This document shows positions 1-64,000 of a stretch of 64,000 bases of DNA, one piece after another. Numbering within the stretch: position 1 is the stretch's first letter; every line of letters starts with the position of its first letter. Source of the stretch: an uncultured Draconibacterium sp. (GTDB lineage Bacteria; Bacteroidota; Bacteroidia; Bacteroidales; Prolixibacteraceae); contig NZ_OY781884.1 in assembly GCF_963677155.1 (NCBI RefSeq), positions 1,348,001 through 1,412,000 of the forward strand. The letters are read 5' to 3'. Below the pieces are notes generated by a model. That model did no database searches and was not told where the DNA came from. It saw only the letters and a list, made by a program, of their open reading frames with translations. Position numbers and translations under genes: made by a program.

Positions 1-1
1 C

Positions 2-160
2 ATTTCAAATATCACCGACATTCCTGAAGGGGTAAAAATTGAAAAACTGCCCGAAGAAACTCCAAGCTTCTTTAACCAACGCATGAGAGGTACTAAAAAG
101 ACCTGCAAATTCAGGATTACTTTAATGCCACATTCGTATCGGGTTTTTAAGAAAGATTGA
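2..160 (+). CDS. 3' end of an unidentified gene (partial)
   Basis: An open frame enters from the left edge and stops at TGA 158-160, giving 52 residues that end in MPHSYRVFKKD. It has no membrane segment. The fragment is too short for me to assign a family. The ending resembles the C-terminal beta-domain edge of some glycoside hydrolases, which is only a guess. It is on the + strand, upstream of and unrelated to the MFS remnant that follows. Confidence 0.5.
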   Translation: MSNITDIPEGVKIEKLPEETPSFFNQRMRGTKKTCKFRITLMPHSYRVFKKD

Positions 161-327
161 AGTTTCGCGTAAAAGTTCATTTTTAGATCAAAAGTCTACA
201 AAAAATTAATATTGGCAATAATGATGATTAATTAGATGCCAATACTGAAGCAATATTAACTAAACTAATCAAACTATTTAAGTCAAGTATTTTTTCTATG
301 CTTCTATAACTTCCTGTTTTCTATGTT

Positions 328-675
328 TTAAAACAAGTACAAAAAAGCCAGCAAAAGAAATGCGGTAAGAATGATAACATATTGGAGTATAGCTGTACCT
401 ACAACTAAATCATCGCCAAACATAGTAGTTTGCACATCATAAATTTTACCCAATACGGATTGAGTAATAGCTCCACCAAGGAAGCCAATTCCTCCCACAA
501 CGGCTAATCCCCAAGCCCCGCTTATTGGTCCTTTTTCGGCAACTACTCTCAACATATTCGGCAAAAAAATCCTATGCCCAGTGCAAAAACCGTGGCCGAT
601 GCAAATAACATTAGGGATTTCCCTACCATTTGTACGATTTTCTCCTACCTCGAAGTAGGTTTTCACCTGTAGCAT
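328..675 (-). pseudogene. MFS transporter remnant
   Basis: The 115-residue frame contains hydrophobic helices and the stretch GPISGAWGLAVVGGIGFLGG, typical of the later helices of sugar-type major facilitator transporters. MFS proteins usually have about 400-450 residues and 12 helices, and only about three helices remain here. The first 35 residues read like an out-of-frame join, so a frameshift is likely. Nothing upstream on the minus strand continues the protein. I interpret it as a decayed inner-membrane transporter. Confidence 0.55.
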
Positions 676-711
676 TTTATCTCACTCCAAGGTAATTTTG
701 TTTGAAACAAA

Positions 712-1473
712 ATGAGCAAAGAAATGAGTGTAAAACCTGGAAATAATCAACCTCCGATAATAATACTTGCTGATTTTTCGGATGGCAGCTGGTACGCCAC
801 TTCGTTTGCCATGCAATTTCTTTATAATAAGAATTCTCAGATGACAATTTTACAAACCTATCAAAATCCAGGTTGGGGGCACTTAATGATGCGCAAACTT
901 AGCCTTCATCTAAAAAAAATAACAACGAACGAACTACGAGCTTTAAAACACAGGTTACTAAAGCATTTTAATATTGAAGAAGAAAAAGTCAATACCCTTT
1001 CGATTGAAGGAGAACTCAATACTATCCTGAACTTTAAGCCAATTATTAACGGGCGACACAACCTTGTTTTGTCTACCCATAATTCTTTCGACGATTCGTG
1101 TAAAAGACAAAACGGATGCCTGGAAAAAATAATTGATACTGCAAAAAATCCTCTGTTCATTTTACCCGATACCTTTGAAGGCGAAACATCAAAAAGAATC
1201 CTGTTCGTGACACCTCCTGATAAAAAACCATCAGAACAACTGTGCAAACAGGTTTTTGAAATCTGCACACGAACACAATCAAACCTGGAATTACTGTTTA
1301 TGCAAAAAACACAAAATCAAAATGTGAGCGAGGATCTAAAATCATACTTCCACAAATATTTTGATGGGATAGATACAACAATAAATACTATTCAGCAAAA
1401 ATCAAAATGCAAAGGGATTAAGAATTACCTGAATCATACAACCTGCGATTTAATTGTAATTGAAAACGATTAG
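712..1473 (+). CDS. Universal stress protein family, tandem Usp-like domains
   Basis: The 253-residue product has no signal peptide. It has two Usp-like halves: residues 15-150, beginning with the hydrophobic strand PIIILADFSDGSWYAT, and roughly 160-253, beginning RILFVTPP and ending CDLIVIEND. Such cytoplasmic proteins act in stress and nucleotide sensing, but the ATP-binding G-x2-G-x9-G-S/T motif is not clearly visible, so this may be a non-ATP-binding member. The gene lies 30 bp before a second Usp gene, suggesting a two-gene operon. The ATG at 712 was chosen, with another in-frame ATG at 724. Confidence 0.65.
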   Translation: MSKEMSVKPGNNQPPIIILADFSDGSWYATSFAMQFLYNKNSQMTILQTYQNPGWGHLMMRKLSLHLKKITTNELRALKHRLLKHFNIEEEKVNTLSIEGELNTILNFKPIINGRHNLVLSTHNSFDDSCKRQNGCLEKIIDTAKNPLFILPDTFEGETSKRILFVTPPDKKPSEQLCKQVFEICTRTQSNLELLFMQKTQNQNVSEDLKSYFHKYFDGIDTTINTIQQKSKCKGIKNYLNHTTCDLIVIEND

Positions 1474-1503
1474 CCGAAAAATAGTCAACTAAAAACAACA
1501 GCA

Positions 1504-2373
1504 ATGAAACATAAAGATTACAGCATCTTGGCACTTATTTCGCCAAATAAAGAAGGAGAAACGGTTTTAAAAGAAGCATTGTACCTGCAAAATACGCTCC
1601 AGATAAAGCTGGTAATATTAAATGTTATAAAAGAGTCCGGTTTTTTTGAGCGAAACTTTCACCCCGAAGAAACTGAGTTAGCAATAAAAAATGCTAAACA
1701 AGAATTATCAAATTTTGTACGAAAAGTACTTGGTAAGGAAATACCAAAAAATATCATTACCTCAGTGCGAGCAGGTAATCCAGTGGAAGTATTACTGGAA
1801 AAATCGAAAACCGACAGACTGGAGTTTCTTCTGGTTGACAAAAGCGACAGTAATTATCCGGGAGCATTATCAAAAGAGGAAGTCGACAAGTTAATTAGCC
1901 TGTCGAAATGCCCGGTATTAACAGTACACAAAGATTTTGGGGTGCCGGAAATAAAGAATATTGCTATACCGATTGACATTACCCAATCAACAAAGAAAAG
2001 ACTGCTATGGGCTACTTTTTTAGCCAAAAAGCATGATGCAAAAATTACGGTTCTGTCGGCTTTAAAAGCAAATATTGATGTAAAAAAAAGCCTGGCCTTA
2101 AAAAATGCCCAAAAAATTCAACAGCTATTTCAGGATCAAAATATTGAATGTGATATAAAAATACTTAAAGTATACAATCAGGATTCTCACCAGGTCATTC
2201 TTAAATATATAAAAGAAGAAAATCCCGAGTTATTGATAATTCGTACACATCAGGAATCGATATTTTCGAATACAAACATCGGAAAATTTGTTTCTGAAAT
2301 CGTTCACGGAAGTCAACTACCCATATTTACGGTTAACTATACACCAAATCCTGTCGACTCACTTTTTCTGTGA
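1504..2373 (+). CDS. Universal stress protein UspA family, tandem domains
   Basis: The 289-residue cytoplasmic protein has two Usp folds, about residues 1-145 (YSILALISPNKEGETVLKEA) and 150-289 (IKNIAIPIDITQSTKKRLLW). The pattern of short strands ending in VLTVHK and LPIFTVNY is typical of the family. It forms a pair with the preceding Usp gene 30 bp upstream. About 290 bp downstream the ATPase operon starts from its own leader. A role in energy or stress adaptation is inferred from family and position only. Confidence 0.75.
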   Translation: MKHKDYSILALISPNKEGETVLKEALYLQNTLQIKLVILNVIKESGFFERNFHPEETELAIKNAKQELSNFVRKVLGKEIPKNIITSVRAGNPVEVLLEKSKTDRLEFLLVDKSDSNYPGALSKEEVDKLISLSKCPVLTVHKDFGVPEIKNIAIPIDITQSTKKRLLWATFLAKKHDAKITVLSALKANIDVKKSLALKNAQKIQQLFQDQNIECDIKILKVYNQDSHQVILKYIKEENPELLIIRTHQESIFSNTNIGKFVSEIVHGSQLPIFTVNYTPNPVDSLFL

Positions 2374-2663
2374 AAAACAAAGAAATATGTCCATATTTAG
2401 CCAACCAAATAGCTTTTTGAACGTTAACACTGTGGAACTTTTTATTTCATGTAATGATAGAGAAACCAGCATTCGAGAATGCTTCTGACGAGTGCTTTAT
2501 TTTTGAGATGAAAAAAGTACAAACAATCCAAAGTGTCATCTTGACAACATGGTATAAAACGTTAAGATTTATTAAAATATCACACAAATAAATATTCATA
2601 ACCTCGTCATGTTTATGAAACAAAGTATATTAAGAAAATTTTAGACAATCTATATAAAATAAC

Positions 2664-4436
2664 ATGAATAATAATACAACGAGAACAGGCAAACTCATAT
2701 CCATTCAGGATTCGCTGGTAAAAGCACGATTCTACGGAAATGTGATAATGGGTGAAACTGCCAATGTTATAGTAGATGGTAAATCATTACAAGCTGAAGT
2801 TCTAAAAATTGATCCTGATCCGAAAAATGCGGATGCCGGGATTGTTGAAATGCAGGTTTTTGAGGATTTAACCGGAGCTCAAATTGGCGATCAAGTTGAA
2901 TTTTCCGGGAAGTCCTTATCGGTGCTTCTGGGGCCGGGACTACTAACCAGTATCTGGGACGGCCTTCAAAACCCTTTATACAAATTAGGGGAACAAGATC
3001 CATACCTGGTTCCCGGAATGAAGGCTCCGGCTTTGGATGAAGAAAAACTGTGGGAATTTACACCTACGGTTTCGGTTGGCGACAGCGTAAAGGGTGGCAA
3101 TGCCATTGGTACCGTTCCTGAAGGACGCCTAACACACAGCGTCTTAGTGCCATTTAATTTTGGGAAATGCACAGTGGAAAGCATTATCGAAAAAAGTGAG
3201 GTTAATATTACCGAAACGGTTGCAGTTATTTCCGACAGTCAAAACGTAAAACACGAGTTAAAACTAGCATTTCGTTGGGCAGTAAAATCGCCTATTCCGT
3301 TTAAGGAACGTGCCATTCCGAGCAAACCCATTTCAACCGGAGTACGTGTGATTGATTTGCTCGCTCCTGTTAGTTATGGCGGAACAGTTGGAAACCCCGG
3401 TCCTTTTGGTGCTGGGAAAACCGTATTGCAGCACTCGTTGTGCAAATATGCCTTGGCCGATATTATTATTATGGCAGCCTGTGGCGAACGCGCCGGAGAG
3501 GCTGTTGAGGTGTTTAAAGATTTTGCGGAATTAGAAGATCCCTCAACCGGCGATTCACTAATGAACCGTATGTGTATTTTTGGAAACACCAGTTCGATGC
3601 CTGTTGCTGCGCGTGAGGCCAGTGTATTTATTGCATTAACCGTGGGCGAATATTACCGCTACCAGGGATATAATGTGGTGCTTTTGGCAGACTCAACTTC
3701 GCGTTGGGCACAAGCACTTCGCGAGCGTAGTGGTCGCCAGGGCGATATTCCCGGTCCGGAGGCATTCCCGATGGATATCCCCGATCAAATTAAAGGAATG
3801 TACCAGCGCGCCGGTGCCGATCAGGGCACAGGTGGTTCGCTAACTTTTATTGGAACAGTATCGCCGGCTGGTGGTAACTTCCAAGAGCCGGTAACGCAGG
3901 CAACAATGGATTCAACCGGTGGCTTCTGGGGCTTATCGCAAGACCGTGCGGATGCAAAAAAATACCCGGCCATCGACCCACTGGCTTACACTTCGTCGGT
4001 ATACGACAGTTTTATTTCGTGGAACGACCGCAATAAAATGATTCAAACACTATCCGATTCAAATGGTATCGACCAAACCATCAGTACAATTGGGTTAAAA
4101 AAGGTTCCGGTGGAAAAATATGTGCTTTATCAGAAAGGTCTCACCATCGATTTTTGTGTGATGCAGCAAAATGCTTTCCACAAACTGGATGCGTGTACCC
4201 GACCTGAACGCCTTATTGTTATTAACGAAGCAGTTCAGAAACTTATCGACAGCACCATCGATTTTGTCCAGGAAGACAAGGAAGATGAAGAAGTAAAACA
4301 AATGATAAAAGCAAAATTTGATGAACTGCGCCAGTGGTGGAAAGACTGGAACACCTCTGCTCAAACAATTGACGAGATGGCCGTTCTTCCGAAGAAAGTT
4401 GAACAATTTATTTTACAAGAAGAGTACACACTATGA
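2664..4436 (+). CDS. ntpA: V/A-type ATPase catalytic subunit A
   Basis: The 590-residue protein is the nucleotide-hydrolysing subunit of the peripheral V1/A1 head. A P-loop GPFGAGKT lies near residue 246, and the catalytic region CGERAGEAVE and the ADSTSRWAQALRE stretch follow. The non-homologous region between the N-terminal barrel and the P-loop, which separates V/A subunit A from F-type beta, is present. Its length matches the family. It is first in a tight operon A-B-E-DUF2764-D-I-K, and its stop overlaps the start of subunit B by 4 bp. The 290-bp leader upstream probably holds the promoter. Confidence 0.97.
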   Translation: MNNNTTRTGKLISIQDSLVKARFYGNVIMGETANVIVDGKSLQAEVLKIDPDPKNADAGIVEMQVFEDLTGAQIGDQVEFSGKSLSVLLGPGLLTSIWDGLQNPLYKLGEQDPYLVPGMKAPALDEEKLWEFTPTVSVGDSVKGGNAIGTVPEGRLTHSVLVPFNFGKCTVESIIEKSEVNITETVAVISDSQNVKHELKLAFRWAVKSPIPFKERAIPSKPISTGVRVIDLLAPVSYGGTVGNPGPFGAGKTVLQHSLCKYALADIIIMAACGERAGEAVEVFKDFAELEDPSTGDSLMNRMCIFGNTSSMPVAAREASVFIALTVGEYYRYQGYNVVLLADSTSRWAQALRERSGRQGDIPGPEAFPMDIPDQIKGMYQRAGADQGTGGSLTFIGTVSPAGGNFQEPVTQATMDSTGGFWGLSQDRADAKKYPAIDPLAYTSSVYDSFISWNDRNKMIQTLSDSNGIDQTISTIGLKKVPVEKYVLYQKGLTIDFCVMQQNAFHKLDACTRPERLIVINEAVQKLIDSTIDFVQEDKEDEEVKQMIKAKFDELRQWWKDWNTSAQTIDEMAVLPKKVEQFILQEEYTL

Positions 4437-5737
4437 TACGAAAAGAAATAAATAGAATTAGCGAAGTTGGTAAAGCACTTATTTCGGTTGAAGGAAATCC
4501 GGGTGTGGCACTTAACCACGTTGTAGAATTGCTGGAAGCCGAAACCAACCAAAGCCTTTCGTTTGCCAAAGCAATTAATATTAGTGAAGATTCAACGCGT
4601 TTCCAGGTATTTAACGGAACGCAGGGTTTAAGCACACAAACAAAAATACGCATGCACGAGGTTCCGCTTTCGGCAGGTTTCTCGTACAACATGTTGGGCC
4701 GTAGTTTCGATGGAATTGGCGACGTAGCCGACGGCGGTCCCGAAATTATTTTCGAGAAACAAATTTCAACACGATTAGACACGTTGAATCCTACGGTTCG
4801 TTTGGTACCGAAGCAACCATTGTGGACAGGTATCCCAATGATCGATGTTTTTAATACGCTGGTAAAATCGCAAAAGATTCCAATTTTTGCCGGCCCTACC
4901 GAGCCATACAACCGTTTGCTTTCGCAGATTGCACAAGGTGCACAGGCCGATGTAATTATTTTTGCCGGTATTGGGTTGAAATTCGATGAGTACCACTACT
5001 TCAAGGAACAATTATCCCAATCGGGGAATATCGATAAAACGATCATGTTTACCCACCTTGCCGGCGACTCGCAGATTAAAGGTTTAATGTTACCCGATGT
5101 AGCATTAAGTGTTTCGCGCGAATTTGCCGATCAGGGAAAAGATGTATTGGTATTGCTAACCGACATGACCAACTGGTCGAATATTTTACGTAACGTGGCC
5201 AACTATCAGGATCAGATTCCTTCGTTACAAGGTTATCCTGGTTCGTTGTATTCCGAACTGGCTAAACGTTACGAAGTTGCTGCCGACATTGAAGGAGCAG
5301 GTTCGATAACCATTATCGGGGCAACAACGCTTGAGTCACTCGAAGATCCGGTTCCGGATAACACCGGTTACATTACCGAGGGACAGTTTTTCCTTGACAA
5401 CGGTAAGCTAAAACTAGCACGTTCGCTATCGCGCTTAAAACAGCAGGTTAACGGCAATACCAGAAACGACCACCGCCCGATAATGACAGTGATGGCATCG
5501 TTACTTGCCGATGCTGAAAAAGCCTACGAGGCAGCTGAAGTTGGTGCTGCAAACGATACATTCTCTCAAAAATTACTGCGGTATCGCCAAGATTTTATCG
5601 CAAATATGGAGGAACCATTCGGCGAATCCATTGAATTGGAAGCCGCATTAGACAAATGCTGGGATATTTTAAAACGACATTTTGAGCCAACTGAAACCGG
5701 GTTGAGTAAAAAACTGATCGAAGAATATTGGAACTAA
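4433..5737 (+). CDS. ntpB: V/A-type ATPase regulatory subunit B
   Basis: The 434-residue protein alternates with subunit A in the A3B3 head and binds nucleotide without a classical P-loop. The family signatures IFAGPTEPYNRLLSQIA and LTDMTNWSNILRNVA are present. It starts at an ATG overlapping the subunit A stop (ATGA), which indicates translational coupling. Length and motifs are normal, and the next gene starts 17 bp downstream. Confidence 0.97.
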   Translation: MIRKEINRISEVGKALISVEGNPGVALNHVVELLEAETNQSLSFAKAINISEDSTRFQVFNGTQGLSTQTKIRMHEVPLSAGFSYNMLGRSFDGIGDVADGGPEIIFEKQISTRLDTLNPTVRLVPKQPLWTGIPMIDVFNTLVKSQKIPIFAGPTEPYNRLLSQIAQGAQADVIIFAGIGLKFDEYHYFKEQLSQSGNIDKTIMFTHLAGDSQIKGLMLPDVALSVSREFADQGKDVLVLLTDMTNWSNILRNVANYQDQIPSLQGYPGSLYSELAKRYEVAADIEGAGSITIIGATTLESLEDPVPDNTGYITEGQFFLDNGKLKLARSLSRLKQQVNGNTRNDHRPIMTVMASLLADAEKAYEAAEVGAANDTFSQKLLRYRQDFIANMEEPFGESIELEAALDKCWDILKRHFEPTETGLSKKLIEEYWN

Positions 5738-5754
5738 CTACTAAACAGAAAAAA

Positions 5755-6360
5755 ATGACAAAAAATAAAGAAAATCTGGAAGGAATCGTTTCCAAACTAA
5801 AAGAGCAGGGAGTTGATGCCGGCGAAGCAGAGAAGCAACGCATAATTGAAAACGCCAAGCAAGAAGCCGAGAAACTGATTACTGAAGCAAAAGCTACCAG
5901 CAAAAAAATTGTTGAAGAAGCTGAAACTAAAGCGTCGCAAACCGAAAAAAATGCACAAAAAGCAATAGCACAGGCTTCGCGTGATATGGTTGAAGCCACA
6001 AAAATAAGCATTTTAAACCACCTTAAAACAGTGTTTGGAAAGCAGTGCGACACCTTATTCCGCCAGGAAGAATACCTGAAAGAATTATTAAAAGTTGTGA
6101 TCGATTCTATTCCCGGGAAAAAATCAATAAAAATATCGCCGGAGCTACATAAAAAAATGGAAGCATTTTTACTAAAAGAATCACTTCAGGAAGAGGTAAA
6201 CTTAAAGCCTCTTTCAACCAGCGAGGCGAAAATAAAAGTAGAATCGACCGAAAAAGACGGAATTAGTTTTGTTGTGAACTCGGAAGAAATTGAGAGCGGT
6301 TTATTTTCGTTACTCAACAAGGATTTGGTTGATAGAATCATTAAAAGTCAGGAGGATTAA
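5755..6360 (+). CDS. ntpE: V/A-type ATPase peripheral stalk subunit E
   Basis: The 201-residue protein is rich in Lys, Glu and Ala. A long N-terminal coiled coil (about residues 15-95) is followed by a compact C-terminal domain, the layout of subunit E, which links the head to subunit I as stator. A TTG start at 5728 would add nine residues inside the end of subunit B. The ATG at 5755 is preferred because it avoids that overlap. It lies between subunit B and the DUF2764 gene, 2 bp from the latter. No separate subunit G (H) gene is seen. Confidence 0.85.
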   Translation: MTKNKENLEGIVSKLKEQGVDAGEAEKQRIIENAKQEAEKLITEAKATSKKIVEEAETKASQTEKNAQKAIAQASRDMVEATKISILNHLKTVFGKQCDTLFRQEEYLKELLKVVIDSIPGKKSIKISPELHKKMEAFLLKESLQEEVNLKPLSTSEAKIKVESTEKDGISFVVNSEEIESGLFSLLNKDLVDRIIKSQED

Positions 6361-6362
6361 AT

Positions 6363-6860
6363 ATGTCAAACATGGTTTATCTTATGACCAGTTTGCCATC
6401 GTTGTCCCTGGGAGAAGCACCTCCGATAACAATTGATGAATTTAACGATGACGCAAAACGCCAATTGTCTTCCCGACATTTTAAGGCACTGCAATCGGTT
6501 GACATTCAAAAATTAGAATCGAAAGTTGGGGTAAAAAGTGTTTCCTCGCTAATAAATAGTATCAAGGAAGATCTTTCTGAAGTTAGAGAAGCCAAAAAGC
6601 AAAACCGTCAGGCGAAGCCGGAACGAATGCCCAATTCATTACTGAAGGGAAATCCAATGGAGCGCGAGATGAATATTTTGCACTGGCAATGGGAAGAATT
6701 GCAGGATATAGAGGCCGGAAAAACATTCACTTTAACCGAAGTCTTGGTGTATAAATTAAAACTTCAACTGGTAGAAAGAATAAATTCCTTTAATAAAAAC
6801 AAAGGTGCTGAAATATTAGCATCGGTGGTAAATCCGGGGAAAAATAAGGAGGACAATTAA
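6363..6860 (+). CDS. DUF2764 family ATPase-associated protein
   Basis: The 165-residue protein begins with the characteristic N-terminus MSNMVYLMTSLPSLSLGE, followed by helical charged sequence, as in DUF2764 proteins found in V-ATPase operons of Bacteroidota. Family members I know of are usually longer, so this looks like a short form. A role as stand-in for the missing subunit C, the socket between rotor and ring, is often proposed but is inference here. The gene ends with its stop overlapping the start of subunit D. Confidence 0.75.
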   Translation: MSNMVYLMTSLPSLSLGEAPPITIDEFNDDAKRQLSSRHFKALQSVDIQKLESKVGVKSVSSLINSIKEDLSEVREAKKQNRQAKPERMPNSLLKGNPMEREMNILHWQWEELQDIEAGKTFTLTEVLVYKLKLQLVERINSFNKNKGAEILASVVNPGKNKEDN

Positions 6861-7468
6861 TGGCAGGTATAAAAATAAAATATACAAAAACCGAACGGGC
6901 CCGACAGAAAAAAATTCTGAAGGTATCGGAAAGGATGCTGCCGTTGTTTGAAGCGATGGAAAAATCATTGATGGCAACGATAAATACCATCGCTGAACGG
7001 ATTGAGCAAATTCGGGAAGAAATTGAAAAGAACCGCAAAGTCGCAGAACCATGGACGGCTGTGATGAGCGACTCGTGGGTGGATATCAACGATTATATTT
7101 CGGTAAATAAAGTGATTACCAAAACCATCGATGTAGCCGGCGTTCGTGTTAAGCAATTTGTTAAGGTTGACTTTAACGTAATGCCCATTAACGAGAATAC
7201 GCCTTTGTGGGTAGACGATGCTATTGAACTGATGCAGGCACAATTGCAACTGATGGCCGAAATCGAGTGTTTAAAAGAACAAATCGATCTTTTGGAGGAA
7301 GAGTTGTTGGATGTACGCGCACGGGTAAAACTGTTTGAAAATCGTCGGATTCCGAATGCAAAACTGGCTATTCGTAAAATCGGACAAAAGTTACAGGACG
7401 ACGAACGCCTTACAATTGCAACAGCAAAGGTGGTAAAAACAAGCAAACAAAAGGAGGCTAGCTTATGA
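6860..7468 (+). CDS. ntpD: V/A-type ATPase central stalk subunit D
   Basis: The 202-residue, largely alpha-helical protein has long N- and C-terminal helices (residues about 5-60 and 125-200) that pair as the rotor coiled coil inside the A3B3 head. The C-terminal stretch VRARVKLFENRRIPNAKLAI is typical of subunit D. It overlaps the preceding stop by one base and the following subunit I start by 4 bp. A separate subunit F gene, the usual partner of D, is not seen in this operon. Confidence 0.9.
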   Translation: MAGIKIKYTKTERARQKKILKVSERMLPLFEAMEKSLMATINTIAERIEQIREEIEKNRKVAEPWTAVMSDSWVDINDYISVNKVITKTIDVAGVRVKQFVKVDFNVMPINENTPLWVDDAIELMQAQLQLMAEIECLKEQIDLLEEELLDVRARVKLFENRRIPNAKLAIRKIGQKLQDDERLTIATAKVVKTSKQKEASL

Positions 7469-9297
7469 TAGCAGAAATGAAGAAATTATTGCTGTTTATG
7501 CCCGACTCCGCCAATGATATTGATGCCGAGCTTACCGTTTTAGGAGAGCTTGGAGTACTACACATTACGCCTTTACAACCGGCAAAGCACGAATCGATTG
7601 AGCGGGTTGCTGCCCGAATAAAACAGCTAAAAAAAGCCATAAAGGTTCTTAACCAATTCGATGACGAGCAATATTCCAGCCCCATAGATGATGAAATTCC
7701 GGATTATTCAAAAATAGAACGGGGAGCAGTTTTTCTTATGGAAAAAGTGTTGGATGCCGAAAGCCATCAGCAAGAACTGGAAGATGTTAAGCTCAAATCA
7801 ACCAACGACATAAAGTGGTTCGAAAATTGGGGAAACATTACACTAAAAGACGTTAACGATCTCAACGCAAAAGGAATTTGGATAAAAACCTACCTTCTTG
7901 GCGATAAAGAGCTAAAACAAGTTGCTGATCGAAACGATATTCAGGTAATTGGCAAACTCTCAGAACTGAACCAGGTTATTTTATTAACCAAAGATGCCGA
8001 CGAACGATTGCTGGATATGGAAGAGCTTCCTTTTCCGCAACAGGAACTTGAAAATGCAAAAGAACTATTAGCTGCAACCAATAAGGAGCTAGAAGATAAC
8101 AAGAAGTTTTTACTTCAGTTACGCAAACAGAAAGCGGTACTGGAAGACGGCTTAAAAGAACGCTTGCGTCGTTTTGATGTTCGTAATATTCAATTTGAAG
8201 GGTTGGCAATTGATAAACACGTTCGTTTTTGGAAAGGTTTTATTCCGATAGAGTATGTTGATCAGTTTATTGAAACAGCGGAAGAACGTCAATGGGGATA
8301 TGTAATAGAGGATCCTTTGCCGGAAGAAATGGAAGAGGTCCCTACCCTGGTACGAACGCCAAAATGGGCACAGCGCATTCAACCCGTAATGGATTTTATG
8401 GGACTAATTCCCGGCTATGAAGAGCTGGATGTTTCCCGGGTGTTTATGGTATTTTTTACCTTCTTTACCGGAATTCTTGTGGGCGATGCCGGATACGGAC
8501 TGATATTTCTACTGATAACCATTTTGGCACACCGAAAGAAAAAATTCGCCAAACAAATTGAGTTTGGGCTGATCTATACACTTTCTGTGTCGATAATGTT
8601 TTGGGGGATATTAACCGGAACCTATTTCGGATCGGAAACAATTGCTGAATTACCAATACTAAGCAACTTAAAAATTGAGGCATTGGCCAGCTTTGGCGGC
8701 GATAACCTGATTGTACAAAAAGTGATGTTCCTGATTGGGGCAGTTCACCTTACGGTTGGGCATCTGCAGGTTGCATGGAAATTTAACAACAACGTAAGGG
8801 CTATTGCCCAGTTCGGATGGATAGCAATCATATGGGGCTTGTTCCTTATCGTAAATCAAATGGTACTGGGAATTGAAGCACCGGCATTAATGGTTTGGCT
8901 CTTTATTGGAGGCGCATTGCTTGTAGCTTTATTCTCGAAACCAGGGCCTAACTTGTTTAAAGGCATACTTTCATCAATCGGGAATTTACCACTGAGCATA
9001 ATCAACGGTTTTTCTGATATTATTTCGTACATACGTCTTTATGCAGTAGGTCTGTCAACCGTATTAATGGCGGCAAGTTTTAACCAGATGGCTATTGGCG
9101 ATGGCATAACCACAGTGGTTTCCGGAGTTGGAGCAGTGCTGGTTTTAATATTAGGACACGGATTAAATATGATTCTGGCAGCAATGGCAGTACTGGTTCA
9201 TGGTGTTCGATTAAATATGCTCGAATATGCCGGCCACGCCGAAGTTGAATTTGCAGGAAATGAATATAAACCCTTCAATTTGAGGGACAACAAATAA
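7465..9297 (+). CDS. ntpI: V/A-type ATPase membrane subunit I (subunit a)
   Basis: The 610-residue protein has a cytoplasmic N-terminal half (about 1-320) with coiled-coil stalk-binding segments. The C-terminal half has about seven to eight membrane helices, including FTGILVGDAGYGLIFLLITI and the helix around DIISYIRLYAVGLSTVLMAA, whose Arg lies in the ion channel. This subunit forms the ion half-channels against the K ring. It is translationally coupled to subunit D and followed 24 bp later by subunit K. Confidence 0.95.
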   Translation: MIAEMKKLLLFMPDSANDIDAELTVLGELGVLHITPLQPAKHESIERVAARIKQLKKAIKVLNQFDDEQYSSPIDDEIPDYSKIERGAVFLMEKVLDAESHQQELEDVKLKSTNDIKWFENWGNITLKDVNDLNAKGIWIKTYLLGDKELKQVADRNDIQVIGKLSELNQVILLTKDADERLLDMEELPFPQQELENAKELLAATNKELEDNKKFLLQLRKQKAVLEDGLKERLRRFDVRNIQFEGLAIDKHVRFWKGFIPIEYVDQFIETAEERQWGYVIEDPLPEEMEEVPTLVRTPKWAQRIQPVMDFMGLIPGYEELDVSRVFMVFFTFFTGILVGDAGYGLIFLLITILAHRKKKFAKQIEFGLIYTLSVSIMFWGILTGTYFGSETIAELPILSNLKIEALASFGGDNLIVQKVMFLIGAVHLTVGHLQVAWKFNNNVRAIAQFGWIAIIWGLFLIVNQMVLGIEAPALMVWLFIGGALLVALFSKPGPNLFKGILSSIGNLPLSIINGFSDIISYIRLYAVGLSTVLMAASFNQMAIGDGITTVVSGVGAVLVLILGHGLNMILAAMAVLVHGVRLNMLEYAGHAEVEFAGNEYKPFNLRDNK

Positions 9298-9321
9298 TAA
9301 AATTTTTAAAAGAGTATAAAA

Positions 9322-9792
9322 ATGACTTTAACAACAATTTTAGCAACAACAGTTACAGGCTTTGGCGGACACGCTATTGCTCTGGGTATTGCAGGTGTAG
9401 GTTCGGCAATAGGAACCGGTATTGCAGGCATGGGAGCTTTAGGGCTTTGGAAACAATCGATTAAAGAAAAGAAAAAACTTCCTTCACTGGCATTAGCAAT
9501 GGTAGGTATGCCATTGAGCCAGGTAATTTATGGTATGATTTTCATGAATTCAATGATTGGCGCCAACCTTAGCCCCGAAAGTTATACCAACCAGATGATT
9601 TGGGCATTTTTTGTAGGTATCGCCATTGCCGCCTCAGCAATTATGCAGGGACGTGTTGGTGCTGCTGCCTGTGCCAACTTAGCTGTTGACGATAAACAAG
9701 GTTCGGGTATGTACATTGCCGCCATGGGTATTATCGAAACGGTTGCACTTCTTGCCATGGTATTTGGTATGGGAGGCATTCCAAGCGCTTAA
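9322..9792 (+). CDS. ntpK: V/A-type ATPase proteolipid subunit K, sodium-type ligands
   Basis: The 156-residue protein has four membrane helices, a double-hairpin rotor ring subunit. In Enterococcus NtpK, sodium is held by Leu61, Thr64, Gln65, Gln110 and Glu139. Here the equivalent places read PLSQ (Ser66, Gln67) in helix 2, IMQG (Gln109) in helix 3 and IIETV (Glu139) in helix 4. The Gln-Gln-Glu set with a hydroxyl residue favours sodium rather than proton coupling, which is inference from family knowledge. It is the last gene of the operon, followed by a terminator-like hairpin at 9818. Confidence 0.93.
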   Translation: MTLTTILATTVTGFGGHAIALGIAGVGSAIGTGIAGMGALGLWKQSIKEKKKLPSLALAMVGMPLSQVIYGMIFMNSMIGANLSPESYTNQMIWAFFVGIAIAASAIMQGRVGAAACANLAVDDKQGSGMYIAAMGIIETVALLAMVFGMGGIPSA

Positions 9793-9817
9793 AAAGCTAA
9801 ATTTCATTAAGAAATAT

Positions 9818-9843
9818 ATCCCCCGCCCAAAATGGTGGGGGAT
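9818..9843 (+). terminator. Hairpin after the ATPase operon
   Basis: A 10-bp stem (9818-9827 with 9834-9843, one G-T pair) encloses a 6-base loop 26 bp after the ntpK stop. The following U-tract is poor, so termination may be weak or the hairpin may mainly protect the mRNA end. Confidence 0.6.
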
Positions 9844-9905
9844 TTAAATTCCAAAATGTAAATACAATTGAATATCTTTAACCAGGAAATCATTGAATTT
9901 ACACA

Positions 9906-11144
9906 ATGGGTTTAAAAATTGTTTTTCGAGGAAAAGTATTGCTGGCAATTATTATATTCACCACAGTTACCTGTACTGCCATTATTTATACTTCCATAAA
10001 AAGCTTGCAACTCGACCGCGAACACCTTGCATTATTTGAACTCTCAAAAAATATCGACCTCGAAATTTCTCACAGCAGAATATTCCTAGATGATTATTTA
10101 TTATTTAACGACAACCTTAAAAAGACAACCATTTTAAGTTGTTTTACAAATACCAATAAATACATCACTTCGCTCGATTCACTAATTGAAGAAAATTATA
10201 ACGACAACCGCAAAATAGAGCTCCAACAGTCGCTTGCATCGGTTACCACCCAGGTACAGCAACTACAGAATAAAATATCAGAATTAGTCCAAAACAATTC
10301 AAGAACTATTAATCCGGCAATCTTAATCAATTATCATAATTTTCAGACTGCGTATGAAGATTTAAACAAAAGGCTGGAAGACTTAATAATAAAAGATAGC
10401 TACAGTTTTAAACAACTCGTGTTCACGCTGGTTCTACTAACTTTTTTCCTGTTACTAATCTGTATATTCCTGATTCATCGCATAATAAACTCATATAGTT
10501 CGATTGAAAAACAGCAAGCACTCCGATCGCTTGAAGTTGAATTTAAAGAACGAAAAAGAATAGCAGCTGACCTACACGATGGCTTAGGCTCCATTTTATC
10601 CAGTATCGCACTTTTCATCAAGTTAATTGAAAAAGATTGTAAAAATGAAACTGAAAATAAAAGTCTGGTTCAGGTTAAAGAACTATCGGCAATTGCTTTA
10701 GAAAACCTGGAGGCCACGATAAACAACTTAAACCCGTCAATTCTAAACAAATACGGATTACTAAAATCATTGGAAATACTTTGCGATAAAATAAACGATA
10801 TTGGAGAAGTTTCATGCGTGGTAAATTCAACTAATCCGGAAATAAAGTTAGATCCGAACGTGGAACTAAACGTTTACCGTATTTGTAACGAGTTAATAAA
10901 CAATACGCTAAAACATGCAGATGCTACGAAATTGCACATCGATATTCAACAAATAAAAAAGACTGTAACTATCTTGTATCGCGACAATGGGAAAGGATTT
11001 AATCCTGAGCTTATTCACACATCAGACGAAGAAAAAATGGGACTGCGAAATATAATCAACCGTATCGAGTCGTTTGGTGGTAGATACGAAATTAACACTG
11101 GGGAAGGAAAGGGAGTTGAAATAAAGCTAAGTTTCACGATATAA
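9906..11144 (+). CDS. NarL-family sensor histidine kinase
   Basis: The 412-residue membrane protein has one helix at residues 9-29, an extracytoplasmic helical region of about 140 residues, and a second helix at about 173-195. A HisKA_3 dimerisation domain follows with ERKRIAADLHDGLGSILSS, where the phospho-accepting His is near residue 224. A GHKL ATPase domain comes next, with N-box NELINNTLKHA and G-box DNGKGF. It pairs with the LuxR-type regulator 3 bp downstream. The sensed signal cannot be read from the sequence. Confidence 0.92.
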   Translation: MGLKIVFRGKVLLAIIIFTTVTCTAIIYTSIKSLQLDREHLALFELSKNIDLEISHSRIFLDDYLLFNDNLKKTTILSCFTNTNKYITSLDSLIEENYNDNRKIELQQSLASVTTQVQQLQNKISELVQNNSRTINPAILINYHNFQTAYEDLNKRLEDLIIKDSYSFKQLVFTLVLLTFFLLLICIFLIHRIINSYSSIEKQQALRSLEVEFKERKRIAADLHDGLGSILSSIALFIKLIEKDCKNETENKSLVQVKELSAIALENLEATINNLNPSILNKYGLLKSLEILCDKINDIGEVSCVVNSTNPEIKLDPNVELNVYRICNELINNTLKHADATKLHIDIQQIKKTVTILYRDNGKGFNPELIHTSDEEKMGLRNIINRIESFGGRYEINTGEGKGVEIKLSFTI

Positions 11145-11147
11145 TTC

Positions 11148-11807
11148 ATGAACATGAAGAACACAAACATTATAATCGTTGACGACCACAAAATTTTTAG
11201 AGATGGTTTAATAATGTTACTAAGCAATTTCGAATTTGTAACAGTTGTTGGCGAAGCTGCAAATGGCGAAGAGTTTCTTGAACTGATTGAAGAAGTGAAA
11301 CCTGACATTGTTTTAATGGATATTAACATGCCTAAAATGAACGGCATTGAAGCCACAAAACAGGCACTAAAAAAGCACCCTGAATTAAAAGTTATTACTC
11401 TCACATCTTTTGCCGACGATGAATATATTGAGCAAATGATTTCGGCTGGCGTGGAAGGTTACATGCTAAAACGATCTGATATTGAAGATTTTGAAAAAGC
11501 CATTAAAAAAGTTGCCGATGGCGGAAGCTACTTCTCTTCGGAAATTATAAAAGTAATTACCCGTAATTTGCATAAAGACAAGGAACGCAGGTCGGGCGAA
11601 CAACTTTTTGCCCAATTTACTTCGCGCGAAAAAGAAATTCTAAACCTGATTTGTAAAGGTTTTAACAACGAACAGATTGCAGAACTCATTCATTTAAGTC
11701 CCAAAACAGTGGAGAAACACAAAAGTCACCTCTTTCATAAAACAGAAACTTTTAACACCGTAAACCTTGTTATTTATGCTTTTAAAAACCAGCTTATTTC
11801 GTTATAA
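11148..11807 (+). CDS. LuxR/NarL-type response regulator
   Basis: The 219-residue protein has an N-terminal receiver domain with acidic pair DD near residue 12, phospho-acceptor Asp in DIVLMDINMPKMNG near residue 60 and the switch Thr in VITLTSFADD. A C-terminal LuxR helix-turn-helix follows (FTSREKEILNLICKGFNNEQ, LSPKTVEKHKSHLF). It is co-transcribed with the upstream kinase. A second ATG at 11154 is also possible. A bidirectional terminator-like hairpin follows. Confidence 0.93.
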   Translation: MNMKNTNIIIVDDHKIFRDGLIMLLSNFEFVTVVGEAANGEEFLELIEEVKPDIVLMDINMPKMNGIEATKQALKKHPELKVITLTSFADDEYIEQMISAGVEGYMLKRSDIEDFEKAIKKVADGGSYFSSEIIKVITRNLHKDKERRSGEQLFAQFTSREKEILNLICKGFNNEQIAELIHLSPKTVEKHKSHLFHKTETFNTVNLVIYAFKNQLISL

Positions 11808-11858
11808 AACACACTTCTCTCTCAACTAAAAACATAAAGAACAAACTCCAGTACAAAA

Positions 11859-11889
11859 AGAAAGCTGCTCTAAAAAAGAACAGCTTTCT
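11859..11889. terminator. Bidirectional terminator-like hairpin
   Basis: Arms AGAAAGCTG (11859-11867) and CAGCTTTCT (11881-11889) form a 9-bp stem between the convergent response regulator and OmpA-like genes. The loop and flanks are rich in A and T on both sides, suiting termination in both directions. Confidence 0.65.
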
Positions 11890-11918
11890 GATGATTGATA
11901 TTTTTCCAAATACTAATT

Positions 11919-13457
11919 TCAATTCATTTCCAGAATCGTAAATTCTGTTCTACGGTTTTTCCGATGATCTGCTGCTGAACAAGGAACACCATCATCACAT
12001 TGGTTTACTAACTGCGTTTCACCATATCCCTTGGCAATAATCCTGTCAGCATCTATTCCTTTGCTTACAATATAGCCAACTGCCGAATCGGAACGTTTCT
12101 GACTCAGTCTTTGGTTATAAGCATCATCACCACGACAGTCGGTATGCGATCCCAATTCAACTTTCCAGCCTGGATTATCTTTCATTATTTTTACCAACTT
12201 ATCCAGTTCAACTTCCGATTCCGGTAAAATATTCCATTTGTCAAAGTCGTAATAAATATTCTCCATAACAAACTTCTGCTTTACTTCTACTTTTTCAACC
12301 CATAATGTATCGCGAAGAACACCAAAAGGTTTTTCTGTGGTAGCAATAGTTTTCGAATCGTTCATGTAGCCATCAATATTACTTACCACTGAGTAGCTTT
12401 TATCTTCTTTCAATTCTTTCTTAAACACAGTGCCCGCAATTGTCTCTGCTACCCCGTCGAAAGTAATTTTAGCATTCTCTATTGGTTCCATCGACTTTCT
12501 ATCCATAACAACCAACTCAAGATGATACAAACCTTCTAGAAGCACCTTATAAATATCGTCGCTCCCCATTCCTCCTTGTTTGTTCGAGCAATAGTATCCA
12601 ACTTTTCCTTCAGGATGAATTACAAAACCAAAATCGTCACCCGCTGAGTTTAATTCGTTCAACTCTGCAACTCCGCTAATGTTATCGCCAAACAGCCCAA
12701 CATTGTATATATTAAGATCATCGCCAGCATCTCTTCCATTTGATGAAAAGATGAGGAATTTATCTTTATAAATAAACGGGAACATTTCATTTTTATTGGT
12801 ATTTACCGCGCTACCCATATTTTGCATTTCTCCCCAGGTACCGTTTGTTCGAACTGCCATGTAAATATCAGTTCCTCCAAGCCCTTTATCAGGAATATCT
12901 GAAACAAAATACAAAGTATCACCGGTAGTAGTAATACTTGGGTGACCTACCGAATAAGTTGGATCGTTATATGGCAACTCTCCTGTTTTCTGCCATTCGC
13001 CATCAATCTTTTTAACAATAATAATCTTCAGACGTATATCTGCCTTTTGATAAACTTTATTTCTAACCTCAGGATTTTCAAAATTACTTAAGGTTACAAA
13101 AAGTTCTCCTGTTGACTCGCAGTAAGAAACAGGACCGGCGTGATAACCTTCACTTACAGCGCCAAGTCTGGGCATTTTCCCTGATTCCACATTACCTTCT
13201 GCGTCCGTTGGTGTTGAATACAAATTATAATAAACCCCCTTACTTATACCTTTACTTAACTTCTCAATCTCTTCATCGGTATAGGCCGAATACCAAAGTT
13301 CATCGTTCACAAAACCGGGGCCAAAATCACTTTGTCTTGTATTAAGATTAGTCTTTTCTGTTTTTAGACTAACCATTTTTTTAAAATAAATACATTTTTG
13401 TTGAGCAAACACCAACATTGGTACAAATGCAAAAAGAAAAAGTAATACTCTTTTCAT
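11919..13457 (-). CDS. OmpA-family outer-membrane protein with PD40 beta-propeller
   Basis: The 512-residue protein starts with a signal peptide (KRVLLFLFAFVPMLVFAQ). A PD40/WD40-like propeller covers about residues 60-300, with repeats such as PSITTTGDTLYFVSD and GGTDIYMA. A carboxypeptidase-regulatory-like beta domain follows (about 310-395). The C-terminal OmpA domain (400-512) carries peptidoglycan-binding residues in GSHTDCRGDDAYNQRLSQKR. This layout is common in Bacteroidota and fits a periplasmic or outer-membrane-anchored envelope protein. It stands alone, convergent with the response regulator. Confidence 0.9.
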   Translation of the reverse strand: MKRVLLFLFAFVPMLVFAQQKCIYFKKMVSLKTEKTNLNTRQSDFGPGFVNDELWYSAYTDEEIEKLSKGISKGVYYNLYSTPTDAEGNVESGKMPRLGAVSEGYHAGPVSYCESTGELFVTLSNFENPEVRNKVYQKADIRLKIIIVKKIDGEWQKTGELPYNDPTYSVGHPSITTTGDTLYFVSDIPDKGLGGTDIYMAVRTNGTWGEMQNMGSAVNTNKNEMFPFIYKDKFLIFSSNGRDAGDDLNIYNVGLFGDNISGVAELNELNSAGDDFGFVIHPEGKVGYYCSNKQGGMGSDDIYKVLLEGLYHLELVVMDRKSMEPIENAKITFDGVAETIAGTVFKKELKEDKSYSVVSNIDGYMNDSKTIATTEKPFGVLRDTLWVEKVEVKQKFVMENIYYDFDKWNILPESEVELDKLVKIMKDNPGWKVELGSHTDCRGDDAYNQRLSQKRSDSAVGYIVSKGIDADRIIAKGYGETQLVNQCDDGVPCSAADHRKNRRTEFTILEMN

Positions 13458-13604
13458 AATTATTTGAATTTAGGATTTTCAGAAAATTTGTTCAATATTA
13501 TACATATAAAAATATTAAGAAAGCATCCAGCTCCTTAATACAACCCTTATTTTTTGCAACTTTTAATTGCATTTTCTGACACCAAGTTAGGCTATTTTAT
13601 GTAA

Positions 13605-15020
13605 TTAATCAAGTCTTTTTCTGAGCATTACCACATTTTCAACATGATGGGTATGGGGAAACATATCAACGGGCTGAATTTTCTCAATTTGGTACAACGA
13701 ATCAAGCATTGCAAGGTCGCGTGCCTGAGTGGCAGGATTACAACTAACGTAAATAATTTTAAGAGGCTCCATCTTTAAAATAGTATCTACTACATCGGTG
13801 TGCATTCCTGCTCTTGGCGGATCGGTAATTACCACTTCCGGGTTGCCGTGTTCTCTTATAAAAGTTTCGTTCAGAACATCTTTCATATCGCCGGCAAAAA
13901 ACTTTGTATTTACGATATTATTGAGTTCCGAGTTTAATTTAGCATCCTCAATAGCTTCGGGTACATATTCAATTCCCACAACTTTTCTTGCCTTTTTCGC
14001 CACAAAATTAGCGATAGTACCGGTTCCGGTGTAAAGATCATAGACTATCTCATCTCCCTTAAGCTCAGCAAAATCACGAGCTACCTTATATAACTCGTAA
14101 GCTTGTTCGGAGTTGGTTTGATAAAAGCTTTTTGGACCAATCTTAAATTGTAATCCCTCCATTTGTTCCAGTACATAATCGCGCCCCGAAAATACTTTTA
14201 TCTCCTGATCGGTTATCGTATCGTTTCCTTTTGTATTAATAACATACATTAATGAAGTTATCCCTGAGAACTCATTCTTTACGGCTTCTAACAACTGTTT
14301 GCGCGCCAGTTCATCTTCATAAAAGAAACTTACAATAACCATCAACTCACCTGTGGATGTGGTTCTGATTATCAGCGTTCTTAAGAATCCTTTCTGTTCG
14401 CGAATATCGAAGAAAGATAATTTTTCGTTTAAAGCATAGTTGTAAATAAAGTTGCGGATTTGGTTTGACGGATCATCCTGCAACCAGCATTTATCGATAT
14501 TTACCACTTTATCAAACAACCCCGGAACATGAAAACCAAGAGCATTCGGATCTTTAATTTCCTCTTCGCTTTCAATCTCCTCGAAACTCAACCAGCGTTT
14601 GTTCGAAAAGGTAAATTCCATTTTATTTCTGTAGAAAGTGCTCTTCTCAGAACCCATAATTGGCAGTATTTCAGGCATTTTCACTTTCCCGATTCTGGAT
14701 AGCTGGTCCTGCACCTGTTTTTGTTTGTAGAACAATTGCTTTTCGTAAGGCAAAATTTGCCACTTACATCCACCGCATACGCCAAAATGCTCGCAGAATG
14801 CTTCAGCTCTGTCTTCGCTGTATGCTTTAAACTCTTTTACAACAGCTTCCTGGTAACGTTTTCTTTTCTTTGTTACCTGTAAGTCGACCACATCGCCGGG
14901 AATGGCCAGTTTAGTAAAAACAACCACATCGCCAACGCGCGCAACAGCTTTTCCTTCTGCTCCAATATCTTCTATTTTTACATTCTCGTAAAACGGCTTC
15001 TTTCTTTTTCTTCTTCCCAC
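13605..15020 (-). CDS. rlmD: 23S rRNA (uracil-5-)-methyltransferase, RumA/RlmD family
   Basis: The 471-residue SAM-dependent RNA methyltransferase has an N-terminal TRAM domain (about 10-70). The iron-sulfur Cys set is in CEHFGVCGGC near residue 80. A Rossmann core follows with DLYTGTGTIANFVAKKARKV, then TDPPRAG and the catalytic Cys in YVSCNPATQARDL. Length and motifs are normal. Whether it modifies U1939, U747 or both cannot be decided from sequence alone. It is monocistronic, with the start at 15020 just after the intergenic region holding the small-RNA locus. Confidence 0.9.
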   Translation of the reverse strand: MGRRKRKKPFYENVKIEDIGAEGKAVARVGDVVVFTKLAIPGDVVDLQVTKKRKRYQEAVVKEFKAYSEDRAEAFCEHFGVCGGCKWQILPYEKQLFYKQKQVQDQLSRIGKVKMPEILPIMGSEKSTFYRNKMEFTFSNKRWLSFEEIESEEEIKDPNALGFHVPGLFDKVVNIDKCWLQDDPSNQIRNFIYNYALNEKLSFFDIREQKGFLRTLIIRTTSTGELMVIVSFFYEDELARKQLLEAVKNEFSGITSLMYVINTKGNDTITDQEIKVFSGRDYVLEQMEGLQFKIGPKSFYQTNSEQAYELYKVARDFAELKGDEIVYDLYTGTGTIANFVAKKARKVVGIEYVPEAIEDAKLNSELNNIVNTKFFAGDMKDVLNETFIREHGNPEVVITDPPRAGMHTDVVDTILKMEPLKIIYVSCNPATQARDLAMLDSLYQIEKIQPVDMFPHTHHVENVVMLRKRLD

Positions 15021-15169
15021 AGCATTCTAATTTTGCGCAAATATAATTCAATATTTATTACTGCATTATTATTGCACAAACAGTCATTTCCCAAATAAAT
15101 ATCGTTTTTCCCATAATGGGAAAAACAACCATTTTCATATGGACAGAAGTCATTTTATATTTCACAAAG

Positions 15170-15200
15170 CTTTTCTGCTTTAATCATTTCCGTATATTTG
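15170..15200 (+). promoter_or_regulatory. Bacteroidota-type promoter for the 15.2-kb RNA
   Basis: TATATTTG at 15193-15200 matches the TAnnTTTG -7 box of Bacteroidota housekeeping promoters. A T-rich TTTTCTG lies at the expected distance upstream (about 15171) as an imperfect -33 box. No ORF starts downstream, so it probably drives a non-coding RNA. Confidence 0.5.
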
Positions 15201-15207
15201 CTACTGA

Positions 15208-15370
15208 TTTAATGGTTGGTTTTATTTTCAACAAGTAAAACTTAAAAGGGGAAAGCGACTTCTGTATTTATGATTGGTTTTGTGTTTAGGGGTTTGTAAA
15301 TTATCAATCATCTTCAAAAAGCGTCCATAGAGCTTTCCCCTTCCTTTTTTTGCCCGATAGGGCATTTTTT
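15208..15370 (+). ncRNA. Candidate structured small RNA (6S-like architecture)
   Basis: Between a promoter-like box and a strong terminator lies about 160 bp without an ORF. An exact 11-bp inverted repeat closes it: 15246-15256 (AAGGGGAAAGC) pairs with 15332-15342, bracketing about 75 bases. A long closing stem around a large, AT-rich internal loop is the general architecture of 6S RNA, and Bacteroidota 6S (Bacteroidales-1 type) is of similar size. I cannot fold or search it, so the identity is tentative. The existence of a small-RNA gene is better supported than its name. Confidence 0.45.
15352..15370 (+). terminator. Rho-independent terminator
   Basis: GCCC-GATA-GGGC (15352-15363) is followed by A and six Ts. 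It sits 9 bp after the closing stem of the small-RNA candidate and would end that transcript. Confidence 0.7.
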
Positions 15371-15589
15371 ATGTCTAAATTTTTGATAACTCGGGTAGCT
15401 ATTGAAATCTCATTTATGTAGAGTACTGAATAAAATGGGAACAAAAAAAGCTCCGAATTTCTTCGAAGTTTTTTGAGGTGTAACTTAGTAGGGAATCGTA
15501 TTTATTTCGGTAGTCATTGTCGATCAAATAAAACTTCAGTAATTCTTCTATAACTAACCGATCACTTTTAATAACACTGTGAAGTTATT

Positions 15590-17464
15590 TTAATTTGATA
15601 GCTGTATGCCCAGAAACCATCCGGTCCAAAAACTATTCTTACCATTTTGTATTGCCTGATCAATATGGTTATTGCTTTCGGCAATCGTTTGCTCTTCTAT
15701 CAGATTGTTTTCTGTGTTTCCGGGTATAAAGCAATTTCCTGAAACACCGCCTATGAATTCTATATGATTAAACAATTGGGGGTTTAATGCAAGTCGCAAG
15801 CTTAATTTTGTTCCTTCGTAAGCAAACTTCTTTGTGTTATTTATAGATGTACTTATTATATCGGTGTTAATCTTAAATTTATTTTTTATTGGGAAATTCC
15901 CCCCAAAACCAAAGCCGGAACCAATCTTTTCGTTGCCTGCAACCACATTTATAATAGAATAAAATTTAGGGTTGCCGGTTTTTAAATTAACTTCCACAGG
16001 AAAAGTCTCAGTATATAAAAATTCAAGAGAATAATTTCCACGTTTTACAATATTTATCAATCCTACCTGAAAACCGGAATGTATAGTATCGGCAACATTT
16101 ACAAGCCCGAATTGAAGACCATGCAGCGTTTTTGTTTTATTCATCAGCGCAGCTATTTGTACACCTTTCAAATCTGCTTTATTCTGGTTTATTGTACCGG
16201 AAAGTTGCAGTCCGTTTGTAGAAACGCTCTCGTTATATGCACCTGCCATTTGCAATCCTCTTACTGTATCTTCAGAGATATTTGCAAGCCCTGCAATTTG
16301 CGCGCCCGAAACCTTATCATAATTCATGTTCAAAACTCCACTGATTTGCGCCCCAACCAATTTTTCTTTAGAAATATTCAAAACGCCTGCGGTTTGTGTC
16401 CCATTTACGTTTTTGTAGGCCATATTAAATACGCCGCTAATTTGCCCGCCACGGATATTTCCTTGAAGCGTATTGTAAACACCACTTACCTGAAAACCGG
16501 AAACATTGCTGAAATCGTTTGTGTACCCCCCCGAAAATTGCACTCCATGTACATTTCCCAAAACAATATTCGCAACACCTGCTGCCTGCATTCCTCGTGC
16601 TTCTTTTTGAATAATATTGGCTATTCCTCCGAATTCAGCTCCTTTTAGCCCTTTTGAATACCCTGCCAGCATATTTAACGAAACATTGTTTACGCGCAGT
16701 CCTTTTACAAAAGAGTTGGTTCCTACTTTTGGCAAAAAAGAAAGCTGCACCGGCATTATTTTTTCAGTGTTTAAATGAGATGCATAAATGGCCTCTGAAG
16801 GAACAAATTTTTGTACCAGCGACAAGCTTTCAAATTTCTTTTCTTTTAGTCGGAATTCGGCCGCCTCAGTGCCTTTGGGAATCATGGCAAAAGGCGATTC
16901 TCTTTTGTAGAGGCTAAGCTGAATGTTTTGCGCCCCGGAGCTAACATAAATCACTGTATCATAATAAAACGGGCGACTAACAAAAAGGCCAATATTTTTG
17001 TTGCTGGTGCTAAAATCAAATGAAAAGGAACCGTCATCCTGGCTAATAACCAGTTGCTCGTTTTCAGGATCGTAAACAATTACTGAATCTAACGAAATGT
17101 CTGCATTATCAGCAATCCGCCCGGAAATTTGAAAGTTACTTTGCGTGCTGCTTTTCGAAATTCCACTTATAATAATGTGGTTTTCTACCTGTCGGAATGT
17201 GGCGTTACTTTGAAATAACTTCTTTAGCGCATCGCCCACTTTTATGTTTTGGGCAGAAAGCGACACCGTCCTGTTTTCGTTAATGTCGTCAGGGTTATAA
17301 GCAAAAAAGAAATCGCCCTGTTGCTCAATGTCTTTTAATATTTCGGTAATACTAATATTCTGAACATTCAAGTTGATTCGAATATTCAGCAAATTTTGTG
17401 TTTTTGCAACCAGGGTTAAAAACAAAAAACTCAGAAAAAACGGCAGAAAATATTTAATTCTCAC
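15590..17464 (-). CDS. STN-domain surface protein with G-x-Q-x-x-G-x-x-N repeats
   Basis: The 624-residue protein has a signal peptide (residues 1-22) and an STN domain (about 30-105), the signalling domain of TonB-type transducers. A carboxypeptidase-like beta domain follows (about 115-190). About 280-480 carry a run of roughly 21-residue repeats of the form G-x-Q-(I/F)-(S/A)-G-(V/L)-x-N. The C-terminal part looks like beta-strands. It lacks the 22-strand receptor barrel usual after an STN domain. The start overlaps the FecR gene by 11 bp, so sigma, FecR and this gene form an operon. Confidence 0.8.
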   Translation of the reverse strand: MRIKYFLPFFLSFLFLTLVAKTQNLLNIRINLNVQNISITEILKDIEQQGDFFFAYNPDDINENRTVSLSAQNIKVGDALKKLFQSNATFRQVENHIIISGISKSSTQSNFQISGRIADNADISLDSVIVYDPENEQLVISQDDGSFSFDFSTSNKNIGLFVSRPFYYDTVIYVSSGAQNIQLSLYKRESPFAMIPKGTEAAEFRLKEKKFESLSLVQKFVPSEAIYASHLNTEKIMPVQLSFLPKVGTNSFVKGLRVNNVSLNMLAGYSKGLKGAEFGGIANIIQKEARGMQAAGVANIVLGNVHGVQFSGGYTNDFSNVSGFQVSGVYNTLQGNIRGGQISGVFNMAYKNVNGTQTAGVLNISKEKLVGAQISGVLNMNYDKVSGAQIAGLANISEDTVRGLQMAGAYNESVSTNGLQLSGTINQNKADLKGVQIAALMNKTKTLHGLQFGLVNVADTIHSGFQVGLINIVKRGNYSLEFLYTETFPVEVNLKTGNPKFYSIINVVAGNEKIGSGFGFGGNFPIKNKFKINTDIISTSINNTKKFAYEGTKLSLRLALNPQLFNHIEFIGGVSGNCFIPGNTENNLIEEQTIAESNNHIDQAIQNGKNSFWTGWFLGIQLSN

Positions 17465-18410
17465 TTTCTAAAGCAATAGAATATTCATTGTTTAACTTAT
17501 TAAATTTCAGTCCGTAAGTTTGTGTAATTACATTTAGTATTTCATTTACAGAGTCGTTATTAAACTGCGAGGTAAAAAGTGAATTTACATTCACCTTCGT
17601 ATCAACATTTATTTTGGTAGAATAGCAGTGTTCCAAATTAGCAAACACATCTTTTAGCGGCATATTGTTGAAAATAAGTGTTTTGTTAATGCTGAAAAAT
17701 TCCGCCGGTTTTTGAGTTATTTCACTAATCTGTTTGTCCGCTGCAGGAATAAAACCACTTTCTCCTTTTTGAAGAACCAGTGAATTTACTTCTTCTTTCG
17801 AGAGTTTTACCACGCCGGATAACACGTTGACGTAAACCCCGTCGTTTTTAACAATGTTCACATTGAATTGAGTCCCCAGTACTTCTACTTTCCCGTAAAG
17901 GGTTTCAACTACAAATTTTTGGGTTGTGTCTCTTTTTACATGAAAAAAAGCTTCCCCCTCCAGCCTGGCAGTTCTTGTACGTGTTTTTGTATTGAAGAAA
18001 TAGTTGATCTGTGAATTGCCTGAAAGAATCACTTCTGTTCCGTCTGGCAAAATTTCCTTCAGGGATTTGTTTTTGGCAGTAAATGTTGTTGTATCGTATT
18101 TTTCGGGCGAAAAAATAAAGAAAGCTACAATAAGAATGGCGGCAATTGCTCCAACATAAGGAAGTATAATTCTATAAGTAGGAGTATGTATTTGTTTTTC
18201 CATTTTTTCCCATGCAGTGTTCGGATTTGCACGCTTTGTTTCATCGGTGGTACTATTTTGCCAAATTGTTGCAAAGCTTTCAAAATAAGCCTGATTTTCT
18301 TCCGAATTTTCAAGCCATTCGGCAACAGTTTCCTGTTCGGCAAACGTTGCTTCGCCCAAAAGAAATTTGGTTAATAAAGTATCGTCGATATGTTTTGTCG
18401 TTTTATTCAC
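17454..18410 (-). CDS. FecR-type anti-sigma regulator
   Basis: The 318-residue single-pass protein has a cytoplasmic N-terminal part, a membrane helix at about 86-104 (IILPYVGAIAAILIVAFFIF), then a periplasmic FecR domain with LPDGTEVILSGNSQINY and GEAFFHV. A C-terminal DUF4974-like STN-fold domain covers about 240-318. It would hold the ECF sigma factor encoded 16 bp upstream and receive a signal from the STN protein downstream. Confidence 0.93.
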   Translation of the reverse strand: MNKTTKHIDDTLLTKFLLGEATFAEQETVAEWLENSEENQAYFESFATIWQNSTTDETKRANPNTAWEKMEKQIHTPTYRIILPYVGAIAAILIVAFFIFSPEKYDTTTFTAKNKSLKEILPDGTEVILSGNSQINYFFNTKTRTRTARLEGEAFFHVKRDTTQKFVVETLYGKVEVLGTQFNVNIVKNDGVYVNVLSGVVKLSKEEVNSLVLQKGESGFIPAADKQISEITQKPAEFFSINKTLIFNNMPLKDVFANLEHCYSTKINVDTKVNVNSLFTSQFNNDSVNEILNVITQTYGLKFNKLNNEYSIALESEN

Positions 18411-18425
18411 ACTTTTGCCGTTTCT

Positions 18426-19001
18426 TTATTTGCTCATTATTTTTTGTGTTCTGGAAAACAGGGTGAATAAAACCAGCGGAAATTCGCTTGATAAATCTTT
18501 ACGTAAACTAGCCAATGCTTTTCCCATTTGGGTTTCAACCGTTTTTATCGAAATGTCCAGTTTCTCTGCAATTTCTTTATATTTTAATTCATCCATCCTG
18601 CTCATAAGAAAAATCTTTCGGCGCTCAGTTGGTAAATTATTAATGGCCGATTGAATTTTTGCATTTAATTCTTTCCCAATCAGGTGCTCCTCCTGACTCT
18701 TCTCTGTATAAATACTTTCATCATTATTTATTTTTTCATATTGCCTTTTTACTTTTTGATGTTTTATATAGTTCAATGCTGTATTTCGAACTGCGCTGTA
18801 CAAGTAGGCTTTAACAGAAGAATCGATTCTAATTTTCCGTTTATCTGCCCAAAGCTTCGAGAATACTTCCTGTACAATGTCTTCAGCCAAAGTGTAATCG
18901 GCAACAAAACCATAGCAGTAAGCACACAGAACTGAATAATGCTTTTTAAACAAAATTTCAAAACCAGATTTTGTATGCCATTTGGTATCAGTAGCTCTCA
19001 T
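18426..19001 (-). CDS. ECF sigma-70 factor, Bacteroidota FecI-like
   Basis: The 191-residue protein has sigma region 2 (FEILFKKHYSVLCAYCYGF and AEDIVQEVFSKLW) and region 4 (INNLPTERRKIFLMSRMDE, YKEIAEKLDISIKTVETQMG). It is first in an operon with the FecR anti-sigma and the STN repeat protein. Expected targets are its own operon and possibly the related repeat gene at 19098-20149. Confidence 0.94.
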   Translation of the reverse strand: MRATDTKWHTKSGFEILFKKHYSVLCAYCYGFVADYTLAEDIVQEVFSKLWADKRKIRIDSSVKAYLYSAVRNTALNYIKHQKVKRQYEKINNDESIYTEKSQEEHLIGKELNAKIQSAINNLPTERRKIFLMSRMDELKYKEIAEKLDISIKTVETQMGKALASLRKDLSSEFPLVLFTLFSRTQKIMSK

Positions 19002-19097
19002 TCAGGAAAGTTGTAGCTGCAAAATAAATAATTCTACCCAGGAATGCTTTATGGAGAAATAGAATTATCTGTTGCAGCTACTAAATTTATGTTCCTC

Positions 19098-20149
19098 TTA
19101 AAGTTTAATGACCAGTCCGGCATTTGCTCCAATCCATAGCGAAGTTATGTGATTGTCACTTTTGGATTCAACAATAGAATAAGGCACACAAACGGCATCG
19201 TTCTTTTTGGTCTTGTTTCGATCCTCTATAAAACAATTAAATGTTGGGCCAAATTTTAGTGCCAGCCGGTCTGTTATTTCATATTGATAGCTTAAATTAA
19301 CCTGGCTCAGAACATCATCAATATATTTGAAATTTTCATCAAAGAACTGAGTGCTTAGTAACTCTAGATTAATTCTATTTTTTGCTCCAATATTGAAAAA
19401 GGTCCCCAGTCCACCACCTGCACTAAAAAAATGTGTACTATTCCGAAAACCAACTCCAAACCGAAAAACGGTATATAATTTTTTAACGCCCATTTTATAA
19501 GAAAGCGTGGTAAATAGCTTCTCGTCGGTTGAAAGTTCAAGTGCGTAGTACCCGTTCTTGTAAATATTTAAAACTCCTAACGGCAGAATGGAATCCCCGG
19601 TATTTTCTCCAACGTTACCCCCCCCAGTTGAAAGCCTTTTCCTTTTTTTGTGAAATTTACAACTCCTATTTGTGCTCCATTTAAGTGTTCATAAGCAATG
19701 TTTATAGTCGACAATTGTAATCCTTTCATTGTTTTTGATTGGTTTATTACTCCCGAAATAATTGCTCCGGTTGCATCCTCTTTGGCAATGTTTGCCACTC
19801 CCGAAAGACTCATGCCTTGCATTGCCTGACTGCTGTTTATTACGCCTGAAATAATTGCTCCAGAACTGTTTTGTGTAGCAAGATTAAAAACACCTGCCAA
19901 TTGAAAACCATTCACGCTGCCTTTGGTGATGTTTCCGACACCGCCAATTTCAGTTCCGCTAACTCCTCCGTTAATTCCGTAAATGGTGTTAAAGGAAAAC
20001 TTATAACTGTAATCAATTGAATTATGCCCGGAAGAACCAATGGGGTAGAAAAATGTAAACTGGGCTTTTCTCTCGTTTTGAGCCTGCGTATTATTTACTG
20101 CAAAAAAGGCCAAAAACATTGTTGCTAATAAAAAATAAATTCTTTTCAT
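19098..20149 (-). pseudogene. Surface-repeat protein broken at a G8 tract (possible phase variation)
   Basis: Two adjoining frames, 19577-20149 (190 aa, with signal peptide MKRIYFLLATMFLAFFAVNN) and 19098-19493, belong to one protein. The first carries the same G-x-x-x-x-G-x-x-N repeats as the STN protein (for example EIGGVGNITKGSVNGFQLAG). The second is the beta-rich C-terminus ending GANAGLVIKL. The break lies at 19618-19625, a run of eight C on the + strand. One extra G would restore a single 350-residue frame. This could be decay, a phase-variable tract or a sequencing error. Confidence 0.7.
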
Positions 20150-20717
20150 TTCTAGTTTTTTAAATTGTTCACTATAATTTGTTTTTACAATGCGTGGACA
20201 ACTTCTTTTGAAAATACCCCCATCAGGAAAGTATATTTTTACTCTGATTGCGAAAAATAAATTAAAACGACTAGCCTTCTTTGCTCTTCAGCCTTGAAAT
20301 ATAAATGATTTCCCAGTTTTCCTGCTGTTCTTCGAAATGCACCTTTGATTAAGGGCGCATCTCTATCAATACCACCGAACATTACTTCGTTATAACTTTT
20401 TCGAAGAAACAATTCCAAGAATTATCACAATCAAAGCTTCTGGAACAAAACTGGTATAAGAAAGTGCCTAAAACAGACTTTGGGGTGTTCTAAATGAATT
20501 TCATAGGAAACAAAAAATCCGTGCAAATTATTAATTTACACGGACTTTCATCATTTGACAATAATTTGTCTTTTTCTAAAAGTGACTCAGCTGGGGGCAG
20601 AACCTACTCCAGACCTAGCTAATTATCAATATTTTAAAAACACTAAAATCTTTAGGTCTCCTATGGGGGGGCTCTCCGAATATTCGTTACTATTTCATTT
20701 TATATTTCACTTAAATA

Positions 20718-21182
20718 TTAAATTACCGCCGCTCTTCCTGAGCTCAAATACTCCCTAATGGAAGATATATGAAGTAACTTCTCTTTCTTATCATCATCCA
20801 ACTTTATTTCTCTATTCCCACTCATTAAAGATTCCAATGGAATACCCAGATATCTGTTTAATAAGGTTATCATCTTCAGGGTTAGATTTCGTCTTCCATT
20901 TAATACTTCAGAAACTCTTGTTTTCCCTCCAAAAAGTGGAGCCACATCCATTTGTTTCAAGTTCATTTGCTCCATTCTGAACTTAATAGCTTCGATAGGC
21001 GATGGAGCGTCCATCTGATGATTTTCCTGCTCGTATTTCTCAACCAATAGTGAAAGCAACTCTAATTCTTCACCTTCCGGGCTGTTTGGTTCAACTGCAT
21101 CCTCAGAAGCATTAATAAGTGAATAAATTCTTTCACATGCTTTATTATATTCTTCCTCTGTTTTTAATATTTTAGTTTTCAT
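20718..21182 (-). CDS. higA: HigA-type antitoxin (XRE helix-turn-helix)
   Basis: The 154-residue cytoplasmic protein has a C-terminal XRE domain (about 70-130) with MEQMNLKQMDVAPLFGGKTR and VSEVLNGRRNLTLKMI, and an N-terminal helical segment. It overlaps the upstream toxin gene by 11 bp, the HigBA order with toxin first. It should neutralise HigB and repress the operon. The tail ends near the window's AT-rich spacer. Confidence 0.88.
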   Translation of the reverse strand: MKTKILKTEEEYNKACERIYSLINASEDAVEPNSPEGEELELLSLLVEKYEQENHQMDAPSPIEAIKFRMEQMNLKQMDVAPLFGGKTRVSEVLNGRRNLTLKMITLLNRYLGIPLESLMSGNREIKLDDDKKEKLLHISSIREYLSSGRAAVI

Positions 21183-21483
21183 AACTTACTGTTTTTGCAT
21201 CAATTTTGTCATATTCTTTATGCGTGCCAAACCACACAATAAAAACAATCTTGAGTTTATATTCAATATCCACAATCAACCTATAATCATTTCCTTTTAT
21301 ATTAAACACAACCCGCTTAGAACTTATAATGCTGGCGTTCCGATATTTTGCCTTTAGCTCACTTGCATTATCCCAAACAGAAAATTTAACCTCGTAAATC
21401 CATGCCTTCAAATATTCTTCCGCTTTTTTGTATTTACTTGATTTGCAATAATCTGTTAGCGTTCTTTCTTTGATAATTCTCAT
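21172..21483 (-). CDS. higB: HigB-type mRNA interferase toxin
   Basis: The 103-residue RelE/HigB-fold protein contains FNIKGNDYRLIVDIEYKLKI and WFGTHKEYDKIDAKTV, the conserved core and C-terminal strand of HigB toxins, which cut mRNA on the ribosome. It is the first gene of a two-gene operon with the overlapping antitoxin. Confidence 0.9.
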   Translation of the reverse strand: MRIIKERTLTDYCKSSKYKKAEEYLKAWIYEVKFSVWDNASELKAKYRNASIISSKRVVFNIKGNDYRLIVDIEYKLKIVFIVWFGTHKEYDKIDAKTVSYEN

Positions 21484-23622
21484 TATTGCAAAGATACAAA
21501 AAGTTACCTCACATGGTAACTTTTGAGTATTTATTTTTCTAAAATCCTATTTTGATTTTTTAATACATGTACCATAATTAGTTTTTTCTGTTGTGCTAAT
21601 ATTAGTAAAACCTGCAAGATGACAATCTAACATTCTCCATTATTTACACATATAAGCTTAGAAGAAATTAAAAATAGGAGGGTAACATTAGCTTATAATC
21701 AGAATTTCATGGAAAGAGAAGCTGATTTACTTTTCTTCTTTCTGGAAACTGGTATCACCGGTTTAGTATTCGAATCCTGATGATCCAAAATATAATTAAC
21801 AGCTTTCTGAGCCCAACTAGAAGTCATTACTAATTTTTTCTTTTGTAAGTAACTGTCATACCCTGAGAGCAAATTTGTTGGATATCATCTTACTATTCTC
21901 TCGTGGGTTTCTGCTTCCCCACTATAGATAATACGTTTTAACTGTCAAAACTTTAATTCGCAGAATTAATCAAGCTTTTAATTGCCAGATTAAAAGTCCC
22001 TGACAGACAGGCATAAGCGATTTTGTGAAACAAAATCACATCTTGCCCCCCTCCCCCACCAGATATAGCAGGGACTTCTAGCTTTCAAGAATAAAAGAGA
22101 AACTCGTTTTTACCCGTTCCTCTTTTAAAATTCTGTTATAGCCATTTATATATTTGGATTGGGATTTTTTAAGATTGAACTATTATGGCATCCACAAGCA
22201 ACAGCCTGTTTTAATTTGATTTGATAAAATATTCCAAAAAAAAAGAGAAAAAAGAAAAAAAAGAGAAGAAAGCCCTGGGAACCACCATTCGGGGATAAAC
22301 GGCAAGGCTGGCCCGTCTTTATTAACTTTTAAAATGAAACTTAAAAAGCAGTACGGGACATTCATTTAGCCTTGTGGTTTATTGGGTGTTGGCTTTGCAG
22401 AGGATGGTGATCTTTGGGCGTTTTTTTTGTTTTCAACCTTAAAAAAATTAATACCAATTAAATCGCCAATGTGGGTAGGATCGGGAAAAGTGCAGGACTG
22501 AAGTGCAACTGAAGGATAGCTCTTTTACGTGCGATGCCTAAAGGCTTTTTTCACTATAACGGCGAAAAAAGCGACCGTTCTCCGTGAGTGGGCGAACGGG
22601 ATCAGGGAGCGTTAGAGCCGGTCAGGGAAAATGGCCGGGGCACAGGATTAAACAGATAGATTGTAAAGGGCACAGATTAAATTCCACCTACCAATTATTC
22701 CTTTCAACTTATTCTTTTCAGCAGCCGTAGATTACAATCCACTAACCACACTTCTTCCTGTATTGCTTCCGGTATCGGTACCTGTCGCACTTCCTATATC
22801 AGAACTGATACAGGAGACTTTTCATACCTGGTTCGCAAGGGAGTAACACGTTTCTTTATTTTTATCATTTATACAAGAGCAGGCTAATTCTAGTTTTTGT
22901 AACAGTAGCTGTAGGATTTCATCCATGATTAGCAGCTTTTCTTCTGTTAGGCAGGGGATGCCATGGGAAAACTGATTGTGATTATCCAGCTCTCTGAAAA
23001 AGTGTTCTCCACTGCATTTTTCAAACAAGAATTCCAGTTTTTAAAGTTCCGGTTCTGCAAACACGCACAGCTTCCAAAGACTAAATCCCGGTAAATAATT
23101 GGGCAGGTAGCTTAACTTAGAATACACCAGCGTTCTGAGTATTCGAAGTACCGATTTGCCAAACAATTCACTTATCCCTTCTGTATTGTAATTGTCTGAG
23201 TTTTCTCTTAAAACAAAATACTGTTTAGCTATTCTAACCTAAGAATAATAAAAGTGTCCGAGGTCAGGAAATTCAGGGGGATATGATTTTTCCCAATGAA
23301 TAGAAGGTTGGTTTTGGGGCGATTGAAACTTAAGATTTTTCGGGATCATTATTTTTTGAAGAACGTCTGGTGATAAAACAAGTTTGTTTGTATCCAGCTC
23401 CGGCTGTGACCTATAAGAACAACCGAAAGTTTGCCTTCAAATTTTGCTTTTACGGATTGCTGAATCTGATTTAAAATTTCTGTTACCAGTTCAGTAAGGG
23501 TATTCTTATAATATTCAGGTTGTGCAAAATCAAACACGGCATCTATTAATGAGAACGGGCACCGGATTTCGCGGCCTGCCCACGGACTGGCATCCAGCGG
23601 GAGTATTATTTGCTTCATAACA

Positions 23623-23823
23623 GAACGTTTTTTTGACGAAGAACAAGCTATAAATATTATCAATAATACTTTTCATGATTTTAAAGACCATGCAATAGCT
23701 TCTACTTTAAATTATCAATGTTCTTTCAATCCTATTGATAAGATGGTTGACTCATACGAACATATGCTTGAAAAGAAAAAAGAAATGATCGACAAACTTG
23801 AGAAAATAATCAAAGAAAAATAG
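23623..23823 (+). pseudogene. C-terminal fragment, possibly of an XRE-type regulator
   Basis: The open + frame ends at TAG 23821-23823 and reads ERFFDEEQAINIINNTFHDF, with a Lys/Glu-rich helical end (YEHMLEKKKEMIDKLEK). Helical tails like this occur in phage-type helix-turn-helix proteins of Bacteroidota, but no helix-turn-helix remains. No start codon with a plausible upstream was found, so it looks like a 3' remnant. Confidence 0.35.
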
Positions 23824-23849
23824 CTTTCATTTTTAATTTTTCCCGGATT

Positions 23850-23996
23850 TTATACTTCAACCGTTACTCCCTTACTATCTTTTATCAAACAATGATTAAC
23901 TCCGATTGATGCCAATTGGGTGAGCATATGAACATATGATAGGTCAGGATTTGTTGGCGTACACACAACAGCTATTCCCCTCAATGAATTAGTCAT
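23850..23996 (-). CDS. Small hypothetical protein (48 aa)
   Basis: An ATG-to-TAA frame encodes MTNSLRGIAVVCTPTNPDLS and continues with HMLTQLASIGVNHCLIKDSK and a short tail. It is not among families I recognise. It lies just downstream of the exporter gene on the same strand (80 bp), so it could be the last gene of the lasso string or chance. Confidence 0.3.
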   Translation of the reverse strand: MTNSLRGIAVVCTPTNPDLSYVHMLTQLASIGVNHCLIKDSKGVTVEV

Positions 23997-24075
23997 TTTT
24001 TTTCATTGAATATTTATCGATAATATTGAAAAATATAACTACTTTTCGATAAAATATTGTTAATGTGAGCAGTAT

Positions 24076-25773
24076 TTAACGATTAAGGGAAATAATCTTA
24101 TCGAAATAAGGATAAAGACTTTCCCGATGAGTAACAAAAATGATAGTTACCTTATGTCTCATTCTTTTAAGACAAGCCATAAGCAGAATTTCATTTTCAG
24201 GATCAAGAGCAGAAGTGGCCTCATCAAGCAGTAGCATGTCAGGATTTCGAAGTAATACCCTTGCCAAAGCAAGTCGTTGCCTTTCCCCTCCTGAAAAATG
24301 GTATTGATAGTTTACAAGATAAGTATCAAGACCTTGTTTCTGCCTATTTATTAGATCCGGGGCATTTACTTGATGCAATACATCCATAATTCTCGCATCA
24401 CTTAGCTCTTCTTTTGAATCCCAAATCAAGTTTTCTCTTAGTGTTCCATCAATAAAGAAAGGATCCTGCGGCAAATAACCAAGTTTGTTCTTCCATGCAG
24501 GCAAATCTTCTAAAGTAAGTGGTTTCCCGTCTACTGCAATTGTTCCGTTTTCCGGCTCAAACAGTCCCGCTACCAAATCGAGAAGGGTGGTTTTTCCGCA
24601 ACCCGATTCCCCCACAATTCCTGTAATTTTTCCGGCAGGAATGCGTTCTGAAAAATGGTCAAAAAGCAAATGTCCAGACTCATAACCAAACGACAGATCC
24701 TTAATATCCAAATAATTGGTTAAAGATATCGCTTCACTCTTATTGATTTCGCAAAAACATCCATTCTTAAGTTCTTTTTCTGTTTCCAGTACCAATTTTA
24801 CAGAGCCAACATTCGACAGCATTAAATTCAGGTCGTTATTTAATCCCGTAAATTTGGGATAAATCCGGCTAAAAAGAAGGATTAAAACAAACAACGAGGC
24901 AAGTGGCAAATGTATTATTTGATACGACAGATAAACCAGTGCAACCAAAGCAAGAACTCCTGCCAGTGTAAACATAAGCTGGGGAAATGCCCTATTCCTG
25001 ACTTGTTTGTTTTGATAATAAAGCATCTGACTGTTTGTTTCTTCAAACTTTTCATAATAAAATCTTTCGGAATGGTGTACCTTTGCAATTTTTACTGTTA
25101 GCCAAAATTCGTCGATACGTTTTAACATATGACGAAATGCCTGCACATTGGCAGACCCAAGCCATTTTGCTTTTTTTAGATATTTTCTCAGAAAGAAGAA
25201 TACAACTATTCCTATTGCAATTACAATGAGTGAAAAACTGACAGATATAGCCAATGCCAAAATAACATGGGCTGCAATAAAGATAATCTTTCCCGCTAAT
25301 GACAAATAAAAATAATAATAGGTCGTCATCTTGGGAATTTCGGTAGTAAGCACCTGTATGTGGTTGTGTTTGCTCTTTCCATTTAAAAAAGCCCAATCGC
25401 TTAAAATGATTTTCTTAAAAAGTCGTTTACGTATTGAATAAGAAAAATCCTGTTGATAAACAGACTGCCACACCGACTGAAAGTAACTTAGGACAGCCAC
25501 AAACAATAAACCACTGGTAAATATAATTAATACAGCCTCTAGATTCAATTCAATGCCCATCCTGCTAAATATTGAATTTAACGCTGTTGCCCATGAAGGT
25601 TGATCCCCTGCTGAAGTTGGGGTCAACAGCCCCAACATTGGTATAAGCAAAACAACAGTTATCCCCTGAGTAAACCCCTGTAACAGGGTAATTAAGAATA
25701 GTAAAATAATTTTGGCTGGGCTATACTTCAGAAATAACCCCAAACTCCTAATTATAAAATTGTGTTCACCCAT
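24076..25773 (-). CDS. ABC transporter, fused membrane and ATPase domains (lasso exporter D)
   Basis: The 565-residue half-transporter has about six helices in residues 1-330. The ATPase domain follows, with Walker A GIVGESGCGKTT (about 395), the signature HFSGGERQRLALARVLL and Walker B NPDMLLLDEATSALD. No N-terminal peptidase (C39) domain is present, as usual for lasso D proteins, which export mature peptide and can give self-immunity. It is last in the minus-strand string and overlaps the nucleotidyltransferase gene by 8 bp. It is the only exporter in the island, so it probably serves all precursors. Confidence 0.9.
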   Translation of the reverse strand: MGEHNFIIRSLGLFLKYSPAKIILLFLITLLQGFTQGITVVLLIPMLGLLTPTSAGDQPSWATALNSIFSRMGIELNLEAVLIIFTSGLLFVAVLSYFQSVWQSVYQQDFSYSIRKRLFKKIILSDWAFLNGKSKHNHIQVLTTEIPKMTTYYYFYLSLAGKIIFIAAHVILALAISVSFSLIVIAIGIVVFFFLRKYLKKAKWLGSANVQAFRHMLKRIDEFWLTVKIAKVHHSERFYYEKFEETNSQMLYYQNKQVRNRAFPQLMFTLAGVLALVALVYLSYQIIHLPLASLFVLILLFSRIYPKFTGLNNDLNLMLSNVGSVKLVLETEKELKNGCFCEINKSEAISLTNYLDIKDLSFGYESGHLLFDHFSERIPAGKITGIVGESGCGKTTLLDLVAGLFEPENGTIAVDGKPLTLEDLPAWKNKLGYLPQDPFFIDGTLRENLIWDSKEELSDARIMDVLHQVNAPDLINRQKQGLDTYLVNYQYHFSGGERQRLALARVLLRNPDMLLLDEATSALDPENEILLMACLKRMRHKVTIIFVTHRESLYPYFDKIISLNR

Positions 25774-26788
25774 GAAATACCCTTCTTTTGATAAAACTAT
25801 ATGGTCGGTACAGAAAATATACTAAACGGAATGATGAGTCAATCTCTTTTAAATCACCTAACCTAAAAAAAGTTCGTGAAAGAATCTTGATCTTATAAAA
25901 AAAAGAAGGAAACAAATACCATAAATACATGAAATGGAGAAATATTGCTGAAGTTTCAAAATGCTGAATTTTGTCGTCTTTGATATAGTTAAATGCATGC
26001 CGAACAAGGTATTTAGAAATTCGTTTTTTCCTGCTAAATGGCATTTGAGTATTAAAAAAATGATCCAGCAGAATGTTGGTTTGTCCGATAATTCGCCATG
26101 CCTGGAATTGATCTGCCAGTTTTCGGAATATATGCCTGTCAATTTGTAAAAATGGATAGTCACGAATGTCCATTAGCCATTTCAAGCGATTCCAACCGTG
26201 CCGGGCCCCATGAATTAGCAAATACAATAATTCAAATTCAGGAGATAAAACAGAAAATGTCCTCCCCGAAAAGTTCATTAGAGTTAAGTTTCGCTCAATA
26301 ATCAGTTTGATTTTATTTTGATTAGCAGGCACTTCATGCATCAGTATCCAATGGATTTCTACGCAGATGTTAAGTTCCTTGTTATAAAAACTCAGATGAT
26401 GGATGGTTTGGGTAAACTGTTCTTGCTGCATTTCCTGTTGTGGCCAAAACATTCCTTCTGAAAACAGAAACCTATTTGACGTAAGAATATCTACGACCGA
26501 ATTGATCTTTTTTTTGTCGATCAACAGGTCAATATCATGAGAAATACGTATAGTAGGATCTTTATAGATTCGGAGAGATAACAGTAAACCTTTTAAACAG
26601 ATGTATGAGATGTTGTTTTTAGTTAGTAAATCGGTTACAAAAAGAAAGTTTTTTACTGCTTCCAGTTGCTTCAGTTTCTCAGAGAGGAATTCTTTTGCGC
26701 GATTTTCTCCCAGCCAACAGTCAATTTGCTGATGGCTGAGGCGATGCCGTTCATGGAGATAGGCTCTGTTTTGTAAAAGATCGGTCAT
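25766..26788 (-). CDS. Nucleotidyltransferase-fold protein (lasso-associated, PF14907-like)
   Basis: The 340-residue protein has the DNA-polymerase-beta-like signature in ISYICLKGLLLSLRIYKDPT followed by the metal-binding pair in SHDIDLLIDK (about residues 85-95), and a helical C-terminus. Such proteins occur in HPr-kinase-type lasso clusters. In the pseudomycoidin cluster the PsmN homologue decorates the kinase-phosphorylated Ser with hexose. A similar sugar or nucleotide addition here is inference. It lies between the exporter and the APS kinase on the same strand. Confidence 0.75.
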   Translation of the reverse strand: MTDLLQNRAYLHERHRLSHQQIDCWLGENRAKEFLSEKLKQLEAVKNFLFVTDLLTKNNISYICLKGLLLSLRIYKDPTIRISHDIDLLIDKKKINSVVDILTSNRFLFSEGMFWPQQEMQQEQFTQTIHHLSFYNKELNICVEIHWILMHEVPANQNKIKLIIERNLTLMNFSGRTFSVLSPEFELLYLLIHGARHGWNRLKWLMDIRDYPFLQIDRHIFRKLADQFQAWRIIGQTNILLDHFFNTQMPFSRKKRISKYLVRHAFNYIKDDKIQHFETSAIFLHFMYLWYLFPSFFYKIKILSRTFFRLGDLKEIDSSFRLVYFLYRPYSFIKRRVFHG

Positions 26789-26805
26789 TCACCAAAATTA
26801 TTGAA

Positions 26806-27438
26806 TTAATAGGAATTCTGCACTACTGAGCGGATATAATGGTTGTGCACAAGCCAGGAAACAATCTCCAGAACTGTATCTTTCGGCAATTGATCTTTGG
26901 TATGGACAGTTAACGAAGGCTTAACAGGTGGTTCATAAGGACTGCTGATCCCTGTAAAATCGTTTAGTTCGCCATTCAGTGCTTTTTGATATAATCCCTT
27001 GGCATCCCTTTCCATACAGATTCTCAAAGGTGTATCCACAAATACCTCAACAAAACAATCGTTGCCAATAATCGACCGGGCTATCTCGCGGTCAGTTGTA
27101 AAAGGGGATATAAATGCCGTTATCGCAACTACCCCGGCATCATTCAGCAGACGGGCGATTCCTGCAACCCTTCTGATATTTTCCTTTCTCCCTTCCGGAG
27201 AAAAGTCCAGATCACGATTAATGCTTTGGCGGGTATTATCGCCGTCCAAAATCAATGTTCTGATTCCCGATTGAAACAGGACTAGTTCCAGATAACGGGC
27301 AATGGTTGATTTACCTGCACCGGAAAGGCCTGTCAGCCAAACCACAAATGACTTTTGCCTGTTCATTTCTTCACGTTGTTCCCGACTGATCAGGAATGAC
27401 TCAACCAGTATATTTGGTTTTCTGAGAGAATTCGCCAT
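26806..27438 (-). CDS. cysC: Adenylylsulfate (APS) kinase
   Basis: The 210-residue protein has the P-loop GLSGAGKSTIARYLE near residue 35, the DGDNTRQSINRDLDFSPEGR substrate motif and the following REN/RRVAGIARLL helix, all standard for CysC. It makes PAPS, the sulfate donor of sulfotransferases, from APS and ATP. No ATP sulfurylase or PAPS reductase is adjacent. It sits inside the lasso string, 18 bp upstream of the nucleotidyltransferase, alongside several sulfotransferases. This suggests dedicated donor supply rather than cysteine synthesis. Confidence 0.94.
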   Translation of the reverse strand: MANSLRKPNILVESFLISREQREEMNRQKSFVVWLTGLSGAGKSTIARYLELVLFQSGIRTLILDGDNTRQSINRDLDFSPEGRKENIRRVAGIARLLNDAGVVAITAFISPFTTDREIARSIIGNDCFVEVFVDTPLRICMERDAKGLYQKALNGELNDFTGISSPYEPPVKPSLTVHTKDQLPKDTVLEIVSWLVHNHYIRSVVQNSY

Positions 27439-27579
27439 TGTTAAAGATTATATCATTTTAAGAGCCTTCTGTTCTACTTATTTTCCCGGAAAAGAAAGTG
27501 TTTCCGCTGTCCATACCTATCCTTCAAATCCAAAGAAAGCAGTTTGTAATTGGATTTGAGCAAAGATAGATTTAATGAT

Positions 27580-27888
27580 CTAAAAATACAAAAACTGATT
27601 TGTATGAAAAAACGAATCCAGTTCATCATGCATCGTAATAATATCGCTTGCTATAGCCTTATCCAGAAAATCTTGCACTTCACGGGAGCATTGTTCTTCA
27701 GTTGCATCAAACTCCGATAACAAACATTGAATGATTTCGGAAAAACCTTTAGGTTCTTCAATCAGTCCCCATATACGTTTTCCTACCGGATTCAGACCAA
27801 AATATTTTCCCTTTTCGATGTGCATCATCACCTGGTGGTTATCTAATTCTCCATCGATGATTTGCTGATTGCGGCTGTATTTTTCCAT
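27580..27888 (-). CDS. Lasso B1 / PqqD-like RiPP recognition element (copy a)
   Basis: The 102-residue protein has the PqqD fold signature VMMHIEKGKYFGLNPVGKRI, then W-x-L-I and a helical C-terminus. These proteins bind the precursor leader and present it to protease and cyclase. Paralogues at 33069, 42930 and 46000 support the start at MEKYSRNQQI (27888). The C-terminal 15 residues (HDELDSFFHTNQFLYF) differ from the paralogues, as though the end was replaced. No B2 protease follows it. Confidence 0.88.
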   Translation of the reverse strand: MEKYSRNQQIIDGELDNHQVMMHIEKGKYFGLNPVGKRIWGLIEEPKGFSEIIQCLLSEFDATEEQCSREVQDFLDKAIASDIITMHDELDSFFHTNQFLYF

Positions 27889-28118
27889 AATGTAAGTTTT
27901 AAGCATCCTTGATTTATTTGTTCTGGTTCGCCCCATTCGGGGACGTGTTTACCTTCTCCACGGGTTGCTCCTGCGGTTATTGAGATTATGCTACTCCGTA
28001 GCTTTTTTCTTTTGTGCTTTTCATGGGCCTTGCTCATAGTTATTGAATTGCACTGTTTCGCAGCCTATAGGATTGTAAGACCTCATTACAAAGCTCCTAA
28101 AGAGCCTGATTTCAATAA

Positions 28119-28206
28119 CCACGGGCGTTGTCCGTGGCAAGGAGAGGAGACAGAAGGTAGACCCCAGCCCCGAAGGGGTTGAATTTTTCGTTGCAGCCTT
28201 GCAACA
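28119..28206. repeat. Palindromic intergenic element (copy 1)
   Basis: Hairpin arms CCACGG (28119-28124) and CCGTGG (28132-28137) are followed by a CCCC-GAA-GGGG hairpin and GTTGCA-GCCT-TGCAAC. Other copies at 33405, 43267 and 46336 have CCATGG/CCATGG arms. The change is compensatory, so pairing seems to be maintained. It lies between a sulfotransferase and a B1 gene in each case. Confidence 0.6.
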
Positions 28207-28208
28207 TA

Positions 28209-28538
28209 TCACACCGTTAACCTTCCGTCTTTGTCTACATACCCAAACTCTTTCATTGTGTCGTAATTGTATTCCACAATTTTATCAATTTGTACTTTAT
28301 AAAGGAAATCATGATAATTGCCTATTTTCCCTTTACAGAAAAAGCGTTCGCATTTTTGCATTTCTTCGTTAAACCCTTTTACCTGTTCCTTTTGTTGAAG
28401 TATATAAAATCGGTATTTGCGATTGCTGTCTTTAACCTTTTTTCATTGTATTTAAGCCCCAGAAATCTACAATACTCTTGAATGTATCCACAGGATTTTG
28501 CAGCATATCGTTCGTAACGAACAAAGTAAACCGGAATG
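28209..28538 (-). pseudogene. Sulfotransferase 3' remnant (ST1)
   Basis: Only the last third of a sulfotransferase can be read, across several frames: pieces matching VRYE, FLGLKYNEKRLKTAIANTDF, then a tail ending DKDGRLTV-stop at 28209-28211, like the paralogue at 33490. The 5' part is gone, and the remnant abuts the stop of cyclase C1. A deletion joined the two. Confidence 0.7.
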
Positions 28539-30428
28539 TCAGGTTGTTTCTGTTTTTTTTAAATCGAGCTTATTAATATGCAGTGCATTAAAAACATTAG
28601 TTATACTTAATTTTTTAAGTACAACTTCCCCTTCAAATGCAATTTTAAGGTCGGAATATTCTGCTTTTATTGCTTCTTTATTAAGATATGGAGAATTGAT
28701 TTTATCTAAATCAATCTCTTTTAATGCCTGCATCCGGGTATTCAATAAATGTTTCACTCTATAGGTTTCCGGAGGTTTTTGTTTGTAAAGTAATTCCTTT
28801 GGTAAATAAGGTGTAACAGCTTTGCGATACAAATAACGGCTTATACCTTGTTTGTAAAAAAGATTCTCCGGCATGGCCAGTGCAAATTCTACAACACGTT
28901 TATCTAACAAGGGATATAAATACTTGACGCCATGCATTTTTCCCAATATATTCCAACTCTCCATTCGATCCTGATGATATCCTAAATTCAAATAGAACAA
29001 CTGACGATCTCTTATGCTGCTATTTGGCGAGGGAGTATTTTTACGTATATCTTCGTATTGTAAAAAGTCACTATATTTTTTACCAACAAGTTTATTGTAC
29101 GCTTTTAATTTAATCTTTTTTACAGTACTCCAACTACATGGGAGTAATTTATCAGGTAAGAATGAATAAAATAATGTTTTGCCAAAATTTTTAGCTACAC
29201 GTAAAAGCTTAAGAGAATCGTTAGTTTTATTTTGGTCAATTAAATTCTTAAATGCCTGAATCCACCTTCCATTTTTTATTAAATCAATGTGGTTACTGCG
29301 CGATCGCATGGTTAGTAATTCGTCTCCGCCAAAACCTGAGAAGATTAACTGCACTCCTTGTTGTTGGGCAATTGGCAATGTTATACGCTCGTAATCAATC
29401 ATTGTACAACCATGCCGACTAACATCATGCTCCTCAATTATCTTTTTAGCCTCATCAACTGAATAATTTATTTCGGAATGAACAAACCCCTCTTTACTTG
29501 CAATTTCCCGGGCATCGGCCCATTCATGGTAAGATTTATCATCTTCGGGTTTCGGCCTGCACCAATTGTAAGTAAAAAAATCTCTGCCTGAATCAATTGC
29601 TTTTCTGCCGGCCATGAGAGCAACAGGACTGGAATCCAGCCCTCCACTTAAATGTGCTCCAATGTTGATACCCGGAGGCAATCGGTCTGCCACTGCTTGT
29701 TCAAGCAAGTTTGCTAATTGGCTTACATATTCCTCCTCAGTTTCATATTTTATTGGCTCAATTAATTCAGGATGCCAGTAAGTTTCTGATTCTAGAACAC
29801 CGTCATTAAAAGTTGCAACCGTAGCACGTGGTATTTTATAAATGTCAGCATAAAATGTTTCTTGTTGGTTATGATTGGTGCTTGATTTTAAATAGTTCAA
29901 GACTACTGTATCATTTAAAGTATGCGGGACAGATGGATCTGACAGAATAATATCTATCGAATCACTAACCAACAGAAACTGATCGCATAAGTAATAATAA
30001 ACAGGAATAACTCCTAAATGATCCCTTACAACAACAGTTTCCTTACTATTTAAATCGTGCAATACAAAGCCAAAATCTCCGATTAAATGTTCAGCAAATG
30101 AATTGCCATAACTTTCATATGCATTTACAATGAGATCGCAAACATTTTCTGATTCGTAATTTAAAAGCTTGCTGAGTTCTTTTTGATTGTCGATACGAAT
30201 ATCACCAACAAGCCAATAAAAGCTTTTGGCAGCTCGAATGGTGAATCCTTTTTTTAAAGCACTTAATTGAGAATAACTGACATTTTCAATACCAGTGCTT
30301 ATATCCTCAAGTTGTTCAGAATGATGCCAACTATTGGAATTAACATCATTTGCTATAATAATGTCATTAATTTCACCACTATTAACAGAAGTTTTATCGA
30401 AACGACGATAAAAATAAAAGGATGCCAC
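28539..30428 (-). CDS. Lasso cyclase C1 (asparagine-synthetase-like)
   Basis: The 629-residue protein has an N-terminal glutaminase-like domain (1-210) without the catalytic Cys at position 2 (MASFYFYRRF), as usual for lasso cyclases. The AMP-forming synthetase domain has the pyrophosphate loop LSGGLDSSPVAL (about 260) and SGFGGDELL. It would adenylate the core Asp/Glu side chain and close the macrolactam with residue 1. It follows precursor A1 by 35 bp on the same strand. It is more divergent than C2 and C5, which resemble each other. Confidence 0.9.
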   Translation of the reverse strand: MASFYFYRRFDKTSVNSGEINDIIIANDVNSNSWHHSEQLEDISTGIENVSYSQLSALKKGFTIRAAKSFYWLVGDIRIDNQKELSKLLNYESENVCDLIVNAYESYGNSFAEHLIGDFGFVLHDLNSKETVVVRDHLGVIPVYYYLCDQFLLVSDSIDIILSDPSVPHTLNDTVVLNYLKSSTNHNQQETFYADIYKIPRATVATFNDGVLESETYWHPELIEPIKYETEEEYVSQLANLLEQAVADRLPPGINIGAHLSGGLDSSPVALMAGRKAIDSGRDFFTYNWCRPKPEDDKSYHEWADAREIASKEGFVHSEINYSVDEAKKIIEEHDVSRHGCTMIDYERITLPIAQQQGVQLIFSGFGGDELLTMRSRSNHIDLIKNGRWIQAFKNLIDQNKTNDSLKLLRVAKNFGKTLFYSFLPDKLLPCSWSTVKKIKLKAYNKLVGKKYSDFLQYEDIRKNTPSPNSSIRDRQLFYLNLGYHQDRMESWNILGKMHGVKYLYPLLDKRVVEFALAMPENLFYKQGISRYLYRKAVTPYLPKELLYKQKPPETYRVKHLLNTRMQALKEIDLDKINSPYLNKEAIKAEYSDLKIAFEGEVVLKKLSITNVFNALHINKLDLKKTETT

Positions 30429-30463
30429 GACTTATGTTGTTCTTAAATAGATATCTGACTAAA

Positions 30464-30589
30464 CTAACTAAGGTGTCCGGTACTGGCTTCAGTTGTAAGA
30501 TACATACCACTTTCAGTTTCATCAATATCCAAATCAATTATTTCTGGGGTATTCCATTCTTGTAATTTGTTTTCTTTTTCGTCCATCAT
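30464..30589 (-). CDS. Lasso precursor A1
   Basis: The 41-residue peptide (MM start, 30589 or 30586) has leader motif EWNTPEIIDLDIDETE and predicted core SGMYLTTEASTGHLS. Thr sits at -2, the ring acceptor Glu at core position 8, and Ser is last. Ring closure Ser1 to Glu8 is predicted by rule, not shown. It lies 35 bp before cyclase C1 and 115 bp after the broken precursor A2. Confidence 0.85.
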   Translation of the reverse strand: MMDEKENKLQEWNTPEIIDLDIDETESGMYLTTEASTGHLS

Positions 30590-30704
30590 TCGTTTTTATA
30601 TTGTAAAATATTAATAGATTTTGTCTTAATTTTTTTCAAATATAAAAATATATAAATATATAAAAAAGTATTACTCATTTATTTTAAAGCAACCGATCTT
30701 TCGT

Positions 30705-30850
30705 TTACGATGGTCCTTGATAATCAGCAACGGTTTCACCTCCATTTAAGAGCTTATCTTCTGTTTGCATCATGTTTAAATCAATTACTTCGGGATCCTC
30801 CAAACTTTTTTCTCCGAGTTTGTACTTTTTATTTCGGTTTTATTTTCCAT
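30705..30850 (-). pseudogene. Lasso precursor A2, frameshifted
   Basis: The ATG at 30848-30850 opens a leader whose W-E-D-P-E motif is broken: around 30790 the run after TTT has two G where three would keep frame. With one G added the peptide is 48 residues with core DKLLNGGETVADYQGPS, that is Thr at -2, Glu8 and C-terminal Ser. As written, translation stops early. It may be an indel error or a dead copy. Confidence 0.75.
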
Positions 30851-30930
30851 TTTTTTTTTAATCTTATAACGATACTATATACAATATCTAATTTTATCAA
30901 AAATTCAATCCATTTAAACACAATAGGTTT

Positions 30931-31795
30931 TCAAACATTAAGGCATCCGTTTTTGTCGATATATGAAAATTCGTTCATTGTGTTGTAATTGTATTGAATG
31001 ATTAGCTGAATTTGCTCTTCAGATAAAAAATCACGATAATTGCCAATTTTTCCCTTTCCAGAAAAAACGTTTGCACTCTTGTATTTTTTCACCAAAGCCT
31101 TTTTCCTTTTCCTTTTGTTGTAGGATTTTAAAGTCGGTATTTAAGATTGCTTTTTCCAGGCGGTCTTGTTCATATTCAAGCTCCAGAAACAGTATAATGT
31201 TTTTAAAAGTTTCTATTGGGTTCATCAACATATCTTCGTAGCGAACAAAAAGAACCGGAATTTCGCTTTGGTTTTTCCAACTTTTTACGTGTCCTTGCCA
31301 GGACAGCAATATTTGGCGAAGTTGTCCTTGTTTTTTCCCTGCAATAGCACCATGCTTATTTAAAATAAGATTTATAGTTTTTTCTATTTTCCCTGCACTA
31401 TGGTTGGCGTATGACACACATACATCGAGTGGATTACGAACAAAACAAACTGCACTTTTGCTTATTTCGGACGGAAATATTGGAATGCCTTCTTTTGTAA
31501 AGGTATAGGCATCGTGCGTTTTCTTGTATACCTGCTCCCCTTCTTCTTCGTACTTTTTTGATAAAGCTCGGTACATATCGGGGCGGTACAGGTCAACTTC
31601 ATCTGGGGACATTTCGAAGGGGTTCATGGCTATTTCTTCTTCAAAATCGATTGCAGAGCTTGCAATTCTATTCGATTCTATATCTTCAAGATCTAACGGA
31701 GTTTTCGATCTTTTCAGATAATTAGCCAAAAACATTCGAAACCAGGTGTTGCCTGATTTTGGATAAGATGCCAACCATACAATGTTTTTCTTCAT
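30931..31795 (-). pseudogene. Sulfotransferase ST2, C-terminus frameshifted
   Basis: Residues 1-250 are intact, with the PAPS 5'-phosphosulfate loop ASYPKSGNTWFRMFLANYL and the 3'-phosphate motif FVRNPLDVCVSYANHSA. An extra A in an A5 run near 31050 shifts the frame at WKGK, so the printed ORF (31031-31795, 254 aa) loses the last 35 residues. Those remain readable to TGA at 30931-30933 (IGNYRDFLSEEQIQ and on). The start overlaps the kinase K1 stop (ATGA). The catalytic core may still fold. Confidence 0.8.
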
Positions 31796-32600
31796 AACTT
31801 AATTTGTTCTTCAATAAAACGCATGGTGTCGTATATATTACTAATCTGAGGCCGTTCAATACTTGTAACTTTTACTTTCGTGGCTAACAAAAAGAGTTGC
31901 TTAAAATATTCTTTTTCCGTTTCGGGCATTCCTTTCAAATAGACTTTGCGGTAGATTTGTTTGCGAAGTGCATTATATTTCTGAATACCATTCAGCACAT
32001 TTGCTTCGTAAGCCTCTTTATTACGAATGTTCAGAATAAAAATTTGGTTTAAATCGAAATCTGAATAGTTTTCCTTTCTCATTTTAAGGTAAAACTTTTC
32101 TATTTAAGGTCTGATTTTTTCCAATTCGTTATTCTCAATTTCTAATTTTTCAAGTGTATCGTCCCATAATCTAATCCGGGTTTTATAGGGAAGGATAACT
32201 GTTTTAGACGAATCTATTTTCATAGAACTAATATCGTCATTTATATATTTCGCCCCGTTTTGACAGAATGCTGCAGTAACCGATGATTTACCAACACCCG
32301 AGCGTCCACATATCATAATCCCTTTGCTTTTGTATTCAAACGAACTGCCATGGAAAGGTAACAGTTGTCTTTGATGTAATACGGCACCCAATACAGACCC
32401 TTCTAGAAAAAGGTTGATAGAAGCTTCATCCTCATACGGACAAATGGAAACATTTTACCATCTTGTACACGGTATCGGGCAACATTCTTTACGTCGAAAA
32501 AGAAATCAGTTTCTTTATTTTTTAAATGAGTGCGATTTAAAATGCAATTTTCAGGTTCACCCAATTCCTTAAAGTTTTGTTTTATTTCAACTGTTATATT
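31792..32600 (-). pseudogene. HPr-kinase-like K1, broken
   Basis: The P-loop CGRSGVGKSSVTAAFCQ and the NDD motif are readable in 32104-32391 and the C-terminal helices in 31792-32082. Between them an in-frame TAA (32104-32106) sits where paralogues have Glu or Gly (IRP-E/G-xKFYL). A frameshift near 32450 separates the N-terminal domain (VKNVARYRVQDGK). It is two lesions away from a full paralogue of K2, and its 3' end keeps the ATGA overlap with ST2. Confidence 0.82.
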
Positions 32601-32653
32601 CAGGAGTTTAAATTTTATCCAAATTGTTTTTATACCATCAATGTGATGATTAA

Positions 32654-33072
32654 TTAGAATTTATGAATTTCTTTAAAACCTGTTAGCATTGGTGTTATTT
32701 CAATACTATCAGCAATTAGCCATGCATGCGCTTTCAGCTTTTTCTTTTCTTCTCCGTCCATTTGAAGCCCCAAGTACATCACAGAGGCAATTCCACTGCG
32801 CTGTAATATAAATCTGGCAGCAAATGATTTAACAAGACAAATGTTTTTCCAGAAAACTGTTTTATTAGCTCAATATACTGCAACTCTTATTTCCTTCAAT
32901 AACAAAAGATCAATATGTTCTTGCAACGAAGTTGCAGGAATAAAAAGGCTAATGTTTTTTTTTATGGAACAATTGTAACAATGATTATTGAACCCCGTAA
33001 AAACAGCAGGGCTTCAACAAAAAATAATTTCTCCTTTTTGCTTAAGCAAAAGAATTTACATATCAGTTTCAT
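32654..33072 (-). pseudogene. Transglutaminase-like leader protease B2 (copy b), broken
   Basis: The ATG overlaps the B1 stop (ATGA). The N-terminus MKLICKFFCLSKKEKLFFVE and the C-terminal catalytic part, with Cys in NICLVKSFAARFILQR and His in KAHAWLI, are both recognisable. An in-frame TGA near 32870 and at least one frameshift lie between. Total length (419 nt) is one base off a multiple of three. It should be inactive. Confidence 0.8.
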
Positions 33073-33332
33073 GCAATTTTAACCAAGTCAGCATCCTTTG
33101 CCTTTTTCAGGAATTCTTCTACTTCTTGTTTACAAACATCTTCTTCAACATCGAATTCGGTTAACAGTTGATCTGTAATTTCAGAAAATGTTTTTGGTTC
33201 GTTAATCAGCTCCCAAATTCTTTTTCCTACCGGGTTTAATCCAAAATATTTCCCTTTTTCTATGTGCATCATAACCTGATTGTTGTCTAACTCACCATCG
33301 ATGATTTGTTGGTTGCGGTAGTATTTTTCCAT
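33069..33332 (-). CDS. Lasso B1 / PqqD-like RiPP recognition element (copy b)
   Basis: The 87-residue protein matches copies c and d closely, with MMHIEKGKYFGLNPVGKRIW and the winged-helix C-terminus (SEITDQLLTEFDVEEDVCK). Start MEKYYRNQQI at 33332 is chosen because paralogues share it. The longer open frame only covers the palindromic spacer. It is coupled to the broken B2 copy b and preceded by sulfotransferase ST3. Confidence 0.9.
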   Translation of the reverse strand: MEKYYRNQQIIDGELDNNQVMMHIEKGKYFGLNPVGKRIWELINEPKTFSEITDQLLTEFDVEEDVCKQEVEEFLKKAKDADLVKIA

Positions 33333-33404
33333 AATGTAAGTTTTAAAGGTCCTTAATTTGTTCTTGTTTACCTGTCCATACGAATTTGTGTTACTTGCTT
33401 CTTC

Positions 33405-33487
33405 CCATGGGCAAAGTCCATGGCAGAGAGACAGTGTGCTGGCAACTGGCATGAAGGGGTTGAACTTTTCGTTGCAGCCTTGCAACT
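33405..33487. repeat. Palindromic intergenic element (copy 2)
   Basis: CCATGG-GCAAAGT-CCATGG (33405-33423) and GTTGCA-GCCT-TGCAAC near 33471 lie in the 157-bp gap between ST3 and B1b. It is almost identical to the 46.3-kb copy, consistent with duplication of the whole module. Confidence 0.65.
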
Positions 33488-33489
33488 CA

Positions 33490-34350
33490 TTACACCGTCA
33501 GCCGTCCGTCTTTATCAATATATCCAAACTCTTTCATCGTGTCGTAGTTATATTCTACAATTCGTTGTATTTGTCCTTCTGAAAGATATTCTCGATAGTT
33601 GCCAATTTTTCCTTTCCAGAAAAAATTTTCACATAACTGCATTTTCTCCCGAAATCCTTGTTCCTGTTCCATTTGTTGAAGGTTTTTAAAATCACTGTTA
33701 ATTATTGCACGTTTCAAACGCTCTTCATTACACTCCAACCCCAGAAAACGAACAATTCCTGTAAAAGTTTCAACCGGTTTTTGGAGCATATCTTCGTAAC
33801 GGACAAAATGGACGGGTATTACTGATTGGTTCTTCCAGCTTTGAACATGACTTTTCCAAGACATTAAAATCTGACGGAGTTGCCCCCCTTTCTTTCCAGA
33901 CAGGGAAGAATTTTCATCTAAAATAAAATCAAGTGTTTTTTTAATTTCTTTTGCACTATGGTTAGCGTATGATACACAGACATCCAATGGATTACGCACA
34001 AAATAAACGACTCCTTTGCTGATATCCGCAGGAAAAAGAGGTTCTCCATTTCGATTTAGGGTATAAGCATCGTGCATTTTTTTGTAACGAATCTCTCCAT
34101 TTTTTTCAGCCTTCTTTGATTGAATATAGTATAAATCCGGGCGATATAAATCGACTTCATCAGGAAATAATTCAAAGGGGTTCAATCCTATTTGTTCCTC
34201 AAAATCAATTGCGTTGCTTGAAATGGAAGTTGGCTCTATCTCTTCGAGAGATACTGGGTTTTCTGTATCTTTCTGATAATTTGCCAGGAACATACGAAAC
34301 CATGTATTGCCCGATTTGGGATAAGATGCCAGCCAAACAATATTTTTCAT
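33490..34350 (-). CDS. Sulfotransferase ST3
   Basis: The 286-residue PAPS-dependent sulfotransferase has N-terminal loop WLASYPKSGNTWFRMFLANY (residues 6-25) for the 5'-phosphosulfate, FVRNPLDVCVSYANHSAK (about 125-142) for the 3'-phosphate, and C-terminal VEYNYDTMKEFGYIDKDGRL. It has no signal peptide and acts in the cytoplasm. It is coupled by ATGA to kinase K2. It is nearly identical to ST5 at 46421. The substrate is inferred to be the lasso precursor or peptide (Ser, Thr or Tyr hydroxyl). Confidence 0.93.
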   Translation of the reverse strand: MKNIVWLASYPKSGNTWFRMFLANYQKDTENPVSLEEIEPTSISSNAIDFEEQIGLNPFELFPDEVDLYRPDLYYIQSKKAEKNGEIRYKKMHDAYTLNRNGEPLFPADISKGVVYFVRNPLDVCVSYANHSAKEIKKTLDFILDENSSLSGKKGGQLRQILMSWKSHVQSWKNQSVIPVHFVRYEDMLQKPVETFTGIVRFLGLECNEERLKRAIINSDFKNLQQMEQEQGFREKMQLCENFFWKGKIGNYREYLSEGQIQRIVEYNYDTMKEFGYIDKDGRLTV

Positions 34351-35168
34351 GATTCTATTTCATTTCCAATAAAACGCATGGTTTCCTGAATATCGCAGAT
34401 TTGAGGCCTTAGAATGCGTGTCAACCGCACTTTGTTTGCCAGAGAAAACAGTTGCACGAAATACTTTTTTTCTGTTTCGGGCATGCCTTTTAAGTATATT
34501 CTGCGGTATATCTGTTTTCGCAAGGCGTTATATTTTTCCATCCCTTCGAGTTCGGTTGCCCGATATTCATTTTTATTGTGGGTAGAAAGAATAAATATGT
34601 AATTCAGCGTTTGTGGCGTTGGTGCTTTCTCTTCAAATGACAAATAGAACTTCTCCATTTCGGGACGTATCCTGTTCAGGTTATCGAAAGAGATGTTCAG
34701 CTTATTTAGAGTATCATCCCATAGTTTTATGCGGGTTTTTACCGGAAGTATACTTACCTGTGAATCCGACACCGACACCGGAGAAATATCATCGTTAATA
34801 TAAATCGCATTGTTTTGGCAAAAAGCCGCTGTTACCGATGATTTTCCCGCTCCTGAGTTGCCACATATCATAATCCCTTTGTTTTTGTACAAAAAGGAGC
34901 TGCCGTGAAAAGGCAGATTACCTTGTTGGTGTAATAATGCTCCGAGTGCAGAGCCTTCAAGATAGAGGTTAATTGATTCTTCATCAGTATTTTCATACGG
35001 TGAAATGAGAATTTTTTCACCGTTTTGCACCAAATAGTGAGCAACATTTTTAACGTTTAAATAAAATTCCGATTCACTAACTTTAAAATTTGGTCGTGAA
35101 AAATTACAGTTTTCGGGTTGTTTTATTTTATCTACTTTAAAAATACTTGTGGTAGCTAATAAATTCAT
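34347..35168 (-). CDS. HPr-kinase-like lasso tailoring kinase K2
   Basis: The 273-residue protein has P-loop CGNSGAGKSSVTAAF, the HprK-type IYINDDISPV motif and the conserved C-terminal YLKGMPETEKKYF. Homologues in paeninodin-type clusters phosphorylate the C-terminal Ser of the precursor, and all precursors here end in Ser. Start 35168 is chosen by alignment with K3 and K4 (MNL...). A longer frame to 35237 exists. It is translationally coupled to ST3. Confidence 0.9.
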   Translation of the reverse strand: MNLLATTSIFKVDKIKQPENCNFSRPNFKVSESEFYLNVKNVAHYLVQNGEKILISPYENTDEESINLYLEGSALGALLHQQGNLPFHGSSFLYKNKGIMICGNSGAGKSSVTAAFCQNNAIYINDDISPVSVSDSQVSILPVKTRIKLWDDTLNKLNISFDNLNRIRPEMEKFYLSFEEKAPTPQTLNYIFILSTHNKNEYRATELEGMEKYNALRKQIYRRIYLKGMPETEKKYFVQLFSLANKVRLTRILRPQICDIQETMRFIGNEIES

Positions 35169-35456
35169 TAATCCTGTTTGGTAGGGTAAAGGTTTATAAT
35201 ATTTTTTGTTGTAAAATTTTATGAAATTGAATAACAACTACAAATGTATACTATTTTGCAATACTATAATCATTTATACTGCTAGTAATAACGTATTAAA
35301 ATGGTATAAAAAGAGACAAACGAAAATATTTTTGAGGAGGACTAATAGCGTAAGGTAACATTAAAAAGCTAAAGCTTAAATATTCTGTGGTGAAAAAGAG
35401 TTGAAAATTTATACTAACTAAAGATTTATTTTAAATGTAAAATAGGGGAGGGTATT

Positions 35457-37283
35457 TCAACGTAAATATTTTTTTACCAACATAACATATTGCAGGTAAA
35501 GAGTATATTTCTTTTGGTCTCTGAGACTTCTTGACAGGAATTCATCGGAGAAAGGCCGGTCGAAAACCTTTACAAAAGCTTCCGGCCTGAAAAAAGGAAG
35601 CTGTTCTTCCGGTTCCAGAAAATTAAAAAGTTTTTCCAGGTAGTCTTTCCCTTTTTTAATTCCACTAAGGGTACAAGCAATCCGTAACGCTTCCGCCTTG
35701 TCTTTCCGTATGCGAATTTTTTCGGTAAGGATTCCTTTCATGGCTTCCCGGTACAGCAATCTGGAGTGAAAGTTTTTATAGGTGTATTCCACCGGAATGC
35801 TGAACCAAAAATCGAGCACATCCTTGTCAAGCAATGGATATTTGTAGTCGAAACCGTATTTTTCGGCGTTGATGGCCCAACTATCCATTCGTTCCGGGAG
35901 ATGGTGATTTTCCAGCAAGTTCAATGTAAACTGTGTCCGGTTTCCGTATCCGAAAATAATTTTTCTGTGGTGCAGAAAAATCTGCTTCCAGTGTTTTTTG
36001 ATAAATGAAAAACGGAACAACCGCAGTTTTGACAGGTCTGTTTTACCGACTTTGTACGGACCTAAAAGGCCAAAAGGGATAAAAAGGGGAAGCACTTCTG
36101 TTCGTAGTTTCATGACTGTGGCTTTAATACCCATAGTCCCGGTATATTTTAACAGCGTTCGCCACTTTAAACTAAAAAATAAATGGTTAACACTCCCTCT
36201 TTGGCTAAGCGAAACAAATTCGTCGCCGCCCCACCCGCTAAAAAGGGTTTCTATATCGTCTTTTTCAGCCATCTGCATTACCGGATGTTCAATATGTTGA
36301 GTTTCAAATTCAGGGATAATAGAATTTTTCACCGTTTCATTTTTTTCGAGATCCAGGTATTTTACCCGGATGTTTTTATCCTTTTCAAAGGCATCAATAA
36401 ATTCTTTTTCGTTGACCCCTTCTACCGGATTTTCGAATGTTTCTGGAGTCCATGAATACCCTGTCAATGATTTTTTGTCAGAAGTATGGTCGGCGACAAT
36501 AGCCGCAACGCCACAGGAATCAATGCCCCCGCTCACATGCATCCCGGTTTTTCTGGACTCCATTCGATTGACGGTTGCAGTTACAAGCAGTTCCCGCAAC
36601 CGGAGAACCGTCTTTTCGAATGTAAGCGTTGTATCTTTTTGAATTTTTTCGGGATTCCAATACGGTGAGGATGTGCATTGTCCGTTAAACCTGTGAGTAA
36701 CAAAATGACCGGGAACTACCTTGAGAATATTTTCAAAAGAAGTTAGAGAATACAGTTTGTCAAAACGAAAATACCTGTCAATAAGTTTTTTTTCGGATAA
36801 AGCAATCGGAATAAGCCCTGATTTTGCCAAACCAAATTCATGCGAAGCAAAAACCAACAGGTTCCCGGAACGCCAATAAACCAACGGACGTGTTCCTATA
36901 TGGTCACGGAATAATACAACTTCCTCCTTTTTTTTATCAATGACTACTGCCGCAAAATCCCCGTTGATGTGTCCGGCACATGACGTACCCCATTTGAGGT
37001 ATGCTTTGGCAAAAGCTTCCTCTGGAGAATTGAAATCAAAAAATTGCCGTAGCTTTTCGTGGTTGTAGATACGAATATCGGCAACGACAAGTATTTCGTC
37101 TTCGCTGTAAATTCCGCCTTTCGGTTGCCTTCCGGGGTAATGGCAATATCCAAGGGCAATGTTATTATCTGTTTCCGTATGAAATTTAAAATTTGGATAC
37201 CCCGTTGCGTTGGCCAGGGATAGAATCTCCCCGGAAGTAATTGTTTTTTTGTCAAAGTTTATGATACCGCAGATAAAACCCAT
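35457..37283 (-). CDS. Lasso cyclase C2 (asparagine-synthetase-like)
   Basis: The 608-residue protein begins MGFICGIINF (no Cys2) and has LFRDHIGTRPLVYW in the N-terminal domain. The synthetase loop VSGGIDSCGVAAIVADH lies near residue 250, then SGWGGDEFVSLSQ and KYPLLDKDVLDFW. C5 is a close paralogue (same start motif and length). No intact precursor lies directly upstream. A sulfotransferase fragment overlaps its start. Confidence 0.92.
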   Translation of the reverse strand: MGFICGIINFDKKTITSGEILSLANATGYPNFKFHTETDNNIALGYCHYPGRQPKGGIYSEDEILVVADIRIYNHEKLRQFFDFNSPEEAFAKAYLKWGTSCAGHINGDFAAVVIDKKKEEVVLFRDHIGTRPLVYWRSGNLLVFASHEFGLAKSGLIPIALSEKKLIDRYFRFDKLYSLTSFENILKVVPGHFVTHRFNGQCTSSPYWNPEKIQKDTTLTFEKTVLRLRELLVTATVNRMESRKTGMHVSGGIDSCGVAAIVADHTSDKKSLTGYSWTPETFENPVEGVNEKEFIDAFEKDKNIRVKYLDLEKNETVKNSIIPEFETQHIEHPVMQMAEKDDIETLFSGWGGDEFVSLSQRGSVNHLFFSLKWRTLLKYTGTMGIKATVMKLRTEVLPLFIPFGLLGPYKVGKTDLSKLRLFRFSFIKKHWKQIFLHHRKIIFGYGNRTQFTLNLLENHHLPERMDSWAINAEKYGFDYKYPLLDKDVLDFWFSIPVEYTYKNFHSRLLYREAMKGILTEKIRIRKDKAEALRIACTLSGIKKGKDYLEKLFNFLEPEEQLPFFRPEAFVKVFDRPFSDEFLSRSLRDQKKYTLYLQYVMLVKKYLR

Positions 37284-37450
37284 GCTTGTTCGTTTTTATA
37301 CATGCAGAAATTTTTCGGAAAAACAAAGTCTGATTTCCTCTGTCTTCCTGCCAATAATTTGTTGATTCCTGCTATAATATTTCCATCCGGTGCAATATAC
37401 CCAAATTCTTTCATGGCATCATAATTATAGTTAGCAATTCCATGAACACT
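37259..37450 (-). pseudogene. Sulfotransferase 3' fragment
   Basis: The frame reads IANYNYDAMKEFGYIAPDGN and continues with GINKLLAGRQ to a TAA at 37259-37261, overlapping the C2 start. NYNYDAMKEFGY matches the C-terminal motif of the island sulfotransferases, but the tail is longer and different. It may be what is left of a distinct sulfotransferase after the fusion gene at 37598 was inserted or rearranged. Confidence 0.65.
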
Positions 37451-37597
37451 ATATAATGGGTTTTAAGAATTGTTTCAAAACAGTTTCTAAAAAAGAGAAA
37501 AGCCCGAGAATAATACATTGATGTTTTTTGTATTAAAATTGTTTATGTGTTATATTCGGCTATTCAATACACACGTGCTTAAAATAAAATGCTTTAG

Positions 37598-39205
37598 ATG
37601 AATAATTTAATTAAAAATCCGGGAGAATTAAAAAAGTTTAAAAACAAGCGGTTTAAATTTATTGTTTCTTCCAGGAATATTCGTCCTGATGTTAGTCTAA
37701 TTGATTATTTGAAAGTCAATTATGTATTTATTCAACTCTCACAGATTCAAAATGTATTTGGCAGTGTTACTATTAATTCCAGGTTATATGGCGGACGGAT
37801 GTATGAACAATCCCGTTCGATGACAGAAAGCCATGTAAAAGAATTATATGATAAGAATATTGGCATTTCATTGAATTTAACGAACCATTTTTTTGACATG
37901 GAATCGTATAAAAGCAGTTTGCCCCTTTTGGAAAAATTTCATTCTCCAAAGAATTCATTAATTATTACAAACGACGAGCTGGCAAAAAATATTAAGAAGG
38001 ACTTTCCCGGTTACACCATAAAAGCCAGTATAATAAAAAATATCAATACCATTTCGCGTTTGGAAAAAGCCCTGGAATTGTACGATTATGTTACTTTGCC
38101 AATGGATTTGAATGACGAAGATGAATTTTTAGGCCGTATTCCGCAAAAAGACAAAGTCATTCTTTTTGCCAATGCCAATTGTGCCTATACATGCCCTGCC
38201 CGGACTTGTTATTATGGTTTTTCTCAATATAACCGTGGTGAAAAAATGACCTCTTTTTGTTCTAAAAATAAAATTGACCGGTTAGAACAGGGCCCGGTAT
38301 TCTTTAATATTGAGAAATTAGCAGAAATGGGGTTTACTTATTTTAAGCTGGTACCGTTGTTTTATAAAAAGGCTGAAGTTGTAACTCAAAAATCATCATG
38401 GAGCAAAAAAACAAGTTCGCCTCATCATAAAAATCCAGATGTTTATATTGTTTCGTACCCAAAATCGGGGCGTACCTGGTTGCGGTTTATTCTTGCCAAC
38501 TATTTTAATTTATTGTATAAACTAAATTTGGATGTTGATTTGTATAACTTTTTTAATATCCTTCCAAACGATAGTAAAGATGACATAAAAGGGGAACATG
38601 CATATAGATACGATAACAGACCGGATATGCCTTTGATTTTGTTTTCGCATAAAGAAATGAGTAGGTTGAAGGAACCTCATGGAAAAATAGTTTTTTTGAT
38701 ACGCTCGCCTTACGATATTATGGTTTCCGATTTTTTTCAGCAAACCCAACATATTAAATGCTATAATGGTAACATAAAACAATTTATCAGGGACGAAAAA
38801 AGGGGCATAAACAGGTTATGCGAATTTTATAATAATTGGGGCGAAAAACTTGATAATAAAAACACGTTTGTTTTGTCATACGAAGAGCTGCTGCAGGATA
38901 CACAGGATGTGGCCGGAAAATTATTGTGCTATTTGGATTTAAGTTTTGAAAAAAAATTACTGGAATTATCGATAAATAACTCAGGCTTTGAAAGAATGCA
39001 AGATATTGAGAAGGAAAAGGGGTTTCCTTCGGATAATGCTTACGATATAAATAATAACGAAGCTTTACGGATGCGGGAAGGAAAACAAAATAGGTACAAC
39101 AAATATCTTGATAAAGAGGATGTTGATTATATCAAAAATATGTTACACCAAAAACTAAACAAGAATGTTATGGAACTTTTTATAAAACACAAAAGCCTTC
39201 AATAA
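37598..39205 (+). CDS. U32-like / Cys-cluster domain fused to a sulfotransferase
   Basis: The 535-residue protein is the only + strand gene in the central island. Residues 1-257 resemble the TIM-barrel part of U32/UbiU-UbiV proteins, with FANANCAYTCPARTCYYGFS and a further Cys giving C195, C199, C204 and C221, a possible iron-sulfur site. Residues 280-530 are a sulfotransferase with VSYPKSGRTWLRFILANYF and IRSPYDIMVSDFFQQ. The linker (about 260-280) is Ser/Lys-rich. I know of no characterised protein with this arrangement. It could bring a redox or U32-type activity to the same substrate. Confidence 0.75.
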   Translation: MNNLIKNPGELKKFKNKRFKFIVSSRNIRPDVSLIDYLKVNYVFIQLSQIQNVFGSVTINSRLYGGRMYEQSRSMTESHVKELYDKNIGISLNLTNHFFDMESYKSSLPLLEKFHSPKNSLIITNDELAKNIKKDFPGYTIKASIIKNINTISRLEKALELYDYVTLPMDLNDEDEFLGRIPQKDKVILFANANCAYTCPARTCYYGFSQYNRGEKMTSFCSKNKIDRLEQGPVFFNIEKLAEMGFTYFKLVPLFYKKAEVVTQKSSWSKKTSSPHHKNPDVYIVSYPKSGRTWLRFILANYFNLLYKLNLDVDLYNFFNILPNDSKDDIKGEHAYRYDNRPDMPLILFSHKEMSRLKEPHGKIVFLIRSPYDIMVSDFFQQTQHIKCYNGNIKQFIRDEKRGINRLCEFYNNWGEKLDNKNTFVLSYEELLQDTQDVAGKLLCYLDLSFEKKLLELSINNSGFERMQDIEKEKGFPSDNAYDINNNEALRMREGKQNRYNKYLDKEDVDYIKNMLHQKLNKNVMELFIKHKSLQ

Positions 39206-39265
39206 AAGGTTTGAAAATCAACAAGAAAAAACACAAATCCGCTTTATTTATATATCTTAAAAGTA

Positions 39266-39409
39266 TTATGATTCCGGATGGTAATTAAAACCTTCAGCTG
39301 AGTCAGCTGCAAGCCCACTTTGCGTTTTGTCAACATCAAAATCGATTACTTCAGGTGTTTCCCATGTTTTTTTTGTTGCTTCCTGTGTTTTATTTTCTTC
39401 GTTGTTCAT
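39266..39409 (-). CDS. Lasso precursor A3
   Basis: The 47-residue peptide has leader motif TWETPEVIDFDVDKTQ and core SGLAADSAEGFNYHPES. It has Thr at -2, Glu at core position 9 and C-terminal Ser. The Tyr, Ser and terminal Ser hydroxyls are possible tailoring sites. It faces the fusion gene (convergent, 60 bp apart) and lies downstream of cyclase C3 on the same strand. Confidence 0.85.
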   Translation of the reverse strand: MNNEENKTQEATKKTWETPEVIDFDVDKTQSGLAADSAEGFNYHPES

Positions 39410-39566
39410 GATTACTTGTCTTTTTATGTTAATTACTTCATTTTTGTATTGTTCTCCAATTACATTCTCTTTCGATAAAATGCATTAAAGATGAGAGAAA
39501 GAAAGTCTGGTAATTATAAACAATATTTTGAGGAAAAAGATATTTGTTTTTTTTTACTCAATTTTG

Positions 39567-39720
39567 TTAGGATGCTCCATAAGGACCAATTGAAACAAGA
39601 CCTTATGCTGAGTCAGGATTTTTCCCATTTGTATAATTTGAAACATCAAGATTAAAGATTTCGGGAGTTTTCCATTCTTTCTTCTTTGTTATTCTCTAGT
39701 GGAATTTTCTCGTTTTTCAT
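39567..39720 (-). pseudogene. Lasso precursor A4, frameshift plus stop at the ring residue
   Basis: From ATG 39718-39720 the leader shifts frame before its WKTPEIFNLDV motif (one extra base). The core would read GKNPDSA-stop-GLVSIGPYGAS. The TAA falls where the sister precursor A3 has the Glu of SAEG, the predicted ring acceptor (GAA to TAA). The C-terminal Ser is still there. The copy is dead by two independent lesions. Confidence 0.78.
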
Positions 39721-40009
39721 AAGTCCAGTACCAGTATTTTATTTTAAATAAATAATTATTTGCAATTTAATAAGATTTTTTATCTAAAAAAGATTTTTTA
39801 TAATATTTAACATCAAATTAGGAGAAGGTATTCACCTGCTACTAAACGGAATTTTGTTGTCTGTAAAATAACGAAACACCGGTGAAAAATTTTTAAATTA
39901 ATTTACTATAAATTTTGTGTCAAGTTTTTGTGAGTCGATTGTTCCCGTGTGGCAATCCTTTTCAAGTAAGGGGCAATGCAACAGATTTTGTAAATCCTGC
40001 CTTTCCTGC

Positions 40010-41713
40010 TCAGATAAGATGTTCTCTGTTGGGATGATTGACATCAGCTTTTAATCGCCATTGGATTCGCTTGGAGGTTACTCCTTCAAGAATTTTACGG
40101 AAAGCATAACGTTCAATCCCTTTGTGAATTTCTAAATGCGAAGGCCGATTATAAGCGAATTCGATCAGCCGAACGTCTAGCATTGGGTAACGGAACTCCA
40201 CGCGGAACATTCTGGCAATTAGTTCCGAATCAATTAATCTTTGTTCAACTCCTGTGTCGAATAGTTCGCGCTGATGATGAGCCTTTGTGGAAAAATGTTG
40301 ACGATATCCGTTGGTAAATTTTTTTAGTTTGAATCGCAACTTATATTCGTCAATGTAGCATTGTTTCAGAAAGTTGTATTTGGCACGTTGCCATAACGCT
40401 TGTTCCAATCCGGAATGGGTTTTGACATACCAATGGTATAGCCATGGAGTAAAATGTTTCATCAGCAGTTGTATCCATGCTTTATAGGGTGCACCTCCAC
40501 GACCTCTTTTATATTTATCCCGGAACAATTGCTGTACCTGATACCATTTGAATGCACTAAAGAGTTCACTTTCGTAAAAATCGCCGTAGGTTGATACGCA
40601 GTGGTCGCCGCCCCAGCCCGACAATAATACGCGAGCTTCTTTTTGATGAGCCAGCTTGCAATGCCATGACCAGCCTCCCCGTAAGGCAAACACCCCTCCA
40701 GTATTTTTTATCAGGTTTGTTTTGTCTTCTTTGGAGTCATGTTCCTGAGTCCAGATTGGCTGTAAATTGTCATGCATATCCAACATCTCAAAAATATCTT
40801 CGTAGGTCTTTTCCCAAACAGAGCGGGTCTCATCTGTCAATGCAACACATTGATAAGAAATGGTATGTAATGTGTCTTTAGGTTTTATTGTTGTTGCATA
40901 TCCGGCAATGCCGTTGGAATCCAATCCTTCGCTTAATTCACAGACCAGAGGATAATCGCTTTCTAACCGGACTTCGACAGCTTGGCGAAACCGTTGCTTT
41001 AATTCGGATAATAAATCTTCATCGCTCATGCCTTTCCATTGTATATCATCGGTAAGTCTCCAATACGGTTCAGTGACGAAACCTTTGGCATCTATTTCCA
41101 TAAAATGTCCTGCCTGTAACATTTCCAACTCATCATACGCTGTTTTAATAGGGGCGGGACCTAAGCCCCATAACAATTTAACGAACCATGATTCTTTGAT
41201 ATGTTTTTGAAGCCATTCTGAGGTAAAGAAAGCATTCGGCTCGTTAGAAAGCATAACCCCTTTTTCCGTACGGCTGTACAGTAGCAGTTTTATGCCAAAA
41301 TGATCTCTTGCACAAAATTTTTTTTGATTGATCTCATACCAAATGATAAAGGCAAAATCGCCAAATAAATATTCAGTACAGTTTCTGCCCCATTTTAAAT
41401 ATGCACGTAAAATCAATTCGCCATCCGGAATCATCGGTTCTTCGATGGATAGCTGACCAAGAAGTTCCGTGCGATTATCCAAACGGGCATTTGCACTAAT
41501 AATAGAACCGGTTTGTTTATCTGTAAAAATATCATCTTTCTTTGATAATGCAGTGTTAAACAAACTGGCTTTTGCCAAACGGCAGGTATTGGCTTTGTTG
41601 CTTGCTTTGCTATTGGCATCGGGATGCCAATAATATGATGCTTCAAGCATTTTTGACATGATATCCTCTTTAAGAGGTATTTGGGGGTGAAAACAGCAAT
41701 GGATGGCACTCAT
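40010..41713 (-). pseudogene. Lasso cyclase C3, altered active-site loop and damaged C-terminus
   Basis: The 567-residue frame has the usual two-domain layout (RDHFGIKLLLYSR, then LSGWGGDHCVSTYG), but the pyrophosphate loop reads LSEGLDSNG instead of SGGxDS. At the 3' end the frame shifts: the expected tail (ILSEQERQDLQNLLHCPLLE) is in another frame and itself meets a TAA around 39903, where paralogue C4 has Leu. Function is doubtful. It starts just before the ATP-grasp remnant in transcription order. Confidence 0.7.
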
Positions 41714-42549
41714 ATTTTTATGTTCCTTTTAGGCCGGGCATATAGTAGGTACTCAGGCATAAGAGCCGGCTCGTTCATTTGGTGAGCATTAACCGCCCAG
41801 TTAATGTTCCCTTCAATCAGCTTAACGCCTTCCGGTGTGACTGTCAAATCCCATCCGATACTAAACAAATCGGGAAAATTTGCATGTGCCTGCAAATTGT
41901 TTTAGTTTTTGAAGCATATCATCAGAAACAGTAACAGGCAATTTTGTTATTGTTTTCATTTTTCCTTCCTGTATATCTATCGGCAAAGCATAAACATAGC
42001 CGGAATAACTATCTTTAGGTAATTCCAGAACTGCAGAAATGGCCTTTGCTTTACAGCCTGTCCATATGGTTATCAAACGAATTGTAATTAAAGTATCAAA
42101 ATAAGAAAATGCCTGCAAATCAGGATGGTTTTGCAACAAAGGCTGAACAATGTAATCTTGTTCATTGATTAGCGATTGAACAAATGCAAGTGTCTGTTCT
42201 TTAGTATTTATATTTTTTCTGCCGAAACAATTAATGAATAATTGCCCGAAGATGCTTGGTATACTATTCTGTATATACCTATTTGTTGACTGCCACATAG
42301 TGGTTTAAAAAACAACGAAGATTGTTGAAATAATTGTTTTTCTGATACTTTGCTCCCTTTGAATATAACGTTTCCTTCAATAATTGGAAATCCTTGTTTT
42401 TGCACTTTTTTTGCAAAGACAGCTTTGTCAGTTAAAAGATGTTTAGTTTCCATACTAAGCCCGGGGGATATTATCAAATTTTCAAAGTTACTGAACTTCT
42501 TTAAAATTCTGTTTTTAGATGTGATGAATTTCTTTAAAATTTCCTGCAT
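41710..42549 (-). pseudogene. ATP-grasp protein (sugar-transfer-associated type), two frameshifts
   Basis: Three overlapping frames make one protein of about 280 residues: FFKPLCGSQQIGIYRIVY (ATP-grasp lid), then ITIRLITIWTGCKAKAISAV, then FSIGWDLTVTPEGVKLIEGN with the metal-binding end of the fold. The breaks lie in A-rich runs near 42215 and 41885. ATP-grasp enzymes join amines or carboxylates, and this one lies between B2c and cyclase C3, so it was probably a tailoring enzyme. Confidence 0.75.
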
Positions 42550-42933
42550 TGGGCGTAATTGTTATGTTTTCCGAAATTAGCCATGCATGGGCGTTTAACT
42601 TTTTTCGCTTTCCTTGTCTATTTGCAAGCCAAGATACATAACCGAGGCTATTCCTCTTCGCTGTAACATAAACCGGGCTGTAAATGATTTCACAAGGCAC
42701 ACGTTTTTCCAAACAGCAAATTTATTAGCTCGCGAAGCTGCATTGCGTATTTCAATGAGAAACAAAGAATCCGGTCTTACTTTTAACTTTTCAAAAGGAA
42801 TTAGTAAACCCGTACATTTCTTATATGGCAGTATTATTAGTAAAATTTTTGAATACCACAATAACACCAGAGCTTCGATAAATAATAATTTTTGCTCCTT
42901 ATTTAGCATAAAGAATTTCTCGAATAATTTCAT
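42515..42933 (-). pseudogene. Transglutaminase-like leader protease B2 (copy c), one frameshift
   Basis: The catalytic Cys is in KNVCLVKSFTARFMLQRRGI and the His in LNAHAWLISENITITP, but they lie in different frames. A run of six A near 42605 (GAAAAAAGTT) would need seven. The gene is 419 nt, one short of a multiple of three. Otherwise it is complete, and it is coupled to B1c by ATGA. A homopolymer error would restore it. Confidence 0.8.
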
Positions 42934-43193
42934 GAAGTATGAACAAGGTCTGCATCAATTGCTTTTTGTAAAAAGGCATCTACTTCTTGTTTACAAACAT
43001 CTTCTTCAACATCGAATTCGGTTAACAGTTGATCTGTAATTTCAGAAAATGTTTTTGGTTCGTTAATCAGCTCCCAAATTCTTTTGCCAACCGGGGTTAA
43101 ACCAAAGTACTTTCCTTTCTCAATGTGCATCATCACCTGGTGATTGTCTAACTCACCATCAATGATTTGTTGGTTGCGGTAGTATTTTTCCAT
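42930..43193 (-). CDS. Lasso B1 / PqqD-like RiPP recognition element (copy c)
   Basis: The 87-residue protein matches copies b and d, with YFGLTPVGKRIWELINEPKT and CKQEVDAFLQKAIDADLVHT. The start at 43193 is the shared MEKYY. It overlaps B2c by 4 bp and follows ST4 after a palindromic spacer. Confidence 0.9.
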   Translation of the reverse strand: MEKYYRNQQIIDGELDNHQVMMHIEKGKYFGLTPVGKRIWELINEPKTFSEITDQLLTEFDVEEDVCKQEVDAFLQKAIDADLVHTS

Positions 43194-43266
43194 AATGTAA
43201 GTTTTAAATATCCTTAATTTGTTCTTGTTTACCTGTCCAGACGGATTTGTGTTACTTGCTTCTTTC

Positions 43267-43350
43267 CCATGGGCAAAGTCCATGGCAAGGAGACAGTATA
43301 CAGGCAACTGACCTGAAGGGGTTGAACTTTTCGTTGCAGCCTTGCAACTC
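43267..43350. repeat. Palindromic intergenic element (copy 3)
   Basis: CCATGG-GCAAAGT-CCATGG (43267-43285) is followed by GTTGCA-GCCT-TGCAAC, again between a sulfotransferase stop and a B1 start. Identical arms and a diverged flank relative to copy 2 suggest constraint or older duplication. Confidence 0.6.
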
Positions 43351-43351
43351 A

Positions 43352-44212
43352 TCACACCGTCAGCCTTCTGTCTTTATCAACATATCCAAACTCTTTCATT
43401 GTATCGTAATTATATTCCACAATTTTATCAATTTGTTCTTTGGAAAGAAAATCATGGTAATTGCCTATTTTCCCTTTCCAAAAAAACTGTTTGTTGCGTT
43501 GCATTCTTTCTTTAAATCCGTTTTCATTTTCCATTTGCTGCAATTGCTTAAAATTGCTGTTGCAAATGGCCCTTTTTAACCTTTCTTCCTCATACTCCAA
43601 TCCAAGAAAACGTACAATGTTGCCGAAAGTTTCCACCGGAGATAAAAGCATATCTTCATAACGGGCGATATGTACCGGTATTTTCAACTGGTTTTTCCAG
43701 CTTTGCACATGGTTTCCCCATGATAACAGCTTCTGCCTTAACTGGCCATCAGGTCCTCCTGCAATAAATGCCTCTTCATTCAATAAAAGCTTAAATGTTT
43801 TTTCAATTTTATTTGCCCCGTGATTGGCATACGATACACACACATCGAAGGGATTACGCACAAAATACACAGCACACCTGCTAACATCTTCAGGAAAAAT
43901 CGGTTCGTTGTTCATATTCAAGGTATATGCATCATGAACTTTCTTGTAGCAATTTTCTTCCTTTCTTTCTATTTTTTCTGACAAAGCCCGGTACATATCA
44001 GGACGGTAGGTATCTACCTCGTCATGATATAACTCGAAAGGGTTCAACCCTGTTTGTTCTTCAAAATCGACTGGACTGCTTGCAATAGAGGTCGCTTCTA
44101 TCTTTTCAAGGGGAAGGGGCTTCTCTGCATTTTGCTCATAATTTGCCAGAAACATGCGAAACCATGTATTGCCCGATTTCGGATAAGATGCCAGCCAAAC
44201 AATGTTCTTCAT
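43352..44212 (-). CDS. Sulfotransferase ST4
   Basis: The 286-residue protein has WLASYPKSGNTWFRMFLANY and FVRNPFDVCVSYANHGANK as PAPS-binding motifs. The start at 44212 overlaps the K3 stop (ATGA). A longer frame to 44260 only reads through K3. It is diverged from ST3 and ST5 (for example RRLTV tail and QFFWKGKIGNYHDF), so it may act on a different precursor. Confidence 0.92.
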   Translation of the reverse strand: MKNIVWLASYPKSGNTWFRMFLANYEQNAEKPLPLEKIEATSIASSPVDFEEQTGLNPFELYHDEVDTYRPDMYRALSEKIERKEENCYKKVHDAYTLNMNNEPIFPEDVSRCAVYFVRNPFDVCVSYANHGANKIEKTFKLLLNEEAFIAGGPDGQLRQKLLSWGNHVQSWKNQLKIPVHIARYEDMLLSPVETFGNIVRFLGLEYEEERLKRAICNSNFKQLQQMENENGFKERMQRNKQFFWKGKIGNYHDFLSKEQIDKIVEYNYDTMKEFGYVDKDRRLTV

Positions 44213-45042
44213 GACAAAATTTCTTTTTCTATGAAGTGCATCGTGTCGTGAATGTCGCAAATAGCAGGCCTTGTTATGCGTACCACAGAAACTTTTTTAG
44301 CCAGGGTAAACAGCTGTTTAAAATATTTTTTTTCGGTTTCGGGCATGCCTTTAAGATAAACCCGTCGGTATATCTGGTGCCTGAGAGCATTATATTTTGC
44401 AATACCGTCAAGTTCTTTTGCAAAATATTCTTCTTTTTGATGGGAAGCAAGTACAAATATCCGGTCCAGTTTATGCCCGGTATCAATTCTTTCTTCCGCC
44501 GACAAATAAAATTTATCCATTCCGGGGCGGATCCGGCTTAGTCCATTTTGTCCGATCTCTAATTTTGTAAGCGCTTCTTTCCATAATTTTATCCGTGTTT
44601 TTACCGGTAAAATTGTTATTCCCGGATCGGAAACGGCTACAGGTGAAATGTCATCGTTTATGAAAACACCACCCCTTTGACAAAAAGCCGCTGTTAAAGA
44701 CGATTTTCCCACACCTGAATGTCCGCAAATCATTATGCCCTTGCCATTATATTGAAAAGAACTTCCGTGAAAAGGCAATATCCCACGCTGATGAAGAAGG
44801 GCCCCCAATACAGAACCTTCAAGAAAAAGATTGACTGAATTTTCATCCGCAATTTCGTACGGGTTAACCCAAATTGTTTGTCCGTTTTGTACCCGGTAGC
44901 GGGCGACGTTTTTTATATCCAGAAAAAAATCATCCTCTTTTATTTTGAAATAAGGACGGGAAAAGATATAAGAATTGACAAGTTCCGGTTCCCCTTTTTT
45001 ATATTTTATATGGATGTCTTCTGACAAATTCGATAGATTCAT
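44209..45042 (-). CDS. HPr-kinase-like lasso tailoring kinase K3
   Basis: The 277-residue protein has P-loop CGHSGVGKSSLTAAFCQ and FINDDISPVAV, then the conserved YLKGMPETEKKYFKQLF. Predicted to phosphorylate the terminal Ser of a precursor, by analogy with PadeK of paeninodin. It is the first gene of the K3-ST4-B1c-B2c module. Its N-terminal 35 residues are almost identical to those of K4. Confidence 0.9.
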   Translation of the reverse strand: MNLSNLSEDIHIKYKKGEPELVNSYIFSRPYFKIKEDDFFLDIKNVARYRVQNGQTIWVNPYEIADENSVNLFLEGSVLGALLHQRGILPFHGSSFQYNGKGIMICGHSGVGKSSLTAAFCQRGGVFINDDISPVAVSDPGITILPVKTRIKLWKEALTKLEIGQNGLSRIRPGMDKFYLSAEERIDTGHKLDRIFVLASHQKEEYFAKELDGIAKYNALRHQIYRRVYLKGMPETEKKYFKQLFTLAKKVSVVRITRPAICDIHDTMHFIEKEILS

Positions 45043-45112
45043 TTCAACTTTTATTAATGTGTATTTTCCTGTTCAAATATATGGGTTTCATCAAAAATTA
45101 TATAGGAAATTT

Positions 45113-45705
45113 TCACATGTCTTTAACAAGTAAGTTATTATCTGCATAGTAGCAATATACCGGCGAGAAAAATCTAAACAAGTTGACCACAAATTTTGCC
45201 TCAGGATCTTGCGAATCAAGAGCCTTTGCATGGCAATACTTCTGAAGAAACGGTTTGTTTAACAGATTTCTTAATTCCTGCTTTTCCTGCTCCGATAACA
45301 GAAAAAGTTCTTTATCCGGATGGTTGACATCTGCTTTTTTTCTCCAGCGAATGCGTTCGGTTGTTACTTCCTTTAAAATTTGTCTGAAAGCATATCGTTC
45401 TATCCCCTCGTATATTTTCAGATGAGACGGCAGGTTATAAGCGAACTCGACCAACGGAACATCCAACATGGGGTAACGGAATTCTACCCGGAACATCCGG
45501 GCGCTTAGTTCGGAATCAACAATTCGCTGCTCTACACCAATATCGAACAACTCACGGCGATGGTGGGCTTTGGTTGAATAATACCTACGATATCCCTTCA
45601 AAAATGTTTTTAGTTTTGGCATTAATCCGTATTTTTGAATATACTGTTTTTTTTAAAAAGCAGTATTGGCTTCTTTTTAACATTGAATGTTCAAGTCCTA
45701 AATGC
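45113..45705 (-). pseudogene. Lasso cyclase C4, C-terminal fragment
   Basis: The frame 45113-45622 carries the last 169 residues of a C3-type cyclase (FRVEFRYPMLDVPLVEFAYN, RWRKKADVNHPDKELFLL). A second frame (45622-45700) supplies the preceding LGLEHSMLKRSQYCFLKK. No synthetase loop remains. Just upstream the sequence switches directly into B2d, so a deletion has joined the middle of B2 to the last third of the cyclase. Confidence 0.85.
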
Positions 45706-46003
45706 CTATAACCGAGGCTATTCCTCTTCGCTGTAACATAAACCGGGCTGTAAATGATTTCACAAGGCACACGTTTTTCCAAACAGCAAATTTAATAGCT
45801 CGCGAAGCGGCATTGCGTATTTTAATGAGAAACAAAGAATCCGGCCTTACTTTTAACTTTTCAGAAGGAATTAGTAAACCAGTACATTTCTTATATGGCA
45901 GTATTTTCAATAAAATTTTAGAATACCACGATAATACCAATGCTTCGAAAAATAATAATTTCTGCTCCTTACTAAGCTTAAAGATTTTTTTTAACAACTT
46001 CAT
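45706..46003 (-). pseudogene. Transglutaminase-like B2 (copy d), truncated
   Basis: From ATG 46001-46003 (overlapping the B1d stop) the protein follows copy c through KNVCLVKSFTARFMLQRRGI and then ends at the deletion junction with C4. The catalytic Cys is present, but the His-containing C-terminus (HAWLI) is missing, so it should be inactive. Confidence 0.85.
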
Positions 46004-46263
46004 GAAGTATGAACTAAGTCTGCATCTAATGCTTTTTGTAAAAAGGCATCCACTTCTTGTTTGCACACTTCTTCTTCAATATCGAATTCGGTTAACAGTT
46101 GATCTGTAATTTCAGAAAATGTTTTTGGCTCATTAATCAACTCCCAAATTCTTTTTCCTACCGGGTTTAATCCAAAATATTTCCCTTTTTCTATGTGCAT
46201 CATAACCTGGTTGTTGTCTAACTCACCATCGATGATTTGTTGGTTGCGGTAGTATTTTTCCAT
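46000..46263 (-). CDS. Lasso B1 / PqqD-like RiPP recognition element (copy d)
   Basis: The 87-residue protein is nearly identical to copies b and c (YFGLNPVGKRIWELINEPKT, DIEEEVCKQEVDAFLQKAL). It is intact although its coupled B2 is truncated, so it could work with a protease from elsewhere in the island. Confidence 0.9.
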   Translation of the reverse strand: MEKYYRNQQIIDGELDNNQVMMHIEKGKYFGLNPVGKRIWELINEPKTFSEITDQLLTEFDIEEEVCKQEVDAFLQKALDADLVHTS

Positions 46264-46335
46264 AATGTAAGTTTTAAAGATCCTTAATTTGTTCTTGTTT
46301 ACCTGTCCATACGAATTTGTGTTCCTTGCTTCTTC

Positions 46336-46418
46336 CCATGGGCAAAGTCAATGGCAGAGAGACAGTGTGCTGGCAACTGGCATGAAGGGGTTGAATTTTT
46401 CGTTGCAGCCTTGCAACT
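46336..46418. repeat. Palindromic intergenic element (copy 4)
   Basis: CCATGG-GCAAAGT-CAATGG (46336-46354) has one mismatch in the second arm. The rest is nearly identical to the copy at 33405, matching the recent duplication of the flanking genes. Confidence 0.6.
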
Positions 46419-46420
46419 CA

Positions 46421-47281
46421 TTACACCGTCAGCCGTCCGTCTTTATCAATATATCCAAACTCTTTCATCGTGTCGTAGTTATATTCTACAATTCGTTGTA
46501 TTTGTCCTTCTGAAAGATATTCTCGATAGTTGCCAATTTTTCCTTTCCAGAAAAAATTTTCACATAACTGCATTTTCTCCCGAAATCCTTGTTCCTGTTC
46601 CATTTGTTGAAGGTTTTTAAAATCACTGTTAATTATTGCACGTTTCAAACGTTCTTCATTACACTCCACCCCCATAAAACGAACAATTTCTCCAAAGGTT
46701 TCAACCGGTTTTTGGAGCATATCTTCGTAACGAACAAAATGGATAGGTATTACTGATTGGTTCTTCCAACTTTGAACGTGACTTTTCCATGACATTAAAA
46801 TCTGACGGAGTTGTCCCCCTTTCTTTCCAGACAGGGAAGAATTTTCATCTAAAATAAAATCAAGTGTTTTTTCAATTTTCTTTGCACTATGGTTAGCGTA
46901 TGAAACACAGACATCCAATGGATTACGCACAAAACAAACGACTCCTTTGCTGATATCCGCAGGAAAAAGAGGTTCTCCATTTCGATTTAGGGTATAAGCA
47001 TCGTGCATTTTTTTGTAACGAATCTCTCCATTTTTTTCAGCCTTCTTTGATTGAATATAGTATAAATCCGGGCGATATAAATCGACTTCATCAGGAAATA
47101 ATTCAAAGGGGTTCAATCCGATTTGCTCCTCAAAATCAATTGCGTTGCTTGAAATGGAAGTTGGCTCTATCTCTTCGAGAGATACCGGGTTTTCTGTATC
47201 TTTCTGATAATTTGCCAGGAACATACGAAACCATGTATTGCCCGATTTGGGATAAGATGCCAGCCAAACAATATTTTTCAT
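46421..47281 (-). CDS. Sulfotransferase ST5
   Basis: The 286-residue protein is nearly identical to ST3 (differences include VVCFVRNPLDV against VVYFVRNPLDV and FGEIVRFMGVE against FTGIVRFLGLE). It has the same PAPS motifs. The start overlaps the K4 stop by 4 bp. The similarity continues into the 3' spacer and B1d, showing recent segmental duplication. Confidence 0.93.
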   Translation of the reverse strand: MKNIVWLASYPKSGNTWFRMFLANYQKDTENPVSLEEIEPTSISSNAIDFEEQIGLNPFELFPDEVDLYRPDLYYIQSKKAEKNGEIRYKKMHDAYTLNRNGEPLFPADISKGVVCFVRNPLDVCVSYANHSAKKIEKTLDFILDENSSLSGKKGGQLRQILMSWKSHVQSWKNQSVIPIHFVRYEDMLQKPVETFGEIVRFMGVECNEERLKRAIINSDFKNLQQMEQEQGFREKMQLCENFFWKGKIGNYREYLSEGQIQRIVEYNYDTMKEFGYIDKDGRLTV

Positions 47282-48111
47282 GATTCTATTTCATTTTCAA
47301 TAAAACGTATGGTTTCCTGAATATCGCAGATTTGAGGCCTTAGAATATCGGTAACCTTGACTTTGTTTGCCAGAAGAAACATTTTCCCAAAATATTTTTT
47401 TTCTGTTTCGGGCATCCCCTTTAAATATATTCTGCGATAAACCTGTTTTCTCAAGGCGTTGTATTTTCCCATCCCTTCGAGTTCGGTTGCCCGATATTCA
47501 TTTTTATTGTGGGTAGAAAGAATAAATATGTGGGATAGGTTATGTTCCGAATCAGTTTTTTTCTCCATTGGCAGGTAAAACTTATCCATTCCAGGTCGTA
47601 TCCGCTGCAAATTGCCGGCTCCCATTTTTAACTTTTGAAGCGCATCATCCCATAGTTTTATCCGCGTTTTAACCGGAAGGATGGTCGTTTTTGAACCGGC
47701 AACAGTTATAGGGGTGATATCATCGTTAATAAAGGTTGCCCCTTCCTGACAAAAAGCTGCCGTTACCGATGATTTTCCTGCTCCGGAATGGCCACAGATA
47801 ATGATTCCCCTGTCTTTGTATGAAAAAGAACTACCGTGAAACGGTATTATCCCACGTTGATGCAGAAGGGCGCCCAGAACTGAACCTTCAAGAAAAAGAT
47901 TTACCGATTCCTCATCGGCATCTTCATACGGGCAGATCAAAACTTGCTGTCCGCTTTGTACCCGGTAGCGGGCAATATTTTTTATGTCCAGAAAAAAATC
48001 ATCCTCTTTTATTTTAAAATGAGGACGGGAAAAGATATAAGAATTGACAAGTTCCGGTTCCCCTTTTTTATATTTTATATGGATGTCTTCTGACAAATTC
48101 GATAGATTCAT
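47278..48111 (-). CDS. HPr-kinase-like lasso tailoring kinase K4
   Basis: The 277-residue protein has P-loop CGHSGAGKSSVTAAFCQ, FINDDITPI and YLKGMPETEKKYFGKMF. The N-terminal quarter matches K3 and the C-terminal third matches K2, which looks like a recombinant of the two paralogues. It lies 60 bp downstream of the methyltransferase gene. Confidence 0.9.
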   Translation of the reverse strand: MNLSNLSEDIHIKYKKGEPELVNSYIFSRPHFKIKEDDFFLDIKNIARYRVQSGQQVLICPYEDADEESVNLFLEGSVLGALLHQRGIIPFHGSSFSYKDRGIIICGHSGAGKSSVTAAFCQEGATFINDDITPITVAGSKTTILPVKTRIKLWDDALQKLKMGAGNLQRIRPGMDKFYLPMEKKTDSEHNLSHIFILSTHNKNEYRATELEGMGKYNALRKQVYRRIYLKGMPETEKKYFGKMFLLANKVKVTDILRPQICDIQETIRFIENEIES

Positions 48112-48171
48112 TTTTTTATTATTCTAAAACACAATTATTTTTTTACATATTCTTTCACCAGTGTTATTGCT

Positions 48172-49332
48172 CTATTCTGAATAAATTTTGATATTTTCTT
48201 TATTATGAGTAATAAAAAGTGGAAACAACTGCCCTTTATCTACAGGTATTGGCTTTGGGAAAATGTGTAATACAGGTGCCCAGCAGGATTCAAGAGGTGG
48301 TCTGTTTTCGTAAATCAGATCTTCAGTAAATTGTAAATGTATCCATTTAACCAATCCGAAAGCTTTACCGGACTGGGTGACTGGCATTTTTACAGTTTTG
48401 TTTTGCTCTGTAAGATGTTTGCGACTGGTAAGATCAAATCGAAGCAACTCCACGGATTCGCTTAAGGCATTGGGCATGATCTGTTTTAGTTTGGCACCAT
48501 TGATCGGATACATGAGCGGTTTAAAACGGTTAAATGATGACAAGTCAAATCCACTGACGTCCTGAATGTTAAAGAATGGAAGCAATGTGGGTATTTTGCC
48601 TACTAAAACACCCCATGTAGCAATTTGACTGGGTAAAATCACTGCATTTTTCTTTACAAGCCGAACCATGGCATCTTCCATGGTTGGTAGCACATTTTCT
48701 TCCAAAAGGTTATTGTCTACAATCTCTGAAACTAGTAGGTCTGCTCTTTCAGGCAAATCTTCGCCAATCCTGAGTTCTGTAGATTTTTTTAAAATTACGG
48801 AAACCCGATCTTGCAGATTATTTTTAATGATATTCTCCCGGGCAGCTTGACCAATCAAAGGTTCCTTTTCACAGGTATAAACTTTTTTGGCCCCGGCACG
48901 TGCGGCCATCAGGGCCAAAAGACCGGTACCAGTTCCGATTTCAAGTACAATTGAATCTGGCTTGATAAATGCACGAAGCGCTCTGTCATAAATATCGTTA
49001 CGCGTCTGATCATTTATGATGTTAAAATGCCATCCGGGAACCTTCTTCTTCAGTGCCCATTCTGCATGGAAACGCACCTGTAAATTATCAGGCTCCATTT
49101 CCAATGCTTTAACCGCAATCCTTTTTCCTATATCCTTTTTCGAAGAAGTCTTTTCAGATAAAAGATAGACCGCATGACCAAATTTGGCGAGTTCTTCGGC
49201 AAACCGGGGGTGTTTCTTCAACTTCAGGATAAACCGTTGTATGTCTTCTGGAAACTCATTGTACCATTGCATATATACTTCTTTTGATATGATATTTTTA
49301 GGAATTTTCTTCAGCTGATTGGAAAGAACCAT
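48172..49332 (-). CDS. PRMT-like class I SAM methyltransferase
   Basis: The 386-residue protein has a helical N-terminal region (1-105), then a Rossmann fold with LEIGTGTGLLALMAARAGAK and CEKEP. It then has SEIVDNNLLEENVLPTMEDA, which resembles the double-Glu segment of PRMT7-type arginine methyltransferases, followed by a beta-barrel-like C-terminus. Its start overlaps the end of C5 by 35 bp, so it belongs to the A5-C5 unit. The A5 core has no Arg, so the target may be another residue, another precursor or another protein. Confidence 0.78.
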   Translation of the reverse strand: MVLSNQLKKIPKNIISKEVYMQWYNEFPEDIQRFILKLKKHPRFAEELAKFGHAVYLLSEKTSSKKDIGKRIAVKALEMEPDNLQVRFHAEWALKKKVPGWHFNIINDQTRNDIYDRALRAFIKPDSIVLEIGTGTGLLALMAARAGAKKVYTCEKEPLIGQAARENIIKNNLQDRVSVILKKSTELRIGEDLPERADLLVSEIVDNNLLEENVLPTMEDAMVRLVKKNAVILPSQIATWGVLVGKIPTLLPFFNIQDVSGFDLSSFNRFKPLMYPINGAKLKQIMPNALSESVELLRFDLTSRKHLTEQNKTVKMPVTQSGKAFGLVKWIHLQFTEDLIYENRPPLESCWAPVLHIFPKPIPVDKGQLFPLFITHNKENIKIYSE

Positions 49333-51145
49333 ATTTTTTTACCAGCGCAACATATCGGAGGTAAAGCGTATATTGCCTCCAGTTCCTTACATTTTTCAAC
49401 CTATCTTTCGAAATCGGTTGGTCAAAAACTTTTTTGAAGGCTTCCGGTTTAAAAAAAGGAAGGTGTTCTCCAGCAGGTAAGGAATAAAAAAGCTTTCCCA
49501 GGTATTCTTTACTGTTTTGGAGGTCTCTTAAAGAACAGGCTATACGCAGAGGTTCCTCTTTGCCTTTCCGGATTCGGATTTTTTCTGTCAGAATGTCTTT
49601 CATGGCTTCCCTGTAGAGCAAACGGGGCTGGAAATTTTTGTAGGTATATTCAGCAGGCAGGCTAAACCAAAAATCCAATACCTCCTTATCCAATAGCGGA
49701 TATTTGTATTCAAAGCCGTATCGTTCGGCATTGATAGCCCAAGATTCCATTCGTTCTGGTAAATGATGTGATTCGAGTAGATTTAACGCAAACCGGGTGC
49801 GATTTCCGTATCCAAACGGATTCGTTTCTTTATGTAGAAAAATTTGTTTCCAGTGTTTTTTAATGAATGAAAAGCGTAGGAATCGTAGAATTGACCGATC
49901 TGTTTTACCTGCCTTATATACAGGCAAAAGGCCAAAAGGAATGCATAACGGAAGTACATCAGTACGAAATTTCAAAATCGTTGCTTTTATCCCTTTAACC
50001 CTGGCATACTTCAACAAAGAAAGCCATTTAAAGCTGAAAAACAAATGATTTACTGTTCCCCGCAAGCTGAGCGAAACGAATTCATCCCCGCCCCATCCAC
50101 TGAAAAACGTTTCAATGTTGTCTTTTTCTGCCATCTGCATAACCGGGTGTTCGATGGGCATTGTTTCAAATTCAGGAAGAATGGTATCTTTAGCTGGTTC
50201 ATATTTTGGGGGTCTCAAGTATTTTACAGTTACCTTTTTATCATCCCTGAATGCTTCTATAAATTCCTTTTCATTGGCTCCGTCTACCGGATCTTCGAAC
50301 GTTTCCGGGCTCCATGAATAACCTGTCAATGATTTTTTATCTAGTGTATGGTCGGCAACAATTGAAGCAATTCCACACGAATCAATACCTCCGCTGATAT
50401 GCATCCCGGTTTTCCCTGGTTCCATCCGGTTGACGGTTGCAGAAACAATCCGTTTCCGCAGCCCGACAACGGCATCATCGAATGTGAGTGTTTTATCTTT
50501 CTTAATTTTTCCCGGTTCCCAAAAAGGTTTGGAAGTGCAGTTCCTGCTATTCGAATAACTGACATAATGCCCCGGAATTACTTTATAAACATTTCTGAAA
50601 GAAGTTTCCGTATAGAGAGTATCATATCGGAAATGACGGTCAATCACTTTACGCTCTGAGAGAGAAACCGGAACAAAGCCGGATTTGACCAAGCCGAATT
50701 CATGGGAAGTAAATATGAGTTTCTCCTCCGATTTCCAATAAACCAAAGGACGCGTTCCGATATGGTCGCGAAGCAGGCAGACTTCCTTCTTTTTCTTATC
50801 TACAACAACGACGGCAAAATCCCCGTTAATATGGTTGGCACATAATGCCCCCCATTGCCGGTAGGCTTTGGCAAAAGCTTCTTCGGGAGAAACAAAATCA
50901 AAATATTGTTTTAATTTTTCACCGTTATAAATACGAATGTCTGCAACAACCAGCACATCCGCATCACTGTAAATCCCCGCCTTGGGCTTCCGATCCGGAT
51001 GATGGCAGTACCCCACGGCAACTGACTCTTCCTTTTTTGCATTAAGGATAAACCCCTGATACCCCGTTGCTTTAGCCAAATAGGTTATCTCTTCCAGGCT
51101 AACGGCCTTATCATCTAGATTAATAATACCACAGATAAAACCCAT
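49298..51145 (-). CDS. Lasso cyclase C5 (asparagine-synthetase-like)
   Basis: The 615-residue protein is a close paralogue of C2: MGFICGIINL start, LLRDHIGTRPLVYW, loop ISGGIDSCGIASIVADH, SGWGGDEFVSLSL and YKYPLLDKEVLDFW. All synthetase motifs are intact. It follows precursor A5 (365 bp upstream) and is coupled to the PRMT-like gene. Confidence 0.92.
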   Translation of the reverse strand: MGFICGIINLDDKAVSLEEITYLAKATGYQGFILNAKKEESVAVGYCHHPDRKPKAGIYSDADVLVVADIRIYNGEKLKQYFDFVSPEEAFAKAYRQWGALCANHINGDFAVVVVDKKKKEVCLLRDHIGTRPLVYWKSEEKLIFTSHEFGLVKSGFVPVSLSERKVIDRHFRYDTLYTETSFRNVYKVIPGHYVSYSNSRNCTSKPFWEPGKIKKDKTLTFDDAVVGLRKRIVSATVNRMEPGKTGMHISGGIDSCGIASIVADHTLDKKSLTGYSWSPETFEDPVDGANEKEFIEAFRDDKKVTVKYLRPPKYEPAKDTILPEFETMPIEHPVMQMAEKDNIETFFSGWGGDEFVSLSLRGTVNHLFFSFKWLSLLKYARVKGIKATILKFRTDVLPLCIPFGLLPVYKAGKTDRSILRFLRFSFIKKHWKQIFLHKETNPFGYGNRTRFALNLLESHHLPERMESWAINAERYGFEYKYPLLDKEVLDFWFSLPAEYTYKNFQPRLLYREAMKDILTEKIRIRKGKEEPLRIACSLRDLQNSKEYLGKLFYSLPAGEHLPFFKPEAFKKVFDQPISKDRLKNVRNWRQYTLYLRYVALVKKYGSFQSAEENS

Positions 51146-51509
51146 CTACTTTCGAAACAAACTATTTTTCACATTTATCATTTTACAAAAATCCAATTAC
51201 AAAACTTGAATGCAGCTATTATTGTCCGGTTAAGAAAGATTGGATTCAAACAGATTACCTCACTGCGTTTGCATTGACAACATTATTGGATAATTATTTA
51301 GGAGGCAAAAGAACTTATTATCCCGAACTTTCAAAAAAATGAACCCTCGACTCACTCTGGCAAAGGAATTCTTTTATATAAAAGTAGAAACGCCACAAAA
51401 TAAACTTATTATGAAAAGTCGTTGCATGCAATATCCGACTTTAAAACAATACATGTATTTCCACTTTGGGTTTTGTCTACATCCAAATCAAAACTTATCT
51501 GTTTTTGAA
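51146..51509. other. Spacer with an unassigned remnant
   Basis: About 360 bp between C5 and A5 has no intact gene. A + strand frame without start (about 51212-51342) reads DWIQTDYLTAFALTTLLDNY and ends GGKRTYYPELSKK-stop, like the C-terminus of an unidentified, possibly mobile-element, protein. Confidence 0.3.
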
Positions 51510-51641
51510 TTAGCTGATATGTGGGGATGTAAAATAATCTTCGACACCAGTAAGTGTAGGCGCGCTTTCTGTTCTATCTACGTCCAGGTCTATAATTTCC
51601 GGTAATTGCCATAATTGTTTGGCATTTTCTTCGTTGTTCAT
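51510..51641 (-). CDS. Lasso precursor A5
   Basis: The 43-residue peptide has leader LWQLPEIIDLDVDRTE and core SAPTLTGVEDYFTSPHIS. It has Thr at -2, Glu at core position 9, a Tyr and several Ser/Thr in the tail, and a C-terminal Ser. The leader keeps W-x-x-P-E although E-T is replaced by Q-L. It heads the A5-C5-methyltransferase-K4-ST5-B1d string. Confidence 0.85.
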   Translation of the reverse strand: MNNEENAKQLWQLPEIIDLDVDRTESAPTLTGVEDYFTSPHIS

Positions 51642-51733
51642 GATGTAATGATTTTAAATTTTTAATGAATTTGTATGCAATTTATTACATTATGAAATAA
51701 ATTGCAATAGTTTTTTAAATTATTATTTTCAAT

Positions 51734-52657
51734 TTAAGTGAACAGATTTCCTTTTTTCAGTCCGGCTAAGGCAGCCTGATAAGACGGAATATAACTTTCC
51801 TGAAAAAAGAGGGTATTTACCTTCAATGTTTGCTTATCTTTGCATCGGATATGCAGTTCCCCATTATTACGAACAATTGTTCCAGCCTCACATCCAACAT
51901 CTTCTTTTGAAAGAATAATCCGAGCATCCATCAACTTTACGTCCTGTCCTTTATAAGAGGTTATAGCTCCTTTATTCCAAGGGTTGCAGGCCCGCACTAG
52001 GTTGCAGATTTCAACAGCACCCATTTGTTGCCAGTCAATTTTAACATCTACCAGTGCCGGACGCTTTTGATAAGCATTTTTAAAAGCGCCCCGGTCAATA
52101 ACAGGCAGGCTTATTCCTTTCATTATAAAATGAATGATTAACAAAACCCCCTCTATACAAAGCTGACTGAACAACTGGCTAACCTGTTTGCAGTTGTAAT
52201 GTTCCCGGTTTTCAATTTCTTTTAACCAAACCACATCGCCAGAATCCAGTTTTTCTGTAAGATAATGAATACACAAGCCTATCTTTTCAGCCCCATATTT
52301 TAGTTGCCAAAACACAGGGGTAGGTCCTTTAAACGCAGGCAACGAACCAAAATGAATGTTAAAAAGCGGGGTCTGGCAAACCAGCCGCTCCAGCCTGATC
52401 CGGTATTTATACCCGATGACAAAACAAACATCATATTTTCCCTTATTCAGCCATGGATACAAATCCCGGTCTTTATTCCTTTCTTCCGTCATCGGAATAC
52501 GGGTCTGTCTTGCAAATTCAAGGACTTTTTTATTGACAAATGGATCGGAAGACGGAGAGTAATAAAGATACACTTGCAGGCTTTGTTGCCCTGCAAGTGT
52601 ATAGACTAAGGGAATCAGTGCATCTGAATCTGAAATAATACCGACACGCATATGCAC
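51734..52657 (-). CDS. Formyltransferase-fold protein
   Basis: The 307-residue protein has the N10-formyl-THF-type domain with NIHFGSLPAFKGPTPVFWQL (Asn-x-His site) and LDSGDVVWLKE (catalytic Asp) and a C-terminal OB-like domain. This is the layout of methionyl-tRNA or sugar-amine formyltransferases, but diverged. It starts 4 bp after the last of three tail-collar genes, so its work is probably tied to those proteins rather than to translation. Confidence 0.8.
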   Translation of the reverse strand: MHMRVGIISDSDALIPLVYTLAGQQSLQVYLYYSPSSDPFVNKKVLEFARQTRIPMTEERNKDRDLYPWLNKGKYDVCFVIGYKYRIRLERLVCQTPLFNIHFGSLPAFKGPTPVFWQLKYGAEKIGLCIHYLTEKLDSGDVVWLKEIENREHYNCKQVSQLFSQLCIEGVLLIIHFIMKGISLPVIDRGAFKNAYQKRPALVDVKIDWQQMGAVEICNLVRACNPWNKGAITSYKGQDVKLMDARIILSKEDVGCEAGTIVRNNGELHIRCKDKQTLKVNTLFFQESYIPSYQAALAGLKKGNLFT

Positions 52658-52661
52658 TGAA

Positions 52662-53216
52662 TTACGAACGGTCAGGGTAGTTCCCTTTATAGCATATAAT
52701 GTAATTAATGGCTATACAAGGCATCACGTTGTTGTGGTCATACCCGTTTCCGGTATCTTGTACCGTCTTTTCATTTAAATCTCGCACTACGGTTCTTCCT
52801 GAAGCAGAGCCCTTCAAATATCCAAAGGCTGTTCCTTCAGTGCTCTCCAATATCCCCAAAGCGGTATTTGAAGAAGGTTGCTCCTCATTACCGGAGGATG
52901 CCGAACTGGTCCTGACCTGATGGTTATGCTTCGGCATGGTTTCCGTTGTCAGGGCTACGCTTGGGGTACCTGCACTTAGCCCTAATTGTCGGTGTGTTAA
53001 TCCGGGGCCTTGTCCTTGTCCGACAACCATTCGCCCCCTTAGGTCAGGTAAGGCAAAAGTGGTTCTCCCATCCCCGCCATAAGTTGCTGCGATTAAAGAA
53101 AACAACGCCTGATATTGTGTCTCTGAAACAGGCAAAACATTTCCGTTGCAGATCAGCCAGTTTGTCGGGGCATAGTCACCGGCAAAAGCCCGTATTTCTC
53201 CTATAAGTCCTTCCAT
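52662..53216 (-). CDS. Phage-tail-collar (MdpB-like) protein 3
   Basis: The 184-residue protein has the N-terminal collar signature LIGEIRAFAGDYAPTNWLIC and GDGRTTFALPDLRGRMVVG, then MPKHNHQV, as in microcystin-dependent-protein/tail-collar families. It has no signal peptide. It is the third of three tandem paralogues and is followed by the formyltransferase. Confidence 0.88.
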   Translation of the reverse strand: MEGLIGEIRAFAGDYAPTNWLICNGNVLPVSETQYQALFSLIAATYGGDGRTTFALPDLRGRMVVGQGQGPGLTHRQLGLSAGTPSVALTTETMPKHNHQVRTSSASSGNEEQPSSNTALGILESTEGTAFGYLKGSASGRTVVRDLNEKTVQDTGNGYDHNNVMPCIAINYIICYKGNYPDRS

Positions 53217-53246
53217 AATATAATTAATTTTAAATGTTAATATTTA

Positions 53247-53774
53247 TTAGGGCCGTGGCGGATATTCTCCGGTCACTGCAATACAATAATTAAGAGATAA
53301 AAACGGTGGCATATTCGGGTGTGCCTCGTCTCCGCCTGCCATACCGATAGTCGCTGCATTCAGTGAAACAGGAGATGAAAGATCTGCATTATATATATTA
53401 AGATGAACTGTACCTCCATTCGGAATCGCCAGAATTCCGTCTGGTGATGGTCCGTTTCCAAAACTATTATCAGCCTGAAAACCATGAGAATGAGCTGGCA
53501 TTTCCTTTGTGGTCAGTGCAACAGCTTCCTGACCAGCAGCTGTTCCCAGATCGAAATTATACATACCGGATTCACCGGAGCAGATGGGGGTTCTTGACCT
53601 TAAATCGGGCAATGCAAAGGTATTCCTTCCGTCTCCCCCGTAAGTTGTCCCTAAAAGGGAGTAGAGAGCCTGATTCTGATTAATCTCTAATAGTGTTCCG
53701 TCGCAATAGTTCCATCCTTTCGGACAAAAATCAAATGCAAACGGACGAATTTCGCCTAAAAAAGTATCTGTCAT
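53247..53774 (-). CDS. Phage-tail-collar (MdpB-like) protein 2
   Basis: The 175-residue paralogue has FLGEIRPFAFDFCPKGWNYC, GDGRNTFALPDLRSRTPIC and MPAHSHGF. Its internal segment differs from its neighbours. Such triplets are found outside prophages, and no other phage gene is visible here, so it is not evidence of a prophage. Confidence 0.88.
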   Translation of the reverse strand: MTDTFLGEIRPFAFDFCPKGWNYCDGTLLEINQNQALYSLLGTTYGGDGRNTFALPDLRSRTPICSGESGMYNFDLGTAAGQEAVALTTKEMPAHSHGFQADNSFGNGPSPDGILAIPNGGTVHLNIYNADLSSPVSLNAATIGMAGGDEAHPNMPPFLSLNYCIAVTGEYPPRP

Positions 53775-53799
53775 AATTGTCTGTTTTAATTAGGATTAA

Positions 53800-54354
53800 T
53801 TAAGGCCGTTGCGGATAAATTCCGTCACTGCAGATGTAATAATTAATGGCCAGGAAAGGGGCCATATTTTCATGAGAAAGATTTCCCCCAGTCTGGGCGA
53901 TGGCTAAAGGGCTCAACGTGACAGGATTTTCTTCTTCATCAACATAACCAGGTGTAGATGGAGTTCCTGAATCTGTTTTATAGCCAAAATTGGACAAGTA
54001 AGATGTCCCATCATTTTCAGGAGCTGCCACCAGAGACGGTTTGTCAGCACTCATGACGCTGGTAAAGCTATGCGCATGCTCCGGTATTTCCCAGGAATTA
54101 AGCGTAACCCGCTCTTCTCCTGTCTTTCCACCAAGAGACAAAGACAATTGCCCCCCCGCACCTACCAGTGTCCTTCCCCTCAGATCAGGAAGGGTAAAAT
54201 ACGTACGCATATCACTTTCTCCATAATAGTTCTGAATTATGGAAAAAAGTGCCGTGTAGTCATTAATCAAAACTTTTTGTCCGAGACAGGGCAGCCAATC
54301 TACAGGGTAATAATTATTAGCAAAAGCCCTAATTTCTCCAATAAATGCATCCAT
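53800..54354 (-). CDS. Phage-tail-collar (MdpB-like) protein 1
   Basis: The 184-residue paralogue has FIGEIRAFANNYYPVDWLPC, RTYFTLPDLRGRTLVG and IPEHAHSF. It is the first gene of the four-gene unit (three collar genes plus formyltransferase), with about 640 bp of non-coding sequence upstream. Confidence 0.88.
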   Translation of the reverse strand: MDAFIGEIRAFANNYYPVDWLPCLGQKVLINDYTALFSIIQNYYGESDMRTYFTLPDLRGRTLVGAGGQLSLSLGGKTGEERVTLNSWEIPEHAHSFTSVMSADKPSLVAAPENDGTSYLSNFGYKTDSGTPSTPGYVDEEENPVTLSPLAIAQTGGNLSHENMAPFLAINYYICSDGIYPQRP

Positions 54355-54359
54355 AAGCT

Positions 54360-54993
54360 TAAATTTTAAAGGTTAAACTAATTTATCTTAAAAATATTAA
54401 CAAAGGGTTATTCCCTTTAGCATTTACGATTCCTTCTGAAACAAATTTTATCATTAGGAAATCATATAAATAATCTTTTTATGAAACAAAGAGATACTAT
54501 CGATTAAATTATAATAAAAGACATAGATTAATACGCTATTAAAATGACAATAATATATGTTACTAATTATTTATATCTATTTAATTATTCAAACAATATG
54601 CTTACAAGGTATTATTTTTTATTCATTTTTTCAATAGTTATCTAATATTATTTTACTCTGTAACAAATTGATAAGCCATTATGAGGACGGATAAATTGGA
54701 ATAAAAAAATCCAAACATTCAAATTTCCGGCTATAGTGCGGATAAAAATACCTCTCTAAAACCGATCAAATTTGATGGAGATCCTTAAGGATTTATAATA
54801 TCTTAAGTTTAGACAAGGCTCGAAATATGAGCACAACAGTATTCTGTGAATGTTTTTAACGAAGCATAAACTTAAAAGTTTTATTAAGAGGAATAGCTTT
54901 GGGGTTGTTCTTGCAACGATTCGAGTGATTTTCTTTTCAAGCATGTATAACTCTGACAAATTGCAACCGCACAAGTTATCTCAGAAGTTTATT
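54360..54993. other. AT-rich spacer, no recognised gene
   Basis: About 630 bp of very AT-rich sequence precedes the collar genes in transcription order. It probably contains their promoter. A 72-residue minus frame (54756-54974) has no family features. Confidence 0.4.
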
Positions 54994-56710
54994 CTAAAAA
55001 CGAGATAAAATGCGATTAACTTCCTTCCTGGGGATTATAATTTCATTTATCGCTTTTTCTTCAACATCCCACCCATACACAAATGGATTTTTTATTGCAG
55101 ATGCTTCTTCATCCAACCTCTTATCATTACTTTTCAATCGTTTAATTATTTGATCGAATTTACTGCTTCCTTCCAGTTCTTTTGCAATCAGAAAATAATT
55201 CAGGGCTTCTTCATAATTCTTAATTTTCAGATTGGCAACAGCCAATATCCTGAAAAGCGATAGTTTAGTTCCAAAAATTGTTTTTATATCGGAATAAAAA
55301 AACTGCATGAAAGATAATGCTCTGCCTTTTTTATAAACGATTTAATACAAGACTCTTTTTCAAACCATGAATCGTCTAATGAATAATTAAGAAAACCAGT
55401 TTTTCCATTTTTCAATCCATCAAATATCCACATCATTTCGGGAACAACCACCCAACCCGATGGAAATTTTATTTTAGAATGCTGTGTATCAATAATGATT
55501 ATTTCTTTATTTTCTTTGCAGCAGACACCGAGAAGGTATTCAATATCGTTATGAAAATCAGCATGGCAGGGAAAAGCATCCTTTAAGTTGTCAAATGATA
55601 TTATATCGCTTTTTTTATCCATTAAAAACGATAAGTCACGATCGGTTAAATAATATTAAAATCGCTATTATACAGAGAAAAAGCCGCCATATACCTCTTT
55701 TTCATATTTAAAACCCAGTGTTTCCAAATCGCATCTACCTTTGAATATAAAGAGAGAGCCTTGCTGGCATCAAACAACTGCCTCCTTTCTGCAAAACACC
55801 GCATAATAGCTTCTTCAAGATTAAGTGTCGATGCTGTATTTATTTGGTGGGAAAACATATCTTTCTTTAAAAGATTTTGGTCTTCTTTTATATTGTGTTC
55901 GATAACCAATACCCCAATCACGGAAAAGCGTTTCCCAAGCGAAAAGTCTTTAATTTCTACTTCGATATTATGTTTGTTGCAAAATGGAATCTGCTGTCTG
56001 ATTTTTGAATTTTTAATGATATTTAAATCAACTGTAGGTACGTTATACATCACCTGAAAGTAACAATATCGTTCAAATACCTCGCAAAACCCCTGGGTGA
56101 TAGCTCCTTCAAAAGTATTTCCGCCAGCCTGTCCGTTTGTTCCGCAAATTTTGGAAATGAATTTTATAGAAACTTTTACATTTTCGTTTCTGCACAGAGA
56201 GTACCCATTAACCCAATGGTATTTAGAAATGTCTGATTTCAATAAAACATCCCTGTCTTTGTGCTGTTGAACACTCAGTGGAACAAACTGTTCGGGAAGG
56301 ATGCTACGTACCTTATCAGGTATTTTTTTATAAGTATAGCCGTCTAAATATTTATAATCATTGATTTTATAAAACGCCTCTTCATTAAGCTCTATATTAT
56401 AAAACACATCTTTCCTCTCAGGTAAATGCCTGAAAGGAAAGACAAACTTCCCGAAGATACACGTTCTGCAATTCCTGCATAAGCGCTGGCTTGGGCTAAA
56501 ACAGGGGTACCCCCTTTCCGAAACTCTGAATGGGTGTATTTTTTATTAAACAACGTCCGCTAAAAACATCCAACCCGATAATACTTTTGCCTGAAAATAT
56601 TCAAGTTTAAAGCCTAAACGTCCAAATCCTTCTTCAATATTTTTTATGATATTATCGGGAATATCCGATTTGTAATTTTCAAATATTTTAGGTGAGTTTT
56701 GTAGTTTCAT
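54994..56710 (-). pseudogene. YcaO-family protein with C-terminal TPR, broken by several frameshifts
   Basis: Four frames read in order give one protein of about 570 residues, the size of E. coli YcaO: N-terminus MKLQNSPKIFENYKSDIPDN, then AQASAYAGIAERVSSGSL, then the core ICGTNGQAGGNTFEGAITQG with FCEVFERY, then IIIIDTQHSKIKFPSGWVVV, then a TPR-like tail (NYEEALNYFLIAKELEGS). Breaks are visible near 56550, 56500 (G5 run), 56430, 55630 and 55295. YcaO enzymes activate peptide amides (azoles, thioamides) or assist RimO. This copy should be dead unless many bases are misread. Confidence 0.78.
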
Positions 56711-57299
56711 AAAAAAATAAATTAAAAAATAAAAACAAGGCATTTCTAAAAGTCACTGAAATGTTCTAACGTGTTTTATTTGGAATAAGTAAGGAGCTTG
56801 TGAAAAAGATTAAAACAAAATCCTTTTTCGGGAAGAAAAAAGCTTCGTAGAAAAAATTTCAACAGGAAACAAAAAAATAAAAACACAAATCATCATATAA
56901 ATGTAGTAATAAAATCTGGTTTCCTTTTTATCTTTTAACTCATGGTAGAATATATTGAATATACATTCCTTGAGATTATTCGATATTGAAATCATAAAAA
57001 AAACAGCAATATGCTATCATTATCTTGACGTGAAAAAACAGAACCCGTCATTCCCCTTGTAGAACAGAACAGTCTTTTCGCTGCTTAAAGAAGATGACTT
57101 TATTGTCATGAAGATCAGGTTGGTTGGAAGTAATTCAGGATAAGCCCTTTTTATAGCCGAGCCGAAATTGATTGAAAAAATAAAATTCATCAGCCGCCTG
57201 TTTTCATATAATTGAAAATATATAGGTTCATGTTTTTGAAGCTTTGAGGTATAAATTAGAGATAATACCTAAATTGTTCGAATCATTCCCCAATATTCA
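56711..57299. other. Spacer, no recognised gene
   Basis: About 590 bp between the YcaO remnant and B1e shows only a short hydrophobic minus frame (56810-56995) without a family. It likely marks the boundary between the central string and the second lasso locus. Confidence 0.35.
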
Positions 57300-57584
57300 T
57301 CACACGATTTCCAATGCTTTCTGCTCGGCTATTTGGGAGAGAAAACCTATCGTCTCAGGGATACATACGTCCTCATCAATACGAAATCTTTCTGTCAGGC
57401 TCTGAATAAGGTCTTCAACTTTTACAGGTTTCCCGATCATTTCCCAAATAATTCGCCCTGTTTTATTTAAACTTAGATAAGCGCCGTTTTCAATGTCCAT
57501 CATTACCAAATCATCGCCCAGCTCACTAATTATTAAATGATCGTCCTTTCGTTGTACCACACTGTCTATGGAGAAATTTTTCAT
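57300..57584 (-). CDS. Lasso B1 / PqqD-like RiPP recognition element (copy e)
   Basis: The 94-residue protein has the PqqD signature VMMDIENGAYLSLNKTGRII with WEMI and a winged-helix C-terminus. It is clearly diverged from copies a-d. It is divergent from the kinase-protease-precursor genes, sharing a 119-bp promoter region with K5. It is expected to bind the A6-A12 leaders. Confidence 0.9.
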   Translation of the reverse strand: MKNFSIDSVVQRKDDHLIISELGDDLVMMDIENGAYLSLNKTGRIIWEMIGKPVKVEDLIQSLTERFRIDEDVCIPETIGFLSQIAEQKALEIV

Positions 57585-57703
57585 GATAATTTGTTGTTAC
57601 AAAAAATAATAATGAACAAAAGTATATTTATTTGGGTAAATATGAAAGCCGTAGTTGCAATAACAAGATAAATCATTATATATTTAGCCACAAATTGAAT
57701 TTT

Positions 57704-58603
57704 ATGTACAAATACTGGGGGTTCGGGGTAAATATTGCTTCAGATATTGAGTTTCCGGAACTATTAAAAAATAATTTTAAAACCGCTGATGTTGCTTTTG
57801 TTGTTGGTAAAGTTCCGACTGAAATAGAAGGAGAAACGGTTTCAGCCAAACAATTTTCGTATCAAATAAATGACCGGGAATTACTCTTTTCGGTTCACGA
57901 CGTAGCAAAATATTATGCTGCGGAAGGCAATCAAGTTGTTATTGAGCCTTCTAAGCCTGAGGACGATAGCAGGGAAGTCAGGCTATATGTGCTTGCCACT
58001 GTTATGGCTTCCATATTATTGCAACGAAATCGGTTACCACTTCATGCGTCAGCAATTAAAAAAAATGGAGGTTTGGTTTTAATAACCGGCGATTCTCGTG
58101 CCGGAAAGTCAACCTCTCTGGCAGGTTTGTTAAAAAAAGGCTACACCGTTTTCAGCGATGATGTGATTGTGCTTCAGAAAGAAGAAGCCCAAGTTCTTGC
58201 AAAAGCATCATACCCGATGGTTAAATTATGGAACGATACTTTAACAAAAATGAATCACCCTATGTTTGAAGACCGTTCATTTCGGATTCAAAAAGATATC
58301 GACAAATATGGGCTTTTCTTTCACGACCGGTTCGATAAAAAAAGCTATCCGGTAAAAAAAGTATTTGTTTTAAAAGTAGGAAATAGCCTAGAGTTAACTT
58401 CGCAGATATTAACTGGTAAGAAAGCCTTTGATGCTTTGATTATGCAAATTTACCGCCCGATGTTAATCCAAAACAATGCCCAGCGGCTTTTGTGCTTTAC
58501 CTTGGTAACCGATATTATAAAAAACGGCAGCATCATCGAAATTTGCAGACCGGTTGAGTGTAACACGGAAGATTTGATTAATTTCATTGAATCACAACTA
58601 TAA
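57704..58603 (+). CDS. HPr-kinase-like lasso tailoring kinase K5
   Basis: The product has 299 residues from ATG 57704 (MYKYWGFGVNIASDIEFPEL). A longer frame begins at 57632. The P-loop is ITGDSRAGKSTSLAGLL, followed by VFSDDVIVL, the paired-Asp motif of HprK-type kinases. It is diverged from K1-K4 and has no sulfotransferase partner. It is followed by the B2 protease after 9 bp. Predicted to phosphorylate the terminal Ser of A6-A12. Confidence 0.9.
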   Translation: MYKYWGFGVNIASDIEFPELLKNNFKTADVAFVVGKVPTEIEGETVSAKQFSYQINDRELLFSVHDVAKYYAAEGNQVVIEPSKPEDDSREVRLYVLATVMASILLQRNRLPLHASAIKKNGGLVLITGDSRAGKSTSLAGLLKKGYTVFSDDVIVLQKEEAQVLAKASYPMVKLWNDTLTKMNHPMFEDRSFRIQKDIDKYGLFFHDRFDKKSYPVKKVFVLKVGNSLELTSQILTGKKAFDALIMQIYRPMLIQNNAQRLLCFTLVTDIIKNGSIIEICRPVECNTEDLINFIESQL

Positions 58604-58612
58604 GAATTAGCA

Positions 58613-59068
58613 ATGGCTTCCATATTATTAAGAAAACGACCAGCCAGAGAATATTTAATTTTTGCCGAAGCCTGGATTCTACTGGCGCTATCCCGAAGCC
58701 TCATCTATTTTATGCCTTTTCGGAAACTACTCCCGTTATTGGGGAAACAAGTAAACCAGCCGGAAGCAAACCATGCTGCTTCGGAGCCTGTGGCGTCCGA
58801 AGATGTACTTAAAACGATACAAATTTCGATACTGAGGGCAGCCCGAAGGAGCCCCTGGCGCACCATGTGCTTTGAGCAGGCCATAACTGCCCGCATGATG
58901 TTGCGCCGGAGAAATATAAAAAGTGTAATCTTTTTTGGGGTAAATATAAATTCAGAAAACCAAGATGAAAAAATGACTGCCCATGCCTGGTTAATTTGCT
59001 CCGATTTTACGGTTACCGGTGGCAAAAACAATAACCAATTTGCAGTAGTTGGGCGGTTTTGGGTTTGA
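58613..59068 (+). CDS. Transglutaminase-like lasso leader protease B2 (copy e), intact
   Basis: The 151-residue protein has the catalytic Cys in RTMCFEQAITARMMLRRRNI and His in TAHAWLICSDF. An Asp follows in the CSDF stretch. It cleaves the leader after the Thr-x pair, working with B1. It is the only B2 gene of the four in the island without a visible lesion. It lies 85 bp upstream of the first tandem precursor. Confidence 0.92.
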   Translation: MASILLRKRPAREYLIFAEAWILLALSRSLIYFMPFRKLLPLLGKQVNQPEANHAASEPVASEDVLKTIQISILRAARRSPWRTMCFEQAITARMMLRRRNIKSVIFFGVNINSENQDEKMTAHAWLICSDFTVTGGKNNNQFAVVGRFWV

Positions 59069-59153
59069 AATAGCAATTTCTGTTTGGTACTCATTCAAAA
59101 AAATATAAATTGCAGTTCAATAATTTTTAATTTGTAACCACATAAAAAATATT

Positions 59154-59309
59154 ATGAAAGAAGAGAAAATTAATACTGAAATTCAAAATACGGGCGCTGC
59201 AAAACCAGTTTCTAATGAAGACTGGGAAACCCCGGAAATGTCAGTAATTTCAATAGATGATACGATGAATACTCTGGGCTCCGGGGGTGATTTTGTTGGA
59301 CGATCTTAA
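59154..59309 (+). CDS. Lasso precursor A6 (array 1)
   Basis: The 51-residue peptide has leader motif DWETPEMSVISIDDTM and core NTLGSGGDFVGRS. It has Thr at -2, Asp at core position 8 and C-terminal Ser. It is the only core with Arg. Residue 1 would be Asn, unusual for lasso peptides. No cyclase-derived spacer follows it. Confidence 0.85.
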   Translation: MKEEKINTEIQNTGAAKPVSNEDWETPEMSVISIDDTMNTLGSGGDFVGRS

Positions 59310-59427
59310 TAATTACATTTAGCTAATTTTTATCCGAATATAATTGTTTTGATAAATACTCAAACAAAATTCGACAAAAGTTCATATATTTATGGTTTAA
59401 ATAATTAAATTTTAAAACTTCAATTTC

Positions 59428-59583
59428 ATGGAACATAAAAGACCTAATTCTGAAATTAAGGATGTGAATAAAGCAGAACTAGCTGTAAACGAAAAATGGG
59501 AAACCCCTGAAGTATCTGTGATTTCAGTGGATGAAACAAAACTGCATCAAAATTATGGGAGTGACGCCGTGGCAATGAGTTAA
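59428..59583 (+). CDS. Lasso precursor A7 (array 2)
   Basis: The 51-residue peptide has leader motif KWETPEVSVISVDETK and core LHQNYGSDAVAMS. It has Thr at -2, Asp8 and terminal Ser. Residue 1 would be Leu. The leader N-terminus (MEHKRPNSEIKDVNKAEL) differs from the later copies, so it predates their amplification. Confidence 0.85.
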   Translation: MEHKRPNSEIKDVNKAELAVNEKWETPEVSVISVDETKLHQNYGSDAVAMS

Positions 59584-59602
59584 ACGGAAATAAATATATT
59601 CA

Positions 59603-59725
59603 GCTACAGGGCGTAAAAAATGAAAAGCATGATGAAGCGGATAGTTGGTACTGTCTGCTTTTCGTTTTTTTGAATATTTCTAAAAAGAAATTATCTTGTC
59701 GATTGTAAATTTTAAAACCAAAATC
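59603..59725 (+). repeat. Spacer cassette 1: antisense cyclase 3' end, terminator and promoter
   Basis: 59603-59662 is, on the minus strand, a readable copy of the C6 C-terminus (KADSTNYPLHHAFHFLRPVA). On the + strand it forms an 11-bp stem (59635-59645 with 59650-59660) with loop TGGT and a T-tract, a terminator for A7. TTTG (59669-59672), 19 bp, then TATCTTG (59692-59698) make a promoter-like pair in front of A8. Confidence 0.8.
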
Positions 59726-59881
59726 ATGAAAAACGAAAAAATCAACACTGAAATTCAAAATGTAAATGTGGAAAAGAATACCGCAAACGAAAAATGGGAA
59801 ACCCCGGAAATGTTGGTATTTTCTGTAGGAGAAACAAAGAATGGAATTTTTGGTCCTTCTGATGGATCATCTTACAGTTAA
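59726..59881 (+). CDS. Lasso precursor A8 (array 3)
   Basis: The 51-residue peptide has leader motif KWETPEMLVFSVGETK and core NGIFGPSDGSSYS. It has Thr at -2, Asp8 and terminal Ser preceded by Tyr. Its first 28 residues are identical to those of A9 and A10. Confidence 0.88.
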   Translation: MKNEKINTEIQNVNVEKNTANEKWETPEMLVFSVGETKNGIFGPSDGSSYS

Positions 59882-59917
59882 GGAAAAAACTGAAAACGTT
59901 CATTTTTCAGCTGTTTT

Positions 59918-60057
59918 CCACATCCAATAAGCAGCTACAGAGCGTAAAAAATGAAAAGCATCATGAAGCGGATAGTTGGTACTGTCTGCTTTTAGTTTTT
60001 TTGAATATTTATAAAAAGAAATTATCTTATCGATTCTAATTTTTAAAAAATAAAACC
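59918..60057 (+). repeat. Spacer cassette 2
   Basis: 59918-59994 read in antisense gives LKADSTNYPLHDAFHFLRSV followed by AAYWMWK, matching the C6 C-terminus. The stem (59966-59976 with 59981-59991) plus T-tract ends A8, and TTTG at 60000 with TATCTTA near 60023 precedes A9. Confidence 0.8.
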
Positions 60058-60222
60058 ATGAAAAACGAAAAAATCAACACTGAAATTCAAAATGTAAATG
60101 TGGAAAAGAATACCGCAAACGAAAAATGGGAAACCCCGGAAATGTCAGTGATTTCAGTGGCTGAAACAAAAAACGGGGGATCTATAGTAAATTATGATGG
60201 ATCTGGACCGTTTAGTTCATAA
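60058..60222 (+). CDS. Lasso precursor A9 (array 4)
   Basis: The 54-residue peptide has leader motif KWETPEMSVISVAETK and core NGGSIVNYDGSGPFSS. It has Thr at -2, Asp at core position 9 and Ser-Ser end. It has the same leader as A8 and A10 and a fully different core after Asn-Gly. Confidence 0.88.
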   Translation: MKNEKINTEIQNVNVEKNTANEKWETPEMSVISVAETKNGGSIVNYDGSGPFSS

Positions 60223-60230
60223 TTGTTTTT

Positions 60231-60370
60231 TTCACATCCAATAAGCAGCCACGGGGCGTAAAAAATGAAAAACATCATTAAGCGGATAGTTGGTACTGTC
60301 TGCTTTTAGTTTTTTTGAATATTTATAAAAAGAAATTATCTTATCGATTCTAAATTTTAAAACCAAAATC
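60231..60370 (+). repeat. Spacer cassette 3
   Basis: The cyclase-derived antisense segment is followed by the 11-bp stem (60280-60290 with 60295-60305) and a T-tract, then TTTG and TATCTTA boxes before A10. It carries several substitutions relative to the C6 end, such as GGGGCGT for AGAGCGT. Confidence 0.8.
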
Positions 60371-60529
60371 ATGAAAAACGAAAAAATCAACACTGAAATT
60401 CAAAATGTAAATGTGGAAAAGAATACCGCAAACGAAAAATGGGAAACCCCGGAAATCAATAAGATTGATATTAATATGACAGAGACTGGTTCAAACAGCG
60501 TTGTTCAGGATTCGCTTTTTCTAAGCTAG
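60371..60529 (+). CDS. Lasso precursor A10 (array 5)
   Basis: The 52-residue peptide has leader motif KWETPEINKIDINMTE and core TGSNSVVQDSLFLS. It has Thr at -2, Asp at core position 9 and terminal Ser. The leader changes after P-E to INKIDINM, a form shared with A11. Confidence 0.86.
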   Translation: MKNEKINTEIQNVNVEKNTANEKWETPEINKIDINMTETGSNSVVQDSLFLS

Positions 60530-60669
60530 AAATATCTAGTCAGAAAAAATAAGCCTCATAAGCACAATTCTTGTTTCTTAATATGATAGGAAATGGTACG
60601 TATGCCGGCAATGATGGTTCGGCGTTCCTTCGTTAGAATGCAAGAAAGAAGATTGTTTATCATCCATTC

Positions 60670-60811
60670 TTCCACATCCAATAAGCAGCTACAGAGCGTA
60701 AAAAATGAAAGCCATCATTAAGCGGATAGCTGGTACTGTCTGCTTTTCGTTTTTTTGAATATTTCTAAAAAGAAATTATCTTGTCGATTCTAATTTTTAA
60801 AATATAAAATT
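60670..60811 (+). repeat. Spacer cassette 4
   Basis: The cyclase-derived antisense segment begins TTCCACATCCAATAAGCAGC as at the true C6 end. The stem (60720-60730 with 60735-60745) has one mismatch at the loop. TTTG and TATCTTG boxes follow before A11. About 140 bp between A10 and this cassette (60530-60669) is unassigned. Confidence 0.8.
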
Positions 60812-60973
60812 GTGAAAAACGAAAAAAAAAAAACTGAAATTCAAAATGTAAATGTGGAAAAGAATACCGCAAACGAAAAATGGGAAACCCCTGAAATCAA
60901 TAAGATTGATGTTAATATGACAGAGAGTGGTATTTATTCCCCTATGCTCGATGGAAATTGGTCTTCTAGTTAG
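60812..60973 (+). CDS. Lasso precursor A11 (array 6), GTG start
   Basis: The 53-residue peptide starts at GTG where the other copies have ATG. An A-run makes residues 5-7 KKK instead of KIN. Leader motif KWETPEINKIDVNMTE, core SGIYSPMLDGNWSSS, with Thr at -2, Asp at core position 9 and three terminal Ser. Expression may be reduced by the GTG. Its 3' end lies 22 bp from the convergent C6 stop. Confidence 0.83.
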   Translation: MKNEKKKTEIQNVNVEKNTANEKWETPEINKIDVNMTESGIYSPMLDGNWSSS

Positions 60974-60994
60974 AACCAGAAAGAAAATTGTTTA

Positions 60995-62869
60995 TCATTC
61001 ATTTTTCCACATCCAATAAGCAGCAACAGAGCGTAAAAAATGAAAAGCATCATGAAGCGGATAGTTGGTACTGTCCGCTTTTAGTTTTGTCCATTCTTTC
61101 TCAACACGTTTCAAATCTGCAATTTGTCCAAATCCGGCTTTTTTCATTTCGTTGAGCATGGCATCCATTTCATTGGGATAAGCTGCCAGTCTGGCCGTGA
61201 TATCCGAACTTTGCCTGCCTTTGCGCAGGTTGAGGCGCACTTCATCAGGCAGTATATCTTTTGTCATGGTACGCAATACCTGCTTGTTCGTTTTTCCCAA
61301 ATAAATTTCATTGGGGATTTCCATTGCGCTTTTTATAACTCGTATGTCGTTGGTGGGGTCGCGCAGTTCCAGTCCGGTTGAAGCTCCGGCATAAGCGCCA
61401 AAAGGTAAGCGCATCACATTGTAATCAAAAATCAAAAAAGCATTTTGTTTGGCATCTCTAAAATAGTGCTTAAAAGTAGGATCAAAACCTGACTCTTTAA
61501 TTCTTTTGCCCAGCTGTAATGACTGTTCAAATTCAGGTGTACTGTAAGCAATTTCCCGCCAGGGCTCACGCCCACATACTATTCTTTTGTAAATCGATGC
61601 AATTGGGGTATGCCCATATAACAGTGGCTTCAGTACTTTCCTTTTTACGGTTCGCAGTAATCCGTATCGTTGTAGTATTTGTCCAATGGGAAGTGCATCT
61701 TCCATGCCATTCCACGAAATGGTGGAGTTTCCGAATTCGCCCATTAATACGGTTCCATATCCTTCGCGAGCTGCTTTTTGATAAATATCAACGATCCAAT
61801 AGGCATTCCCTGCCCCATGAAACGGTTCTCCAAACATAGGCAAGGCTTCTTTTATTCCTTGTATGGGCGAAATATTTTCCGATTGCGTATATACCGCATC
61901 CATGTTGGGATACATTTGAGCAATGAACTCGATAAACGGGCGTTCATCTCCAAAATTATGTTCCGTTAAAGTGGCTGATGGCTGAAAACGGGGCACGTGG
62001 CTATACGTGCGTAGAAACTTGTTTTGCTTTGCCAGTTGCCGGGCAGCCAGCGCACATACGGTGCTCGAATCCATCCCGCCGCTGAGGGTCGCTGCCACCG
62101 GTTTATACGATCGAAGGCGAGCTGCTACGGCTTTATTCATATTGTCCAGCAGGTCTTCGCAATAAGCTTTCAGTGTTAAGCCCGGTTTCTCCTGAATATC
62201 TTTATAATCCCAATAGCGATTGATGGTTGCATCTGTTTTGGTAACAGTAAACGCGTGAGACGGCAGTAGCCGCTTAATACCTTTGTAATAGGTTTTATCA
62301 AAATCACCGGGCCAAACCACCAGTAGGCGGGCAATCAGCAGTTCGTCAATTTCTTTCGTGATAAAAGGAAGCGGTAAAAGCCCTTTGCTGGATGATGCAA
62401 AAGCAATGACTTTATCATCGATGTAATAGTCAATGGCGGTATAGTCCCATTGGTCGCGGGCAATAAACAGCTTTTGGCTGTCGGTATGAAAAGCAGCCAG
62501 CGACCATTTACCCAACAGGTGATCCACGCATTGCTCGCCGTATTTCTGGTAAGCTTGCAGTATTAAATCACCATCGGGAATTGTGGGTTGTTGATTTGCC
62601 GGAATATTCAGAAGTGTAAAAAGTTCATCGCGGTTATCAATTCGGCCTTCTGCAATAAACAGTAAATGAGCTGCTTCCAGGTATTGGGGCATATTTTCGT
62701 TTACTGCTTCGGGGGTGTTATAGGTGAGCATATGCCCGAAGCCACAATTGCCCTGTATGTTAAACTGGTATTTCTCGTGCGGAAAATGCTGCATTCCGCT
62801 GTACATTAATTCCAATTCATTGGAAACGGGTTTTCCATCTCTGTAAAATACTGCGAAAATAACGCTCAT
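60995..62869 (-). CDS. Lasso cyclase C6 (asparagine-synthetase-like)
   Basis: The 624-residue protein has MSVIFAVFYR at the start (no Cys2), RDQWDYTAIDYYID, loop ATLSGGMDSSTVCALAARQL, and GEFGNSTISWNG where C1, C2, C3 and C5 have G-x-G-G-D. The G-N-x-T-I-S-W form is typical of proteobacterial (Caulobacter/sphingomonad) lasso cyclases. So C6 is of a separate lineage from the central cyclases. It is convergent with the six-precursor array and follows precursor A12 on its own strand. Confidence 0.93.
   Translation of the reverse strand: MSVIFAVFYRDGKPVSNELELMYSGMQHFPHEKYQFNIQGNCGFGHMLTYNTPEAVNENMPQYLEAAHLLFIAEGRIDNRDELFTLLNIPANQQPTIPDGDLILQAYQKYGEQCVDHLLGKWSLAAFHTDSQKLFIARDQWDYTAIDYYIDDKVIAFASSSKGLLPLPFITKEIDELLIARLLVVWPGDFDKTYYKGIKRLLPSHAFTVTKTDATINRYWDYKDIQEKPGLTLKAYCEDLLDNMNKAVAARLRSYKPVAATLSGGMDSSTVCALAARQLAKQNKFLRTYSHVPRFQPSATLTEHNFGDERPFIEFIAQMYPNMDAVYTQSENISPIQGIKEALPMFGEPFHGAGNAYWIVDIYQKAAREGYGTVLMGEFGNSTISWNGMEDALPIGQILQRYGLLRTVKRKVLKPLLYGHTPIASIYKRIVCGREPWREIAYSTPEFEQSLQLGKRIKESGFDPTFKHYFRDAKQNAFLIFDYNVMRLPFGAYAGASTGLELRDPTNDIRVIKSAMEIPNEIYLGKTNKQVLRTMTKDILPDEVRLNLRKGRQSSDITARLAAYPNEMDAMLNEMKKAGFGQIADLKRVEKEWTKLKADSTNYPLHDAFHFLRSVAAYWMWKNE
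61055..61088 (+). terminator. Terminator hairpin inside the C6 coding end
   Basis: The original of the spacer hairpins: AAGCGGATAGT (61055-61065), loop TGGT, ACTGTCCGCTT (61070-61080), then TTAGTTTT. It would stop array transcripts within the last codons of C6 and overlaps C6 coding sequence. Confidence 0.6.
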
Positions 62870-62962
62870 TTTTTATAGCTTAAGAAAGGTCATATGTCGA
62901 ACAAAACAATCACTTTTTATGGAAACAGCTATTTTTAAATCAAAATAACAACTTTGTGGATT

Positions 62963-63091
62963 TTAGGAAAAACTAGTAAAGTCTCCACTATAGATAGTAC
63001 CACCGCCTTTTGTCCCGTCATTTAGATCAATGACCCTGATTTCCGGGGTTTCCCAGGTTTCATTCAATTGGGTTTCTTCTTGTTCTTTCAT
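62963..63091 (-). CDS. Lasso precursor A12
   Basis: The 42-residue peptide has leader motif TWETPEIRVIDLNDGTK and core GGGTIYSGDFTSFS. It has Thr at -2, canonical Gly1, Asp at core position 9 and terminal Ser. It is the most classical precursor in the window and lies 93 bp upstream of C6 on the same strand, so C6 and A12 were probably the ancestral pair. Confidence 0.88.
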   Translation of the reverse strand: MKEQEETQLNETWETPEIRVIDLNDGTKGGGTIYSGDFTSFS

Positions 63092-63194
63092 AATAATAAC
63101 AGTTTAATTTAATTTTCCTTATTCTTATGTAAAATTTAGAAGCAAATATCCAATAAAAATTCGAATCTTTCAAATCCATTACGATATATTTTCA

Positions 63195-63359
63195 TTAACT
63201 GTTCGATGTTGTTATCGAACATATACCCGAATCCACAATTGCCTTGCACGGAAAGGCATGTTTCTCTTGCGGGAAATGTTTCATCCCTCCGTACATTAAT
63301 TCCAATTCATTGGAAACAAGTTTTCCTTCCCGGTAAAACAGTCCAAATAAAGTACTCAT
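63195..63359 (-). pseudogene. Lasso cyclase N-terminal fragment (C7)
   Basis: MSTLFGLFYREGKLVSNELE matches the C6 N-terminus, then the frame slips at KHAF. The expected VQGNCGFGYMFDNNIEQLMK is in another frame just downstream. Nothing further remains. It is the start of a second C6-type cyclase lost by deletion, directly upstream of A12. Confidence 0.8.
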
Positions 63360-63537
63360 TAGCGATTTGGGTTCATTTTTCGTACTGGTAAACATAAGAA
63401 AAAACTGGAGAAACGAAGTACCAGGAGCGTTTTCTTCATAGCGAACGCATCAGAGTTTCATTTCCCCAGCCTGTATTTGTATTACTCTATGTATTTATTA
63501 AACGAATATAAAAGCGTGTCTCATTTATTTATATCCC

Positions 63538-64000
63538 CTATTTACAGTACGATAAGCGTATACCACTTAATAATGCGATTCCTGATATCGGACTAAAATC
63601 AACGGTTAATCCGCCCTCATCTTCAACTTCCGCCTCAAATTCGAATGATACCGCTCTTTTACTTCCGTAATTCTGCTCCAGATTCAGATTTTTAACAACT
63701 TCCTTTCCATTAACAAGAATATCAAACTCACGAGGCTCATCAGCCTCCTCGTCTGTATTGTTTGTCGAAAAATTATAAATCAGGTCATCCTTTTTTTCTC
63801 TGGATATATACTCCTGAAAACAAAGAGTTAGTTTATACTTTCCATTTGGTACATCAAACCTATAGCTGCTAATTCCTTCTACAAAAGTTTGATACAACGG
63901 ATCACAATCCGATCCAAGGATGTTATCTGAAATACCGGTCTTAGCTGGTTGTCCTTTTGTTACATATGGTGCTCCTCCAACATAGCCCCATGAATCAGGA
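63538..64000 (-). CDS. Malectin-like C-terminal domain of a larger protein (partial)
   Basis: The open frame runs off the right edge. It reads SWGYVGGAPYVTKGQ, then DPLYQTFVEGISSYRFDVPN, GKYKLTLCFQEY and ends ISGIALLSGIRLSYCK, the beta-sandwich pattern of malectin/CBM57 domains. In Bacteroidota these domains often end GH2-type glycosidases, which is only a guess for this gene. The apparent start at 63897 is an internal TTG. The true start is outside the window. Confidence 0.7.
   Translation of the reverse strand, partial: PDSWGYVGGAPYVTKGQPAKTGISDNILGSDCDPLYQTFVEGISSYRFDVPNGKYKLTLCFQEYISREKKDDLIYNFSTNNTDEEADEPREFDILVNGKEVVKNLNLEQNYGSKRAVSFEFEAEVEDEGGLTVDFSPISGIALLSGIRLSYCK

Follow-up and report, generated by a model that had tools for sequence, protein, structure and literature searches.

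The analysed window comprises 64,000 nucleotides of the genome of an uncultured Draconibacterium sp. and holds, between positions 24,076 and 51,641, an island of lasso-peptide genes in which HPr-kinase-like genes (K) adjoin genes for PAPS-type sulfotransferases (ST) (Table 1). The island consists of several partly worn copies of one lasso-peptide gene set. Three precursor genes are intact, each encoding a lasso leader with Thr at position -2 and a core with a C-terminal Ser, and Tyr occurs in all three cores. The initial annotation had described the precursors as ending in Ser, which holds for these three and also for the copy at 30.7 kb, but the latter is frameshifted, as is a precursor remnant at 39.6 kb. 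The B1 (PqqD) and lasso cyclase genes scored above the Pfam cut-offs and below those of the NCBIfam models. Their earlier assignments were retained, for B1 by the PqqD match of the 46.0-kb copy and by eye for the three others, and for the cyclases by the Pfam and NCBIfam matches to the lasso/Asn-synthase type; the previously named nucleotidyltransferase (NT, NTP_transf_5) and ABC exporter likewise match their Pfam models. The likeness of this NT to PsmN is presumed from the family name. The tested piece of the frameshifted gene at 41,710-42,549 and the N-terminal part of the 535-aa protein gave no Pfam match, and four proteins tried against antiphage models gave no match to these. A second lasso cluster, without ST, lies at 57-63 kb of the window.

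Table 1. Genes and gene remnants of the lasso-peptide island, with the intact B2 gene of the second cluster (window coordinates).
Feature	Position	Strand	Basis or remark
Lasso precursor	51510..51641	-	Predicted core SAPTLTGVEDYFTSPHIS, C-terminal Ser; leader motif
Lasso cyclase, Asn-synthase type	49298..51145	-	lass_lactam_cya E 6e-46, under model cut-off
Putative PrmA-like methyltransferase	48172..49332	-	Profile matches
K4, HPr-kinase-like, intact	47278..48111	-	Alignment
ST5, PAPS-type sulfotransferase, intact	46421..47281	-	ATGA shared with K4
B1 (PqqD)	46000..46263	-	PqqD E 2e-21; lasso_PqqD_Bac 78.7 bits against a cut-off of 80
B2 copy, truncated	45698..46002	-	Comparison of B2 copies
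Cyclase C-terminal remnant	45113..45622	-	Resembles 40010-41713 by eye
K3, HPr-kinase-like, intact	44209..45042	-	NCBIfam hpr-ser and alignment
ST4, sulfotransferase, intact	43352..44212	-	ATGA shared with K3
B1	42930..43193	-	By eye near-identical to the 46.0-kb B1
B2 copy	42551..42933	-	Frameshift ahead of AHAW motif
Frameshifted gene	41710..42549	-	ATP-grasp-like by eye only
Lasso cyclase, C-terminus out of frame, early end	40010..41713	-	Profile match and by eye
Lasso precursor	39266..39409	-	Predicted core SGLAADSAEGFNYHPES; leader motif
Unpaired 535-aa protein, C-terminal sulfotransferase domain	37598..39205	+	Sulfotransfer_1 match
Lasso cyclase	35457..37283	-	Pfam match
K2, HPr-kinase-like, intact	34347..35168	-	Start picked by alignment; ORF might start at 35237
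ST3, sulfotransferase, intact	33490..34350	-	ATGA shared with K2
B1	33069..33332	-	By eye
B2 copy, stop and indels	32657..33062	-	Comparison of B2 copies
K1 pseudogene	31792..32640	-	One TGA and three TAA in frame
ST2, 3'-end frameshift	31031..31795	-	Alignment
Precursor, frameshift near start, C-terminal Ser	30705..30839	-	Reading of frames
Lasso precursor	30464..30589	-	Predicted core SGMYLTTEASTGHLS; leader motif
Lasso cyclase	28539..30428	-	Pfam and NCBIfam matches
ST1 remnant (3' part of sulfotransferase gene)	28200..28549	-	Profile match
B1	27580..27888	-	By eye
CysC, APS kinase	26806..27438	-	Pfam E 6e-60
NT, nucleotidyltransferase NTP_transf_5	25766..26788	-	Pfam E 2e-34
ABC exporter	24076..25773	-	Pfam match
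Sole intact B2 in window	58613..59068	+	Within the second, ST-free lasso cluster

Four K/ST pairs joined by a start-stop ATGA had been noted initially. All four overlaps are present (31792-31795, 34347-34350, 44209-44212, and 47278-47281), but only K2/ST3, K3/ST4, and K4/ST5 are intact, K1/ST2 being broken in both genes. The kinase identity is supported by a match of K3 to the NCBIfam model hpr-ser (E 5e-8, far under the model cut-off), of the K profile to PDB 1jb1 (E 7e-10), and of Pfam Hpr_kinase_C to all 19 aligned K proteins, with those of the window under the curated cut-off; Walker A and an Asp pair are retained.

The Sulfotransfer_1 family is matched six times in the 5.27-Mb genome, always inside the island and five times above the cut-off. 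In an alignment of 117 K-linked ST proteins, the 5'- and 3'-phosphosulfate loops and the catalytic Lys and His are present (ST5 numbering: K12 in 114 and K91 in 116 sequences; H93, R119, S127, and G247 in all 117), where we take the PAPS-site and catalytic roles of these columns to be those of the SULT enzymes. The predicted model of ST5 (pLDDT 93.9) has the sulfotransferase fold, and its top structural match is Teg12 with PAP and teicoplanin aglycone, which also ranks first by sequence. The fold and PAPS site are thus common to ST and Teg12, Teg14, and StaL, whereas identity is approximately 22%, the TM score is 0.67, and the acceptors of those enzymes are glycopeptide antibiotics. The residues and predicted fold support ST as a PAPS-dependent sulfotransferase. 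Lasso-specific ST residues were also sought and rejected, since 12 sister ST proteins without lasso genes retain nearly identical columns.

The leader-protease gene B2 was listed in the initial annotation as part of the island; copies do occur there, but all three are broken (45.7 kb, 42.6 kb, and 32.7-33.1 kb), and the sole intact copy of the window belongs to the neighbouring cluster. This decay had been overlooked. The gene breaks may be sequencing errors. Long open reading frames cover 0.68 of the island, compared to 0.76-0.86 in four distant stretches; the flanks are equally low (0.70 for window positions 1-24 kb and 0.67 for L168), and this measure was therefore rejected as proof of local decay. 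Between window copies, dN is far under dS (0.20/1.16 for K3/K4 and 0.013/0.080 for ST3/ST5). The island would be decaying while its cassette genes are kept; continued product formation by this strain is doubtful, and would in any case depend on the B2 encoded in the neighbouring cluster.

A genome search for the K-ST pair next to lasso genes, which the initial annotation had suggested, demonstrated that the pair recurs, arguing against chance pairing. A scan of 84,980 species yielded at least 584 ST relatives, and the best 80 of these were analysed; the search profile was built from lasso-linked ST, so the nearest relatives are expected to lean towards lasso loci. K lies within 1.5 kb in 71 of these 80, and 67 of the 71 also have lasso genes. 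Lasso-linked relatives number 69, namely these 67 and two at contig starts with K out of view, and in seven neither K nor lasso genes were seen, a contig start being close by in one case (L135). The proposal that the island's lasso peptides are sulfated is indirectly supported by these 69 relatives and the conserved sites, insofar as it concerns a PAPS-dependent enzyme. Among 247 genomes of the order, ST was found in 21 (E 1e-20) and K in 27 (E 1e-15), our genome being counted in both, and all 21 fall among the 27. From the ST side, 22 loci of the order gave K within 1.5 kb in 19, one being cut by a contig end and two (L038 and L046) lacking it, with K on another contig of both genomes. From the K side, ST adjoined K in 23 of 37 loci in Alphaproteobacteria (representing 42 of 43 K places), 3 of 8 in Gammaproteobacteria (8 of 9 places), and 1 of 28 in other Bacteroidota (our own genome, G165, and G597 excluded).

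Altogether, 125 neighbouring K-ST pairs were collected, including those of the window (109 once ST more than 90% alike were removed). The genes overlap in 78 of the 125, given the start codons we chose, 44 by four bases and 18 by eight. Distance matrices of 75 pairs correlate best for K-ST (r 0.75), compared to 0.43 for K-C, 0.44 for ST-C, 0.46 for K-B1, 0.43 for ST-B1, and 0.41 for C-B1, where adjacency partly guided the sampling of pairs and the use of the nearest copy of the cyclase (C) and B1 depresses their correlations. A K-ST fusion was rejected as proof of the coupling: the sole candidate, L068, which stays among the 125 neighbours, has K split between frames.

Predicted cores of K-ST and K-only loci were compared with identical cores counted once; cores from one locus are not independent. 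Of 63 K-ST hits, 8 were removed by hand (leaving 55) or 7 by an ORF-overlap rule (leaving 56), and of 33 K-only hits 8 were removed either way; 14 'mixed', 3 ST-only, and 2 ST-and-K-apart rows did not enter the comparison. A C-terminal Ser ends 45 of the 56 filtered K-ST cores and is the sole hydroxyl that recurs at a fixed place; among the 11 cores without it are some doubtful ORFs. In the 'mixed' loci, terminal Ser and Tyr were each found in 6 of 14 cores.

PadeK is the kinase of phosphorylated lasso peptides of the paeninodin type. With this type the island shares the HPr-kinase-like K, split B1/B2, Asn-synthase-type cyclase, and precursors ending in Ser; it differs in the pairing of each intact K with a sulfotransferase, in its additional APS kinase and methyltransferase genes, and in its broken B2 copies. 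ThcoK and SyanK are also kinases of phosphorylated lasso peptides, and in pseudomycoidin K is accompanied by PsmN, as described in PMC8498205. The island and the pseudomycoidin cluster both combine K with an NTP_transf_5 nucleotidyltransferase, hexose transfer being putative here, whereas the sulfotransferase is additional in the island and NT is not clearly tied to it. The association of sulfotransferase and lasso genes is already in print (2014, 2016): these sources report putative sulfotransferase genes, with function left open, in lasso clusters of Firmicutes and other anaerobes (Zhu 2016c per PMC8498205; PMC4289311). Those clusters also contain an HPr kinase; by their description, however, ST stands at the cluster start, whereas here it directly follows K, often overlapping it, and the pair, present in three to four copies within a single genome, was traced across phyla. 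In the LPP family RiPPs, the HPrK-like LppK acts on a RiPP Ser and an NTP transferase is present as in the island, but these are non-lasso peptides with another leader peptidase, and the word sulfotransferase is absent from the available part of PMC13381572. As in the initial annotation, which knew of none, no characterised sulfated lasso peptide appears among the literature matches listed, which were available in part and covered few subscription journals (including PMC7533575, PMC12325987, PMC7794033, and PMC10352776).

Starting from the observed pairing, gene overlap, conserved active sites, predicted fold, and one-way dependence in gene content, we infer the substrate, order, and acceptor of ST as follows. 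K and ST would act as a two-enzyme tailoring cassette within lasso-peptide clusters, and we lean modestly towards a sequence in which K phosphorylates the C-terminal Ser and ST then sulfates that phosphopeptide. K would act first, on the precursor; ST, encoded by the next, overlapping gene, would require its product and transfer a sulfo group from PAPS, either to the end group itself or to another hydroxyl in a core that is held at its phosphoserine end. Cyclisation by C, leader removal by B1/B2, and export would follow. The initial annotation had left it between a site competing with phosphorylation and one depending on it; dependence is favoured, because lasso-linked ST almost never occurs without K and K often without ST, the frequent K loci without adjoining ST making K independent of its partner. 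Inheritance of the pair as a block would give part of this asymmetry, but is countered by the 23 changes of ST state on the K tree, compared to 54.8 after shuffling.

RaxST and RaxX provide a bacterial precedent for sulfation that would suit a different scheme, possible though clearly less probable to us, in which ST modifies Tyr, Ser, or Thr within the core independently of K and the genes travel together since both enzymes use the linear precursor. RaxX is cited in the reference list of PMC9484694. Nearly every core offers an ordinary hydroxyl, since 54 of the 56 filtered K-ST cores have a non-terminal Ser or Thr. Among hand-kept cores, Tyr is more common in K-ST (31/55) than in K-only loci (7/25; Fisher p 0.029), and Tyr four residues past the ring acid occurs in 13/55 compared to 1/25. 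However, a phylogeny-controlled test provided only five independent pairs, leaving the Tyr difference inseparable from kinship, and Tyr is missing from 25 of the 56 filtered (24 of the 55 hand-kept) cores; Tyr was therefore rejected as the general acceptor. In the cluster at L037, which looks complete, the predicted core SGDSHPTENTAGGPVS has no Tyr. Similarly, when ring and tail positions were counted from the ring acid, none held Ser, Thr, or Tyr in a majority of the K-ST cores, and a fixed hydroxyl was rejected on this ground. Independence from K would, moreover, leave the near-absence of lasso-linked ST without K unexplained. Single peptides, including those of the three intact cores in the window, could be sulfated on Tyr.

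Sulfation of a hexose placed on phosphoserine by a PsmN-like nucleotidyltransferase is improbable. The combination of K and such an enzyme has a precedent in pseudomycoidin (PMC8498205), and NT occurs in the island, in 34 of 65 K-ST loci flanked by at least 7 kb on either side, and in all five 'mixed' loci, but also in 17 of 41 K-only loci. It is thus not clearly tied to ST, and about half of the K-ST loci have no NT in reach, a count that may miss distant or divergent NT genes; a sugar-phosphate was rejected as the general acceptor. CysC was rejected as a mark of ST loci, as its numbers (5/65 K-ST versus 0/41 K-only loci) are too small. The island does have its own APS kinase gene, as stated initially, but not the sole one: a second full APS kinase domain lies in a CysN-CysC fusion approximately 5-7 kb outside the window, and a dedicated APS-kinase supply for ST is weakly supported. 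We consider it highly improbable that the ST genes are relics, or that their products modify a cell-surface glycan or protein and the genes simply happen to lie in a lasso island. The decay with its broken B2 copies would fit, as would the eight loci with sister ST but no lasso genes; in the six examined, ST lies directly 3' of a porin gene (L111, L117, and L131), between MatE and YcaO genes (L126), or next to TPR proteins (L125, where a glycosyltransferase is weakly matched, and L135, where a second sulfotransferase is present). On the other hand, K stands beside 71 of the best 80 of at least 584 relatives, 67 of them lasso-linked, and dN is far under dS in the window.

Within the preferred scheme of phosphorylation followed by sulfation, a specific outcome that we regard as fairly improbable is that ST sulfates the phosphate carried by the C-terminal Ser, so that a serine phosphosulfate forms (a mixed anhydride resembling PAPS), or that it caps a serine polyphosphate. 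Serine polyphosphate is a known product of proteobacterial kinases, and passing a sulfo group between two phosphosulfates should be energetically cheap. If true, this outcome would account for the dependence of ST on K, the lack of any other conserved core residue, and the movement of the cassette between unlike cores, and a serine phosphosulfate would to our knowledge be new chemistry. By these counts, many lineages have ST as the partner of their C-terminal-Ser kinase, and Tyr sulfation is unfit as a general rule. A sulfated lasso peptide, if confirmed, would add a further tailoring step to this class of peptides, together with a portable two-gene cassette.

The lasso-peptide island extends over 51.6-24.1 kb on the minus strand. 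It contains five cyclase genes or pieces, four genes for the PqqD-type protein B1, three damaged genes for the leader protease B2, three intact precursors, four pairs of an HPr-kinase-like gene (K) with a sulfotransferase gene (ST), one ST remnant, a methyltransferase, an APS kinase (CysC), an NTP_transf_5 nucleotidyltransferase (NT), and an ABC exporter. The initial annotation had described four K/ST pairs overlapping by ATGA; the ST start codon indeed lies within the K stop in every pair, but only three pairs are intact, K1 carrying in-frame stops and ST2 a frameshift at the 3' end. The genome has six Sulfotransfer_1 matches, all inside the island and one of them under the family cut-off. 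In the 535-aa protein of the table, the N-terminal part shows a Cys-rich stretch by eye and gave zero matches in a Pfam search.

Features of the lasso-peptide region, its continuation, and one sister ST locus
Feature	Position	Strand	Remark
535-aa protein, C-terminal sulfotransferase domain	37598-39205	+	between K/ST modules of opposite strand
Methyltransferase, PrmA-like	48172-49332	-	overlaps cyclase at 49.3 kb
Formyltransferase-like gene, three tandem genes, YcaO gene	51734-54354, 55646-56407		between the two lasso clusters
Second lasso cluster, ST-free	57632-63103		kinase, intact B2, seven precursors
Second-cluster cyclase	60995-62869
CitMHS/sulfate-type permease, PAPS_reductase-domain protein, CysN-CysC fusion	L168 1778-6753		1.8-6.8 kb past window end
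Sister ST between MatE exporter gene and YcaO gene	L126 8611-12120		RiPP-like

A genome search for K-ST pairs near lasso genes, suggested with the initial annotation, recovered them in abundance. A profile built from the lasso-linked ST of Bacteroidales was scanned against 84,980 species; among the best 80 of at least 584 relatives, 71 have K within 1.5 kb, and 67 of these also have B1, B2, or the cyclase (C). When match thresholds were made stricter, K, B1, and either B2 or C were present at 61 of the best 80. At L094, L114, L115, and L119, lasso genes were not found at the locus beside the K and ST (the K match of L115 is short and doubtful); two more relatives are lasso-linked with the locus cut by a contig end, and for seven neither K nor lasso genes were found. 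Two of the 80 (L090 and L118) duplicate contigs of our Bacteroidales sample (L049 and L053). In that sample of 247 genomes, drawn from a larger group and including the present genome, all 21 genomes with ST are among the 27 with K. The K-linked loci, mostly from metagenome bins whose names may err, were assigned to Bacteroidota, Chloroflexota, Verrucomicrobiota, Acidobacteriota, Pseudomonadota, Desulfobacterota, Armatimonadota, Cyanobacteriota, Actinomycetota, Bacillota, Wallbacteria, and Aminicenantes. The K-ST pairing is real and widespread.

Across 125 K-ST neighbours from the window and the other loci read (109 without ST more than 90% alike), the two genes overlap in 78 under the start codons that we chose; the overlap is 4 bases long in 44 of these and 8 bases long in 18, and two values among the 78 (-852 and -92) seem to be artefacts that the choice of start produced. 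The distance correlation over 75 pairs with all four genes was 0.75 for K-ST versus 0.41-0.46 for the five other gene pairs. ST presence, mapped on a rapidly built tree of 184 K, required 23 changes versus a mean of 54.8 with shuffled labels. K without ST is common in K-first samples (14/37 alphaproteobacterial, 27/28 other Bacteroidota, and 5/8 gammaproteobacterial loci), whereas lasso-linked ST lacked K at only 2 of 22 Bacteroidales loci, both in genomes carrying K elsewhere; three further loci of the Bacteroidales and best-80 samples are cut by contig ends. Mainly because lasso-linked ST rarely occurs without K while K often occurs without ST, we place ST after K, an order that we favour slightly.

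We take certain alignment columns to be the phosphosulfate sites (5' and 3') and the catalytic Lys/His, and these are conserved in 114-117 of the 117 ST that are linked to K. The predicted model of ST5 (pLDDT 93.9, from 23 sequences) best matches the glycopeptide-antibiotic sulfotransferase Teg12 in fold (Foldseek E 6e-12, TM 0.67, 22% identity), followed by SULT-type enzymes and StaL; sequence search agreed. Sister ST occur without lasso genes at eight loci, six of which were examined. Three (L111, L117, and L131) place the gene directly 3' of a Gram-negative porin gene, an arrangement from which porin sulfation would be possible; no relevant report was found in the literature searched. L117 has consecutive genes for four ST and two porins. 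L126, where the ST stands between MatE and YcaO genes, is likewise one of the six. The sister ST of L125 and L135 adjoin a TPR protein, together with a weak glycosyltransferase match and a second sulfotransferase, respectively. For the ST of K-ST pairs, in turn, we regard action on lasso precursors as highly probable.

Which group would accept the sulfate was assessed on precursor candidates found by leader pattern (63 at K-ST and 33 at K-only loci), of which an ORF-overlap filter left 56 and 25 cores. C-terminal Ser is present in 45/56 and 18/25 of these, respectively. Tyrosine was rejected as a general acceptor because only 31/56 filtered K-ST cores contain it, compared to 7/25 K-only cores (31/55 versus 7/25 in hand-kept cores, Fisher p 0.029). 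All three intact cores of the window have Tyr, so these particular peptides may be Tyr-sulfated. A sugar does not look like a general acceptor either, since NT is present at 34/65 K-ST versus 17/41 K-only loci (5/5 'mixed' loci). Ser, Thr, and Tyr taken together never exceeded half of the K-ST cores at any single ring or tail position; the top position, four after the ring acid, reached 0.49 versus 0.12 in K-only cores, and 54/56 filtered K-ST cores have an internal Ser or Thr somewhere. A phosphosulfate, with the sulfo group on the C-terminal Ser phosphate, seems improbable. Two candidate acceptors are left: either a core hydroxyl of variable position on a precursor that has been phosphorylated, or the group at the C-terminal end.

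The island was initially credited with its own APS kinase; its CysC is full-length, but a second full APS kinase domain exists elsewhere in the genome, in a CysN-CysC fusion, besides a partial third match (45 positions, E 7e-4). PAPS can therefore probably be made, judging from gene content, and the island CysC is not the sole source. The neighbouring PAPS_reductase-domain protein is, from its position, presumably CysD; this group adjoins the lasso region. CysC is present at 5/65 K-ST, 0/41 K-only, and 1/5 'mixed' loci.

All three B2 copies adjoining K/ST are broken; an intact B2 occurs in the window just once, within the second lasso cluster at 57-63 kb. The precursors of that cluster (six on the plus strand and one on the minus strand) all end in Ser and have predicted rings closing on Asp (7/7), compared to Glu in the three intact island precursors. 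Between the clusters, the tandem genes encode 175-184 aa, the middle one being a phage-tail-collar protein (Pfam) and the first alike by eye. In our interpretation the island arose by repeated duplication and decay; sequencing error may alternatively account for the breaks. Long ORFs cover 0.68 of the island, 0.70 and 0.67 of its flanks, 0.47 of the stretch at 51.7-64 kb, and 0.76-0.86 of four distant 20-kb stretches. ST3 and ST5 share 97% DNA identity versus 72% for their kinases, consistent with recent exchange between modules. Comparisons of intact copies gave dN values much lower than dS (the latter being saturated in several of them), in keeping with function being kept at least until recently.

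Known lasso tailoring, according to a 2021 review (PMC8498205), includes kinase action on the terminal Ser of the C-terminus, polyphosphorylation, and the transfer of a hexose; the review also cites Zhu et al. (2016) for certain Firmicutes clusters with a gene for a putative sulfotransferase, and a 2014 survey (PMC4289311) records HPr kinase and sulfotransferase in some clusters. No characterised sulfated lasso peptide was found in the literature searched, most subscription papers being outside reach, and the K-ST cassette, its spread, and the dependence of ST on K are not described there. We class K-ST clusters as a variant of paeninodin-type clusters, distinguished by this cassette. In the Draconibacterium genome the K-ST system is partly decayed, and its mechanism is one that we infer; the K-ST pair deserves an enzyme assay.
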